The notes: generated by a model not told the origin, from the sequence alone. Counted from the first letter of the stretch, positions 1 to 64,000 are shown. The stretch is DNA of 64,000 nt from Antedon mediterranea (GCF_964355755.1 NC_092676.1:19388288-19452287), one strand, 5' to 3'. Translations and numbers: made by a program.

Positions 1-98
1 TCACAGCCAAGAAGTCTTCAGAATAATAATCTTTTTGTGTGTAGTTTAATTCATTAAACATGTTGTTTAATTTCTTTCTTTTTTTTGTGTTTAAATAG

Positions 99-3000
99 GT
101 GCTACAACAGACTACGATTGGTCAGTCGCTTGACCTTCTAACCTCACCGATTGGCAATACTGACCTGACTAGGTTTACCGAAGAAAGGTGAGGCAATGAG
201 AAATTTGAGTAAAAGGTCATAGGCTATAGATAATTAGATACAGAAGAGAATTCAGAAGAAGGGTTGTTGTCTTGAGTTCAGAATTGTGTAAAGGGTTGGA
301 GCAGAATGTACAACTGCAAAACAAAACTTCTAAATTTCAATTATATGTATTTTCAATATTATGTAACTCAGTCCTACCCAATTTCCAGAAATATGTGTTG
401 GAAATTATACATTTACTGATAGCATAGAATTCAATATGTATAAAGAAAGTTTTTACAATATAGTTACAGCGCCCTCTATTTGCTGTAACAACCTTCTGAA
501 CTAAAATGTAACATATCAATACAAAAGAAATTAATAAACAACATGTGGATGCTTGCATCAATCGATAAATAAACAATCTACTCCTTTGACTTATACTGTA
601 CTTCATATTATGCTTCACTCTGAGCTTAGCACCAGGATGGCTCATGAAAAAGAATCTGTACTGTAGTATATGCATTACAATTTGAGTCATCTATTTATAA
701 TGTTAGTTCTTCCAGAAGTTCTACAATTTCTTTCTGGCTGTTTTATTGTTTTTATTTAGCTTTTTGCTTCTATTATTTTTAGCTCTATTGAGATCCAGTC
801 ACTGATATTCACAGCATTTGCCTTTGGATTTATATAAAGATATATATAATATAAAATTCCTTCACTTGCACTGGGCTAGTGTTTTCTGGCGGTTTTACCT
901 TATCGTTTTTTATTTTGTATCTCCATTGAGATCCAGCCACTGATACCCACAGCATTGTCATTTTTTCAGTAATTTGCCTTTGGATTTATAATATAAAATG
1001 TCAACATTTTTATTATTTTTGTTTATGTTAAATCTAGATATGATGCCATTGTAAAGTGGAAAACAGGTTTCTACTCATTCTATATGCCAGTGGCACTTGC
1101 ATTATATCTTGTAAGTACACTTTATTAAAAACTTCCGTTTGCCATCTGAGGTAGATTTTAGGAAGTGGCTAAATGTATAACGAAAAATTTGGTATAAATA
1201 CATTGGTTTATTAGGTTGGGATCTGTGATGAACCAACACACAACCAAGCCAAAGAAATTCTTTTGAAGATGGGCCACTTTTTTCAAGTTCAGGTAAAGAA
1301 CAAATTAAATTATTTATTATATATTTACCCATGTAGACTTCCATATACTCCCATTCAGGCTGTCTACACAGAATTCCATACTCCCATTCAGATTGTCCTC
1401 ATAGACTCTCATTCAGACTGTATACATAGACTTCCACATGCACGCATTCAGACTGTCTAAATATACTTCCATATACACTCATTCAGACACTCTACATAGC
1501 CATTTCCGTATATCTATTTAGACTGTCTACATATACTTCCATATACACCCATTCAGACTGTCTACATAGACTTCCATATACACCCATTCAGACTGTCTAC
1601 ATATACTTCCATATACATGCATTCAGACTGCCTACATAGACTTCCATATACACGCATTCAGACTGCCTATATAGATTTCCATATACACACATTCAGACTG
1701 TCTACATAGACTTCCATATACACGCATTCAGAATGTCTAAATAGATTTCCATATAATCTAATTCAGACTGCCAATATAGACTTCAATATACCATAGAGAT
1801 ATTATAGTTCACTATAATATCTCTATGCATATACACACATTCAAACTGTCTACATAGACTTCCATATCCACCCATTCAGACTGTCTACATATACTTCTAT
1901 ATACAGTACACGCATTCAGACTGTCTACATATACTTCTATATCCACCCATTCAGACTGTCTACATAGACTTCCATATCCACCCATTCAGACTGTCTACAT
2001 ATACTTCTATATCCACCCATTCAGACTGTCTACATAGACTTCCATATCCACCCATTCAGACTGTCTACATAGACTTCCATATCCACCCATTCAGCCTGTC
2101 TACATAGACATTTCAATATACCTATTTAGACGGTCTACATAGACTTCCATATACTCCCATTCAGACTGTCTACATAGACTTCCATATACATCCATTCAGA
2201 CTGTCTACATAGACTTCCATATCCCCCCATTCAGACTGTCTACATAGACTTCTATATACACCCATTCAGATTTTCTACATAGACTTCCATATACACCCAT
2301 TCAGACTGCCTATATAGATTTCCATATCCACCCATTCAGACTGTCTACATCGACTTCCATATACTCCCATTCAGACTGCCTATATAGATTTCCATATCCA
2401 CCCATTCAGACTGTCTACATCGACTTCCATATACACCCATTCAGACTGCCTATATAGATTTCCATATCCACCCATTCAGACTGTCTACATCGACTTCCAT
2501 ATCCACCCATTCAGACTGCCTATGTAGACTTCCATACACCCATTCAAACTGCCTACGTCAACTTCTATATCCACCCATTCAGCCTGTCTACATAGACTTC
2601 CATATACACCCATTCAGACTGCCTATGTAGACTTCCATACACCCATTCAAACTGCCTACGTCAACTTCTATATCCACCCATTCAGCCTGTCTACATAGAC
2701 TTCCATATACACCCATTCAGACTGCCTATGTAGACTTCCATACACCCATTCAAACTGCCTACGTCAACTTCCATATCCACCCATTCAGACTGTCTACATA
2801 GACTTCCATATACACCCATTCAGACTGCCTATGTAGACTTCCATACACCCATTCAAACTGCCTACGTCAACTTCTATATCCACCCATTCAGACTGTCTAC
2901 ATAGACTTCCATATACACCCATTCAGACTGCCTATGTAGACTTCCATACACCCATTCAAACTGCCTACGTCAACTTCTATATCCACCCATTCAGCCTGTC

Positions 3001-6000
3001 TACATAGACATTTCCATATACCTATTTAGACTGTCTACATAGACTTCCATATACTCCCATTCAGACTGCCTATGTAGACTTCCATACACCCATTCAAACT
3101 GCCTACGTCAACTTCCATATCCACCCATTCAGACTGTCTACATAGACTTCCATATACACCCATTCAGACTGCCTACATAGACTTCCATATCCACCCATTC
3201 AGACTGTCTACATAGACTTCCATATACACCCATTCAGACTGCCTATGTAGACTTCCATACACCCATTCAAACTGCCTACGTCAACTTCTATATCCACCCA
3301 TTCAGACTGTCTACATAGACTTCCATATCCACCCATTCAGACTGTCTACATAGACTTCCATATCCACCCATTCAGACTGTCTACATAGACTTCCATATAC
3401 ACCCATTCAGACTGCCTATGTAGACTTCCATACACCCATTCAAACTGCCTACGTCAACTTCCATATCCACCCATTCAGACTGTCTACATAGACTTCCATA
3501 TCCACCCATTCAGACTGTCTACATAGACTTCCATATCCACCCATTCAGACTGTCTACATAGACTTCCATATACACCCATTCAGACTGCCTATGTAGACTT
3601 CCATACACCCATTCAAACTGCCTACGTCAACTTCTATATCCACCCATTCAGACTGTCTACATAGACTTCCATATACACCCATTCAGCCTGTCTACATAGA
3701 CTTCCATACACCCATTCAAACTGCCTACGTCAACTTCTATATCCACCCATTCAGCCTGTCTACATAGACATTTCCATATACCTATTTAGACTGTCTACAT
3801 AGACTTCCATATACTCCCATTCAGACTGCCTATGTAGACATCCATACACCCATTCAAACTGCCTACGTCAACTTCTATATCCACCCATTCAGCCTGTCTA
3901 CATAGACATTTCCATATACCTATTTAGACTGTCTACATAGACTTCCATATACTCCCATTCAGACTGTCTACATAGACTTCCATACACCCATTCAAACTGC
4001 CTACGTCAACTTCTATATCCACCCATTCAGCCTGTCTACATAGACATTTCCATATACCTATTTAGACTGTCTACATAGACTTCCATATACATCCATTCAG
4101 ACTGTCTACATAAACTATATACACCTATTCAGACTGTCTACATTAGACTTCTATATACTGTACACCTATTTAGACTGTCTACATAGACTTCCATATACAC
4201 GCATTCAGACTGTCTACATAGACTTCCATATACTCCCATTCAGACTGTCTACATAGACATCCATACACCCATTCAAACTGCCTACGTCAACTTCTATATC
4301 CACCTATTCAGCCTGTCTACATAGACATTTCCATATACCTATTTAGACTGTCTACATAGACTTCCATATACATCCACTCAGACTGTCTACATCGACTTCC
4401 ATATACTCCCATTCAGACTGCCTATGTAGACATCCATACACCCATTCAAACTGCCTACGTCAACTTCTATATCCACCTATTCAGCCTGTCTACATAGACA
4501 TTTCCATATACCTATTTAGACTGTCTACATAGACTTCCATATACATCCACTCAGACTGTCTACATAAACTATATACTGTACACCTATTCAGACTGCCTAC
4601 ATAGACTTCTATATACTGTACACCTATTTAGACTGTCTACACAGACTTCCATATACACGCATTCAGACTGCCTACATACTGTAGACTTCCATATACACTC
4701 ATTCAGACACTCTACATAGACATTTCCATATATATCTTCTATATAGACTGTCTACATAGACTTCCATATACACTCATTCAGACACTCTACATAGACATTT
4801 CCGTATATATCTTCTATATAGACTGTCTACATAGACTTCCATATATACCCATTCAGACTGCCTACATAGACTTCCATATACAGTACACGCATTCAGACTG
4901 TCTATAGACTTCCATATACACACATTCAGAATGTCTATATAGACTTCCATATACACCCATTCAGAATGTCTAAATAGACTTGCATACACCCATTCAAGGC
5001 CTCTGCTAAATTTTGAAACACTGTGTAGTAATATTGAAATGTAGGTAAAGCAATTTGTATTTAGTATAAACACTTTCTATATCACTAGCTACTTTCACTT
5101 AAAACAGATAAACAATCTGCAACAGCCAGACCTTGAAATGATTTTTGTAAAGTGCATTTGGGAATGTCTTCATCATTTGTTTGTAAATTGACAGATTAAG
5201 TTTCATAATATTAAAAAAGTGGAAGCATTTAGTAATCAACAATGTACTTAAAGTTGTGTTTCTGGAAAATATAAAAAAACGATGAAAATTATCTTTCACT
5301 AGTACAAATTAAAAGCAAAGTACACTTAACTATGATTTTAGATCTGTGTCAAACCATTAACAATCTGACTATGTAATGCTCTGCATAGGAGTAGTGCATT
5401 ACAAAAAGTATTTTAAAACAATTATCGTCATTCCAGATGTTGGGTTTGCCATTATTACTCCTAAAGTTTTCTAGAACAAAGGTTACCAACTACAGTAATT
5501 TATATGCAGGGCTTAGTAACAAGTAGAAGAGAGGTCTAAAGTGTTTTTTCTTTTAAACCCCAATCGCTGTTTTTGGTAAAACTTTCAGAATAACACCAGT
5601 TTGTTTTATAAAAAAAGTGCAGTGAAAAAAGCTTAAATATATATTGTCCCCCAAAATATATAATATAATCAAACTTTGAATTAATAGGCCATTTTGTAGT
5701 TTGAATAAAGTTATTTACTTTCACTACAAAAATGATGATTTTGCTTATAATAAGACAAAGTAATAGTTACATTTAATCAGAAACCCATTCACTTCCAGAA
5801 ACGATAGGCTTCTCATTCTCATTAACTACTTTTTTCTTAAAATTCCGTTTTTATTAATCCATTTAAAAGTGAATAACTATTATGTGACGTTAAAATTGCC
5901 TATTCAACAAAAAATTGTTTGCAAAATTATTTTTTCAGGAGGATAATATTTCTTATCAAATCTCTGGAAAACTAATTATACTACTTTAACTGAGCCGGAG

Positions 6001-7903
6001 AGTTCATTGTGGACAGCATAGCCCAGTGACCTTTACCGGGAGTCACTGGAACACAAAACGCCAACTCGTCTTTCTAGTTTTACCGTTTAGTTCAGAAATT
6101 AAAGTGCAAATAGTAATACTTTAAAATGTACCATAGTCTTATTTTTATTCTAGCATGTTTGGGACTATGGTAGATAATAAAATCATTAATAAATGTAAAT
6201 CAGTTATTATTATATTTTGTTGAGACATTTTTGATTATGTGACATAAATTGTATGAACTTTCGACTTTCTAGGTCTTTTGGACATTTGGGTTTATGTTTT
6301 GTTTTTAAGGTATATGCATTAAATAAAAGAGAAATTCATAAATCTCAAATTTCTGACACCAACTGTGGCCTCAAAGGTGGTGTGCCTTGGGGGTGGTATA
6401 AACGTTCTATAGTGGGGTTAAAGTTTCATCCAAAAAGAATGGATGACACACATGTAGTGTCAGTTTTTGACAGTTAATTACAAAAATGATTGATACAGGT
6501 GATATACTAGCAAAAGGGTAGAAAGGTGTTAAGAAATGTGTTTATACTTCTGTAGTGTTATTAGCAGCAGTAATGTAACTTAACCCATTCAAAGATGTAG
6601 GTAGGGAAGTGTTGGGGGTGGGTGTCAAACGTTATAGTGGGGGTGGGTTTCAAAAGTGGTGGTTTTTTTATTGTTGTTTTGTACTAAGTTTTGTATAAAT
6701 GTCATCAAGACAGTATAATCATTATTTTGCAACAGAAAAGAAAAGTATTAAGTTTAAAAAATAATATTTGAAATAACAATTTTGACTTAAATTGTTTTTA
6801 ATTGTTTTGATAGGACGACTATCTAGACTGTTATGGTGAGCCAGAAACAATTGGTAAAGTAGGAACAGATATAGAAGAAAACAAGTGCAGTTGGCTCATA
6901 GTGCAGGCTTTGAAATTGGCCAATGAGGATCAAAGAAAAGCCTTACAGGTATTTGATTCATTTAAGTTAATTATGAATAGGAGGTAAAAGTATTACCTAT
7001 ATATGTCAAGGAAAAGTATTAACAAAAGCACTCGAGATGTGTAAGCCACAAATGAGGAGGGTTTTGGCATCACGTCCCCCAAACACAACCCCTCGCTCTT
7101 CCTCCTCCTCAAAAGGCATTTGAAAGGTTTTCATCCATCTGGATTCATTGCATTGCACAGAAAGGGCCTTGTCTTTTGAGATGTGGGAGTTCGAACACAC
7201 ATCTAACAAATAAAATGCCCCTGAGGTGTTCCATTTTTCAACACATTCTATACAAATAATTTGTTGAAACATTTCCAAAAGAAAAGGAGGATATCAACTA
7301 AATGTGTGTTGAAAAGCAGTATATTTGAGAGTGCTTTCTTCCTATCCCATGATACACCATGGATAAAAATTAGATGGTGCAAATTAACATTTTATATTTT
7401 TTAAATGTTAGTATGTCATACGCATTCAACAGCGAGTAATTACCAATAACCAATTACAGGATGGGTAAACTATTTTATAATTGATCGTGCTTATAGACTA
7501 AGTCTCATTTTGAGGCTGTGGAGTTGAAAGAATCGTGAGTTACAACCCTGGCACTAGGTCAGAATTGAACCCTGAACCTTGGAAATGGAAGGCAGGCATG
7601 CTAACCACCAAACTACAGCTCTGCTATTAACATCTTTTAATTAAGGTCGGAGTATAAAAACGTGCCGAATGAACCATTTATAGTGGACATTTTCTTTTTC
7701 AGACCAACTATGGGTTGGATGATCCTAAAAAGGTTGCCATCGTTAAAACTATTTATCATGAATTACAACTTGAATCCATTTATAAGAAATTTGAGCTAGA
7801 AAGTTATGAGGACATTCAGCGTGAAATAGATAATATGAAAAGTGATCTACCAAAACAGCTGTTTCTCGAATATGCTACAAGAATCTTTCAGCGAGAAAAA
7901 TAA
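99..7903 (+). CDS. FDPS: Farnesyl diphosphate synthase, 3' part (5 exons, 5' end outside window)
   Basis: Isoprenoid-pathway prenyltransferase that joins isopentenyl diphosphate to DMAPP and GPP to make FPP. Exons read at 99-187, 1038-1110, 1215-1292, 6814-6948 and 7703-7903 (stop TAA 7901-7903); all have AG/GT borders and the phases fit, with an Arg codon split over the first intron. About 190 residues are visible of a family length near 350, so the N-terminal part with the first Asp-rich motif lies upstream of the window. Visible family marks are [10 protein letters not shown], the substrate-binding [10 protein letters not shown] (vertebrate KTAFYSFYLP), the second Asp-rich motif [10 protein letters not shown] opening exon 4, and IGTDI-like [12 protein letters not shown]. 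The C terminus is FQREK rather than the more basic vertebrate KRRK end. No frameshift or stop is seen. The intron 1293-6813 is swollen by a minisatellite. Confidence 0.93.
1333..4996. repeat. Large 36-bp minisatellite in FDPS intron
   Basis: About 3.66 kb of tandem units near 35-36 bp, on the order of 100 copies, starting only about 40 bp after the donor of the 1215-1292 exon. A typical unit is CATTCAGACTGTCTACATAG followed by ACTTCCATATCCACC. From about 2.5 to 4.0 kb three unit variants (TCTACATAG, CCTATGTAG and CCTACGTCA types) recur together as a higher-order repeat near 105 bp. Because 36 is divisible by three, the minus strand shows periodic open frames (repeats of VYMEVYVDS); these are not taken as genes. 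Confidence 0.95.
1792..1827. repeat. Perfect 17-bp palindrome inside the minisatellite
   Basis: CATAGAGATATTATAGT (1792-1808), a 2-base spacer, and its exact reverse complement (1811-1827) sit between two minisatellite half-units. This sequence is not part of the 36-bp unit, so it appears to be an insertion or a template-switch product. Confidence 0.85.
5643..5955. repeat. Copy of the TGTATTGTCCC repeat family (degenerate)
   Basis: Starts near TTGTCCCCCAAAATATATA and ends near TTTTTTCAGGAGGATAATAT. It shares internal blocks (GGCCATTTTGTAGTTTGAATAAAG, in two parts; GTGAATAACTATTATGTGAC) with the copies near 10.3, 32.3, 47 and 55.5 kb. It lies in the last large FDPS intron and has no coding capacity. 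Confidence 0.6.
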
Positions 7904-8191
7904 TTTGTTTTTCAGTGTGAAACATAATAATTGAAAGACTTTGCATGTCAATCACTCTGTAAGTTCTGTTTTACACTGATGATTGTAAAGTGTAAAAACA
8001 AGAGATACAGGTCTTCCATCAATTACAGTACCATCCATAATTACCTGTATCGAATGAAGGTACAGCCAGGTCTTTCTGTATGGTGTATTTTCAAACCCGT
8101 ATCCAGGAAATTCCTAGAATTCGAATGAACTCAATTTTTCAAAATAGAGGTTAGCAGCTGAATGACCCTAGATCTTGATCAATGCTACGTT

Positions 8192-8347
8192 AAGCTCAGT
8201 CTACACTATCAAACTTTATGTGACATGTGATGTGCCCATAGGAACATGATGATGTCACATCACTACCATATTTAAGCATATGACTACCATATTTGAGCAC
8301 ATCGCACTTTTTTTCGTCAAACTAATTAGATAGTGTAGACAAAGCTA
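8192..8347. mobile_element. TCTACACTATCAAAC inverted-repeat MITE, copy 1
   Basis: Nearly self-complementary element of about 150 bp. The left end is AAGCTCAGTCTACACTATCA and the right end is its complement TAGATAGTGTAGACAAAGCT. The core carries GTGATGTGCCCATAGGAACA and a TGATGTCACATCACTACCAT block. It is non-coding and one of seven copies in this window. Confidence 0.8.
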
Positions 8348-9730
8348 ACTTAGAAGGAAAATTTCATCTTCTAAGCCTAAAACAATTTAAATACATCATG
8401 ATTGGTCGATCGTTCAATTCCATTCCATAATGCTTGTATGCGCTCGTACTTATCGCATTTTGGGGGAAAGGATAACGATAAATCGAAAAAAGTGTCCATA
8501 ACCAAGGTAGGCCTACAATTGAATTATTCTGTTCAATCTACGAGTATACACATCAATCCAATCATAGGCCTATTATTTTGTGTCTAACTGCCAACAACGA
8601 ATTGAAGAGCACGTTTTTAATCATGTCATTTTAACTTAGGCTTATTTAGCTTAAGTTTTCAAACATTATTTTTATATTTCTATATTGCCCCTTCCATGGA
8701 ACAACAAGGTGTTATACAGTTTACTATAAACATACACTAATTGGCTTTAATATATGTTTTATATTGCCCCTTCCATTGAACAACAAGGTGTTATACCATG
8801 GAGTAAAGAATAACTCCATGGTTATACACTTTACTATAAACATACACGAATTGGCATATATCCATCTGGCGCGCAGTGTTACAGATGTTGTAAAGCGATT
8901 AATTCTGTCAATTAATAAGTGAAAGGAATTTGTTTTTATAATTACATTTAACTGTTACTCAGATTTTGCAAAACAAACATGACATGTTGTTACCTAACAA
9001 ACATCTGCAAGCCATATTTATGTTATGTATGTATAAATAGCCCGAGGAATTTAATTCCGTAGATTTACGATTTCACATTTTAAATATTGGATGATGTTCA
9101 ACGCTTTATTTTCTTCAATATAAGCAACAAGTTTATTATATGGTAATCGTTCCATCACGTAGGGTGTTAAAGACTATTTAATTGAACGGCTTTTGGCCTT
9201 AATGCAAGTCTCCTTGGTCCTCTATATTCTTTGCTTTGTAAGTGGTATACATGTGTAGACCAAAAATTCCCCTGGCTCAGTTTGATCGACTTTGACATTC
9301 TTTTTACCGTGTATATATCATTTCCTTTTAAGTATAATCAAATTTAAGTTTTCTCTTTTCGCCGTTTTAAATTTATAAAAGTATTGCGTCTGGAATTCTT
9401 GCTAAAGATAGACGTATCAATATTATATGATATATGCATTATACATATTGTAATTAAAAAATAAACAGTGCTAAATTTGTATTTGGTTGTTTTAAGTTAT
9501 TTCTAAAATAAAGTTATAACATTAATCTGTTTGCCATATATAGGCTTTCTAAATATAACTAGAAAAGCCTTCTGACCGTATAAATATCTTTTTCTCAAGC
9601 TATCATATTCGTTTTCAACACCCATTTAAACTTAAAAATACTCATTACACAAGTTTCCATTGTGATAGAAATTAATGAATGAATTACTGTTAGGAGAGTT
9701 GTATTGAGTTTTATCGTGTACTTTGGCCTA

Positions 9731-9886
9731 AAGCTCTGTCTACACTATCAAACTTTATGTGACAAAAAAATGTGGACATGTCATATCATTACCATATTTG
9801 AGAATACCATAACCATATTTGAGAATACCATTACCATATTTGAGCACATCACACTTTTTTGTCAAACTAGTTTAATAGTGTAGCAA
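9731..9886. mobile_element. TCTACACTATCAAAC MITE, copy 2
   Basis: Left end AAGCTCTGTCTACACTATCA; right end AGTTTAATAGTGTAGCAAG. The inner block ACCATATTTGAGAATACC is duplicated compared with other copies. Confidence 0.75.
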
Positions 9887-10262
9887 GTTGTAATTTACAC
9901 CCGAATTTAGTCATAATTAATAAGCAAAACATTCGGCAATTTCCCCCACGGGATGGTACATCATATCACTAATGAGACCAATCGTGATTTTAATTTTTTT
10001 GTCGTGTAACGTGAATCCAAGGCGTTGTCGTTACAGGGTCAAAAGTGGGTCAGTGGTATCTGGTCATTTGTAAAACCAGTGCCGTGCCGGTGTCGAACTT
10101 GATTGGAATGTAACTGGTTGTTTTAAGCCGCCATGTCTGAACATTTTTGACAAGATTTCTCCACCGGTTTTACCAGGGAGGGGAAAAATATATTAATTTT
10201 CTCTCTGTTTTACTTGTTTGTTATGCACTTAGGCCTACTGTATTATTGTACCCGCGATGTAT

Positions 10263-10582
10263 TAAAGATGTATTGTCCCCCTGAAAAAAATAATTCTTTA
10301 AAAAAAATTTGTTGAATATTCCATTTTAATGTAACTTTGTAACACTTTGACCAACTTTTGGATCGAAAATAAATGTATTTACCTGAAAAATTTTAAGCAA
10401 AAATGGTCAAATTGGCTGTTTATTATTGTCATTTATTTTGTCATTTTATAAGTAAAAACATTATTTTTTTCGTTTTTTTTCTATGGAAGTGATTAACTTT
10501 ATTAAAACTACAAAATAACATATTCAAAGTATGATTTAATTAATCTTCATTTTTCATGTTTTGGGAGACAATACATCTTTAA
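10263..10582. mobile_element. TGTATTGTCCC terminal-inverted-repeat element
   Basis: Begins TAAAGATGTATTGTCCCCCT and ends GGGAGACAATACATCTTTA, so the termini are inverted copies of about 15 bp. It is AT-rich with no open frame. This is the best-delimited copy of a family also seen near 5.6, 32.3, 33.7, 37.5, 46.9, 55.4 and 61.3 kb. Confidence 0.75.
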
Positions 10583-11886
10583 ACTCATTTAGGCCTAAAC
10601 ATTTTCAAAAAACCTCTTTCATGTTTACAATGCTGAATTGCACCTATTTTGTGTTATAAAGTATAACAGTATACACTGTTATATACATGTATATGTTACT
10701 GTATAAACATATAAAATAGAAGAAATAACGAGACTCATCTTGTATTCCAATTAAAATATAGCTGGCCATTTTTTTCAAAGAACATATATTTTTTTTCTTA
10801 TACACACAATAAACTTTACCATAAACAAATTAACAAAATGTTATTATCTTAACTTTTATTATTTCATAAACATAAATATACATCGGTTATAAAAATGTGT
10901 AACTCTACAACCTGATATTTTAGAATCACTCGTATAAAATAGTTTGCTAGGCTATATGCAAGGACATTATTATTCGGGTCGTTAGCAGGAGATTTATTGG
11001 AAGATGCACCGTAGCTTTGTAACTACCTATAGTTAAAGCAATATATTATACAATGCCACTACCAAATAAAACTATTTATAAACAATTGTAAATTTGATAT
11101 CCTCCTGAGCTTTTAAAATTTGTCAATGCCAATAAATTAGGTAACAAGGAATTTAGCTACGGAAACCCCAGAATATATAGATAGCCTAGATGTTTAAACC
11201 ATTGCAATCAACTACAGGATGCTGAGCTCCGGAGATCAAAGGGGTTATCTGTGGATTCGACACGATCAGTTCAACGCCCCTTTAAAGGATATAAGAATGT
11301 ACTGTTATACGGTATATTTGTCGCATCCATACATACGATCAAAGGACTGTTACAAGTTCCTATCTTGGCAAGGCGAGCTCAGTGTCTTGTTAGATTGCCT
11401 AAATATATGCCCTAATAGTTTTATTTTGATAAGTTTAACAACGTAATGTTTACCTAGAAAAATTGCAATAAATTGAACCTGTCTTTTGGCCAATACTGTT
11501 AGCAAAATTGCGCTTACATTCTAATGCGTTTGAACTATTATATATAATGATACAAAATCTAATAAATACTTTTATTTAACCTATATTATTTACATAAATA
11601 AAATTATACACATGTTGAATTTTATCTTCTGTTGAAAGAAAGTAACTTTTGTTTTTTGTATTCTTCTAAAAAGAACACCTTCTAAAAAACACTAGGAGCA
11701 TATCATTAACTTATTCCAATTTAAAGAAAAACTCAAAAAGAGTTTGTTTTCAACGAAAACTTCGTTACTTTATTTTTTACTATGTATTTTTTTTTTCGTA
11801 TTTTAATAAATAAAATAAAGTAAATTTAATTATCAAAACAAAAGATTCGTGTTTACGGACTATCTTATAATGCTTAATTACTTGAG

Positions 11887-12022
11887 ACGCAACGCAATGA
11901 CGTAACGTTGCGACGAAAGTGATTAGACCAATAACAAACGATGGATTTATTCTAACTGTCGCTTGTCATTGGTCAACTCTTGATTGCAACGCGTCTACAT
12001 TTTTTTGCGTTGGGAACCAAGC
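11887..12022. repeat. GACGCAACGC inverted repeat, copy a
   Basis: The left arm GAGACGCAACGCAATGACG, with GACCAATAACAAACGATGGA inside it, is answered by a right arm reading in reverse ACCAATGACAAGCGACAGTT. Related blocks occur near 14.23-14.31, 21.27-21.35 and 40.36-40.51 kb (TTGCGTTGCGTCCT, CAATGACAAGCGACAATTTG). Probably a MITE family. Confidence 0.5.
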
Positions 12023-12574
12023 TTTATATCGACGATTATTGTTTACTACGTAATGTGGTAAAATTAGGGAAGAGTGAAATAATTCTTCTCTCGTAAAACA
12101 ACCAAACATTTTCAACATTTTGATTGATGACGTAATCATTTTTTTTTGTAATGATAGCGGTTGCACAGATGTAAACGTCATCACAATCGTATACCCGCTT
12201 TCCTCTCCCATTTGTCTCCTAACCGCAATTTACTGCGAATATTCCATATCTCGTGTTTTAATAAATTGGAAGTCCAGACAGCTAATAACAACCTGGAGTG
12301 AAGAAAATTGAAAATAATGTTTTCAATCAATTGATTTTAAAATAAATATTTAGATACAAGATAATCAACACTTTACTTTTTTTTACTTTTTACTAAACAT
12401 TAAAAAAACGAAAACTCCATTCTCTTCACAAGACACTCAACTACCTGTATATTTCAAAGTAAAATATAATGCAAACATTTCGATTTTTGTTAATTTCATT
12501 TTCCATCATCTAACTACAGTAGCAAAACACCTTCATGGCCCAACATAGTGACCTATTAATAGGAGTGTATACCC

Positions 12575-12747
12575 TAAGCTTATTTCCCACTAGGCGAATT
12601 TGTTCGCGCGAATCGAAAGCGTCTGCTCGTACACGTCACATGCGCATAGAGGCATTTGGAAGATGGAAACGTGACATGAATTCGCATGCGTATAAGCTGG
12701 AGCTTTCAATTCGTACGAGAAATCGCCTAGTGGAAATTAGGCTTTAA
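12575..12747. mobile_element. CCACTAGGCGA terminal-inverted-repeat MITE
   Basis: The left end TAAGCTTATTTCCCACTAGG is matched on the other strand by the right end AAAGCCTAATTTCCACTAGG; both arms continue with CGA and degenerate inner pairing. About 170 bp, GC-richer than its surroundings, non-coding. Confidence 0.7.
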
Positions 12748-12797
12748 TAATGGTTGGTTGTAGTGTTAAAACATAATGCCCCACGTTTCGTTTCACA

Positions 12798-12885
12798 AAA
12801 AAGTGTCCCTTTAAAAATGTGTCCCTTTAAAAAGAGTGTCCCTTTAAAAAGAGTGTCCCTTTAAAAAGAGTGTCCCCTAAATTGG
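12798..12885. repeat. Short tandem repeat GTGTCCCTTTAAAAA
   Basis: Four to five units of about 19-20 bp (AGTGTCCCTTTAAAAAG) ending in CCCCTAAATTGGGGG. No gene here. Confidence 0.85.
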
Positions 12886-12928
12886 GGGTGTTCCAAAGGA
12901 GGGCTTTACTGTAGCGGTACTTACCATA

Positions 12929-15900
12929 CTAGTTCCTACATTTTCCTCTTGGCGTTAAACCAAACGTGTATGGAATTTGATTACCCTTTCGAGATGTACA
13001 CGTTAGTCCCCTTTTACAAGCTCCAAGTACGCCGTATGGACCCATGCAAGACTGGCCAACCATCTAGAGTTTAAACAAAAGTAAAGTAATTAAATCAAAT
13101 CAGTTACTCATCCTCTTATAATCGGTTGTCACCAAATTAACCTCTCCTGACCAAGTCGCTGACTATAGTAGCTACGTTAACTATTATACACTTTAACCTG
13201 TTTGGGTAGCAAGTCACAATTGCAGTTGCTGCGTTAACTATACACTTTAACCTGTTTGGGTAACCAAGTCACAATTGCAGTTTCTGCGTTAACTATACAC
13301 TTTAACCTATTTGGGTAACCAAGTCACAATTGCAGTTGCTGCAGTAATTAGGCCTATACACTTTAACCTTTTTGGGTAACCAAGTCACAATTGCAGTTGC
13401 TGCGTTAACTATATACACTTTAACCTGTTTGGGTAACCAAGTCACAATTGCAGTTGCTGCAGTAACTATACACTTTAACCTGTTTGGGTAACCAAGTCAC
13501 AATTGCAGTTGCTGCAGTAACTATACACTTTAACCTTTTTTAGGAACCAAGTAAAAATTGCAATTGCTGCAGTAACTATACACTTTTACCTTTAGGTACC
13601 GTAAGTCAAAATTACAGTTGCAGTTGCTGCAGTAACTACATTTTTTTTTACTTGTTAACCTGTTTATGTAATTATTTAACAATCATTTATATTTGGTTAA
13701 CCTCATAAACTTCTACAAATAAGTTGGACATGATCCATAAAGCTAAAATATTACATAATTCTTGAGTACATGTAAATAATTATGATAATGATTTTTGGAA
13801 AATGTCGAACACCTCGGTTATAATATTATTAATAACATCATCTTGTTATATTTTGTATTGGTGGATGTACCGTAAGCTACATTTTCCTAGTTTGTAATGT
13901 TTTTGTTTTTTTGTTAAAAAAAATTCTATTACCTTTGGACAAACATCACAGCATCCGCACATATCTGATATCCTTTGTGCTCCGCCAGGACATCTCTTTG
14001 GAGTACGAAGACTACAGTATTGTGTCAACATTGAACGTCTATATGCTTTGCATCGACACCGATTAGCACTTACACTGTAAACAAACAAAAATGTTTGTAA
14101 ATAAAATAATTTCATGATTTGAAACAAATAGTTTGCTATGTACTGACGGCACAAACGTGGCGTGCTGTGTACGGCTCTTGTATGCGTGCGTCAACTTTTT
14201 GAATCTGATTTTGTGCGCATTCGTCAATTAAGATGGGGTTTCATTGGTCAAATCGCTTGGGTTGGTCTTACGTCCTTGCGTTGCGTCCTCGTGGGAACCA
14301 AGCTTTATGTATTTCTTTATTGTCGCTGGTGATATGGACAAAGCTGACGAGTGGTCAGACGTTTGCAAGCGCTTGTCTGTTTTTTAAACATTTTGTGGTT
14401 GAATCTGATTATTATTTCATTTTACCTATATTGAGCCTCTCAGAGACAGATAGTTTTTTTTTCATTCCTTAAGAAGGTTATGTGCAGCCATGGAGAAAAA
14501 TATAACTTATTTCTTCATGATGCAACTGATATTTTCAGATGTTTTATGAAGTAAATGTTAATCGGTCATCCAACTTTTATCACGATAATAATACGAAGCA
14601 GCGGGGTCGCAGTGGCTTGTATTTATAAACCACGGAAGGCTAGAGGCGACGCAAAAAACGTTTACAAAAGCATTATAAACGGCGTCTTAGCATCAACATC
14701 AAACGTGGCCAAATCGACATTAGTGTTTATCTACCCGGAAATACTGTTTATGTTAGCATAGCAAATTTCCATTAATTGACGGAACGCGAATTGAATTTGT
14801 AAACTTCACTGTTTTCTGCCCTGAGGCGATCTCGTGTTTGAACAGTGGGTGTATATGAACACCATCCTATTAAATATTTTTGCGGTTGAAAAATATGAAT
14901 ATCATATTTGTATTCCCATAGGTTTTCATTTTATAGTTGCATAGTAATATGTTTACAATTCATAATGTCAATGTTGTCGAATTAATAAAGCGGTCACAAT
15001 AAATAAAAAATGAATAAGAAACAGATTGAAAACAGTAAAAGTATAGTTCAATATCTACGTAATGTTAGATAGCATTAGCACATTGATGGAAATGGATGGA
15101 GATGATTGTTATTTATCGCACTGGACTTAATGTGGTCAAGCAGTATTCGTAATTCTTCATCTTGGCACAGTTTTTATTAAATAAAGATTATTTAAATACG
15201 ATAAATGTATTATTGTGACCTTTGGCCTTAATGGGTTATATAAATTTTGACTACTATACTAGTAATCAAATTTAATAAATAAATTAATTAATAATAATAA
15301 AACATGAAACGCATTTCATAAAATGTTATTGTATGGGAACTGTTTATGTGTGTACGGTATCTTCCTAATTCTTTAAACATAGCGTTTAATTTGATTTAGT
15401 AAACTGATGTATTTTACTATTGTAAATTCCGACCAAAAAGAAAGTATTTATAACATTATCATATAATTATTATGATAGTTTAACATTCCTTTAGTAAGAT
15501 ACAACTCAGACGGATAAAAAATGATCTCTTTACTACCATATCGTATATGATAAAACTCTAAATAAGCACGCTCTAAATCCATTAAAGAAAAATTAAATCT
15601 AAATTGACATAAGTGGAACATGCGATCCACAACAATATTCATGTACGTGATTTGACAAATAAATCTTAATTATAGAGAAAACCGAGAGCTGTTTTAGGTG
15701 GTATTTTCGCAAAAAAAATAAAAATATAGGCCTATATAATATATAAGGCCTATATAGAGAAACAAAATAGGCCTATAATTATTTGTTGTATTTAGAATTG
15801 GTAAATAACGTAGTTTATTTATTGTTAATAGGTCTTTGCAAAGTTTCAATGCATAATGAAATTAGGACAAACAGATTTTATCGAAAGTTCCGCTAATCTA

Positions 15901-18900
15901 TAAATAGGCCTACAATATTTGATTTATTTAGTTTTTTAAAACATTACAAAAAACGTACAAAATTATACAAACAATTAAACAACTTGCCAAGGATTCTCCA
16001 AGCGCACTTTATTCTTTATAACGGCCACAGACCTTATAATAATACATTTGAATTTATTGAATTATATTTTGCAACTAAGCAGACAATGATTCTTTATATG
16101 CAGCATCACCCCCAAAACACATAATTCTTACCCGGCTTCCCGGAAGAATCATCACAACATTAGACACTTTCCCACAGTGCAAAACTACTCTGCCGTTAAT
16201 GATATAATTGGGCGCAATCAAGACAGCTAAATGTCTATCGAAGAAAACACTGGCGTTCTATTAACTGTGATCTTGCTTTTGTGATACGATTTTAAGTAAG
16301 AGATTGGCATCATGCCATTTCACATAAGCATCTTTTATGAACAACATAGCATGGTATACACATCTTGCTGTATCGCGTTTCTTGATATAACGGTCACAGA
16401 CCTTATACTTAAGTATCCCTACTGGGTGATATTATCTTTCTTTTAAATGTAGGCTAATTTTAGCTTTCTTATCCCCAGAAATTTACCACCCGAATGAACT
16501 TACCGATTTCTGTAGCCCTAAGGTATGCATTTGTTGCCGATTTTTCTTTAAAAGCTTTTTTTTAGTTTCTGTGTTTATTCGTTGTTAAATCCGTTGGCAT
16601 TTTTATTCACCAGTGGTCGTCGTATTCACCAATCGCGCACTTTAGTGAAATCTCCCTTAAATACAAAGTATTTCACTTAAGTCAATAAATTAAGTTGTTT
16701 TCCTTGTTGTTGTCAGTTGTATTCACTTAGATAAGATAATTGTAAAGATAGACCTATGGTTCTTTAGTAAGTCTGAACAAGGGTGAATTGACGTTTGTAG
16801 AGTTTCCTAATACATTGTAGTCATTTCAAGGATGCTTAAGTTTGAATGGTAAACACGTCTCCTCATTACAAATTCAACAATTTTATATATGTATTTCAAT
16901 GCCTATTTGTGATTGATTTTGCATACAAATTTTATAGTTACCAAATTCTATCGGAAAATGGTACTCGTCTAAATGTTTGCAATCGCAAAATTCGCAATTG
17001 GGAGATGTACCCCAAGTTACTGTATTTTTTATATAGGATTTTGTACATAAATAGAAATAAACTCGTCTATTGACATAGTTAACAATAATAATAAAAAAAT
17101 AAAAATAAATAAATAAATAATAATAATACGAATTTGTAATGCGCCAATTCCAGCAGTAAGTGAGAGAGCTCAATTTGAAGAAAAAGATGAGTTTTCAAGG
17201 CAGATTTAAAGGCGATAGTAGAAGAACATGATTTAATATAGAGGTGGGTAGGTCATTCCATAAGCGAGAGGCAGCAGAAACTGATTTCTTTACATAATAC
17301 GATGTCATGATTTCCAAACGTGAGAGGGAAATATATTGATGCAATGTCACTGATAAGCAGGAAAAACAGTAATGTTCACATACAACCTTCGTGCTCTATG
17401 CAAAGATGAGAAATACGTGAGGTTATGACATGTTCTGTAGATAAAAATGTCATTTGAGACATAAAATGAAGTTGTAGGGGCAGGTGTACATGGTGAAAAC
17501 AAGGGATTAAATTCTCATTACCATAGTTATGTCAGGTTTACCTCCGGAGGTAAATGTTGTTTTGAATTGTAGAAATATAATTTTTTGATACCGGTTAAGA
17601 TAATAGGCAGGGGAAATCCGTAAGGATATTTTGAATAAATATTAATCTGAAAGCAAAATCAAAATCGCATGTTTTATAAAAACGAATAGTTGGGAATGTT
17701 ATTCAACGTAATTGAAATTACAGAACATAGGCCTAATGGATTTTTTTTTGTGCTGATAAAAGATTTTAAAGGAAGTGAGTTGTCCTTTTTGCATGTAGGT
17801 ATTCCTAGTATAGTATTCATTCATATATTCTAGTTTAGCATAGAGGACAAAATGGTCATTAAAAAGTTTCATTTAGGCTGTCAAATGGGGAGCACACATT
17901 TAGCGATATTCTATGGGCCCTCCTCCAATCTAACTCCAAACTTCATCTACTTACTTTCCTTCGTTATATCTTCTTTCCTAGACTTTCCCCTGTCTGTCGT
18001 TTTTATGTGTTTTTTATGTTAGTCCACCAGTCGGACGAGTTCAGTATTATACGTATAAAAACGCCATATATGCCAAAATATTTATATTTTTACTAATTTC
18101 GGTCTAGGATCTAGACTACCCCTTCTTCTGTTAATCACTTAAATGACAACTTGACCGAGAACCATATTTTAAAAACGTATTAGGGATGTACATGATTTCA
18201 GAACAATCGTGAGATTTACAATATCGCAGCGCGCGCTCGCAATACAGCCGTCGCCGCCGTAAATTGATGTGACGTCACAAGTGCATAGCAAAATCTACCT
18301 AATGAGTTTTCACTGTTGTTAACATACAAGAGATAGGTACTTCGTCACGTCACGTCACTTCAAGTTGTCCTTTAATATAGGCCTACTTTACTTTAAAAAC
18401 TACTGTCTGAGTAGTAATGTTTTCATGGTAACATTCCTTGTTAATTATTGTGTGGAAAGGTATCTTTAATTGGGTTTTGTTTGTAAGGTCATGCCTAATT
18501 GTAGTTAATAAAATCAAAATGTTAAAGAAATTCAATTTATAGTGACTTGTAGTATTTTGATGAGGTCGTATAATGTAAAAACATGTTTAATTTAAAAAGA
18601 TATTGAACTAATTAAACACATTTTTGTGATTTTATTCGTAAATGCGATTATGTAATTATGTTTAAATGAAAACGAATTCCCATAAGAAGACTTTGCATAA
18701 ACTTACAAAATAGATTACACAGTTTTGTATACTCTATGACAGACAAATCGTCAATTACCGTCTGATAAATTAACAATTGATGCTATGCCAGAAGTCAGAC
18801 TTTAGTATTAAGAACAGACGTTTTCAAAATGTTTAACCCGTGAACATGTAGCAAAGCTCAGCAAGAAACGTTACGTCTGGCGTCAGTCCAGATCTGCCTG

Positions 18901-19456
18901 TCAACCGCCTGCAAAGCGGGGAATTCCTCCACCTTTTATACTAACATAATATGTTACTAAAATCATATCTTGGTAAATGGTAAAATATATTATACTTTAC
19001 CATTTACCAAGTTATGATTTTAGTGTAAAACGGTACCCAGTGTTATTATTAGGCCTAAGCTAGGTTACGCCCAGAAAGATGCATATCTGGTTAAATTTCA
19101 TCCTAACTAGGCATATGCCTTAATGACATAACTCAAAAGAACACCACATTCTAAAACCGTCGTTCGAAGAACAGACGTCTATCATGATATCTTAGAGTTC
19201 GTATTGCAGAATTTGTTTCGCAAGTTGGAAAGAATGCACTCAAAAGCAAACATAAATGAGGACCAACTGACTATTTGACTTACTAAACGATGTAAGTGCA
19301 TGCCCTACGTAGTAATGACTGTACTACTACTATAACTTCAATACCGTCACGTTTTCGGTTGTTTCTAGGCCTAAACTTTTTTTTTAAAGAATAAGATAAC
19401 ACTTACCATGCAAGACAAGCAGATAACATCACAACAAGTACCAAATATTTGGTCAT
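12929..19456 (-). CDS. Secreted single IGFBP-domain protein (gene 1, 108 aa, 3 exons)
   Basis: Coding exons on the minus strand are 19454-19456 (ATG) down to 19407, 14074-13933, and 13063-12929 (stop TAG 12929-12931). Phases fit: exon 1 ends TG, exon 2 begins T (Cys), and intron 2 is phase 0. Exon 1 is a signal peptide (MTKYLVLVVMLSACLA). Exons 2-3 form an IGFBP N-terminal domain with 12 cysteines, including RCPGG and the diagnostic CGCCxxC (MCGCCDVCPK), then QSCMG, LTC and GKC. Domain relatives bind insulin-like peptides; the ligand here is unknown. There is no thyroglobulin or other domain, so it resembles the single-domain invertebrate IGFBP-like proteins. A donor-like GTAAGT follows the stop at about 12.92 kb, so a 3'-UTR intron is possible. 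A tandem repeat fills intron 2. Confidence 0.85.
13163..13640. repeat. 55-bp minisatellite in intron 2 of IGFBP-like gene 1
   Basis: Eight or so units of 55 bp (TTTGGGTAACCAAGTCACAA, TTGCAGTTGCTGCGTTAACT, ATACACTTTAACCTG). The unit beginning at 13310 is exactly 61 bp because GGCCTA is added after TA (TAGGCCTA at 13349-13356). Confidence 0.9.
17075..17480. repeat. Dispersed interspersed repeat with AAAT/AAT tract
   Basis: An (A)AATAAATAAT tract is followed by AATGCGCCAATTCCAGCAGT and a block reading AAAGATGAGTTTTCAAGGCA ... GGCAGCAGAAACTGATTTC. This layout is typical of a non-coding interspersed repeat common in aquatic animals; the family assignment comes from memory and is tentative. Confidence 0.45.
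18956..19024. repeat. 29-bp hairpin
   Basis: ACTAAAATCATATCTTGGTA (arm 18956-18984) is the reverse complement of 18996-19024 with one mismatch; the loop is 11 bp. Small palindromic element or hairpin relic within intron 1 of gene 1. Confidence 0.8.
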
Positions 19457-19569
19457 CTTTATAATATATCCCTAATTAAAATATTAAACAGGCAACGTCC
19501 TTGATGCTGACTATCCGAAATAACTACCAGATAACTCATGTACTTGATTTCACACCCCTGTGCTATTAG

Positions 19570-19614
19570 TATTAATATTATAAGGCCTCCAAGTTATGCT
19601 GTTCTCTTATTGGT
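19570..19614 (-). promoter_or_regulatory. Candidate promoter of IGFBP-like gene 1
   Basis: On the minus strand a CCAAT box (in GACCAATAAGA, 19609-19613) is followed about 30 bp later by CCTTATAATATTAAT (about 19.58 kb), some 120 bp before the ATG. Plausible CCAAT/TATA arrangement but weak. Confidence 0.35.
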
Positions 19615-20589
19615 CTAAACTCACAGCATGTGTCGTGAGTCAGATGGATTTTAACCAATCACAAAACTCGCAGACAGATACCTATGTTATTCTATTAAGA
19701 AGTTTCTAGATGATTCATCGGCTATTATTATTCTGAGTTCAAATAAACTATTCTAAATTATTCTTCGATATATTACGCAACTTAACTATTGAATTTTACA
19801 CAAATTAATATTTGTTAAGAATTGTGTTTGTTCGTTACTTAAACTTGCCCCAAGTCTGTAGTTATTGTCTGTTGATTAATTTATAATTGTGCTTTTTATT
19901 TCTACGATGTCTTGTATAATGTTTATGTTCGCAGATGTTTTAAAACTTTCATTTGTTAGGAAATAAGAACAGTTTCCGAAGTCATGAATGAAATAGTAGC
20001 CTATTGTGTACGATTGTGTTGCTACACATTATAGTGTATTAGCCTATATTACGTATTTATTATAAATATATTTTGAACAAATGTAGCGAAAGACAAAAAA
20101 GAAGAAAAAAGGATAGTGTATTGTTAATGATGGAGGCACGTTATATCATATTCCGATCCCATGTTGGCTTAGTTTTTCAACCATACTTAAATTTGAATCC
20201 CAACTAACATTATTTAATTATATTGTTTTGTTGAAAGTATTAATTTAAATAAGGTTTAAACTTAATAATAATTGGAGATTATTAGATATTTAGAAGCAAT
20301 AACAGCGTGACAATATAGAACATATGTTTTCCAAATGTTCGTTCATATGGTATCAACATTGACTTGCTTTCAACTAGTGACCCATCCAAGTACTGATAAA
20401 AAAAGTTCTGTCTCTTTTCGCCTATTGTCTCTGCTCAGCCATACTGATTCAGTTATCTATTCTGGGTTTTGTGTTTTTGTAAAATTAGCAAAATAGTAAA
20501 AGATAATAGATAACTGTATCATTGTAATACTATGACGTAATTGTACTATATACCAATCAGGCCCTTATATCGATAATACACTTGTGGAA

Positions 20590-20640
20590 AAGCCAGTCTA
20601 GTGATCTGGAGGTCGTGGGTTCGAGTCCCACCACCCGAGA
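20590..20640 (+). repeat. tRNA 3'-half-like fragment
   Basis: GTGGGTTCGAGTCCCAC makes a perfect T-arm with B-box GGTTCGAGTCC, but no D-arm or A-box and no matching acceptor stem can be found upstream. Probably a tRNA relic or SINE head, not a functional tRNA. Confidence 0.4.
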
Positions 20641-22144
20641 AATATTCTCAATTGTACTTAGTATAAAGTACAATTACAATTTCTTCGTAGTAGTTATTTA
20701 CCAGTTATCCTTTATTATCATTGACCCCTATTTAGACTTACTACCATTTCCTGGGTACCCGCAAAATAATACTGACGACACAGTTCCATTTCTTGTTTTC
20801 TTTAGAAAACTGTTATTACACTAAAGTGGAATCAATAAATTCGAATAATAATTCACAACGTGATATTTTTTATGAAACAAACTGTTCAAAGATAATGTTC
20901 AATTATGTTTGTTTTAGGAAATTATAAGTACACTTACGGAAGGAATTTACCTAAATTGGATTTAAAAATTACCCGTGCGATTTTTTTAAAGAAATAAATG
21001 GTTTAGAGTTTCGATATAGCTTACAATTTTTTGTTTGTTTTAGGAAATATAATTACGTCACTTACGGAAGATATGATATTATATAAATACTTAGATCAAG
21101 ATCATGAGAATACCCATGTGATATTTTTGGAGAAATCTTTCGATATAGGTTTCAAGTTTGTGTTTGTTTTAGAGAATCATGGAAGTGATATCCATGACAC
21201 AATTATAGACTTAAAACAATGCAATGTAGGCCTATGTGACATTCTGTTATCTAGAAAATAAGTGAATTGACAAATGACAACCGACGGTTGGAATGATCCA
21301 TCTCTTATGATTGGTCAAACTTTTTGCGTTGCGTCCTATAGTGGGAAGCAAACATTAGGCCCTACTATACTTCAAGATTTTGGGAAATCCAACTACAACG
21401 ACCTGGCCAACATTGCGCAGATAGAATGAATTGAGAATGTCATAAGCTTTAGATATACTATGAAGATGAAGTAAATGTTGTTATTTACAATGTTTACCTT
21501 TCGTATTTCTCTGATCTGTGTGAACTACTAATCTTATTTAGCTTCAGCTGTAAATATTTTAAATCAACCGCATACCTAATGACGATGAGTGGTATTTAAA
21601 GTGTAAACTGTACAATCGAGTGTGTAGACTATTTCCCTGGATGTGTGTGTCTGTACATAAGGCCAAACAAATATATATTTGTTAAGCATCACCTCCCTCC
21701 ACTGATTTTAGAGCCGCCTCTGTTTTTTTTCTTAAAATAACGAAAAAAACTTCGAAAAATCACGATAAAATCGTAATAATTGATTATCACAGGAATAATA
21801 ATAATAATTTATTTGTGAAAAAGAAAATAAATGCGACTGTAGACAAATCTATCGACTACAATCTACACATTTATAAAATAAAAGGTTCAATCAGGTGCAT
21901 TTATGCAAATTAGTTGCAGGTGCTAACTATCCATTCATTGATCTGTTGAAATGAGATCAGAAGACAGGCAACCTGAAGCTAGAAGGACCAGTTTACATGG
22001 TGTATAGTAAGTTATGTATGGTAAGTTACCGCAATTTAGACAGTAGTTCAGTAAGTCACCTTTTTAAAATCTCGTTATCGATGTAGGTTGCTTACCTCAC
22101 TTACTGCTGACGGATCGTGTATCGTGAAAATCTTGGTATACTGG

Positions 22145-22310
22145 ATCTATTTACGAAGTACCATAGGAATATTTGGTAATACAACATCACATGTGTTTCA
22201 CATGTATCTAGTAGTAAACTAACCCTTGGTACAGGCACCACATGTGATATAAATGAGATACTGTATTACAAAATATTCCTATGATACTTCGGAAATAGAT
22301 AGTATGTGGA
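22145..22310. repeat. Inverted repeat, ~45-bp arms
   Basis: ATCTATTTACGAAGTACCAT (arm to about 22192) is answered by 22262-22310, which ends ATACTTCGGAAATAGAT; both arms contain AGGAATATTT. About 165 bp, MITE-like. Confidence 0.7.
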
Positions 22311-22764
22311 GATACAGAACTGGGAGAGGACTAGCAATCGGGTGAAAATGATTGACTAAACAATGACTTTTATCCGTATCGGTGGTTATGGCGTAAAATA
22401 TAGAATTTTTCAGAAGTAAGGTTAACTAGATTTAATTCGTCACTATGACGAATTATAGGTTATATGCATTGATTTAAATAAAGATAATTGATTTTTAAAA
22501 GATATATTGATTGATTGATTTTCTCAGAATCTTTAATTATTTATAATATATGATAGGACCTTGCTAACGCGAACACCATAGCCGGTATCACAATCCGATC
22601 AAAGATCCCTCTGCGTATAATGTCATAAACCGCATTTGTTGTTACATAATAATAAAAACATAAAGTAACTTCTTATCTAGATTTCATTATAAATCATGTG
22701 TATAATCTATACACTAAGAAATAAATTTGAACAATACGGATAATAAAAAAAAAATCTTATTTCG

Positions 22765-22845
22765 TTTCCCAAGGTGAGACTCGAACTCGGTACCTTGAAT
22801 GCCATTGACACGAGCACAGACCATCGAGCCATACACAACTGACTA
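22765..22845 (-). repeat. tRNA-derived SINE head or tRNA pseudogene
   Basis: On the minus strand TGGCTCGATGG resembles a Pol III A-box and GAGTTCGAGTC a B-box, spaced about 30 bp as in a tRNA. Acceptor pairing is poor and no clean anticodon arm is found. Confidence 0.4.
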
Positions 22846-23256
22846 AAAGTTGGAGAAAAATTCCTCCGTGTATTTACTATGCAGTAACCACTTTGGTGCA
22901 GATAGATTATTACATACCGCAATGAATTATAATGTTTTACTATGATGACATCTTTAAAAATTTAAAAAAAATGATGCACTGTCAAACTATATACTTTTAA
23001 CTTTAATATATGAAGGAAGAAAGTTAACGTTAAGTTTGTTATTTTGGCCTAAGAAAATGTTATAATTTGTTTGATTGTCGAAATTAATTTTGTTAAATTT
23101 AATATGCCATTAATGATGACTTAATCAACTTTTGTTCTTCTAATTTCATAATAAATCATACATATGATACATACACTTCAAGAAAATTAAATAAAAAATA
23201 GGTGTTCCCGAGCATTCTAACGATATATATTAATTTTAAAATTTAGCATATTTTCA

Positions 23257-23820
23257 CCATTTTGTTAACTTACACGTGCGTAGCCCGTTACTTTTGACGT
23301 GCTCGTATAACGCTGTTTCGCGTTGAAAAGTGAATAAAATATGATGATATTATTAAAGAAAGGTTATACAACAGTAATCGGACACAAACAGTGCGCATTA
23401 ACGTTTGACGCGCCGTGCGCGTGCAAAAATCTGCGCACTCATGGCAATTTTTTAAACGCTTAAAATTGCCTGAAACGTACTCTAATTTCATCGAAAATAA
23501 ATTCTGACAATTTTCAACATTTTAAGCGCGCGTACGCATGCGTTATATGCGCTACGCACGTAATTCTATTGCCATATGATGAAATATGACCTGAAATTTA
23601 TGAGTACCAAATTTTGTTTAAAAGTGATTCATGTTTGTGAAGATATGATTACAAACGTGATTTCGTTAAATCGCGCGTAGACCACGTAATTTTTGATTGC
23701 GCATCGTGAAAACATAACCACATCGATTCCTGGCCATAAGGAATATACTCTGAAAAATTGACTTAGATAGATGAAACTGATGCCAAGATAATTCACGGAC
23801 AAATAGTGCTAAGGAAAGAA

Positions 23821-23863
<43 letters not shown>

Positions 23864-23880
23864 AGATTTTGACAGAATCA
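23257..23880. mobile_element. Diverged partial copy of the 47-kb/56-kb dispersed element, ending in (AAAT)n
   Basis: Shares with 47.17-47.66 kb the blocks TTACACGTGCGTAGCC, GACGTGCTCGTATAACG, GCGCGCGTACGCATGCGTTA and TTCCTGGCCATAAGGAATAT. It lacks the GACC/GACA arrays and runs into an AAAT microsatellite at 23820-23866. Confidence 0.75.
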
Positions 23881-24069
23881 AGAGGTTATATGCATATCAT
23901 GCATATAACCTAATAAATCTCTCGGGACCCTAGACTTATACAGAATACATACTTATTTCAATAGGTTATTTAATTTTAAATACACGAAACGTATTTATAA
24001 AATATTTCAGTATTAACAATCTTAAAAAAGTAAGTAGAAAGTAGAAATTACCGTAAATAAAGAACTTAC

Positions 24070-24122
24070 CTGTAAATAACTGCAAGCAAAAGAAAAAACG
24101 TTATAATCGTTCTGTTGTTCAT
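24070..24122 (-). CDS. Orphan signal-peptide exon (alternative first exon of gene 1, or relic of a third paralogue)
   Basis: ATG at 24120-24122, then MNNRTIITFFLLLAVIY, then AG followed by GTAAGT (donor read on the minus strand). The exon encodes a hydrophobic leader and ends in phase 2, exactly as do the first exons of both IGFBP-like genes. It would splice in frame to exon 2 of gene 1 (13933-14074), giving Ser instead of Cys at the junction. No other compatible downstream exon is found between it and 19.46 kb. Exon identity is supported by leader, donor and TATA box together; the splice partner is inference. Confidence 0.55.
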
Positions 24123-24222
24123 TCTGATAAACTTTATTGATTAAAGATCGTTTAGAAAAAAACAGCCTTGTGCTTTCTTCTGACCAGCGAAGATGGTATT
24201 ATAAACTCTAACGATGATCTGC

Positions 24223-24232
24223 TATTTATATA
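24223..24232 (-). promoter_or_regulatory. TATA box upstream of the orphan signal-peptide exon
   Basis: The minus strand reads GACTATATAAATAGC about 100 bp before the ATG at 24122, fitting a start site near 24.2 kb and a short 5' UTR. Confidence 0.6.
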
Positions 24233-24586
24233 GTCACCCATTCTTGATATCGGGTAAATCCGGTTGCCTATATTAGGAATGGGAAATACCTGTTTCATCT
24301 TTCAATTTGTGGTATAATATTTCTCCGGAAACAATCAGTTTCGTAATATGGAGGGGTGACGCTTTTTTGTTGTTGATAAAATGAAATCCCGAGCGTGGGA
24401 TGGTGATGATGAGGGCGTTGCCCTCTCGTTTTCCACGAAATAAACGCGTTCACATGTGCCCTCGTGTCGTTCACTTGTTGATTAAAAGGTGTTATCTCTA
24501 TATCCTGTCTACTCTACAACATTATAGGGTTATAGGGAACTATTACACAAGTAAAATGTTTACCTTATAAAAAAGATTGGTATTAC

Positions 24587-25184
24587 TGTAACACTCTGAC
24601 CATCAGGTCAACAACCCTTTTTCACTATTTCTCCCTACTCCATCTATTAACATTCCTAGTGGTTTCTTCCTATCCCTAGGTACTCTTTGTTCACTCTCCT
24701 ATAACCCACATCCTTAATAAATTACTGTTTCCTCATCATCATGGAATGTTCCCTTTACTAAATAGTCCCCTCCCAGTACATGCATATTAATTAGGACCGT
24801 TCCTTAAATATGAATGTATACTGGTAAGAGGAGAGAAGGAAAAGAGCTTGGTAGAATAAAACCTTTATAATAGAGAGAAGAGAAGGAAAAGAGCTTGGTA
24901 GAATAAAACCTTTATAATAGAGAGAAGAGAAGGAAAAGAGCTTGGTAGAATAAAACATTTATAATAAAGAGAAGGAAAAGAGCTTGGTAGAATAAAACAT
25001 TTATAATAGAGAGAAGAAAAGGTATGTAATATAGCCAGAACAGACTGTATTACATTGCATATTTAAATAAAACTGTATCTGACCATAAACCATATTTGCT
25101 GTTGGTACATTTTGTGACTGTGTGAAATCCTGCCGCTAAGACTATATGGTATAGTAACGGATACACTAAAATTACACCGTTACA
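24587..25184 (+). repeat. 5' LTR
   Basis: 598 bp, TGTAACACTCTGACC ... CACCGTTACA. It contains about four tandem units of roughly 45 bp (24829-25015), each with AGCTTGGTAGAATAAAACCT, so the AATAAA poly(A) motif is repeated four times. Confidence 0.93.
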
Positions 25185-25684
25185 ACTGGTTCCCACACCA
25201 ATTTGGACCCACAGAAGCCAATAAAACAAAAAGAAAAAAGAAGAAAAAAAAAACTAGAAGATAAAACATGGATCAGATTTGGAATTTGTGGAGCAGCAGA
25301 TGCTGATGGATGAATGAACACAGACAAAGAAGAGCAAAAGAAGAAGAAAAGAAGATTATTGGATGAAACAATTGCAGGACCAACCCCAGAAATAGAAAAC
25401 GGAAGACAGAAGAAAAAAACACCGAGGCAAAGAGACGAAGAACGAAGACCGAAAAGAAGATGATTTTTTACTATTGATCATTAACTGTTTTTGCGACCTT
25501 TTGTTTAACTTTCTTTTCTTTTATAAACATTTTGTTTGTGGATGGCTTGGCTGATTTATTTTTAAACATTATTTTGGATAGCCCATAGTATATTCAACTT
25601 GATTTGAACACTATTAATGAAGTGGTAAGTGATCCATCATTTCTAGTTCTTTTCTATAACCTCCTCTTTCTTCGGGTGATATAA

Positions 25685-26230
25685 TATAGGTATAGATATA
25701 ATAATATTGTAACATGTTTTTACGTTCGGGAAATACGGCTGTTAATACCCCAATTTCCACACACTAGCCCTTTCTTTCTAGTCCATGGACGAAATGTCCG
25801 CTTACCCCAACATATCCCCTCAGTTGGTGAAACCCCTATAGCTCATCACTCGCAGTCGGTATATGTTGACGATCTCGCTAAGCGAATACAAGATGCACAC
25901 CAAATGGCCCTAGACAATACTTTACGACAAAAGGAAAGGCAGAAATCTACATATGATTTAGCCGCACGTTTTACCCCTTACAATGTTGGCGACAAAGTTT
26001 GGCTAGATGACCCAGCAAATTCTAGAAAGAAGTTAACACCGAATTGGATTGGACCCTACCTCATAACTAAAGTAGATAAGGGAGGCAGAACGTATCTACT
26101 CCAAAATTCCAACACCCTTAAACCCCTATCCCGACGCATACATCACGACAGACTGAAACCCTTTGTCGAACAATCCGTCAGAACAAGGTATGGCCGAAAA
26201 ATTAACCCTCCTGCTAGATATGACATTTAA
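25685..26230 (+). pseudogene. Gypsy integrase C-terminal remnant
   Basis: Open frame without an obvious start; an internal ATG lies at 25904 and the stop TAA at 26228-26230. It reads the end of the integrase core (TSPFFLVHGRNVRLP) and the C-terminal GPY/F-type domain (VGDKVWLDDP, LTPNWIGPYLI, HHDRLKPF), which in related elements binds DNA or chromatin at integration. The DDE catalytic residues and all upstream pol domains are missing, so it is not an active integrase. Confidence 0.85.
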
Positions 26231-27458
26231 CTCAACATGATCGACTTGTCATTCTGTTGTTTTTAAAGTTTTTACTTTAATTTGCAATTTCCTTAATAGG
26301 CTTAAGATTTAAGTTTGTGAAAAAGTTTGTTTTCAAATATTTTTTTTCGTTAAATGGATTTTTTTTTTTTAAATCTCATTGTAAATATCATAATATAGTA
26401 CATTTAGTTGTTTAGATTGTATAACCTTGTTTACCAGATTTACTCACTGCCGAGAACAGAGTAAATGTGAGAGGTTTACTTGTTCAATGCCGATCATTAA
26501 TTCTATTCTTTTTTTTATTTACTCCGACTACTGTATGTGTTAGGCAATCACTTTTTCTTGAGTTTAATATTATTTTGTCTTTTACTTTGTGATTTATGTT
26601 ATGGTGTCTTGATTAGATTATACACTTCATTGTGTTCTGATCATCATGCCGACTATTGGCACTCGATTAAGTTCCATTTAGTGTCGTTCCTGAACATGAT
26701 ATATATTTATCTAGGGATTAAATGACCTGCGACCAGGCAAATTCGAATAGCCACATCGATAGTCAAAATTTGTCATTGTTCTTGTCACGTTAGATTTATT
26801 ATCCATAGAACTGTTTATTCCGACATTAGATCGTACCTGATCTTAACTTTCGCGATTATGGGTTTTAAACAACCGGCGACGAATGGAAATAAACGTTTTG
26901 GATTTTATTAATTACATGTATGTTTTGTTCTATATTTGGTAATTTTTTCCTCTTGTTAAAATTTGTTTGCTTAATTATTACATTGTGTACTAACTCCGCC
27001 GTAATTGCCGACAACGTTATACAAATATTTGAAAACATGTTACGATTGTATACTATATCACCATTCTTTTTACTCTCCTTCACTTGTGTTTTTCAATCTA
27101 TACTTTCTATTCTCAATGATGGTTCACTTTTGCATAAACTTATTTTAATTAATTGCATGTTTTAAAACTTATAATATTTTATATTTTGTTATATTCCGTA
27201 TACTTACGTAATATAATTTTCATTACTTGTTTATTTTTAATTACTAGTAGCAGTAGTAATGTATTATCATCATTATATTTTGATTTTGGAATGATAGTTC
27301 ATTCCCTTTACTTGATATTACTTGATTTTGTTTTTTAATTTAATTAGCATACAGTTTTAATTTCAGCATTTACTTAATTACTTAATTTCTTTTATATTAC
27401 AATTATCTTTTATTTTAAATATACGAAGTGGGACACTTCTTTGGTAGAGAGGGAATAA

Positions 27459-28056
27459 TGTAACACTCTGACCATCAGGTCAACAACCCTTTTTCACTAT
27501 TTCTCCCTACTCCATCTATTAACATTCCTAGTGGTTTCTTCCTATCCCTAGGTACTCTTTGTTCACTCTCCTATAACCCACATCCTTAATAAATTACTGT
27601 TTCCTCATCATCATGGAATGTTCCCTTTACTAAATAGTCCCCTCCCAGTACATGCATATTAATTAGGACCGTTCCTTAAATATGAATGTATACTGGTAAG
27701 AGGAGAGAAGGAAAAGAGCTTGGTAGAATAAAACCTTTATAATAGAGAGAAGAGAAGGAAAAGAGCTTGGTAGAATAAAACCTTTATAATAGAGAGAAGA
27801 GAAGGAAAAGAGCTTGGTAGAATAAAACATTTATAATAAAGAGAAGGAAAAGAGCTTGGTAGAATAAAACATTTATAATAGAGAGAAGAAAAGGTATGTA
27901 ATATAGCCAGAACAGACTGTATTACATTGCATATTTAAATAAAACTGTATCTGACCATAAACCATATTTGCTGTTGGTACATTTTGTGACTGTGTGAAAT
28001 CCTGCCGCTAAGACTATATGGTATAGTAACGGATACACTAAAATTACACCGTTACA
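27459..28056 (+). repeat. 3' LTR
   Basis: Same length and apparently the same sequence as 24587-25184, including the four AATAAA-bearing tandem units (27702-27890). Confidence 0.93.
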
Positions 28057-28489
28057 TTACTACTCTTTCAATGAAAATTGTTACGTACTTTTTTTCTACT
28101 ATTATATAGGTATATTATTATAGGCCTATGTTTTATTTAGGTCTACTCCTATAGAGTTATATAGTATTTTGGCGGTTTAAAATCTGACCTATTACACATA
28201 TTAATACATATATCCCAACCAATCAAATAATTTGGCCTTACAGGAATTCCGTACAGATACTGTGACGTGTAAACCTCTACTATTTCCATTTTATCTCTTC
28301 TTTGAATGTAATATAACGTTTTGTCGGTTTCTAAATAAAGTGATTTTGTTTGAACTGAACTGACTTCAGAATAGTATCCGGTATAGGTGAAAGCGTCTTT
28401 AACGCGTCGTCGTGCTGTACCGTAACCATTCTGTACTGTGGTTGGACGACGCACTAATACTCTTAAAGCTCAATTAGGTGGAAAATTAT

Positions 28490-28640
28490 ACGTCATCAGG
28501 CTCCATTATCCACTTAACTCCGATGACGCCCGACGACAACATTACCTTGGATTTGGGGTGAACGTCGCACGCCCTCCGGAACATTCCTTCGATGTGGCTC
28601 ATTGAGACATGGCCTTGGCGAGCTGACACAAACCCTGGTA
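28490..28640 (-). other. GC-rich segment with short open frame, possible orphan exon
   Basis: Clearly GC-richer than its neighbours. On the minus strand it reads GFVSARQGHVSMSHIEGMFR and on to a stop about 45 codons later, with a possible donor (CCAAGGTAATG) inside and a weak acceptor before it. No family is recognised; an old repeat is equally possible. Confidence 0.25.
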
Positions 28641-28750
28641 GTGACCGTTACTGTGGTTAATGAAGAAACTGTCTAATTAGTTGCTGATGTTTATTTAATA
28701 TTCATAACTTTCCTTTTCGACTTGATAAATCCTCCTTAAATCCCATCTGA

Positions 28751-29100
28751 ATGGTTTTCCCAACACCGTGTTTTTCTCAACACCGTGTATTTCCCCACAC
28801 CGTGTATTTCCCCAAACCGTGTATTTCCCCAAACCGTGTATTTCCCCACACCGTGTTTTTTCCCAACACCGTGTTTTTCTCAACACCGTGTATTTCCCCA
28901 CACCGTGTATTTCCCCACACCGTGTTTTTTCCCACGCCGTGTTTTTTCCCCACGCCGTGTTTTTTCCCCACGCCGTGTTTTTCCCTCACGCCGTGTTTTT
29001 CTCCACGTCGTGTTTTTTCCCACGCCGTGTTTTTCCCCACGCCGTGTTTTTTTCCACGCCGTGTTTTTCCCCACGCCGTGTTTTTCCCCACACCGTGTTT
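28751..29100. repeat. 16-18-bp minisatellite CCCCACACCGTGTTTTT
   Basis: About 20 tandem units of CCCCACACCGTGTATTT / CCCCACGCCGTGTTTTT, with the ACACC type first and the ACGCC type later. Long open frames on both strands here are products of the repeat. Confidence 0.95.
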
Positions 29101-29929
29101 TTAGTGGGCTTGACTTGGCTGCTCTCCGTTTGTTTCTGTCGATTCTCTCTTCTTTCCATACAATCGTTTTCTTTTCTGGTTCAACATCCAGGTTAGGCTT
29201 TACTTACTTAATTTTATACGGTACGCATTTATGCTATAAACAATTTTGCCCTTTAGCATTATAAACAGTTATATAGTGTTTACAGTGTCTATTGAGTGGG
29301 AAGTAGGTGTATGCTAGGCTGTGTGATGAAGATATAACCCAGTCAACTTTCGTATTATCGAAGACAAATTGTGAACAAATAGAATTTTGATTTTTAAAAC
29401 CACTACAAGTTTGGCATTACCCCTTTCACGTCACTTAGCGAAACTTACACACGCCATAATCATCTCATGAATTATTCATGATTTCTGCCTTAACTTGATA
29501 GGGGAAAAGATGATGCACACAGCTGGTGTATGTAAACTTCGGCGTTTTGCTAGAAGGGTATTCATAAGTAAGCGTTTCAGTTTGTTCATTAATGAACCAC
29601 TTACAAACACATTTACGCGCACGTATTGTTTTGCTTGGATGAATTCATTTATTTATACACTAGGAATATTTTATAGATGTTGAGCTCGTGAGTCTTGAAT
29701 GAAGTGTTACTGACGAAATGCCACGTTAAAAAGTTATCATTACTAGAGGGCGCAGTTTTATGATATTGCCTAATGTTGATCACTTTCACGCAATTCAATG
29801 CAGTTGCAATGAGCAAATGCCAAATTCACAAATGTCAAATTCACAAATGTTGCTTTATTGTAACGTTTATCTTGTTGAATTGATTTTCTCCATGCCTAGT
29901 AAACCAAGTAAACCAACTGTATTCTTTAG

Positions 29930-30076
29930 CTTCAAACTAGTTTAGCAAAATGTGTGATGTGCCCAAATATGGTAGTGATATGCCCAAATTTGGTAGTAAT
30001 ATGACGTCATCGTGTCCATTATGGGCACATCATATTTTGTCACATACAGTTTGATAGTGTAGGCCTAGACAGAGCT
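29930..30076. mobile_element. TCTACACTATCAAAC MITE, copy 3, carrying a GGCCTA insertion
   Basis: Left end is degenerate (TTCAAACTAGTTTAGCAAAA); right end is TTTGATAGTGTAGGCCTAGA then CAGAGCTT. Other copies read GTGTAGACAG at this point, so this copy has exactly GGCCTA added after TA (motif 30060-30067). Confidence 0.8.
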
Positions 30077-30404
30077 TAAAATACAGGTTATTTCTTTCAT
30101 ACGAACTGGTAGGTTATAGGCTAAGTTAAAGGCCTAAATGTTATAACAAACATTACTACAGTTGTAAATACATGTTTTCCATTCATTTTAAGCTAACAAT
30201 ATCATCAACATACTCAGACGTTAAACGTGCATCCGAGTGATGTATGTATAGTTATATAATGATGATAAAGACATTTGTATTTTGAAGCATAACGTTAAAA
30301 TTGCTATCAATCTCTCATCATAGTCATTATGTCAGCAAGCGTAAAAATAACAGGTTGCCGTTGAGTTAAGTGTACTAGACATCATTGTTAGAACATAGTA
30401 TGCT

Positions 30405-30638
30405 AAAGCTATGTCTACACTATCAAACTAGTTTGAAAAAACAATTGTGATGTGCCTAAATATAGTAGTGATATAATAGAGAGAGGCAAACGTTAGTAAA
30501 GTACAAGCAATACGGCGATTCGAACCTCGATCTCACGATCAGCAGTCGAACGTCCAACACACTACACCACACGCCCTTAATATGACGTCATCATGCCCAA
30601 ATATGCGCACATCACATTTTATAGTGTAGACAGAACTT
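30405..30638. mobile_element. TCTACACTATCAAAC MITE, copy 4, interrupted
   Basis: Left AAAGCTATGTCTACACTATC; right TATAGTGTAGACAGAACTT. The middle (GTGATAT / GACGTCATCATG) is split by about 100 bp of tRNA-like sequence. Confidence 0.75.
30475..30578 (-). repeat. tRNA-derived insertion in MITE copy 4
   Basis: The minus strand begins AAGGGCGTGTGGTGTAGTGT (A-box-like TGGTGTAGTG) and has a B-box in GAGGTTCGAATCGCC. T-stem and acceptor pairing are poor, so it is a tRNA-derived SINE or pseudogene, not a working tRNA. Confidence 0.5.
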
Positions 30639-33134
30639 CTTGAATTTCACTTGATATTTTATACTACAGAACATAATTTTTTTTTATTTTAAAAAGTTAT
30701 AACGTACCCTAATTTAATTTTAGTAGGTAGTCATTTACCATTGCTTTTTTATTTTTGTTTAGCTTTTAGAATTAAAATATAAACTATATATAAATTTGTT
30801 TTTGATAGTAAAAATCTAGTTTTCAAGTATATTAATACATTATAATGCGAAACCTCTTCGTAGATGGAACTAACTTTTTATTCACAAGTTATCTAAATCG
30901 CGTTATACAAATGTTTTGACAATAATTTAACCTTAACAAAAATTACTCAATGTAAAGTTATTGGTATTTAAAAGCCTAGTTATTTCTAGAACATTTAAAG
31001 GTATCCATTATGTCAATCTACATATATGGTCCAATTATCTTTAGTCCAGATCATTTATATTTCGAAGATTTTATTCAACACCTTTTTCCTGACTTCATGT
31101 TTGAAATGTATGCACTATGAGTGATCGGTAAACGAGTTTTGGTCATCCATACCAGCATTTGTTATTTATCTTTTATGGACTTGAAAAGGTAGAATAAATT
31201 GATACTAATATGTGAATAGTGTACTGCAGGATTAGGTATATTACATGTAGTCAATAACATAAAATAAATCTCCACGATTAATGATTTGAGAGGTTTGCAT
31301 GATCACTGAGCATAATCAGTAAATCTATTGATTTTTAATCGATATAGATCTTGTTTTTATTTTCTGTTGATGGCATCCTGATAAAGGTTCGTTCTCATTG
31401 ACCGAGCCCGGATTCCGGTCATTTCAGAGCGTAGCTACATACAGCCTGGAGCTTTTCTAAGGCCCAAGGTAACAAAGCATATTCCAGAGGCTGAATGTGA
31501 AGAAGACGGAGAGAAACGGAGAGATATTATTTTCCAATTGAATTAAAAAGAACATTTATTTCTTAGTGTAATATAAATATGAACGAATGCAACTTTTGTA
31601 ACATTTTACTTTCATTTAGGCAATATAAGGAAATTCCAATACTACTCCCTAAATGTCTGGTAAAGCATGACATGCTGATAGTACATGTCATGTCACTTAC
31701 ATTTAGATGCAGCAGTAGTATATGAAGCTGTAACATTTAAAAAGTTTCATTGAGTTTATATCACTGATTATCAGTGAACCGAAGCATGATATTTTAATGT
31801 GTTATATACATTAACAATTCTTAGTAGAGGTTACAGAAAAGTCATCATTTAATGTTTTATTTTTACCGGGTAACTAACCTCATTTAGATCATTCAGGAGG
31901 TAACATTAAGAATATAGGCCAATTCAACGTATCAAACCCCTCACCCCGCTCCCCACCCCCTCTATCCTGTCGTCATAATTATTACGGTAGTTAGTTTACA
32001 ACATGGTTTGTTGAATTTGCTTTACATGCAGTGCTTTCTTTTGATTTCTTTCGTGAATACGGTATGTCAGTGGATGACATTTCCATGGCTGACATCTATT
32101 AGGTTTACATGATGACCCATGACCTGCACATTATAGGAAAGGTTTTGTGTGGTGAATAATACTTGTAATGAAATAATTAAAGAAATTAAGAGAAACGAAA
32201 TACTTGATAGTATACAGAGGTCGACAGAGATTTTCCCAAAAACATGAAAAAATAATAATAAAATCAGATTTTGATTAGACCATTTTGTACCGGAAGTTTT
32301 AATAAAGTTAATCACTTCCTCGGGAAAAAGAAAATAAAGTTTTCAATTACAAAAAGACCAAACAAACTGTTAAATTCAACCAAAAACTTATTTTCTGGCA
32401 AACAATTTGACTATTTTTTTGCTTTGAATTACAGTTTGTTCAGGTAAATAAATGTTTTCACTTGGTCAAAGTGAATAACTATTAGAACAATTTGAAACAA
32501 TGTTTTCACAGGGACAATATCTTTAAAATGTTGGCCCATATTGAAGGTTTTGAAAAGCTTTTGTGACGTCACCAGTATATCGAGAATCAATAGCCATGAT
32601 CTTTGTTTATTCAGGATAACTTTATTATTGTAAAAATGTTCGTGCATACAATTTAAGAACTTGGCTTGGTTTAAATTTTTCCAAGTAACAAAATGATGTA
32701 ACAAAATGATGTGAATATTATCTGTTTCTGTCTTCAATGTTTTTAGAATAACATGAACTCATCCAAATGTAATAAACATTATTTCAATCAAATATGTCTC
32801 TTTAGTCTACCGCCTCACATTTCAGTGGATATTTATTACACCGTAGACGGTAACATTCAAAACTAACATATGTCTATTTATTTTACTGTTTCAGTAAAAC
32901 TGTCGTCACTCTTACTTTAAAAGAATATTGATGAATCGATCGAATCTATTTCTCTTTAATCTTAAATCTTTTGAAACCAAAATAGATCGCCAAGTAATGT
33001 TTAAGTATTGCAAGATACGCATTAAAATCGACTAAAAGTGCGTTAAAGACTTTTATGTAGCTAGTAATACTTAGATTGGCACAATTGTACTGTCGTTAAT
33101 CCGATGTTTTAAATGTCTTGGGAATTGTGAGTGG

Positions 33135-33146
33135 TATATAAAATAG
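33135..33146 (+). promoter_or_regulatory. TATA box of IGFBP-like gene 2
   Basis: TATATAAAATAG, 93 bp before the ATG, fitting a start near 33.17 kb and a 5' UTR of about 60 bp. Confidence 0.7.
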
Positions 33147-33227
33147 CGGTTGTCGTTGAACCGAGCACTTACTTCACTTTCACCATACTTCTTCACAACT
33201 TTGAAGTAGTCGACCAAAACGTGGAAG

Positions 33228-36200
33228 ATGAAAGTAGTATTGGCTCTTGTAGTTGTGTCCATAGCAATCTCATGGTAAGCGTTTCTTATTGTATTTCCAT
33301 TATATTGTTTATTACTGTTATATAACATTAGACTCATTTATTAGTTTCAAGCAATGTTAGACCTATTTAAATTTGTTTAGGCGCATTGTAATTAATGGAG
33401 GCATTTAAAACGAACGCTATCTTGTCAACTTTAAAATCTTACGTTTACCAACAATGATATAGTATAGTACCGTATAGGCCTAAACTAAATGCAGTGATCT
33501 CTTTGAGGGTTTAGAGGCTCCGTTTGCGTTTTTCAGAAATATTCTTTGGTGATTCATTATTTAGGTTAAATTTATAACATCCAAATAAAAATATTAATAA
33601 TAAATAATATAAGTTGATATTGTCACTGTAGTTAGTTCGGATTATTAACTTTTTTCCCATTTTTTTTAATAGGCCATTTTAATGTCACATAATAGTCGGA
33701 TCGGAAAAAACATTATTTAAACTGTAATTTAAAGCAAATTGGCTGCCAGCCAATGCGTGTTTGGTTAAATTTAACCGGTTATTTGTCATTTTATAAGTGA
33801 TATAAGTGAAAACATTGTTTTTCGGGAATTTTATCTACAGACAAAAACTTTAACTATGTTAAAACTACAAAATGACCTACTTAAAGTTTTTCATGTTTTA
33901 GGAGGACAGTATAATTATTTTATCAATAATATAATTATATACATATACACGTTTTCTCGGTTTTTGTTTTTAACCTCTGTTTCGATAGGCAGAAATTATT
34001 GCCAATAAATAATTATGTCATTACTGCATACCAGCTTACTAAATATTTAGTATACTTTCTGATATAGGCCCAAGATTAATTTTTTTTTAAATTAATTCAT
34101 TACTGCATACAAGATTGATTTTACTTTGAGATAAGATTAATTTAATTATTCTGTCCGCTTTGTAGCATCGATGCATTGAGTTGCAGATGCGACGATGACT
34201 GGCAATGCAGAAAATCAATCTGGGACAGCCATTGCAAACCTGGCGCCCATTTTGTATCCGGAATGTGCGGATGTGAACTAACTTGCTCAAAGGTAATAAT
34301 GTTTGTTACTCTTTTGTTAATTGTAAGATGTTGTCTTCATGTAGCTTAGACGATTGGTCTGTGCGTGCCTCCTCATTATTTTAAAATTCAATTCTGGATG
34401 GTTGGATGCCCTGTATTGTAATAAAAATAACATTTATCATAGCCTTCATTGAAACTATTACCAATGTATTCGGTGGAATCTTATAAAAAAAAGAGAAACA
34501 TATATTCGGGATAACAAAATTATCAGTAAACTTTTAATAACGAATTGTCCGTGACACAGAGGACTGATACATATAATTTTACCATACACTTTCTCTCCTT
34601 TCGTATCATTGACAAACAATTGCTTTGAACCCGATAAGTCTCTCTTCTTACATGTTACGCATCATGGGTTCGACTAGGTACTTGAACCATTGTAAATGTT
34701 CTCATTAGCACATTTAGAAGGTAATTAACATTACTGTAATGTTGCCAAAAAGTTACGGGATCAATGATTTGACACAATTAGGCCTAACCCAAATGCTTGA
34801 TCTACGCTCGTTTGCCTAATATTTGTTCAAATAAACTCATCATTAGGTTAATGGAACGAGCTAAAAGGCATTATAAAAATAATTAAACAACATTCCATTG
34901 TATACTTATTTACATGATTATGCTGACAGTCCTTTTCTGGATCAACAGTTTTGAGGTGACTATCCAGATCTCTAGATTTCGTCATTTTGAATTCCGGCAA
35001 TAAACATCATTATTACCGAACACTTTTTTGTCGTCTGATTGTGTAAACCAATCAAATGTCACCAGGCTGTTGTTTTCACATATCATTTAACATGATCACT
35101 ATTAAAATACTTAAAAAATGACTTCTTGAAATGACATCCTGAAAGTTGGTAAACTGTTGATGAATTAAGACAATCTTCTACTGTACTGCCCATCAACAAA
35201 ATGTTTTGTTTTAATTGTCTTCTATGACTTGCTGGTGTTGATCATTTTGTTTAGGTAGATTATCATAAGCAAATTAACTCTAAATGAGGTTACGGTACAT
35301 CATGTTTGTCCATAAGTACATTTACTATAATACACGTAATATTTAGAATATTTTCGTGCTTATTCGCCTTTAAAGTAAACCTCGTTACTGACAACATGGA
35401 AAGTCAGGAAATCGAGATACCAAAACAATTTAACTATAAAATCTACTTATATCACAAAATGTACACGACCTTAACTTTGTATTATTATTTACTAAAGTAT
35501 TGTATAATGTTTTTTTATGCTATTGACATTTTCTAGAATTTATTAAAATGATTGGTCTTGAAATTTTCTTTCTTTTAGATCGAGGGTGAACAGTGTGGAG
35601 GATTATGGGACATTAATGGTAAATGCTCAGTTGGTTTGGAATGTGTGAACGAACCTCAACCCGAGACTCCAGAAAACATTTTCTTTATGGATGCTGGGGT
35701 TTGTCGAAGAATAGGTAATGTTACTTATGATGTTTATTAGCCTATTATTATTTTATTCTTTATACCATGATTGTATTGCGCAGTCGCTTTAACTAAGCAG
35801 TACCAAAATTACTCCGCTGTACAATGATAGCATCCGCAACAGCGTCAACAATTTCAAAAAGTGTGTGTGAAATACGCAGGTGAGGCGACATCTTGCTAGC
35901 AAAACCATCTTTGGATTGAATTAATTTCGATTTTTTTTTTTACTTTTCAAAATAGAAGACTTGAGTACAAACACACAAGGTATTAAAATAGTATTATTTT
36001 TTTTCCAAAATATTTTGTTCGGTATGCGCTTAAATAAATGGCAAAATTACTAATTTCGATAATATTTATGATAAAGATGACATAATTATGAATGTTTGAA
36101 AAAAATAATGTTACACCAATCTTACTTTTTTCGTTTCTTTCTTTTTATTCTCTTTTCTTTCTTTCCTTTTCTGTTCCTTCTGTAACTTTTGATTTCACTT

Positions 36201-38149
36201 TTCATCAGTTCGTTACGTCTTTATATTATTTGTTTTATTTTTGTACTTTTCTTTAATTTTTTTCTTTTTCCCTTCTATTATCTTGACTAATCTACTCTAT
36301 TATACACTTTAAATTCTTTATTTTTTTTTCTTTTTTAACTTCTATTATCTTTACTATAATTTACTCTATTGCCTATTGCCCACTGCACAACGTTTTTTCA
36401 ACTTCTTTTTGTCTTTTCTATTTTTGTTTTCATTTTTCCTTTCTTCTTTCTTTTCCTTTCTTCTTTCTTTTCCTTTTTCTACTCTATTGTCCATTGTCTT
36501 TTGTTCCTTAATCTTACTGTTCTTTTTCCCCTTTGCATATCTACTTTTTTGAAACGTTATTATTTCTCTTAACATTAGAAAAATTTGATTTAATTTATTT
36601 CTTGAGTATTGGTGTTTTAGGTATTTTGTTATTATATTAATTAATGTATATTATCTTACTAATACGATGGAAACGCTATTGATTCGATTGAAATGAAATC
36701 ACAAATACTCAATTTGAGTGGAGAAAAATTAAGCATTTTGTGTATGCCTTTGGGTTCACACTTATTTTAAAAAAAAATATCGTTGATAATCAGTCGATAG
36801 CATTTTCATTTACTTATACTTATGTATCCTATTGTTTATAATTTATATATATTATTTTGTTCTGCATTATCTTAATAATCCACTAACACAATCATTAGTT
36901 TATTGGGGTTAATACTACAATATATATATAATTATATATCAGTGAAGAATTGAGGTAATCTTTTTTACTCCGATATTGTTTATTATGTATACACCTTTCC
37001 AGTTATAAGCTATAAAGAAGAATTCAATTACATTTTGGTTGCCTTCAACTTTTTAAAAACTTTTTTTGTTGTGTATAGTAGCATCAGATTTAATATGTAC
37101 GATGTATATTTTTGTCTCCTGAATGATAGATATAAATTTGTTTCCTTCAATTTTTAGCGATTTTTTAAAATTAATGTGTTTTTTAAATTTGTATTTGACA
37201 TTGTCATTAAATTTTTAAACACATAAACTTTGTTTGGGCTTTTTTTTTTATTATGATTATATTTACGCCAATTTTAGAAAAATTCTAATACATTAATTAA
37301 TTTCCTGAACTTTGGCCATTTAAGAATTTACAAATTTATTTATTTTCTTCTAATAATATAAATCTACGCTTCATGTTATTCAGTTCATTTTTTAAACATC
37401 CATCGTTTTTGGTTATACTTTTTAGTTCGTTTATGACATTTATCAATTGCTGTTACAACATGTACTATTTAAATTACAAAGAGTTTTACTTAGATATGTA
37501 TTGTCCCTTCGACTAATCCCAAAAAATTAAAAAATAAAAGATTTCGAAAAAAGATGGGTCATTTTGAAGTATCATAATAGTTATTAACTATCACCAAAAA
37601 TTTGTCGAAAAAAAAATCATTTAACTAAAATACAGACGTTTTTTTGTTTAAAAAATAACTTTGACTTCTAGTCAAAGTTTTCCATCAAAACATATCCCAT
37701 AATGAAATGCGCTTGTTTCGCTACTCTGTATGCATATTTCATAAAACTTCCTTGCGATCTGTGTGAAAATACCTTTTCAACTGTGACGAGTTGTAAATAA
37801 TTCTAATTAGCATATGCATAATGCGTACTCGTGGTTTGAAATCTTTGTTTACTTTCGCTCGCGACGATTTTCCAGACGAAATGTTATCAAACTAATTTAC
37901 CTGTTATTTAAGTAAACTTGTTGTTTTTGGCTCGAATTTTCGACTTTAAGTGAATAACTTTAATATTACTTTGATATGGCCAATTTAAATTTAGAGTATT
38001 TTGACCTTTATTTTTTTGTGTTTCAAGGGACAATACATCTTTAAATATTGCTTAGATACATAATCATGTAAATACATCAAACTTACTTTGAATGAATGTT
38101 TAAACTGTAATGTTATTTTTTCTTTATGCAAACAGCGGTAGCTTCATAA
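33228..38149 (+). CDS. Secreted IGFBP-like Cys-rich protein (gene 2, 107 aa, 4 exons)
   Basis: Exons 33228-33274, 34166-34292, 35579-35714 and 38136-38149 (stop TAA 38147-38149); all borders are AG/GT and the phases close. Exon 1 is a signal peptide (MKVVLALVVVSIAIS). Exon 2 begins by completing a Cys codon split TG/C and ends in phase 0 after SK, the same phases as in IGFBP-like gene 1. The Cys-rich part reads SCRC, GMCGCELTC, GEQCGG, GKCSVGLEC and GVC. The family motif CGCCxxC is changed to CGCELTC, so one conserved cysteine is lost, which may alter the disulphide pattern. Exon 4 adds only AVAS. Role presumed extracellular, binding an insulin-like or other peptide; ligand unknown. Confidence 0.82.
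33655..33915. repeat. TGTATTGTCCC family copy in intron 1 of gene 2
   Basis: Shares TAGGCCATTTTAATGTCACA, TTTGTCATTTTATAAGTGAT and TTAAAACTACAAAATGACCT with the copies near 10.4 and 5.7 kb; it ends GTTTTAGGAGGACAGTATAA. The termini are eroded. Confidence 0.6.
36120..36550. repeat. Polypyrimidine low-complexity tract
   Basis: Runs of TTTCTTTC, TTTTCC and TTCTTTCTTTTCC over about 430 bp in intron 3 of gene 2. Basic-looking open frames on the minus strand are artefacts of this bias. Confidence 0.85.
37493..38045. mobile_element. TGTATTGTCCC element, long subfamily, in intron 3 of gene 2
   Basis: Begins ATGTATTGTCCCTTCGACTA and ends CAAGGGACAATACATCTTTA. The inner part (AAAAGATGGGTCATTTTGAA, GCTACTCTGTATGCATA, CTGTGACGAGTTGTA, TTTGATATGGCCAATTTAAA) recurs at 61.28-61.60 kb. 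It stops about 90 bp before the last coding exon. Confidence 0.8.
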
Positions 38150-38764
38150 ACAAGACAAACGATTATATGAAATGCATATGCAAAAAAATCTTCAAGTCTG
38201 GGAAGAAGTAACAATGAAACGACCAAGCAACTTAACTCAATCTCCGGCCTTACACCAAAAGGACGGAATTAAATCAACTTCAAGGCGGCAACCTTCTAAT
38301 ATTTATTATTATATATTCTATTTAATCTTATTTGAATTACACTGTGCATACTAAACGGGAGTGAGGCGCTTGGTGGACGGTTGCGCTCCATAGTAAAAGC
38401 TGAAATGTGTAGCAGTAAAGAAAAAAGAAAAAAAAGGAGGAAAAATTGAGGAAAAAAGTGGAGTCAGTTAGTTTCTTTGAAATAAACAAAGATGATAGGA
38501 AAAGATAACTCGATTTGTTATCGGGTCGAATTAATGATAATAAATATGAATAATATTTACTTATCTGATGTAAAAATTAATTTAAATATTATATATGTAT
38601 GTAAGTAAGCTTAATCGTTATAGTTTATTATATGTTTAAGAAGAAAACAAGTTACATGTCTGTCTGTGTATATTGATTGTTGTAAATATAGTTTGTAATG
38701 GAGAATTGGCGGCACCATTAAATATTAGATGTTTACGTATATAATTGATTTAAATATAAATCTG

Positions 38765-38770
38765 AATAAA
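38765..38770 (+). terminator. Candidate poly(A) signal of IGFBP-like gene 2
   Basis: AATAAA about 615 bp after the stop codon, followed by the GT-rich GATGTGTCTATT. Plausible, unproven. Confidence 0.4.
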
Positions 38771-38779
38771 GAGAATAGA

Positions 38780-41760
38780 TGTGTCTATTATTAAAGTTCA
38801 TTGTTGCATTCAACGTTTGCTGTATTTTGTCACTCAATGTCTTTCATAAACATTGTTTCGTTCATATGCACATTTTAAAGAATGTAAATCTGAAAAATAC
38901 TAGTAGGCATAGTAAAACAAATAGAAGTTGACCGTTATCATGAATCGAAACAAGAGAGTAGAGTAGTGTGAGATATAATGCAATTTGGTGAAATTGACTT
39001 CCGAGAAACAATTAAACATGTATTAGCAATATGTAGGCCCATCTCAAGTTGGAAAAGTATGATGCGGTAGGTAGGCCTACTATGAAGGCGTAGGCCTACT
39101 TGCCTCCTCTATTACGGATCTGAGTTTAAGTTTTTAACAGTACACAATCCTTTCATACCCGGCTACGTGTAGGACCTTGTTAGCATGTGCATCCCAATAT
39201 TTCCAGTACATATATACATATATATTGATGTGAAAGGGATAAAATAGAATTACAAATTACAATTGTTCTTCTGGCTACGTGTGTTTGATTCTTCCAATTA
39301 CATCTTTCCGACGAAGGAGTGTGGTATGATGATGGCACCCCAATTCTTCGCATTTTACTTTAATCATTTCAAACTTAAAATGCATGTTCCATCTGCTTTT
39401 AAGGCGACGGATATCCTCTTTAAATTCTTGCAGAACCTTTCTAGTAGTTTGAACTAATAATATTACTTAATCTATAACCGGTAAAGCATTACCTTATAAA
39501 ATAACTGAAGTAAAGGACAAGCTTAAAATGTAAGTGATGATGTAATGATTATTATTACCATCAACTTGTCATAATTTGTTGTAATCATCGTATTTACTTA
39601 ATAACAAGTTATTCCCTTTTTTACAGTACAAAATGTTCAAAAAGATATCTTTGTATAAATAAATATTTTATAAGTACATATTACTTTAATTTTAAAACCG
39701 CTTTTATGTTTAGAACAAAATTAAGAGCAGCAATATTTGAATAAAGGGAGAAGGAAGAAGTATTCGCGTATAAGGCTACCGATAGCCTTGCTCTGACCAT
39801 GGAGTAAATTCTAAAAAGATGTAAAATTACTGTTTATACTTCGACTAAAAATATCTACAATTAATATGCTTAATGTAACTTTAAAATTGCTTCGATAAAC
39901 GAAAAATGTGTGAAAAAGAAACGAAGCATTATATATGACTGTCACCAAAAATGTCGTTAGAAGTCTGTTTATTAGTCACAGTCAACTGCCATTATATAAA
40001 CCTTGTTCCAAAAACATCTATATAATGATCGATTCTAGATCCATACTTATCATTACTGATACGAATTCCCTTGCATAGGCAAAGTATACGCATTAGTATA
40101 TGTGACCTTTATGTTATATAATTACAGTCATTAGCTTTAGTAACGATTTTTTAAATCTTTTCGAAATCGTGGTTAGTATCTGGCTGTTGTTCAAAATTGT
40201 TCATCTGAATTTATGCATTGGATTCCTTATTTTTTATAATTTGTCATTGGATATATAAAAGAAATTACTCTATAACTTATGCGGATCATTACATCCACCT
40301 TTACTGTATGTTGAAAAGGTTATAGTATGCGAGTCGATGGACTTGTCCATAAAGTTTAGTTCCCACCAGGAGTCGATGCAACGCGCGCAAGCACGTAAGC
40401 GCAACGAAACCGAATTGGCCAATGACAAGCGACAATTTGGATAATCCATCTCTTGATTGGCCAAGTCACTTACTGTGACTTGTGTTGCGTCTTAGTGGTG
40501 TTGTGTCTTAGTTTTTCCCGGAAAGAGTGAACCCTGGCATTCCTTTTATTTATATTTTTGTCTTAAACTCAAGTGTACATATGAAACGCCAGGTGTCCCA
40601 AAATATTTATATTTTTACCAATATTGAGCACGAAAATCCATCTAGAAAATAGTGAAGTATTCTTGATATACTGTATAGTTAAACCCCTATTAAGGAGACA
40701 CCATTGGGACACAACCAATTGTCCTCTTGGGTAGTATTTACACTAATCGCTTTTGGAATAGGTTACAAGTGTTCTAAACTTATATTGAAATGTGCAATAT
40801 TGTGTTAAAATATACTGTATTTTTATAAAACCCAATAAAAAATATCAACATTGGTTCTAGCCATAAACTTTATTTTACTTCTAAAATAAATAGCACTTAC
40901 GTAATACTAAATTTACGATTTCTGCTTAGTTAAATCAGCACACAGAGTACGAAAATAACTTTTTAAAATTGTACACTAAGCATTTGTTCGTTTAGTTTGT
41001 GCAACATACATGCGGTAATAGATTTAATTACACAGGTATTAAAAAGTTTATAAAATAATACTATATTATCTTTACTTTGGATTATGTCTATACTATAAGA
41101 CTGGTTATTTTGTCCATGCATGATCATTTTTAATGATACTCTGGAGTCAGTATATACACTGTATACAGTATTGTAGAAACAAAACAGTAATAAAATAGGT
41201 AGTCTAAAACTAACATTTGGTTTCTACTAGGATGTAATGCAAATAATTTGACCAATCCCAAATGATGAGGTCTCTTATGCTTTCCATGGTCTAATTACCC
41301 AATTACATCCATGCTACTACGTCTGTAGAAAAGTCCAAAATGTTTTTTTGTTTTAATTATTATTCGATATTGCATAGCAAAGGTCATTGAGATGGCAAGC
41401 ACAAAACAAATGATGTGACTTCCTTATTTGGAAAAGGTGTAGCATAATTCTCTGACAGTACATTATAATGTATGCACATAGACAATAATACGGTAGTCAA
41501 TGACTATGTTTCAACCCACCAAGCAGATTAAAAGCCATTTAAGACATGTGTATTCGCAAAGACTGTCATTTCAATCATCGTCAACATTCTATTGACTATA
41601 TTTCAATCCGCCATGCAGAATAAAAGCCATTAGGGCACAAAGATCTTTAGAACTGTACATTATAGTATATGTATGAATCCATAACAATACTTGTTGCAGT
41701 GCGAGTGACAGTATGTTCATTTGAGCACATACAAAATCTATCAAATTCTTCAATACGCAT
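38780..41760. other. Intergenic region between gene 2 and DPH4
   Basis: No gene is recognised. It holds the GACGCAACGC-type inverted repeat at 40357-40515 (CCAATGACAAGCGACAATTT), two TAGGCCTA motifs 20 bp apart (about 39073 and 39091), and pieces shared with 42.27-42.41 kb (TTTGCTGTATTTTGTCA at 38.82 kb; TACTAAATTTACGATTTCTG at 40.9 kb). Confidence 0.5.
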
Positions 41761-41764
41761 TGTT

Positions 41765-43638
41765 TCATATAGGTGCTACGTCTTCTGTGCTGGCCTCTGG
41801 TGCGTTCCAATGATCGGGCACTATCAATTTGATGTGCAGAGAGCAAATATCACAAGGAACAATAACATCATTTTTAATGTCCAATTCCTGTAGTATGTAA
41901 CTTCCACCACATCGGCAAGGATAGTATGCTACATCTGAAAAGAAAATATTAACCCTTAAATAATACCACTGATTTGACATTTCATGATCATGTTTTGTCA
42001 CATCACATGCTAACATAATCACTTATACTAGTATAGAGGGCTCACTCTATAATGACACGCTATCACACAATAAACTTAGCTATATCATCATGTCAATAGC
42101 ACATAGAGAAGGCTGAATTGTAATTTTTGTACAAAAATGATTTTAAAAATATTAAACAGGCAAATTAAACAGATGAATACAAAAACAAAACAAAGTGAGA
42201 AAGAGAAAACGCTGTACAATACAATCAAAATATCATCAGATATGGGATAGGGCTATATTTTAAAAGTTTGTTATTGCATTCAACTTCAACATAGTTTGCT
42301 GTATTTTGTCAATCAATGTCTTTCATAAACACGCGGTTCCAATTAGCACTTACGCAATACTAAATTTACGATTTCTGCTTATGTACATAAACACACAGTG
42401 TACGCCAACAATAGATCCATAGCAAAGCTATACTAATTACTTAAAACAGGGAGTAGTTATTCAAATAACTGCTTAAAACATACCATCATCAAAGTCCATA
42501 TCTTCAACTTCTACTTCTTCATTTACTGCTACTGATTGCTGCACATGTCTTTCTATACAGAAATAGATAATAATTGTTAATACATACTTACTAATGGTAA
42601 ATTTACTATCCTATCATTTGCTTCAATCGCAGTTGAGAACATACTATGAGGTAATCTTTGACCCTTGATCTTTGACACACTTAATTTTAACTGCTTGTGA
42701 AACAAACCATTCTTGAGATATGGTAATTATTGTATTTTTTACAGCATTTACCAGGCCACAGAAAAGTGGTATATAATTGTAGTGTTAGTTAGAGCTGAGG
42801 ACAGCTAGATATTACAGGTTGTAAGTACATAAGTGTACCATTAGATTCAGCATCATACTGTCTTCTTGTATCATCATCCCCTAAAATCTTCCATGCTGCT
42901 TCCAGTTTTAGGTATTCATTTAAGGCAGCTTCTCTTTCACTCTCTTCAACTTTGTCCGGATAGCACTAGAAAACAAAGATTTCATAATATTTTAATGTAC
43001 ACATCACAGAAATTTACTACATACACATAACCTATGTCACCACTTGTATTATTATAATTATTGGTAATAGCTTTGAATTAACCATCATCAAAATTATCAT
43101 GCCTGACTGACCTTGCAAGAGGCCTACACGTTTTGTACTTAAGACTAGCTAGGCTAGCTAGCTAGGGCCAATTCTACTTTATTTTATTATTACTTCCTAC
43201 TAGCTAGGCATCGGCCTACTAACTATCTACAACATTTACTCCTGCATTTTTTTAAAGTAATAAGTAATGATTCAGTCCGACATTTGGTCTATAAAATTAT
43301 AATTATTCTAGGCAAAAACATGTTTTGTAGGCCATATTCAGTTAGGCCTACAACTCTTGTTTCGGGGATTTTCACGGGGAAATATCCACTTTCGACGTGA
43401 TGACACGCTAACAAATAGCCTACTAACTAGGCCTAGCTAGAGGCTAGTAGTAGGCTAGGGAGTCTTGGGAAGCTCAATTGTTTATTATGAATATTAGCTC
43501 TTTCTAATTTAAATATAATGCAAATTGTACCTTTAGCAATGCCTTTCGGTAAGATTTTTTCAATTCTTCTTTAGACGCAGAAACATCACTGCCAATTATT
43601 TTATACAAATCAGCATGACTTTCTACTGCATCAGCCAT
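41765..43638 (-). CDS. DNAJC24: DPH4 / DNAJC24 diphthamide biosynthesis co-chaperone (157 aa, 4 exons)
   Basis: Minus-strand exons 43638-43531, 42965-42839, 42552-42484 and 41934-41765 (stop TGA 41765-41767); phases 0, 1 and 1 close. The N-terminal J domain has LYKIIG, SYRKALL and AAWKILGDDDTRRQYD. The C-terminal CSL (DPH-type) zinc finger is complete: YPCRCGGSYIL and VPCDICSL give CxC ... CxxC. Human DPH4 is 149 aa with the same layout. DPH4 supports the first step of diphthamide formation on elongation factor 2 as a redox/electron carrier and Hsp70 co-chaperone. Oddity: the J-domain HPD tripeptide, needed in the family to stimulate Hsp70, reads YPD (LLKCYPDK) just after the exon 1/2 junction. 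Confidence 0.92.
42265..42410. repeat. Dispersed repeat in DPH4 intron
   Basis: TTGCTGTATTTTGTCAATCA and TACTAAATTTACGATTTCTG are shared with 38.82 and 40.9 kb, where the two halves lie apart. Confidence 0.5.
43120..43460. repeat. CTAG-rich stretch in DPH4 intron 1
   Basis: Many CTAG/GCTAGG words (GACTAGCTAGGCTAGCTAGC) and two TAGGCCTA motifs. No coding signal. Confidence 0.6.
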
Positions 43639-43965
43639 CACAGCTACTCCATCCACCAAAAAACAACAACAATAGGTTTTGTTTTGTATAAAAATAGCGC
43701 CACCAACAACAAAATACTTTGCAAAATGTTTATGACGATTTTATTCATCTACATTATTTTAATTTATTTACAATATATTTTTCATTGATTACCAAAGTAA
43801 GCAAGCTTAAAAATCCTTTTTCTTAAAATGCAATACACAAGTAAGTAAGGTTGTCATAATACACAAGCAAGGATCAAGTATTTGTAAGTGACTATCTGTA
43901 TATTATAGTAATGGATAATAAATTTTATAGAAAATGGAGATGTTTAAAACAATAGCAAAGCAACT

Positions 43966-43971
43966 TTTATT
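43966..43971 (-). terminator. Candidate poly(A) signal of apolipoprotein L-like gene 1
   Basis: AATAAA on the minus strand about 220 bp beyond the stop codon at 44191. Confidence 0.4.
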
Positions 43972-44190
43972 AACCAAACTTACATGGGGAAATAAATAAA
44001 GAAACAGACATGAGGAGTTTACATTTAATTTGAGATTGATTGGGTAAATCATACAATACACCGTGCAATGTCCTGATGTACAGTCTATTGTCTGCTACCG
44101 GCAGCAGGCACCACGTGTGAGCGTTGATGTGTTGACAAACTCGAACAAACTTGAAAAGGGTAGGCAAAATGCATGTTGTTTTTCATAGGC

Positions 44191-47100
44191 CTATTCAGAA
44201 TTGTTGATATTATCATCAATCTCACATCCAAACTCACTTGCAGCTGAAAAGAATGATTTAAGTACACAATCTTCTCTTGACGTGTTTTCTAATTTCTTCA
44301 ATTCATTTATAATTTTCTCGATTTCAATAGCAGCTTCGCCAAGATTATTCTCATGCATATCAATTGCTGTTTTGACGATTGTGTACACGTCAAGCCCAAT
44401 TGCCATCACACCAACTGCTATTCCAGCTGCTCTGAATGCTGTAATACCGATAGTCTTAACTGCTGCTCCGCCGATGTCATCTAATAGATGTAAAGTCTTT
44501 TTTCCCACTAAAAAAAGTTCAAGATTATAGGTGTTAGGTATTAATAATAATAGTTTATCACATAGCACATAAGCAGTACAGATTCTAAATGCGCTGTACA
44601 TGAATTGAAGTAAAACATAAAATAGAAAAATTGCTTTTTATTTGATTGTAGAGTTATATTTAATAATAACTAGTTCTCAAATGGTGTTCTGGAGTGTATG
44701 TGTTTCGGACAACCCTTCATCGTCCCCTATCTCTATCGAACATTACCTAAACAAGGCTGCCAATATTTCAGTCTACAGTAATATCATTTTTTTAAATTAT
44801 TTTTTATTATAACCAGGCAAAAGCATTACATTTCTATTAAATTGTAGACATTTTAAGACACCTTTACAATTTTTAAATTTTAGAGGGTGAAAAATCTAGA
44901 TATTTTTATTTATGATTCTTTTTGGAGAATTCTAAACATTAATATTAATCTTATATGATGCTCATCTTGGAAAACTGTTTTGGTTGTGCATGCATGCATT
45001 TCATTTATCATTATTCATTATATTGTCTGCCTGGCAGCGCATTTTTTCAATGCATAAGAATAAAAGCCGTGTTCCGCAGGCAAAAATTAACCGATAATTA
45101 CCGAAAGAGTAAAAACAGGGTTTAACCGATTCCACTCGGAGAAAATTAGCCGATAATAATAATCTCATTAAAATCTGATGATACTTATCGGATAAATGCG
45201 GTAATGTTTAATTGTTTACCTAATAAGACAAATTGTTGTGTTGTAAGTGGCCACTGTGTTGTTCGGTAATAACTGATCATGCGCAAGTTATTTTTTTAAA
45301 TTAACAGATAACCCTTAGGCCTACATTTTTTTTGGGCTGTCGAAACGCGGCCATACCTGTTATTGCCGAGGATTGCAGTATGCCAGTGATGACCGAGCCG
45401 GTATTAGTCACTATCTTCATAACAGGAACAGACTTTCCACATATAACTTGAATAACTAGAAGGATAGATGTAAACATTAATGCCTACCATTCACATGGTA
45501 AGAAATCTTCAATAAACACGATTTCAACAAACTCAAAATACAACAAAATAAGCCTACAGTGTAGTCACTAGCAAACGTTTGTTCGGCAAACTCCAAATTT
45601 TATTTGGAGAAGATTGGGCCTACTGGGGGGCCTGTGTAGACAGCCTCCAGTAACCTTCTTTAAACAAAAATGTGATAGAGTAACCAAGCTTTACGAAATA
45701 AACAAAAAGCATATAAAATTACCTTTACATACACCTTTAACTAATCCAATGACTATCATTGTTTTTCTTGCGATACCTGTTTTAAAAAAAAGATCAAACA
45801 CTAAAAGCACACTATTACATAGTACAAGTGATGTATCTGTCAATTATAAATTGATTTCTTCTATTATGAAGTAAATCCTAATTCAATAATTATCATTCCT
45901 TCCTTTAGCTTTCGCAGTAAATTGCAATCGTAAAATAATAATTAGGCCTAACTTCAATAAATTCATAAAAAAGCTTCAATAAATAATTGGTATCAAGTTG
46001 ATAATAAATTCCTTTATGGTATTTACTTACGTATAGCAACTTGTATTGCGTTTTTGACTTTGTTAAACACGACCACAATTTTATCAAATTTCTGTGCAGT
46101 TTTCATATGGGCTTTAATAGCGTCGTGGTATTTCTTTTGAAGTGTTTCCAAGTTTTCGAATATGTTGCCATCCTGTATCAGTTCATTAGCTGTTTGAGCT
46201 GATTTGCTTTGTAATATTTCATCTGCAATTGAGGCACCACCAGCCACAACTCCGCCTGTAGCTCCGACAGCCATTCCGCCTATAACAGCAACTGCAATAG
46301 GTGTAGCAAATCCAGCGGTGAGGAAGCTTAGTCCAATTGCACCTATACTCACAACTGTTCCAACTATCGACACTGACGCACCGGTTAGCTTAGCAATTCC
46401 AGACCGTTTTTTACGAGTTTTTATCTGTTCAACAACTGTCTTTAGATCTTGTATTAATATTGTTCGACTTTTGTCCCATTTAATAACTTCATCTTCAAAT
46501 TCCCTTTTAGCATCCTGCATTTTGCTGAAAGACTCTACGGTTTCTATCGCATGAGATTCTGTTTCTTCTTTACAGTTATACTCATCACTGAACAAGGTGT
46601 TTGCAATCACTGGTATGGCAGGAATGGCAGTCTTGATGCCTTCAAAGATCATTCTACAAAATAAAATGTTGGCACTATAAAAGTTTATTAATATTCAAAC
46701 GACAAATAGGCTCAGCAATATGTTGTGAGGAGTATGATTTACCCTTCCGAAATTATTCCTTCCTTGCAAAAGATGGTAATATATAAATAAATAAATAAAT
46801 GGTAACTGCACATAAGCTAATTATCTTTTAAATGGGCTGATAAAACAAGCAATGATGATAATCTAGCATTTGTGCCTTTAAAGATGTATTGTCGCTCAAA
46901 AACATGAAGAATGAAGGTTAATTAAATCAGATTTTAAATAGGCGGGTTGTTTTGTAGTTTTAATAAAGTTAATCACTTCAGTAGAAAACAAGGCCAACAG
47001 CCACTAAGTCGCGTGCTACAATGCATAGTGATACCGGACCGACAGACAGACCGACCGACCGACAGACAGACCGACAGACAGACAGACCGACCGACCGACA

Positions 47101-48508
47101 TAGTGAACTATACTGACCGAAATTACTAAACATGTTTAAAAATGTTGAAATGTTTAAAAACATTTATATTTTTTTAATTTACACGTGCGTAGCCTGTCAC
47201 TTTTGACGTGCTCGTATAACGTGATTTCGAGTTGAAAAGTAAGTCAAGAAAACAGAAATCGGGCAAAAAGAGTGCGCAATAACATTTAACGTGTAGTGCG
47301 CGCGCAAAAATATGCGCACTCATGGCAATTTTGTAAACGCTTAAAATTGCCTGAAACGTACTCTTATTTAATTTCATCGAAAATAAATTTTGAAAATTTT
47401 AAGCGCGCGTACGCATGCGTTACATGCGCTACGCACGTAATTGTATTGCCATATGATGATTTATGCCCTGAAATTTATGAGTACCAAATTTTATTTAATT
47501 GTGATTCATGGTTGTGAAGATATGATTACAAACGTGATTTCGTTAAATCGTGCGTAGACCGCGTAATTTTTTATTGCGCACCGTGAAAACATAACCACAT
47601 TGATTCCTGGCCATAAGGAATATACTGTGAAAAATTGACCTAGCTAGATTAAACTGATATCAAGATAAGGTCAGAAAGCGATAAAACGCATAGTGATACC
47701 GGACCGACAGACCGACAGACAGACCGACAGACCGACCGACCGACATAGTGAACTATAGAGTCGCTTCCACGCGACTAAAAACTGGAAAAAAAATGTTCTC
47801 ACTTTGTTGAATTTAACCCAAAAAATCATTGGATGACAGCCAATTTGACTAGTTTTTGCTTTACATTAGATTTTCTTTTTAGATCCAATTTTTGGTCAAC
47901 TATTATGTGGGATTAAAATGGCATAATTATTTTTTCAGGGGGACAATATATCTTTGCTGGTTATGGGTATAGTGTATGAAAAATGTGTTAATTATTATAA
48001 CGGTTTATCTAGTACTACCTGTACCAAGAAAAACTTTCAGATTATCTTTTGTTTGTTTTAAATGTGAACATATGTTTATGTGTACATATAATATTATCCC
48101 ATTTATTTATTTTGCAATTGCGAAATATACTAATTTACAAACAGAAGCAACAAAGTGATGGCGTTTTTGTGGACTTTGTGACTTTCTGTACTCTAAGCTG
48201 TGTACATATACAGTAGAACTCCTATTGGGACCCAAGGTTCCCGTTGAATAGTGTTCTACAGGAACGTAATTAAAATAATCCACAAATTCGTTTTAATATC
48301 TAGATATTTTCTATAAAACTTACGTCCATTCAGAAGGACCTTTTGCTTGTTCGTTGTATACTTTTACTGCAAGATTACCTCCACATGTTGCAATGAGAGG
48401 ACTGTCGGTTTCCTCTTCATTACTATGATGCTTAATTGATGATTTGATAATAGATGCCGTTTCTGTTGTTACTTTAATCACTAAATCGAGTTCAGCTAAA
48501 CCCACCAT
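44191..48508 (-). CDS. Apolipoprotein L-like protein 1 (422 aa, 5 exons)
   Basis: Minus-strand exons 48508-48324, 46653-46031, 45776-45723, 45446-45357 and 44507-44191. Every intron is GT-AG and phases are 2, 1, 1, 1. Exon 2 has a basic stretch (QIKTRKKRSG) followed by a long glycine-rich hydrophobic region (IVGTVVSIGAIGLSFLTAGF and on), like the membrane-inserting region of apolipoprotein L; the last exon reads GLDVYTIVKTAIDMHENNLG, then an amphipathic helix (IEIEKIINELKKLE), like the family C terminus. Apolipoprotein L proteins associate with membranes and lipids and some form channels; the role here is unknown. No signal peptide, so probably intracellular. The stop TAG (44191-44193) is formed by a TAGGCCTA motif. 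Exon 1 is weakly conserved; the family call rests on exons 2 and 5. Confidence 0.78.
46878..47957. mobile_element. TGTATTGTCCC element split by a nested insertion
   Basis: Left part starts TTAAAGATGTATTGTCGCTC and runs to TTAATCACTTCAGTAG; right part resumes near 47.78 kb and ends CAGGGGGACAATATATCTTT. The copies near 5.7 and 55.5 kb show the continuous form, so the 0.8-kb element between the parts is a later insertion. All within intron 1 of apolipoprotein L-like gene 1. Confidence 0.75.
46985..47780. mobile_element. GACC/GACA-array dispersed element, copy A
   Basis: About 0.8 kb, ends AAGTCGCGTG ... CACGCGACTA (short inverted termini). It holds two same-direction arrays, GCATAGTGATACCGGACCGA then (CAGA/CCGA)n CCGACATAGTGAACTATA, at about 47023-47112 and 47690-47758. 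The core has TTACACGTGCGTAGCCTGTC and GCGCGTACGCATGCGTTACA. Copy B lies at 56.05 kb, a diverged partial copy at 23.26 kb. No coding capacity seen. Confidence 0.85.
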
Positions 48509-49002
48509 TGTATTAAACTTTCGAAAGATGTTTTAACGTAGTTTATCCACGGACTTAATTTATAGGTCCATTGTTTATCTATCTATCAAATATCCAACCA
48601 ATCAGTAGTCACATAATAAAATTGGTACAGGACACTGTAGCTATTTGTTATGTTGGGTGATAAAAGTATTGAATTTGTAAATAAAGAGTCTGTACTATGT
48701 TTGACTGGTCCAATCATTTACTGATAACCCGGTTCAATAATATTAGGAACAATAATGTTTGGCCTATAAACCATAGGCCTACCATTTTTAATACCTATCA
48801 ATCCAAAGGCAAATTACTGAAAAAAAGTGCTGTGTGCATCAGTGACTGAATGTAAACAAATCAAAAATGCAAATAGATAAAAAGTAAAACAGCCAGATAA
48901 AAGTGCTTTTAAAAATATGTTTAATATATATATATACTAATATAACAATGATTGGCCATCCGTTACCCGTTACTATACTTATCAACTTCCAAACGATATA
49001 CT

Positions 49003-49142
49003 AAACTCTGTCTACACTATCAAACTTTATGTGACAAAAAATTGTAGTGTACATATGGACAAGATGACGTCATATCACTACCATGTTTGGGCACATAACA
49101 CTTTTTTTGTCAAACTAGTTTGATATAATAGTAGAAAAAGCT
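49003..49142. mobile_element. TCTACACTATCAAAC MITE, copy 5
   Basis: Left AAACTCTGTCTACACTATCA; right CAAACTAGTTTGATATAATA then GTAGAAAAAGCT. The core has ATGACGTCATATCACTACCA. Confidence 0.75.
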
Positions 49143-49321
49143 TATAATGTAGTTTATTCCAATCCACATGTGAACTAATAAATAACTATATTATTTTATT
49201 AATAGAAACACAATATGTCAAATCAACCATCTTTCAAACGTTGGTAATAACCTTTTATCAAAATTAATAATTCCAATACTAAAATGAAATATCTATGTCA
49301 GATGCTTGATCACCAATCTCT

Positions 49322-49464
49322 AAAGCTCTGTCTACACTATCAACCTAGGTTGACAAAAAAGTGTGATGTACCCAAATATGGTAGTGATTATATATGACAT
49401 CATCATGTCCATATATGGGCACATCACATTTTTTTGTCACATAAATTTTGAGTAGACAGAGATT
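49322..49464. mobile_element. TCTACACTATCAAAC MITE, copy 6
   Basis: Left AAAGCTCTGTCTACACTATC; right AATTTTGAGTAGACAGAGATT. Opposite core orientation to copy 5. Confidence 0.75.
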
Positions 49465-50368
49465 AAGCTAAAACATAACGCCATCACCGATCAAACACTA
49501 TAGCATTCCACCATTATATCGGTAAAATTCATGTACTATAATCTTCACAAACAAATAATATAATAAGCCTAAAATGTATAAATTCAACACTTACAATTTA
49601 TGTTTTTATTAATAATCCATTATTATAGATTAGGAGATTTAAACATAAACTATGCAAGAAACCTTAAAATCTAACCTAGCTGCTTATATTTCAGCAACAT
49701 TTATAATTAACTAAATTTTATTCAACGTAGGCCTACCCCAGAAACATAAGCCAGTTATTTGTAATAAGTAATGTATTTACATCAACTATCTCCGTTACCG
49801 TCATCCTCAAACTCACAATCATAAAATGGAATCTAATTGAATATATTTCTAATCATAGTAATACCCGATCTTTATATATGAAATTACAACATCTACTAGC
49901 AACATAGAACTTGCAAGTTATGGTCATGATAAGGATGGAGTATAAAAAGAATCAGAAAGATACTACGGTACGTCTACAATATGTACAACAGTCATTAAAT
50001 CTAATATTAATAAACCGGCCGTTTAGAAAACAAAATGAAACCGATGAAAACAAATAGAATGAGCAAATAATTTCTTCATTCCGTAATACGAGGCAGTTGA
50101 ACTTTCTTAACGATCACTGGGTTTATCTTATTCGATACGCCTTTTGTTATCTCATATCGGTGCGAAATGAAAATTGTAATTAATGAAAATTGGTTAATGA
50201 TACTCCTACTGTCAAGTAATAATATGTATTTGTAGGCTTATCTCAATCGCCAATGTAAACAGTGATTTTAAGATGCCAGGGTGCCGCTTAAATATACCTT
50301 GTTGTTAAATATTGTACCAGTTTCTATTTGACTTGGATGTTTTAACATTGTTTGAAGTATAATAGATT

Positions 50369-50374
50369 TTTATT
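50369..50374 (-). terminator. Candidate poly(A) signal of apolipoprotein L-like gene 2
   Basis: AATAAA on the minus strand about 190 bp beyond the stop codon at 50561, a spacing similar to gene 1. Confidence 0.35.
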
Positions 50375-50560
50375 TCTGAGTGAACTATAAATATGCCACT
50401 GTGAACCATTACGCCTAGTTTTAGTAAAAGCAGCATTCATTTGTTCATAAAATATAATAATTATCATTGAGGAAAGATAATGCTTAGGGTAAAAGACAAT
50501 CTGCGACCTAGAATCCCAGAGAATGTTGACTATTTTAGCTAAATACTGTAGGCCTACTTG

Positions 50561-53500
50561 TTAATTCTCCTGTTCGTCAATCTCACATTTCTTTGCAATA
50601 GAACATACTGATTGAAGCATTACATCCTCTGCCGTAATTTTTTCCAGTTCTTTCATAAAACGTTCGATTTCAGCAGCAGCCTGATCAAGATTGCCTTCAT
50701 GCATACAAATTGCTGTATTAACAATTGTGTATATATCAAACCCAATGGACAACACTCCAACCGCCATCCCAGCTGCTTTTAATGCTGTCATACCGCACGT
50801 CTTAACGGCTGCTTCGGCAACGCCATCGATTACCCGTAAAGTCGTCTTTCCAGCTAATAAAAAAAAGACGTGTTAGATAGTAAATTTTTTTCATGGTACG
50901 TAACTTGAAAAAAACACAAACTTTTTTTCTTCCCGATGTGTTATATGGTTATAGCAGTTATTCATGACATTAACGTTACGGCATAAATTAAGACGATATG
51001 TTATACATATATATGTTATAGTGAGATTTCTTATGATTTTAACACGTTGGGGGAAAATAATGATAACCAGGGTGTGTTAATATGACTTAAACTTGCACAA
51101 ATGTCACTCATTTAGTTCTGAAACATAGTAGGCCTATCGGTTAAGGTTGTAGCTATATGCGGTTGTTTTTTACCAGACTCATTTGATTGGTAACGTGGCA
51201 TGTTTTTGTTATGTTTACAGTTCACAGAAAATGTTTGCACCCGTCGTGGGTCTGTTTCTGCTGCATAGCACCGAATAAACCGATTATTTAAAAAAAACTA
51301 ACCGGGTATTTTGCGCTGCCATTTAAGCGGTTACCACAACAGTTTCTGCTCATAAGTTAATTTATTCAAACCGTTTTAACCGGTTAATTTTATGCAGCAG
51401 AAACAGGACCCGTGATACAGCATTCACACGTATTTAAAGTACTGTATCCAAACAGGCTAGATTGAGAAAATATTGTTGAAGCGAAATTCCTAGAATCCAA
51501 ATTAAACTGAAGGTTACTGAATCAGTCAAACATAAGGATGGAAATAATTCATTCAAAAATAGCAGGATAATTATGTACAATTTAGTGTCGTCTGAATGGT
51601 TGGTATTTATTTCACTTGAACAATTCTCAAGCGATTCAAATCCTTTCATTTCTTTACAATTGTTTATCTTTTGTTAAAATGAAATACTACTTACACCCCT
51701 GCGGCAAACAATCACAACAACAATTGGAATATAATAATAATAATAATAAACAGTATTTATATAGCGCCTAATGGATCACTGACCCCTCTAGGTGCTTTAC
51801 ATAGGACCTTAACTAATGGTAATAAACTATCCCCCGCCGGACACCATTCCGGTATTTATTAGTCGAGGTTTCGGGGATGGAGACAATCAATAATGTGGAA
51901 AAAAAATGTAACTAAGCTTAACTATGCTTAACTAAGGTAAAACTATCCATCAGTTTCAATTTAATGCAACATGCATTCAATTATTAAACTCCATTATTTT
52001 GAGTTTTCATTCCCAACAATAGAGAGATATAATGGCCATTTCGCATTGAGAGCAACCAATAATATGCCTATACAAGGGTATGCATTTTCTTTACCGGCTA
52101 TTGTCGAAGACTCCAGTAGGCCTATTCCAGTGATGTACAATCCACTACGTGTCACTATCTTGAGAACAGTAACTTTCTTTCCATCAACGTCGGTTACATC
52201 TTATATTAAATTAAAAATATAAAGATATTTTAGTGCATTGATTACGTCAGAGTACAGGTTGCGTGAAGTAAAGCATTCATTACTATTGTAACCATAGAGG
52301 AAAAATGTTATACAACGTTTTAGCAGTTAACGAATGGGAAAATTACCTTTAAGTAGGCCTACTTGTTCAACTATTCCAATGATTTTATTAAGTGTGTCTC
52401 CGATTCCTGTATGGATTTTTGTTAAATAAGATAAAATGTAGTAATTAGTTAATTAATCATTGAAAACATGTGTTTTTGTTAACAAAATATGCCTATTATT
52501 AACCGATAGGAATTAATGGTTTCTCTAAAAACCGATAAACACTGCCTACTACCAAGAAATTCAGTCTTGTTTACTGCTAAATTTGTTGGTAAGCAATTAT
52601 TTGTAATGTAGAGATAAGATAGTAAAGATAGTCTCCTTATTCAGTATGTTTGTTTTATTGGACATTAATATACTTTTCAAAAGAGCAATTCAAATTTGTA
52701 TTTTAAATATGGTGCAGTATCTAAATAAACCTCTATATATAAATTATATTAATATTATATTTACTTACTTATAGCAACTCTGTATGCGTCTTTAATTTTT
52801 TCAAAAACGACCATGAATTTATCAAATTTCTGTGTACTTTCCATGTGACCTTTAAAACCATCCTGGTATCTCATTTGTTCGGTATTTAGTTCTTTGAATA
52901 TTGTATCATTCTTTATCATCAGTTCATTGGCTGTTTTAACTGATTTGCCTTTTAATATTTCATCTGTAATTGAGGCACCTCCAGCCACGATTCCACCAGT
53001 AGTTGCAACAGCAACACCAGCTACAGTGGCAACTGCTATAGGTGTACAAAGTCCAGCAGTCACGAAGCTTAACCCAATTGCGCCTATACTCACAGTTGTG
53101 CCAACAATTGAGGTTGCAACTCCAGTTAGCTTGGCAATGCCAGTCCGCTTTTTGCGAGTTTTCATCTCTTCAACAACTGTCTGCAGTAATTCTATCAATC
53201 TCTTTCGACCTTCGTCCCATTTAGTAAAGGCATCTTCAAATTCAAGTTTGTCGTCATTAATTCCTTGAAAAGTCTCCAGAGTCACAATCGCATGGCATTC
53301 GGTTTCTTCTTGGCTTTGATTTTTACCATTAAACAAAGTGTTTGCAATCACTGGTATGGCAGGAATGATAGTTTTGATGCCTAAAAACCCCATTCTGCAA
53401 AACAAAATAATACTAACGTAAAGAAAAGGATTTCGATTTTGAAGGAGTGGCACTGGCTGTCAGATTCGTCATCTGAGTTGCCTGTGGTGTGTTAATTGTT

Positions 53501-53768
53501 TTAGTAATATTTCTATTTAACTTTCAAATTTTATTATTCAAAAAATTATTTTTGTCTATGAAACTTACTTCCAGTAAGACGAACCCTGTTCGACGTTTTC
53601 CTTGTACAATTTCACTACAAGATTGACTCCATTTTCTACGACGCTAAAGTTTTTTACATCTTCTGCATCACCATGTTCTTTAATTAAATCTTTAATAACA
53701 AGTAATGTTTTTTCAGTAACTTTGATTATTAAATCACCAAGAGGCAATACATCACCAACAGAAGCCAT
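50561..53768 (-). CDS. Apolipoprotein L-like protein 2 (427 aa, 5 exons)
   Basis: Tandem paralogue of the gene at 44191-48508. Minus-strand exons 53768-53569, 53394-52769, 52406-52347, 52199-52095 and 50853-50561 (stop TAA 50561-50563), with the same intron phases (2, 1, 1, 1) and the same Arg codon split over intron 2. Exon 2 repeats the basic block (MKTRKKRTGIAKLTG) and the glycine-rich hydrophobic region (IVGTTVSIGAIGLSFVTAGL); the last exon has GFDIYTIVNTAICMHEGNLD and a charged helix. Exons 3 and 4 each contain an extra Gly-Leu pair encoded by GGCCTA within TAGGCCTA (52354-52361 and 52117-52124), absent from paralogue 1. Family placement as for paralogue 1; function unknown. Confidence 0.78.
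51735..51900. repeat. Interspersed repeat with AAT tract, in intron 4 of apolipoprotein L-like gene 2
   Basis: (AAT)n then ACAGTATTTATATAGCGCCT, GACCCCTCTAGGTGCTTTAC and TATTTATTAGTCGAGG. The TATATAGCGC ... GTGCTTTACA layout is known to me as a recurrent non-coding repeat in aquatic animals; family not certain. Confidence 0.5.
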
Positions 53769-53937
53769 TGTAAGAGTGTGAAAGAAACGTTTATAAAATA
53801 AACTATAATACGCCTCATGTGCATTGAAGGGTTTATAACAACAATCATGTACCTGGGGATTTGTAAATGTTCAACCAATCAGAATACAGTTGTAGTCAAT
53901 ATAGTCATGAATGGTCCATAGAATTAGATTCACCAAA

Positions 53938-54560
53938 GTAGTCCGGTCCCTAAGGGGAAATGATGTTACCATAGTGGATACAAGTGTGCCCTTTGGCATG
54001 TTGATAGAACATGATATGGAGATACCAAAACAAAGTTACTGTAAATCTGATTTGACCTCTGTGACCACTGACCTCAATTTTTATATTTCTATCTTAAACA
54101 GCAATATCTCAGCAATGGGTTTGACAATTGAAATGATATTGATGTCAAATAGATCAGAGGGTACATATTTATATTCGCTCTAATAGAACTTTTTTTTTAA
54201 AAACGACCCGAAATGTAATTTCTGAATGTTTTGACCTTTGACCTCAGCTTATTTTATCTCAATAACTACTGGTCAAAATTTCTTGAAATTTGTTTCAATT
54301 TGTTAAAAGCATACATATTTATATATACTCTAATTAAACATGTTCTTCCAAATTCACAGGAAATATCATTTACTGACCTTTGACCTTTACTGTTTGAATA
54401 TGTCTGTATCTCTGTAACCAAATGTCATAAAAAGTTCAGTTTGGTATCAAATTGTTCAGAATGTAAACATCTAATAGAAGATGTTATCATATTTTTACTG
54501 AAAATGCCAGTTATTGCAGTTTGAGGTATGACCAGGATATACTGTTAAGCGTGCGTGTGT
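53938..54560 (+). repeat. Left arm of a long inverted repeat (foldback-like element)
   Basis: Starts near GTCCGGTCCCTAAGGGGAAA and is built of degenerate units of about 150 bp, each with TGACC half-sites, a TATCTCAGCAATGGG / TATCTCAATAACTACTGG block and ACATATTTATAT. Two perfect DR1 motifs TGACCTTTGACCT lie at 54232-54244 and 54374-54386. It aligns over its length with the reverse complement of 56960-57596. Confidence 0.75.
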
Positions 54561-55895
54561 CATACTTATATACCCAAAATATAGATTTAATAGACCAGAA
54601 CTTCACTCAATATCCTAGTTAGTTTACCTTTTACAATTTTCTTTAAACTTAAATTTTCATTTAATTTCAATATATAATTCCATCGCATGGTAGGCCTACA
54701 CCGTAAGAGCAACACTCAATATCAACATAAAATTAGATAAACTTAAAGTTGATTAACATCAAGATCTTAAAGAAAGAAAAGAAGAATTAACCAATGCGTT
54801 TTGATACTCATAAAACATATGACCTAATTACCAATTCATTGCTTGAAGTATGCTGAAAAAATGAAATGTTGAAAACAGTGAGAAAAAAGCGAAGAAAAAG
54901 TGAAAAATAAAAACATATGCTTAAAATATTAGAAATCTGAAAAGGATCAAAGACAAATTAATTACAAAGCTGATTTCTTTCCAAGAACATACTGTAGTGG
55001 AATATAAAAGGAAAACGAACCAGTGAGCAGTCAAAAATATTACCATCTATTCTTGTAGAGAAAGTGAAAGAGGCTCTAAGGCAAATGCAAGAAAACAAAG
55101 CTCCAACACTGATGATGAACATGAGGCAATGACACATCCAGCTCATAACAATATACAACAAAATATTAGAAACCAGAATAAATGTAGAGAAGCAATGATC
55201 CACAAAATCATGACAAAACTGACATCAACCATTACCGACCAAATGAAAATTATCACATGTACAAAATATTAGAGGGAATTATTATACCTCAACAAAATAA
55301 TATGGATTACGATCGCTCAAAGAGAAGTTAAGGAAAATTATTAAGACAAGGAGACACTTAAGATCTTCACTGCATTGGAAGAGGTGTTTTATTAATCTAA
55401 AAAATAGAGTAAATATCACTTATAAACATTTAACCAAAACCACATTGACTTCCTGCCTATGTTTTGCTTTAAATTACAGTTTTTTTAGGTATGCACTATA
55501 TCATTTTTTTTTTCGATCCAATTTTTGGTGAAAGTGAATAACTATTATGTGACATCAAAATTGCATATTCAACAAAAATATTTGTAAAAATTACTTTGTC
55601 AGGGGGACAATAATTATATATATAATTAATAATAATAATTAATAATTATAGCATGTGATATTATTAGCAAATATTTAAAATGTAGTTTTGAAACTTTCCC
55701 ATTACAAACAATTGCCATAATTCTTTACATTACAATACACCCATCCTCTGGGACTTATTTTCAAATGTAGCTTAAAACAGTACAATTCTGGTGGCCATTT
55801 TGATGTGTATAGATGCATGCAGTACAGTAGCAATGGAAAAGCAAGAGAGGGGGAGGTGGTTGTGGTGGATGGAGAGACACATTTTTGTTACATGT

Positions 55896-56029
55896 TTGTC
55901 TACACTATCAAACTAGTTTAACAAAAAAGGTTTGATGTCCCCAAATATGGTAGTGATGATGTCCTCGTGTCCATATATGGGCACATCACATTTTTTGTCA
56001 CATAAAGTTTGATAGTGTAGACAGAGTTT
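55896..56029. mobile_element. TCTACACTATCAAAC MITE, copy 7
   Basis: Left TTGTCTACACTATCAAACTA; right AGTTTGATAGTGTAGACAGA. One of the cleaner copies. Confidence 0.8.
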
Positions 56030-56051
56030 AACATTTGTGTAGCAAACATGT

Positions 56052-56884
56052 AAAACAAGGCCAACAGCCATTAAGTCGCGTGCTACAATGCATAGTGATA
56101 CCGGACCGACAGACAGACCGACAGACCGACATACAGACCGACAGACCGACAGACAGACAGACCGACCGACCGACATAGTGAACTATACTGACCGAAATTA
56201 CTGAACATGTTTAAAAATGTTGAAATGTTTAAAAACATTTATATTTTTTTAATTTACACGTGCGTAGCCTGTCACTTTCGACGTGCTCGTATAACGTAAT
56301 TTCGAGTTGAAAAGTAAGTCAAGAAAACAGAAATCGGGCAAAAAGAGTGCGCAATAACATTTAACGCGCAGTGCGCGCGCAAAAATATGCGCACTCATGG
56401 CAATTTTGTAAACGCTTAAAATTGCCTGAAATGTACTCTTTTGAAAATTTTAAGCGCGCGTACGCATGCGTTACATGCGCTACGCACGTAATTGTATTGC
56501 CATATGATGATTTATGCCCTGAAATTTATGAGTACCAAATTTTATTTAATTGTGATTCATGGTTGTGAAGATATGATTACAAACGTGATTTCGTTAAATC
56601 GTGCGTAGACCGCGTAATTTTTTATTGCGCACCGTGAAAACATAACCACATTGATTCCTGGCCATAAGGAATATACTGTGAAAAATTGACCTAGCTAGAT
56701 TAAACTGATATCAAGATAAGGTCAGAAAGCGATAAAACGCATAGTGATACCGGACCGACAGACAGACAGACAGACCGACAGACAGACAGACCGACAGACA
56801 GACCAACAGACAGACAGACAGACCGACCGACCGACCGACCGACCGACATAGTGAACTATAGAGTCGCTTCCACGCGACTAAAAA
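56052..56884. mobile_element. GACC/GACA-array dispersed element, copy B
   Basis: Nearly the same sequence as 46985-47780 from AAAACAAGGCCAACAGCCA to CACGCGACTAAAAAT. The GACC/GACA arrays are longer at both ends, and it lacks about 24 bp of copy A (the ATTTCATCGAAAATAAATTT region). Confidence 0.85.
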
Positions 56885-56959
56885 TATGCGTCTCTCCATC
56901 CACCCCAACCACCTCCCCTCTCTCGCTCTCTTTTTATAGATTATTACCGGTAGTTGCTA

Positions 56960-57596
56960 AATATATGCAAAACGATGGGTCATAGCTCAAATTGACATTT
57001 CCAATTGAATTCTGACAAAATATTTTGTTACAGCAAATATAAATGTGTATATTCTGAACAATTTGACACCAAACTGAACTTTTTAGGAAAAATAGTTACC
57101 GAGATATCGACATATTCAAACATTAGAGGTCAAGGGTCAAAAAAGCTTAATTTATGGTAATTTTTTGAAAAAAGTTTGCATTAGACTAAATATTAGATTT
57201 ATTTTCTTAACATTTTGAGCCCATTCTCAAATCTTTGAGATTGCGCGTTATTGAGATATTAGGCGATCAAGGTCAAAGGTCAAACTGAAAAATAAAGCCT
57301 TTGCGGCCATTTTTTTACAATTTTTTTCATTGTAGCGAATATAAATATGTATCTTCCAAGCATTTTGACAACAAAATTAATGTAATATGTCCATGCGTTG
57401 TCAAGATATGGCGATTTTTAGTTATATAATAGAAAAATATAAAAATTTAGGTCAAAGGTCACAGAGGTCAAATCAGATTTTCAGTAACTTTGTTTTGGCA
57501 TCTCCACACTATACTCTACCAAACTGCTATATTGAATAATTTGTATCCAGTCTGGTAATATCCCACCCCGTTTTCTCCTTAGGGACTGGACTTTTA
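56960..57596 (-). repeat. Right arm of the long inverted repeat
   Basis: The reverse complement begins AGTCCAGTCCCTAAGGAGAA and shares with the left arm CCAAAACAAAGTTACTG, AAATCTGATTTGACCTCTGT, AAAAAGTTCAGTTTGGT and ATCAAATTGTTCAGAAT-type blocks. Perfect DR1 motifs AGGTCAAAGGTCA lie at 57270-57282 and 57449-57461. Confidence 0.75.
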
Positions 57597-58692
57597 AGTG
57601 GGTGAATGAGTAGTGAGATTTTCACAGAGTGTATAACATATGATATCGCTTATTTGGGACTCAGGACTAAAATATTTACTCTACAACAATATAGGAAAAC
57701 CAAAAGTGGCCATGTATAAATTTGAATAAGCCGCAATTATCTACGACGAATGAAATAGGCCTACTACTAGACATATTCACTTTGTAACCGACGGGATATT
57801 TCACTGTATAATAATATATAGAGATTCTATGTTCAATAGAACATAATTCCAAGTCATATGAATTGTGTGACCTTTTACCGCTTATGCTTTAAACACTCCT
57901 TGAATTATACTATTGATCAAGAGTTTCAGCTCGGATCGGATAAATGTTGAAATCTTACCTTGACTTTTGACATCGCATGACCTTGGTTGGCGTCCTCCTT
58001 CAAGCCCTCATACTCACCCTATCCTAGGATTTGTTTCCCCAATTCAACTTAATCGGAGCAATTTGAAAATGTCACTTTGACCTTGACATTGCATGACCTT
58101 GACGACCTAAATAGGTTTTTTCTTATACCGAGCTGCACCCACCCACCAAGTTTGAAGACCCTGCCGCCTCTAGTCTCAGAATAAGGTCAATTTTTAGTCT
58201 ACAGCTCACTATGTCGGTCGGTCGGTTGGTTGGTTGGTCGGTCGGTTGGTCGATGAATGGAACATCCCAATCTCTCAGTCTGCCAGAGTTTGGTTTAACA
58301 CAAGTAGGTCAATTTATGAGCCCTTGGTTTAACACATGCGGTAGGTAAATATATGGGCCCTTTGAGAATAAACTTGCAACTTACTGTGAATTTTCGTCCT
58401 GTTAGATGTAATATAAAAATATATACAAATAAACTTTATTACTGACATTGTGGATAGGCTACAGTTAGATATATAAACACATTATTATATATACAAATAA
58501 ACTTTATACTGACAGTTCCTTCTCAACGTTTGTATTAATTAATAATTACCAATAATATAAACGTCGAAGTGGTGTATCGTTTATAGGCCTATAAAACATG
58601 AACAAAATATTTCGTTACTGAGTGGATAAAGAATATATTTAAAAATTGTTCCTCTTTGTACCTATCCGCTTTCCCATCCCTCAACCCTAATG

Positions 58693-58839
58693 TTACATAC
58701 AAAACACAAATTGGGTCTCTTTAAATGAGTCCAAATCAAAATTTTGGACTAATTTTGTGATAAGTTTCTCCTTCGGAAGTAATTCCCAGGGTGCTAATTT
58801 TAGTTGACTACATAAATCATCGTGTCTATTTATTCGTTT
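58693..58839 (-). CDS. Possible terminal exon of an unknown minus-strand gene
   Basis: An acceptor-like TTTTCGTTTACAG precedes 48 open codons (KRINRHDDLCSQLKLAPWEL, then LLPKEKLITKLVQNF) ending in TAA at 58693-58695. Composition looks coding and the acceptor is reasonable, but no upstream exon or family is recognised, and the open frame also continues upstream without a splice. Confidence 0.25.
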   Translation of the reverse strand, partial: KRINRHDDLCSQLKLAPWELLPKEKLITKLVQNFDLDSFKETQFVFCM

Positions 58840-58944
58840 CTGTAAACGAAAATGTATTATAGTCCTGCGGTACGTACATTTGAAATCGCCAGTTTTTGTT
58901 ACGCTGAAATTACTGTATATTCGAGAACCATCTGTGGGCATGAC

Positions 58945-58981
58945 CTAGATGGTACGCGAGCGAAGCGAGCGTACCATCTAG
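58945..58981. repeat. Perfect 13-bp-arm palindrome with GCGAGCGAAGCGAGC core
   Basis: CTAGATGGTACGC (58945-58957) and its exact reverse complement (58969-58981) flank GAGCGAAGCGA, a GC island in AT-rich DNA. Confidence 0.85.
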
Positions 58982-60211
58982 TTTATACAATTTATTGTAC
59001 CACAGCACATTTCACTAACTGCCATAATCTACAATTTACCAAGCATTTTGATACAATTTTATCACTTTTTTATATTAATTTTTTTATATTTTTTGCTTAT
59101 CTAGGAGGTAAACGCCTCCCTCGAATAAACTCCTCCCTCAAATAAACATCATGAACAATAAATACGGTAATCTAAAATTGAAACTGTGTGCGTCCTATAC
59201 AACACTATACATACATAACATTTAGTAGCAAAATGTGGTTATCTGTTATCTTATTATTCGATCCTAAAAATCTTCAGTGGAGAAAGACTTCTGCCCCTAA
59301 TTACTCAAGACACTAGACCAGATGATTTGCGTTAAATTTGCCTCAACCATGTGAGTGTATGGCCAGTAGTTAGCAATGACAAAGTGTGTGTTTATTAAAT
59401 TAGGAGAACTACCATGAACAGTTTGGAACCACAAGCCGGTTAAAAAAAGAAAATCACAAAGTAAGTTACTTCTAGCATTCTGAAAAGAACTGTTGAGCTT
59501 GACGTTTCTATCAATTTTTCAGTCTTTCTCAGGAGTCAACAATATTTTATAGCATTATTATAAGTAAAATGAAACTATTTAAAGCATCAGTATTCGCTGT
59601 AAAAAAGATTTTGAAATTATAATATTTTTTCGAAGCAATATTAATATTTACAGGAATTCAATTCAATTCAATTCAAAATTTAATTTCACCACAAAAGAAA
59701 AAATTATATAGATAAATAAGTATTAACATGAAACTTTTAGTGAAATTGGTACCCACTGTAAGCTTTTAGCGTGGGAACCTATAATTATATCAATACATAA
59801 TATAATAGGATAAGCATAATTAAAACATAATAAGTAAGTCTATATAAAATCTCTTATACAACACAAAATAAAACTATAATTAAACAATGAATGATGAATT
59901 TTGGGATAAAAGGTATACTGAATGTCAATCTTATATATATATTATCTTATATTATATAATATCGTCTTAACTCTGTGATATACAGATATTATATATATAT
60001 TTAGATAGATTTAGAACACAATATCAAAATATTTTCTATAATCTTTTAACCACAGACTGTGTAATATCACTTAAATATCCATTGATAGATAAATAGATAG
60101 ATAGATAGATATAACTGTTATCATATTGTTTGAAAGAGAAAAAATGTATATCAATCTGTAAATTAATAAGTTACCGTACCGTAGTGATGATCTCATTATT
60201 GTCCAATGCTT

Positions 60212-60589
60212 GTTCTGCTAGCGATTTTTTTTTCCGTACGAGAGTTCCTCCATCGGTTCGTTTCGGACTCAATCGACTCTTCGGTAAGCCACCGATGCTC
60301 ACTGATGCGTGACAGCAACCACAAGACAAAACGTGAGCAGTACAGCTTTTTTTTTCACGAGTGACAGATTTATACATACTGTACATACTACTAGAGGCTA
60401 ATACTATACTCACTGTAAATATAATAATAAATATTAATAGTAGTACTGAACGTCATTGTAATAATAATAATAGGCCTAGAATTTTAATAATATAATACTG
60501 TATAGGCAGCCACAAACCAATGTATGTACCATCAGATTCACAAACCGATGGAGGAACTCTCGTACGGAAAAAAAAATCGCGTTCTGCTA
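60212..60589. mobile_element. 360-bp TIR element (MITE) with 9-bp target duplication
   Basis: The element runs 60221-60580. Its terminal inverted repeats are 40 bp with one mismatch, GCGATTTTTTTTTCCGTACG then AGAGTTCCTCCATCGGTT. It is flanked by the direct duplication GTTCTGCTA at 60212-60220 and 60581-60589. No transposase is encoded. Target length fits Mutator-like (9-11 bp) or hAT-like (8 bp) enzymes. Confidence 0.92.
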
Positions 60590-60774
60590 ACGTTTTGGCC
60601 TTTCAACTGGTGTCAGTTTTTGCAGATGAAACGTTTGAGAATCCATCCATTTTTATAGTGATGGTTTAACCTTAGAATAAGTTCCAATACCTAAAATATT
60701 TTTTTCTGTAATTGGTCAACAGAAGCATGATGAAAAAAAAAAATGAATGACATTAGTGATTCCCTCCTTAATCA

Positions 60775-62515
60775 CTAATTTAGATTCATTGCTATCTGTG
60801 AAACATGGATCAAGCGAAGCATGTTAATAGTTTAAATATACCTGGCTACCAATTTATTCACAAAGATAGGAATGATAAAAGAGGAGGAATAGGTCTTTAT
60901 ATTTCCAACCCCCATTTAATTTAACGTGCGTCATGACCTATCTCAAAACATACTCAAATATTGAATCATTATTTATTTAAATTCAAACAAATAATAATAA
61001 AAATATAATTTGTGGAATAATTTATCGTCCTACAACTCAATGCTGTACATTATTTAATGATCAGTTTTCTCTTGTCTTACAAACAATTATTAATCTTATC
61101 TTAGATCTTACCTTATAGGTGACATGAATATTTACTTACTACACTACTCTGTGACCATGATACTCGGATACATAGATAATTTACTCTTAAACTTTTTTTA
61201 CCCACTTATTACCAAATTTAACGGAATCAATGTACCGCATGCTTCACTTGAATAAATCCCCCCCCCCAAAATTTTTTTTTTAAAGATTTCGAAAAAAAGT
61301 GGGTAATTTTGAAGTATCATAATAGTTAACTTTCACCAAAAATTAGTCACAAAAAATCATTTAACTGAAATAAAGACTTTTTTTGTTCAAAAATTAAGTT
61401 TTCGATCTAAACATAATGCAACGCGCTTCTTGTTTGGCTACTCTGTATGCATAATCATAAAACTTTCTCGCGATGTGTGAAAACACATTCTCAACCGTGA
61501 CGAGTTGTTTTTGGCTAGAATTTTCGACTGAAAGTGAATAATTTAATATTACTTTGATATGGCCAATTTAAATTTAGAATATTTTGACCTTCATTTTCTC
61601 CCAAATTTATGTTTAAACTAAATTTCTTCCAACAATTCTAAACTGTTATGCAAACAATGAGGACACAATGTCCAGTCACTAAATAAAGTGTATTGTTGAG
61701 CAGACAGATATAAGCATCATCACAAAGTTGAAAATTAAAACCCTATAACTGGTAAAGGTTAAAACATTGAAGGATAGACAAACGTTGTTAGATAAACCAA
61801 ACCAAGTTAAATGTAACACCATTAGGCTATTCATTCAAAAGTTTAAAAATATAGAGTATATAGGTGACTTAACTACAGCATACACTTTATTATGTTATAT
61901 GGTATAACTAAACATTCATGTAACTGACTCGATGAGATGAGAATAGTCTACGACATTTACACATAGGCCTACTATTATTTATTATCTATTGCAGTATTAA
62001 CAATCTAAATATTAAATATTTTTGACCTTTATACGAAACACACTGCTATATTTATGTATCAATATAAACATAATCTATTACCTGAATCATTTAATAACTT
62101 ATTTAGTACATCTGCCTCATTCCATAATTACTCAACTAGAAACAGGTCAAACTACTGTCCACAACTAAAACGCACCAAAGTCGGACAGCAATGTATTTCC
62201 TACCAAGGAACACATATTTGGAACAATTTAACAGACTATATAAAACAATCCCCCACTTTAAGTTTGTTTAAACAGAGATTAAAGCAATATTATAACAATA
62301 GAAATATTTAAGTTAAGTAAATCACATTATGTTATTTTGGTTTGTTCTTTTTGTTTGTACTAATTGTTTGATCTTTTTGTTAGGGTTACATGCTTAAAGC
62401 ACTTGTGCTTATTTTGTATCCCATTCCATTATCTTATTATTTGTATTGTATTTGTATATGTTTTTATTTTGATTATGGAATAAAAATGTCGATGAATTGA
62501 TTGAATTGAAAATAT
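60775..62515 (+). pseudogene. LINE remnant A (CR1/L2/Jockey-type), eroded
   Basis: Pieces in order: endonuclease-like fragments at 60.78-61.14 kb (AICETWIK; IPGYQFIHKDR; GGIGLYIS; IIYRPTTQ; GDMNI) in shifting frames; an inserted repeat at 61.26-61.60 kb; then the ORF2 C terminus at 61.99-62.31 kb (TAIFMYQYKHNLLPESF, STRNRSN, GTHIWNNL, SLFKQRLKQYY, stop 62309-62311). A 3' tail ends GAATTGATTGAATTGAA. The reverse transcriptase core is missing. Non-functional. Confidence 0.7.
61260..61600. repeat. Long-subfamily TGTATTGTCCC repeat inside LINE remnant A
   Basis: Shares AAAGATTTCGAAAAAA, GGGTAATTTTGAAGTATCAT, GCTACTCTGTATGCATAA and TTTGATATGGCCAATTTAAA with 37.5-38.0 kb, in the same orientation. 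The ends are degraded. Confidence 0.7.
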
Positions 62516-62809
62516 TTCATAGAAAAAACAAATAGGACAAGAAATTCATGCAACATCTAAACGTTAAGTGAATCGCCAATTTGCTAAATTTTAACTGTGT
62601 TTTACACATGATTCGTTAACTTTTTAAACCCGCAGTTGTTTTATTATATTCCTTAATGTTATCTGCGTTTTTTATATGAATTCAAAGTTTAACAAACGCC
62701 AACTTTCAATCCCGGTTTTTTTTATGTGGATGGACGTGTGTGTGTGTGTTTTTTTATAATATAAGGCCACTGAATTCTTAATTAAGTGCTATATTTAATC
62801 AATTCAGAA

Positions 62810-64000
62810 ATGATAGCCTTATCGGAAGTACTAAATTTTAAAGACCTCTTTCTCGCCACTATCAACGATTGTATCCCTAAAGTCAAAAGTAAAAAAGAAA
62901 CAGGCCAGCTTGGATAACTCAAGAAATGGTTACCATGGCTCGTAAAAAGAAACGAATGCTAAAAGAGGCTCATCGTCATCCTCATAACCCAAATAAGATG
63001 GACAAATATAGAAAGTTTAGTAATAAATTAAGAAACCTAACAAAAAAAGCTCATTTACAATATTAGGAAATTAAGTGTCGCCTGTGTAAATGGTGACTCC
63101 AAACGTTTTTTTAGTTATGTTAAGACAAGGCGTAAGACTGGACAAGTCAAAAACTTTGTTTTTAATGGTATACCCTTGGTTTCCGATATCGATGCGGTAA
63201 ATGAATTTTCCACATTCTTTGCGTCAAACTTTAACGAACCTAATCGTAATTTCAATGTTAACCATGAGATCTGTAATTGTGTTCACCCAGATATTGTTCC
63301 CCTTAATAACATTAATATTACTAAAAAAACTATTTTCGAGGCTCTATTGTCATTGAAACCCAACAAATCCCCTGAACCAGACGGGATTACACCTAAAATG
63401 TTATCCATGTCAGCTCCAATTATTGCCCCAGTGTTGTGCAAAATGTTTAACAAGTTCTTAACGGATGGCTTTGTACCAAAAGATTGGAAACTCGCGAATG
63501 TCACTCTTATTTTTAAGTCAGGTAATCGTAACGATGTTAATAATTATCGACTCATATCGCTATGTTCTATTATAGGTAAGGTTTTTGAACGTATTATAGC
63601 AGATAACATTCTTTTTCATCTTCAATTTTTTGGATTTATAAGTCCCACGCAACACGGGTTTTATCCAGGTAGATCGTGTATTACACAGGCCTCAGCGTTA
63701 TATCATGATTGGTCACAAACAATGGATGTTAGACAATCTCCTGTAATTGATGCAATATTCCTTGATTGGGAGAAGGCCTTTGACCGTGTTCCCCATGATT
63801 TAGTAATCAAGAAACTGCACAACATGGGAGTATGTGGATCTCTCCTAAAGTGTCTTCACTCCTTTCTCAGTGACAGATTCCAACGTGTTGTTCTTAATAA
63901 GGAGCATTCTGATTGGGATAGAGTGGGCTCGGGTGTTCCTCAGGGATCAGTGTTAGGCCCGCTTCTATTTAATCTCTTTGTTTTTGACCTACCTCTAAAT
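62810..64000 (+). pseudogene. LINE remnant B: reverse transcriptase ORF with frameshifts, running off the window
   Basis: The 5' part reads INDCIPKVKSKK, shifts frame near 62905 to RPAWITQEMVTMARKKKRML, meets TAG at about 63064 and shifts again near 63080. From there it is open to the window end with reverse transcriptase landmarks: LKPNKSPEPDGITPKML, DWKLANVTLIFKSG, NNYRLISLCSIIGKVFERII, motif A FLDWEKAFDRVPHD and motif B GVPQGSVLGPLLF. The catalytic YxDD lies beyond the window. CR1/L2/Jockey-type clade. Because of the breaks the copy is not functional. Confidence 0.88.

Follow-up and report, generated by a model that had tools for sequence, protein, structure and literature searches.

Tc1 elements usually prefer AT-rich targets, and Minos, a member of the Tc1 group, leaves a six-base footprint that consists of four tip bases and the duplicated TA. 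Short GC-rich palindromic insertions at TA in AT-rich DNA are also represented by the GC clusters of yeast mitochondria. For Sleeping Beauty, an element of the Tc1 type, the footprint is CAG between TAs (PMC8151067); the cut by its transposase lies three bases within the tip, 3' overhangs are left on the flanks, and end joining leaves CAG (PMC7827188, PMC8151067). The published target site duplications of the PHIS superfamily, to which PIF/Harbinger belongs, are TWA, AT, ANT, CWG, and C|TNA|G (PMC4482050). HIP1 (GCGATCGC) of cyanobacteria is an extremely over-represented 8-bp palindrome (PMC4390886).

We analyzed a stretch of 64,000 nucleotides from Antedon mediterranea (GCF_964355755.1 NC_092676.1:19388288-19452287; hereafter the window), in which the palindrome TAGGCCTA recurs. 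The Sleeping Beauty/Tc1 footprint (TA-CAG-TA, TA-CTG-TA) resembles TAGGCCTA in being a short tip remnant that end joining leaves between the two copies of TA, and the CAG/CTG class is present in this genome at the same TA of a MITE that receives GGCC. TAGGCCTA differs from it in that the remnant has four bases and is palindromic, which gives one product, in that its targets are preferentially CTAG/GTAC, and in that no donor with such tips was found in the ~300 kb of sequence examined directly. The CTAG/GTAC preference is unlike the usual AT-rich preference of Tc1 elements and counts against a Tc1-type reading. Other features are those of a Tc1/mariner-type footprint: GGCC occurred at TA with the TA duplicated and was absent from the non-TA position compared in the same MITE, it recurred on both strands with unrelated flanks at most sites, and a transposase of the superfamily is present. 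The Minos footprint has the same structure as the one proposed for TAGGCCTA, but its tip sequence is different and non-palindromic.

In regard to PIF/Harbinger, tips starting with GGCC occur here in a Harbinger-like family, but PIF/Harbinger duplicates TTA/TAA in this genome and ISL2EU duplicates AT, whereas TAGGCCTA sites have a 2-bp TA in contexts such as GTAG, ATAT, CTAG, and GTAC, neither a TWA duplication nor the AT duplication in A|AT|T of the ISL2EU group. HIP1 is bacterial and is discussed in terms of methyltransferases, whereas TAGGCCTA sites, where testable, are mostly insertions at TA. The yeast GC clusters are longer and organellar; TAGGCCTA sites insert six bases and are nuclear. 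The kind of scar is known, and its type and scale are new.

Over-representation of TAGGCCTA

Exactly 35 TAGGCCTA sites were present in the window between 8508 and 61971, and dinucleotide shuffles gave 0.53 on average and never more than 3, in agreement with the preliminary description, which had reported about 35 exact sites with fewer than one expected. The sites and their empty counterparts are as follows (strand "." for all entries except the plus-strand MITE copy).

8508-8515 and 8565-8572: TAGGCCTA, exact count
10230-10237: TAGGCCTA in the compound TAGGCCTACTGTA, a GGCC scar adjoining a CTG scar
10590-10597: TAGGCCTA, single, exact count
13349-13356: TAGGCCTA within a single unit of the 55-bp minisatellite array at 13185-13621; TA empty in the adjacent units
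15727-15734, 15768-15775, and 15905-15912: TAGGCCTA, exact count
17728-17735, 18378-18385, 19050-19057, 19366-19373, 21227-21234, and 28121-28128: TAGGCCTA
30060-30067: TAGGCCTA at the TA of a MITE terminal repeat; the same TA is independently filled in other copies genome-wide
33475-33482, 34779-34786, 39072-39079, 39091-39098, and 43343-43350: TAGGCCTA
43428-43435, 44186-44193, 45316-45323, and 45943-45950: TAGGCCTA
45379-45380: empty TA in an exon of ApoL-like copy 1, counterpart of 52117
48774-48781, 49728-49735, 50549-50556, and 51129-51136: TAGGCCTA
52117-52124: TAGGCCTA in a minus-strand coding exon of ApoL-like copy 2; in-frame gain of Gly-Leu
52354-52361: TAGGCCTA in the adjacent exon of ApoL-like copy 2, in-frame Gly-Leu; the TA of copy 1 is empty near 45730
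54691-54698, 57756-57763, 60471-60478, and 61964-61971: TAGGCCTA, exact count
55933-56034, plus strand: paralogous MITE copy with the TA empty (GTGTAGACAG), counterpart of 30060
58584-58591: TAGGCCTA carried by a high-copy repeat, common to L005:828 and L011:5481

A genome-wide count, as the preliminary description had proposed, gave at least 128,871 TAGGCCTA against at least 1,589 of the reversed word (354 Mb, 11 large chromosomes; genome search counts are lower bounds), and ten random 8-kb stretches of other chromosomes (80 kb) contained 23. The excess is genome-wide and therefore not peculiar to the window. In a 226-kb sample, in which the large minisatellite and all fetched copies of the MITE had been masked, TAGGCCTA showed the strongest over-representation of any TA-N3-TA or TA-N4-TA word (84 vs 2.2 expected). 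TACAGTA/TACTGTA (190 vs 55 expected) and TAGGCTA/TAGCCTA (61 vs 20 expected) were among the strongest words after it in this sample. Decayed copies were present among the one-mismatch variants of TAGGCCTA, in a signal too noisy for dating. The motif is indeed absent from the young LTR element and from the minisatellite at 1.4-5.0 kb, as described earlier, yet this is uninformative at ~550 sites per Mb. A search of the window against Rfam gave no match, and our literature search found no paper that treats TAGGCCTA as a genomic repeat.

Insertion of GGCCTA at TA

The preliminary description had read the motif as an addition of GGCCTA after TA in four comparisons, each of which was reproduced. 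The minisatellite unit at 13349 has 6 extra bases relative to the neighbouring units, and the MITE site at 30060 is cleanly filled (GTGTA-GGCCTA-GACAG vs GTGTAGACAG). ApoL-like exon 4 (52117) reads ITGI-GL-LESS vs ITGI--LQSS, and exon 3 (52354) is 6 bp longer, which is translated as an added Gly-Leu. The ApoL identity comes from a Pfam match (PF05461, 1.7e-6) in copy 1 only, of which copy 2 is a paralogue. The insert has six bases, with neither terminal repeats nor internal sequence of its own, so it is not a mobile element itself.

The MITE family with TTAAGCTCTGTCTACACTATCAAAC ends (window 29947-30075 and 55933-56034; C1:410894-412378) is extremely abundant, and its end is amplified in places as 42-bp tandem arrays. 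A genome search gave 16,095 exact empty matches to 15 bp of the MITE end, a part of which sit in tandem arrays, so that fewer are independent. We queried the MITE TA genome-wide with ATAGTGTA-N(1-13)-TAGACAGAG, which gave 116 matches, 100 of them listed. The inserts among the 100 matches listed were mainly CAG (18), CTG (11), G (8), GTG (7), and GGCC (6), and more rarely C (4), GGC (2), GCC (1), GGTC (1), and GGCATAGGCC (1); GGCC thus accounted for 6 of the 10 four-base inserts among these matches. GGTC is a decayed GGCC and GGCATAGGCC is a double insertion. The G and GTG inserts look like ordinary tandem duplications because they repeat adjacent bases, and apart from such local duplications CAG/CTG is the main other recurrent insert class at this TA.

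A second TA of the same family contained CAG 8 times, CTG 5 times, and GGCC once. Among 64 insertions at a nearby position without TA, in the same end of the MITE, there was neither GGCC nor any of the CAG/CTG class. The contrast between the TA and the non-TA position was borderline for GGCC alone (p 0.05) and strong for CAG/CTG (p 9e-7). The fetched GGCC-carrying copies were spread over the MITE tree and occurred at both MITE ends, which indicates separate insertion events. These results strongly support the insertion of GGCCTA at TA, with independent recurrence at one MITE TA in at least 8 copies and at both ends. The insertion is recurrent and specific, has a target preference, and is paralleled by the CAG/CTG class.

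CAG/CTG class and Tc1-like elements

TACAGTA/TACTGTA was ~3.5-fold over-represented and was found as CAGTA/CTGTA insertions at TA; such insertions were seen in the window minisatellite at 1410-4996 and at L029:2581 and L031:711. CAG/CTG is a second, Tc1-type footprint class, by our estimate at least as numerous as the GGCC class. Transposon scars are usually studied locus by locus; here GGCC and CAG/CTG together form a genome-wide indel signature, which marks ~0.4-0.6 percent of the TAs sampled. Such a signature lets past transposition be counted without surviving elements and target preference be measured. The effect of scars on proteins can also be asked, as two ApoL-like exons in the window gained Gly-Leu.

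The ends of a 6.9-kb Tc1-like element at C1:7918686-7925610 read TA-CAGTACAGCTAA (TA-CAGTAC), and its tips match the CAG class. It contains a DDE_3 transposase, a second ORF, and a third ORF; the second ORF resembles the BEN-domain ORF of a relative on C2, and its own Pfam scan gave no match. The genome therefore has TA-targeting elements of the scar-leaving kind. Tc1-like transposase genes lie opposite the second ORF on C1 (L058, L046, L059), on C2 near 9905357 (L056, L047, L057), and at C5:13043777 (L045). The copy on C1 ends in TA-CAGTACAG and bears GC-rich subterminal repeats, the C2 copy has a BEN domain (PF10523) in the second ORF, and the third ORF is present in both copies. A search for the element ends at the C5 locus did not find them, and our literature search found no paper describing an element with a Tc1-like transposase and a BEN ORF. 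Tc1-type transposase (PF13358) gave at least 8 genome matches, some with long open frames.

Target preference and clustering of TAGGCCTA

The flanking bases at ±1 were complementary in 53 of 115 TAGGCCTA sites (29.7 expected, p 2e-6); farther out there was no clear excess. Relative to background, CTAG contexts were 6.1x and GTAC contexts 4.7x as frequent, and ATAG/CTAT only 0.12x. CAG/CTG sites had no such flank symmetry, and the two classes were therefore probably made by different enzymes.

The sites were also clustered, as 35 of 126 had another less than 100 bp away (~10 expected), and the 14-mer TAGGCCTAGGCCTA, a double insertion, occurred 3,605 times genome-wide. An insertion into CTAG would make two new CTAG targets, and self-seeding of this type would account for dense clusters. 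Low-complexity clusters of CTAG, TAGGCC, TAGCC, and TAG were observed at L001:1500-2600 and in three further stretches (L050, L051, L052); three of these clusters lie near DDE_Tnp_4 elements.

Proposed mechanism and search for the donor

TAGGCCTA is probably the footprint left by the excision of a cut-and-paste DNA transposon that targets TA and has GGCC at both tips. We infer the transposase, the overhang length, and the donor identity. The donor element would insert at TA and duplicate it, and on exit the transposase would cut four bases into the tip on the non-transferred strand, which would leave a GGCC 3' overhang on each flank. Because GGCC is self-complementary, the ends would anneal and be joined into a single palindromic scar, the symmetrical product TA-GGCC-TA, with a net gain of six bases. 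A cut three bases inside the tip would give TAGGCTA/TAGCCTA, which is likewise over-represented. The scars would have accumulated over a long time and would be mostly neutral, even in exons, because six bases preserve the frame, and some sites would later have been copied inside other repeats. With a palindromic tip only one, uniform scar is expected, which would make this class unusually easy to spot in other genomes.

The idea of a footprint of a TA-targeting transposon, put forward in the preliminary description, gained indirect support from the CAG/CTG class, which is the known Tc1/Sleeping Beauty footprint; the expected TA-GG...CC-TA donor was not found in the ~300 kb. In this sequence, no inverted repeat with TA-GGCC ends and no large insertion with a TA duplication qualified.

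Several candidates for the donor were rejected. The alignments of a MITE-like family with TAGGCCATTTT (window 5684 and 33669) continue past GGCC, so that GGCC is internal. A Harbinger-like 1.8-kb family with GGCCATRTAAAAAA tips occurs at L013:5513-7308 and in other genome copies (59 matches to the tip pattern), and its GGCCATRTA tips are accompanied by a TTA/TAA rather than a TA target duplication. An ISL2EU-type element (C8:577590-582033; L054, L053) contains a DDE_Tnp_4 transposase and a YqaJ-like ORF; it has AGAGAG tips, on which ground it was rejected, and an A|AT|T target (AAT/ATT), as described for the ISL2EU group. The abundant DDE_Tnp_4 transposases gave at least 150 matches, and element ends were not located in the five other copies fetched. 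The Tc1/BEN elements fit the CAG class and not the GGCC class, given the CAGTACAG ends on C1 and a left end on C2 that is probably CAGTACC, and none of the PF13358 matches could be linked to GGCC tips.

The number of Tc1-type transposase matches, a lower bound, looks small for so many scars. A slow build-up could yield many scars from few donors: by our own estimate with an assumed rate, if scars are neutral and the haploid genome gains ~2 of them every thousand generations, ~129,000 would be reached in 60 million generations. GGCC was ~5x rarer than CAG/CTG in the MITE, and the genome-wide excesses differ less; the GGCC donor may therefore be mostly extinct, and the two classes may differ in age. 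The genome would thus hold a readable record of a transposon no longer easily found.

There is a modest chance that the ~129,000 identical six-base insertions were written by a TA-specific process unlike the described footprints, which seeds its own CTAG targets. This process would be due either to an unrecognised group of transposases, with GGCC as the tips and CTAG/GTAC as the targets, or to a programmed system of excision, possibly limited to the germline. It is unlikely that the insertions arose without a transposon, in an ultra-short insertion process such as the preliminary description had named as its alternative, through breaks at TA that are repaired by a polymerase or end joining adding GGCC, with the stagger duplicating TA. 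The absence of a TA-GGCC-ended donor from the ~300 kb would agree with such a process, and the palindromic flank preference could also mean a nuclease cutting NTAN'. However, a fixed four-base sequence is hard to get from untemplated repair, and GGCC occurs together with a CAG/CTG class whose sequence agrees with known transposon tips.

Comparison of paralogous sites

We compared 128 TAGGCCTA sites, 32 of which had a paralogue. A clean 6-bp empty site was found in 13 of the 32 (3 of the 13 in one array), and a substitution instead of an insertion in only 3, two of which match the same decayed GGTC copy. These numbers bear on a spread mainly by copying, in which the motif belongs to one or several repeat families or to low-complexity short tandem DNA, with most of its sites inherited. 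Some sites fit this account: the 58584 family has the motif in all copies seen, and dense CTAGGCCTAG clusters exist, as does the 14-mer. As the main route it is nevertheless quite improbable, since most sites have unrelated flanks, the MITE carriers are independent, and empty sites outnumber substitutions.

The motif at 58584 is an old insertion copied along with its carrier repeat; it also occurs in other copies of this repeat, and not every site is therefore an independent insertion. The window segment 58500-58990 is part of this high-copy repeat, which is ~97 percent alike in dozens of copies and has internal duplications, with TAGGCCTA fixed.

A germline-limited donor, with TA-bounded elements removed from the soma in each generation and the scars kept in the assembled tissue, would explain many scars with no donor visible in the ~300 kb. 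We consider it very improbable, because slow neutral accumulation from few donors suffices, and we know of no animal that eliminates short TA-bounded elements from its soma in such a manner. If an 8-bp site for binding or modification were under selection, an idea discussed for HIP1, the strong over-representation of a palindrome would fit; this reading is largely refuted and has next to no probability, given that the sites arise as 6-bp insertions at TA in MITEs, minisatellites, and exons, that base changes are few, and that a parallel non-palindromic class behaves likewise. Further pairs of filled and empty sites were found at L050:577 and L008:2110.
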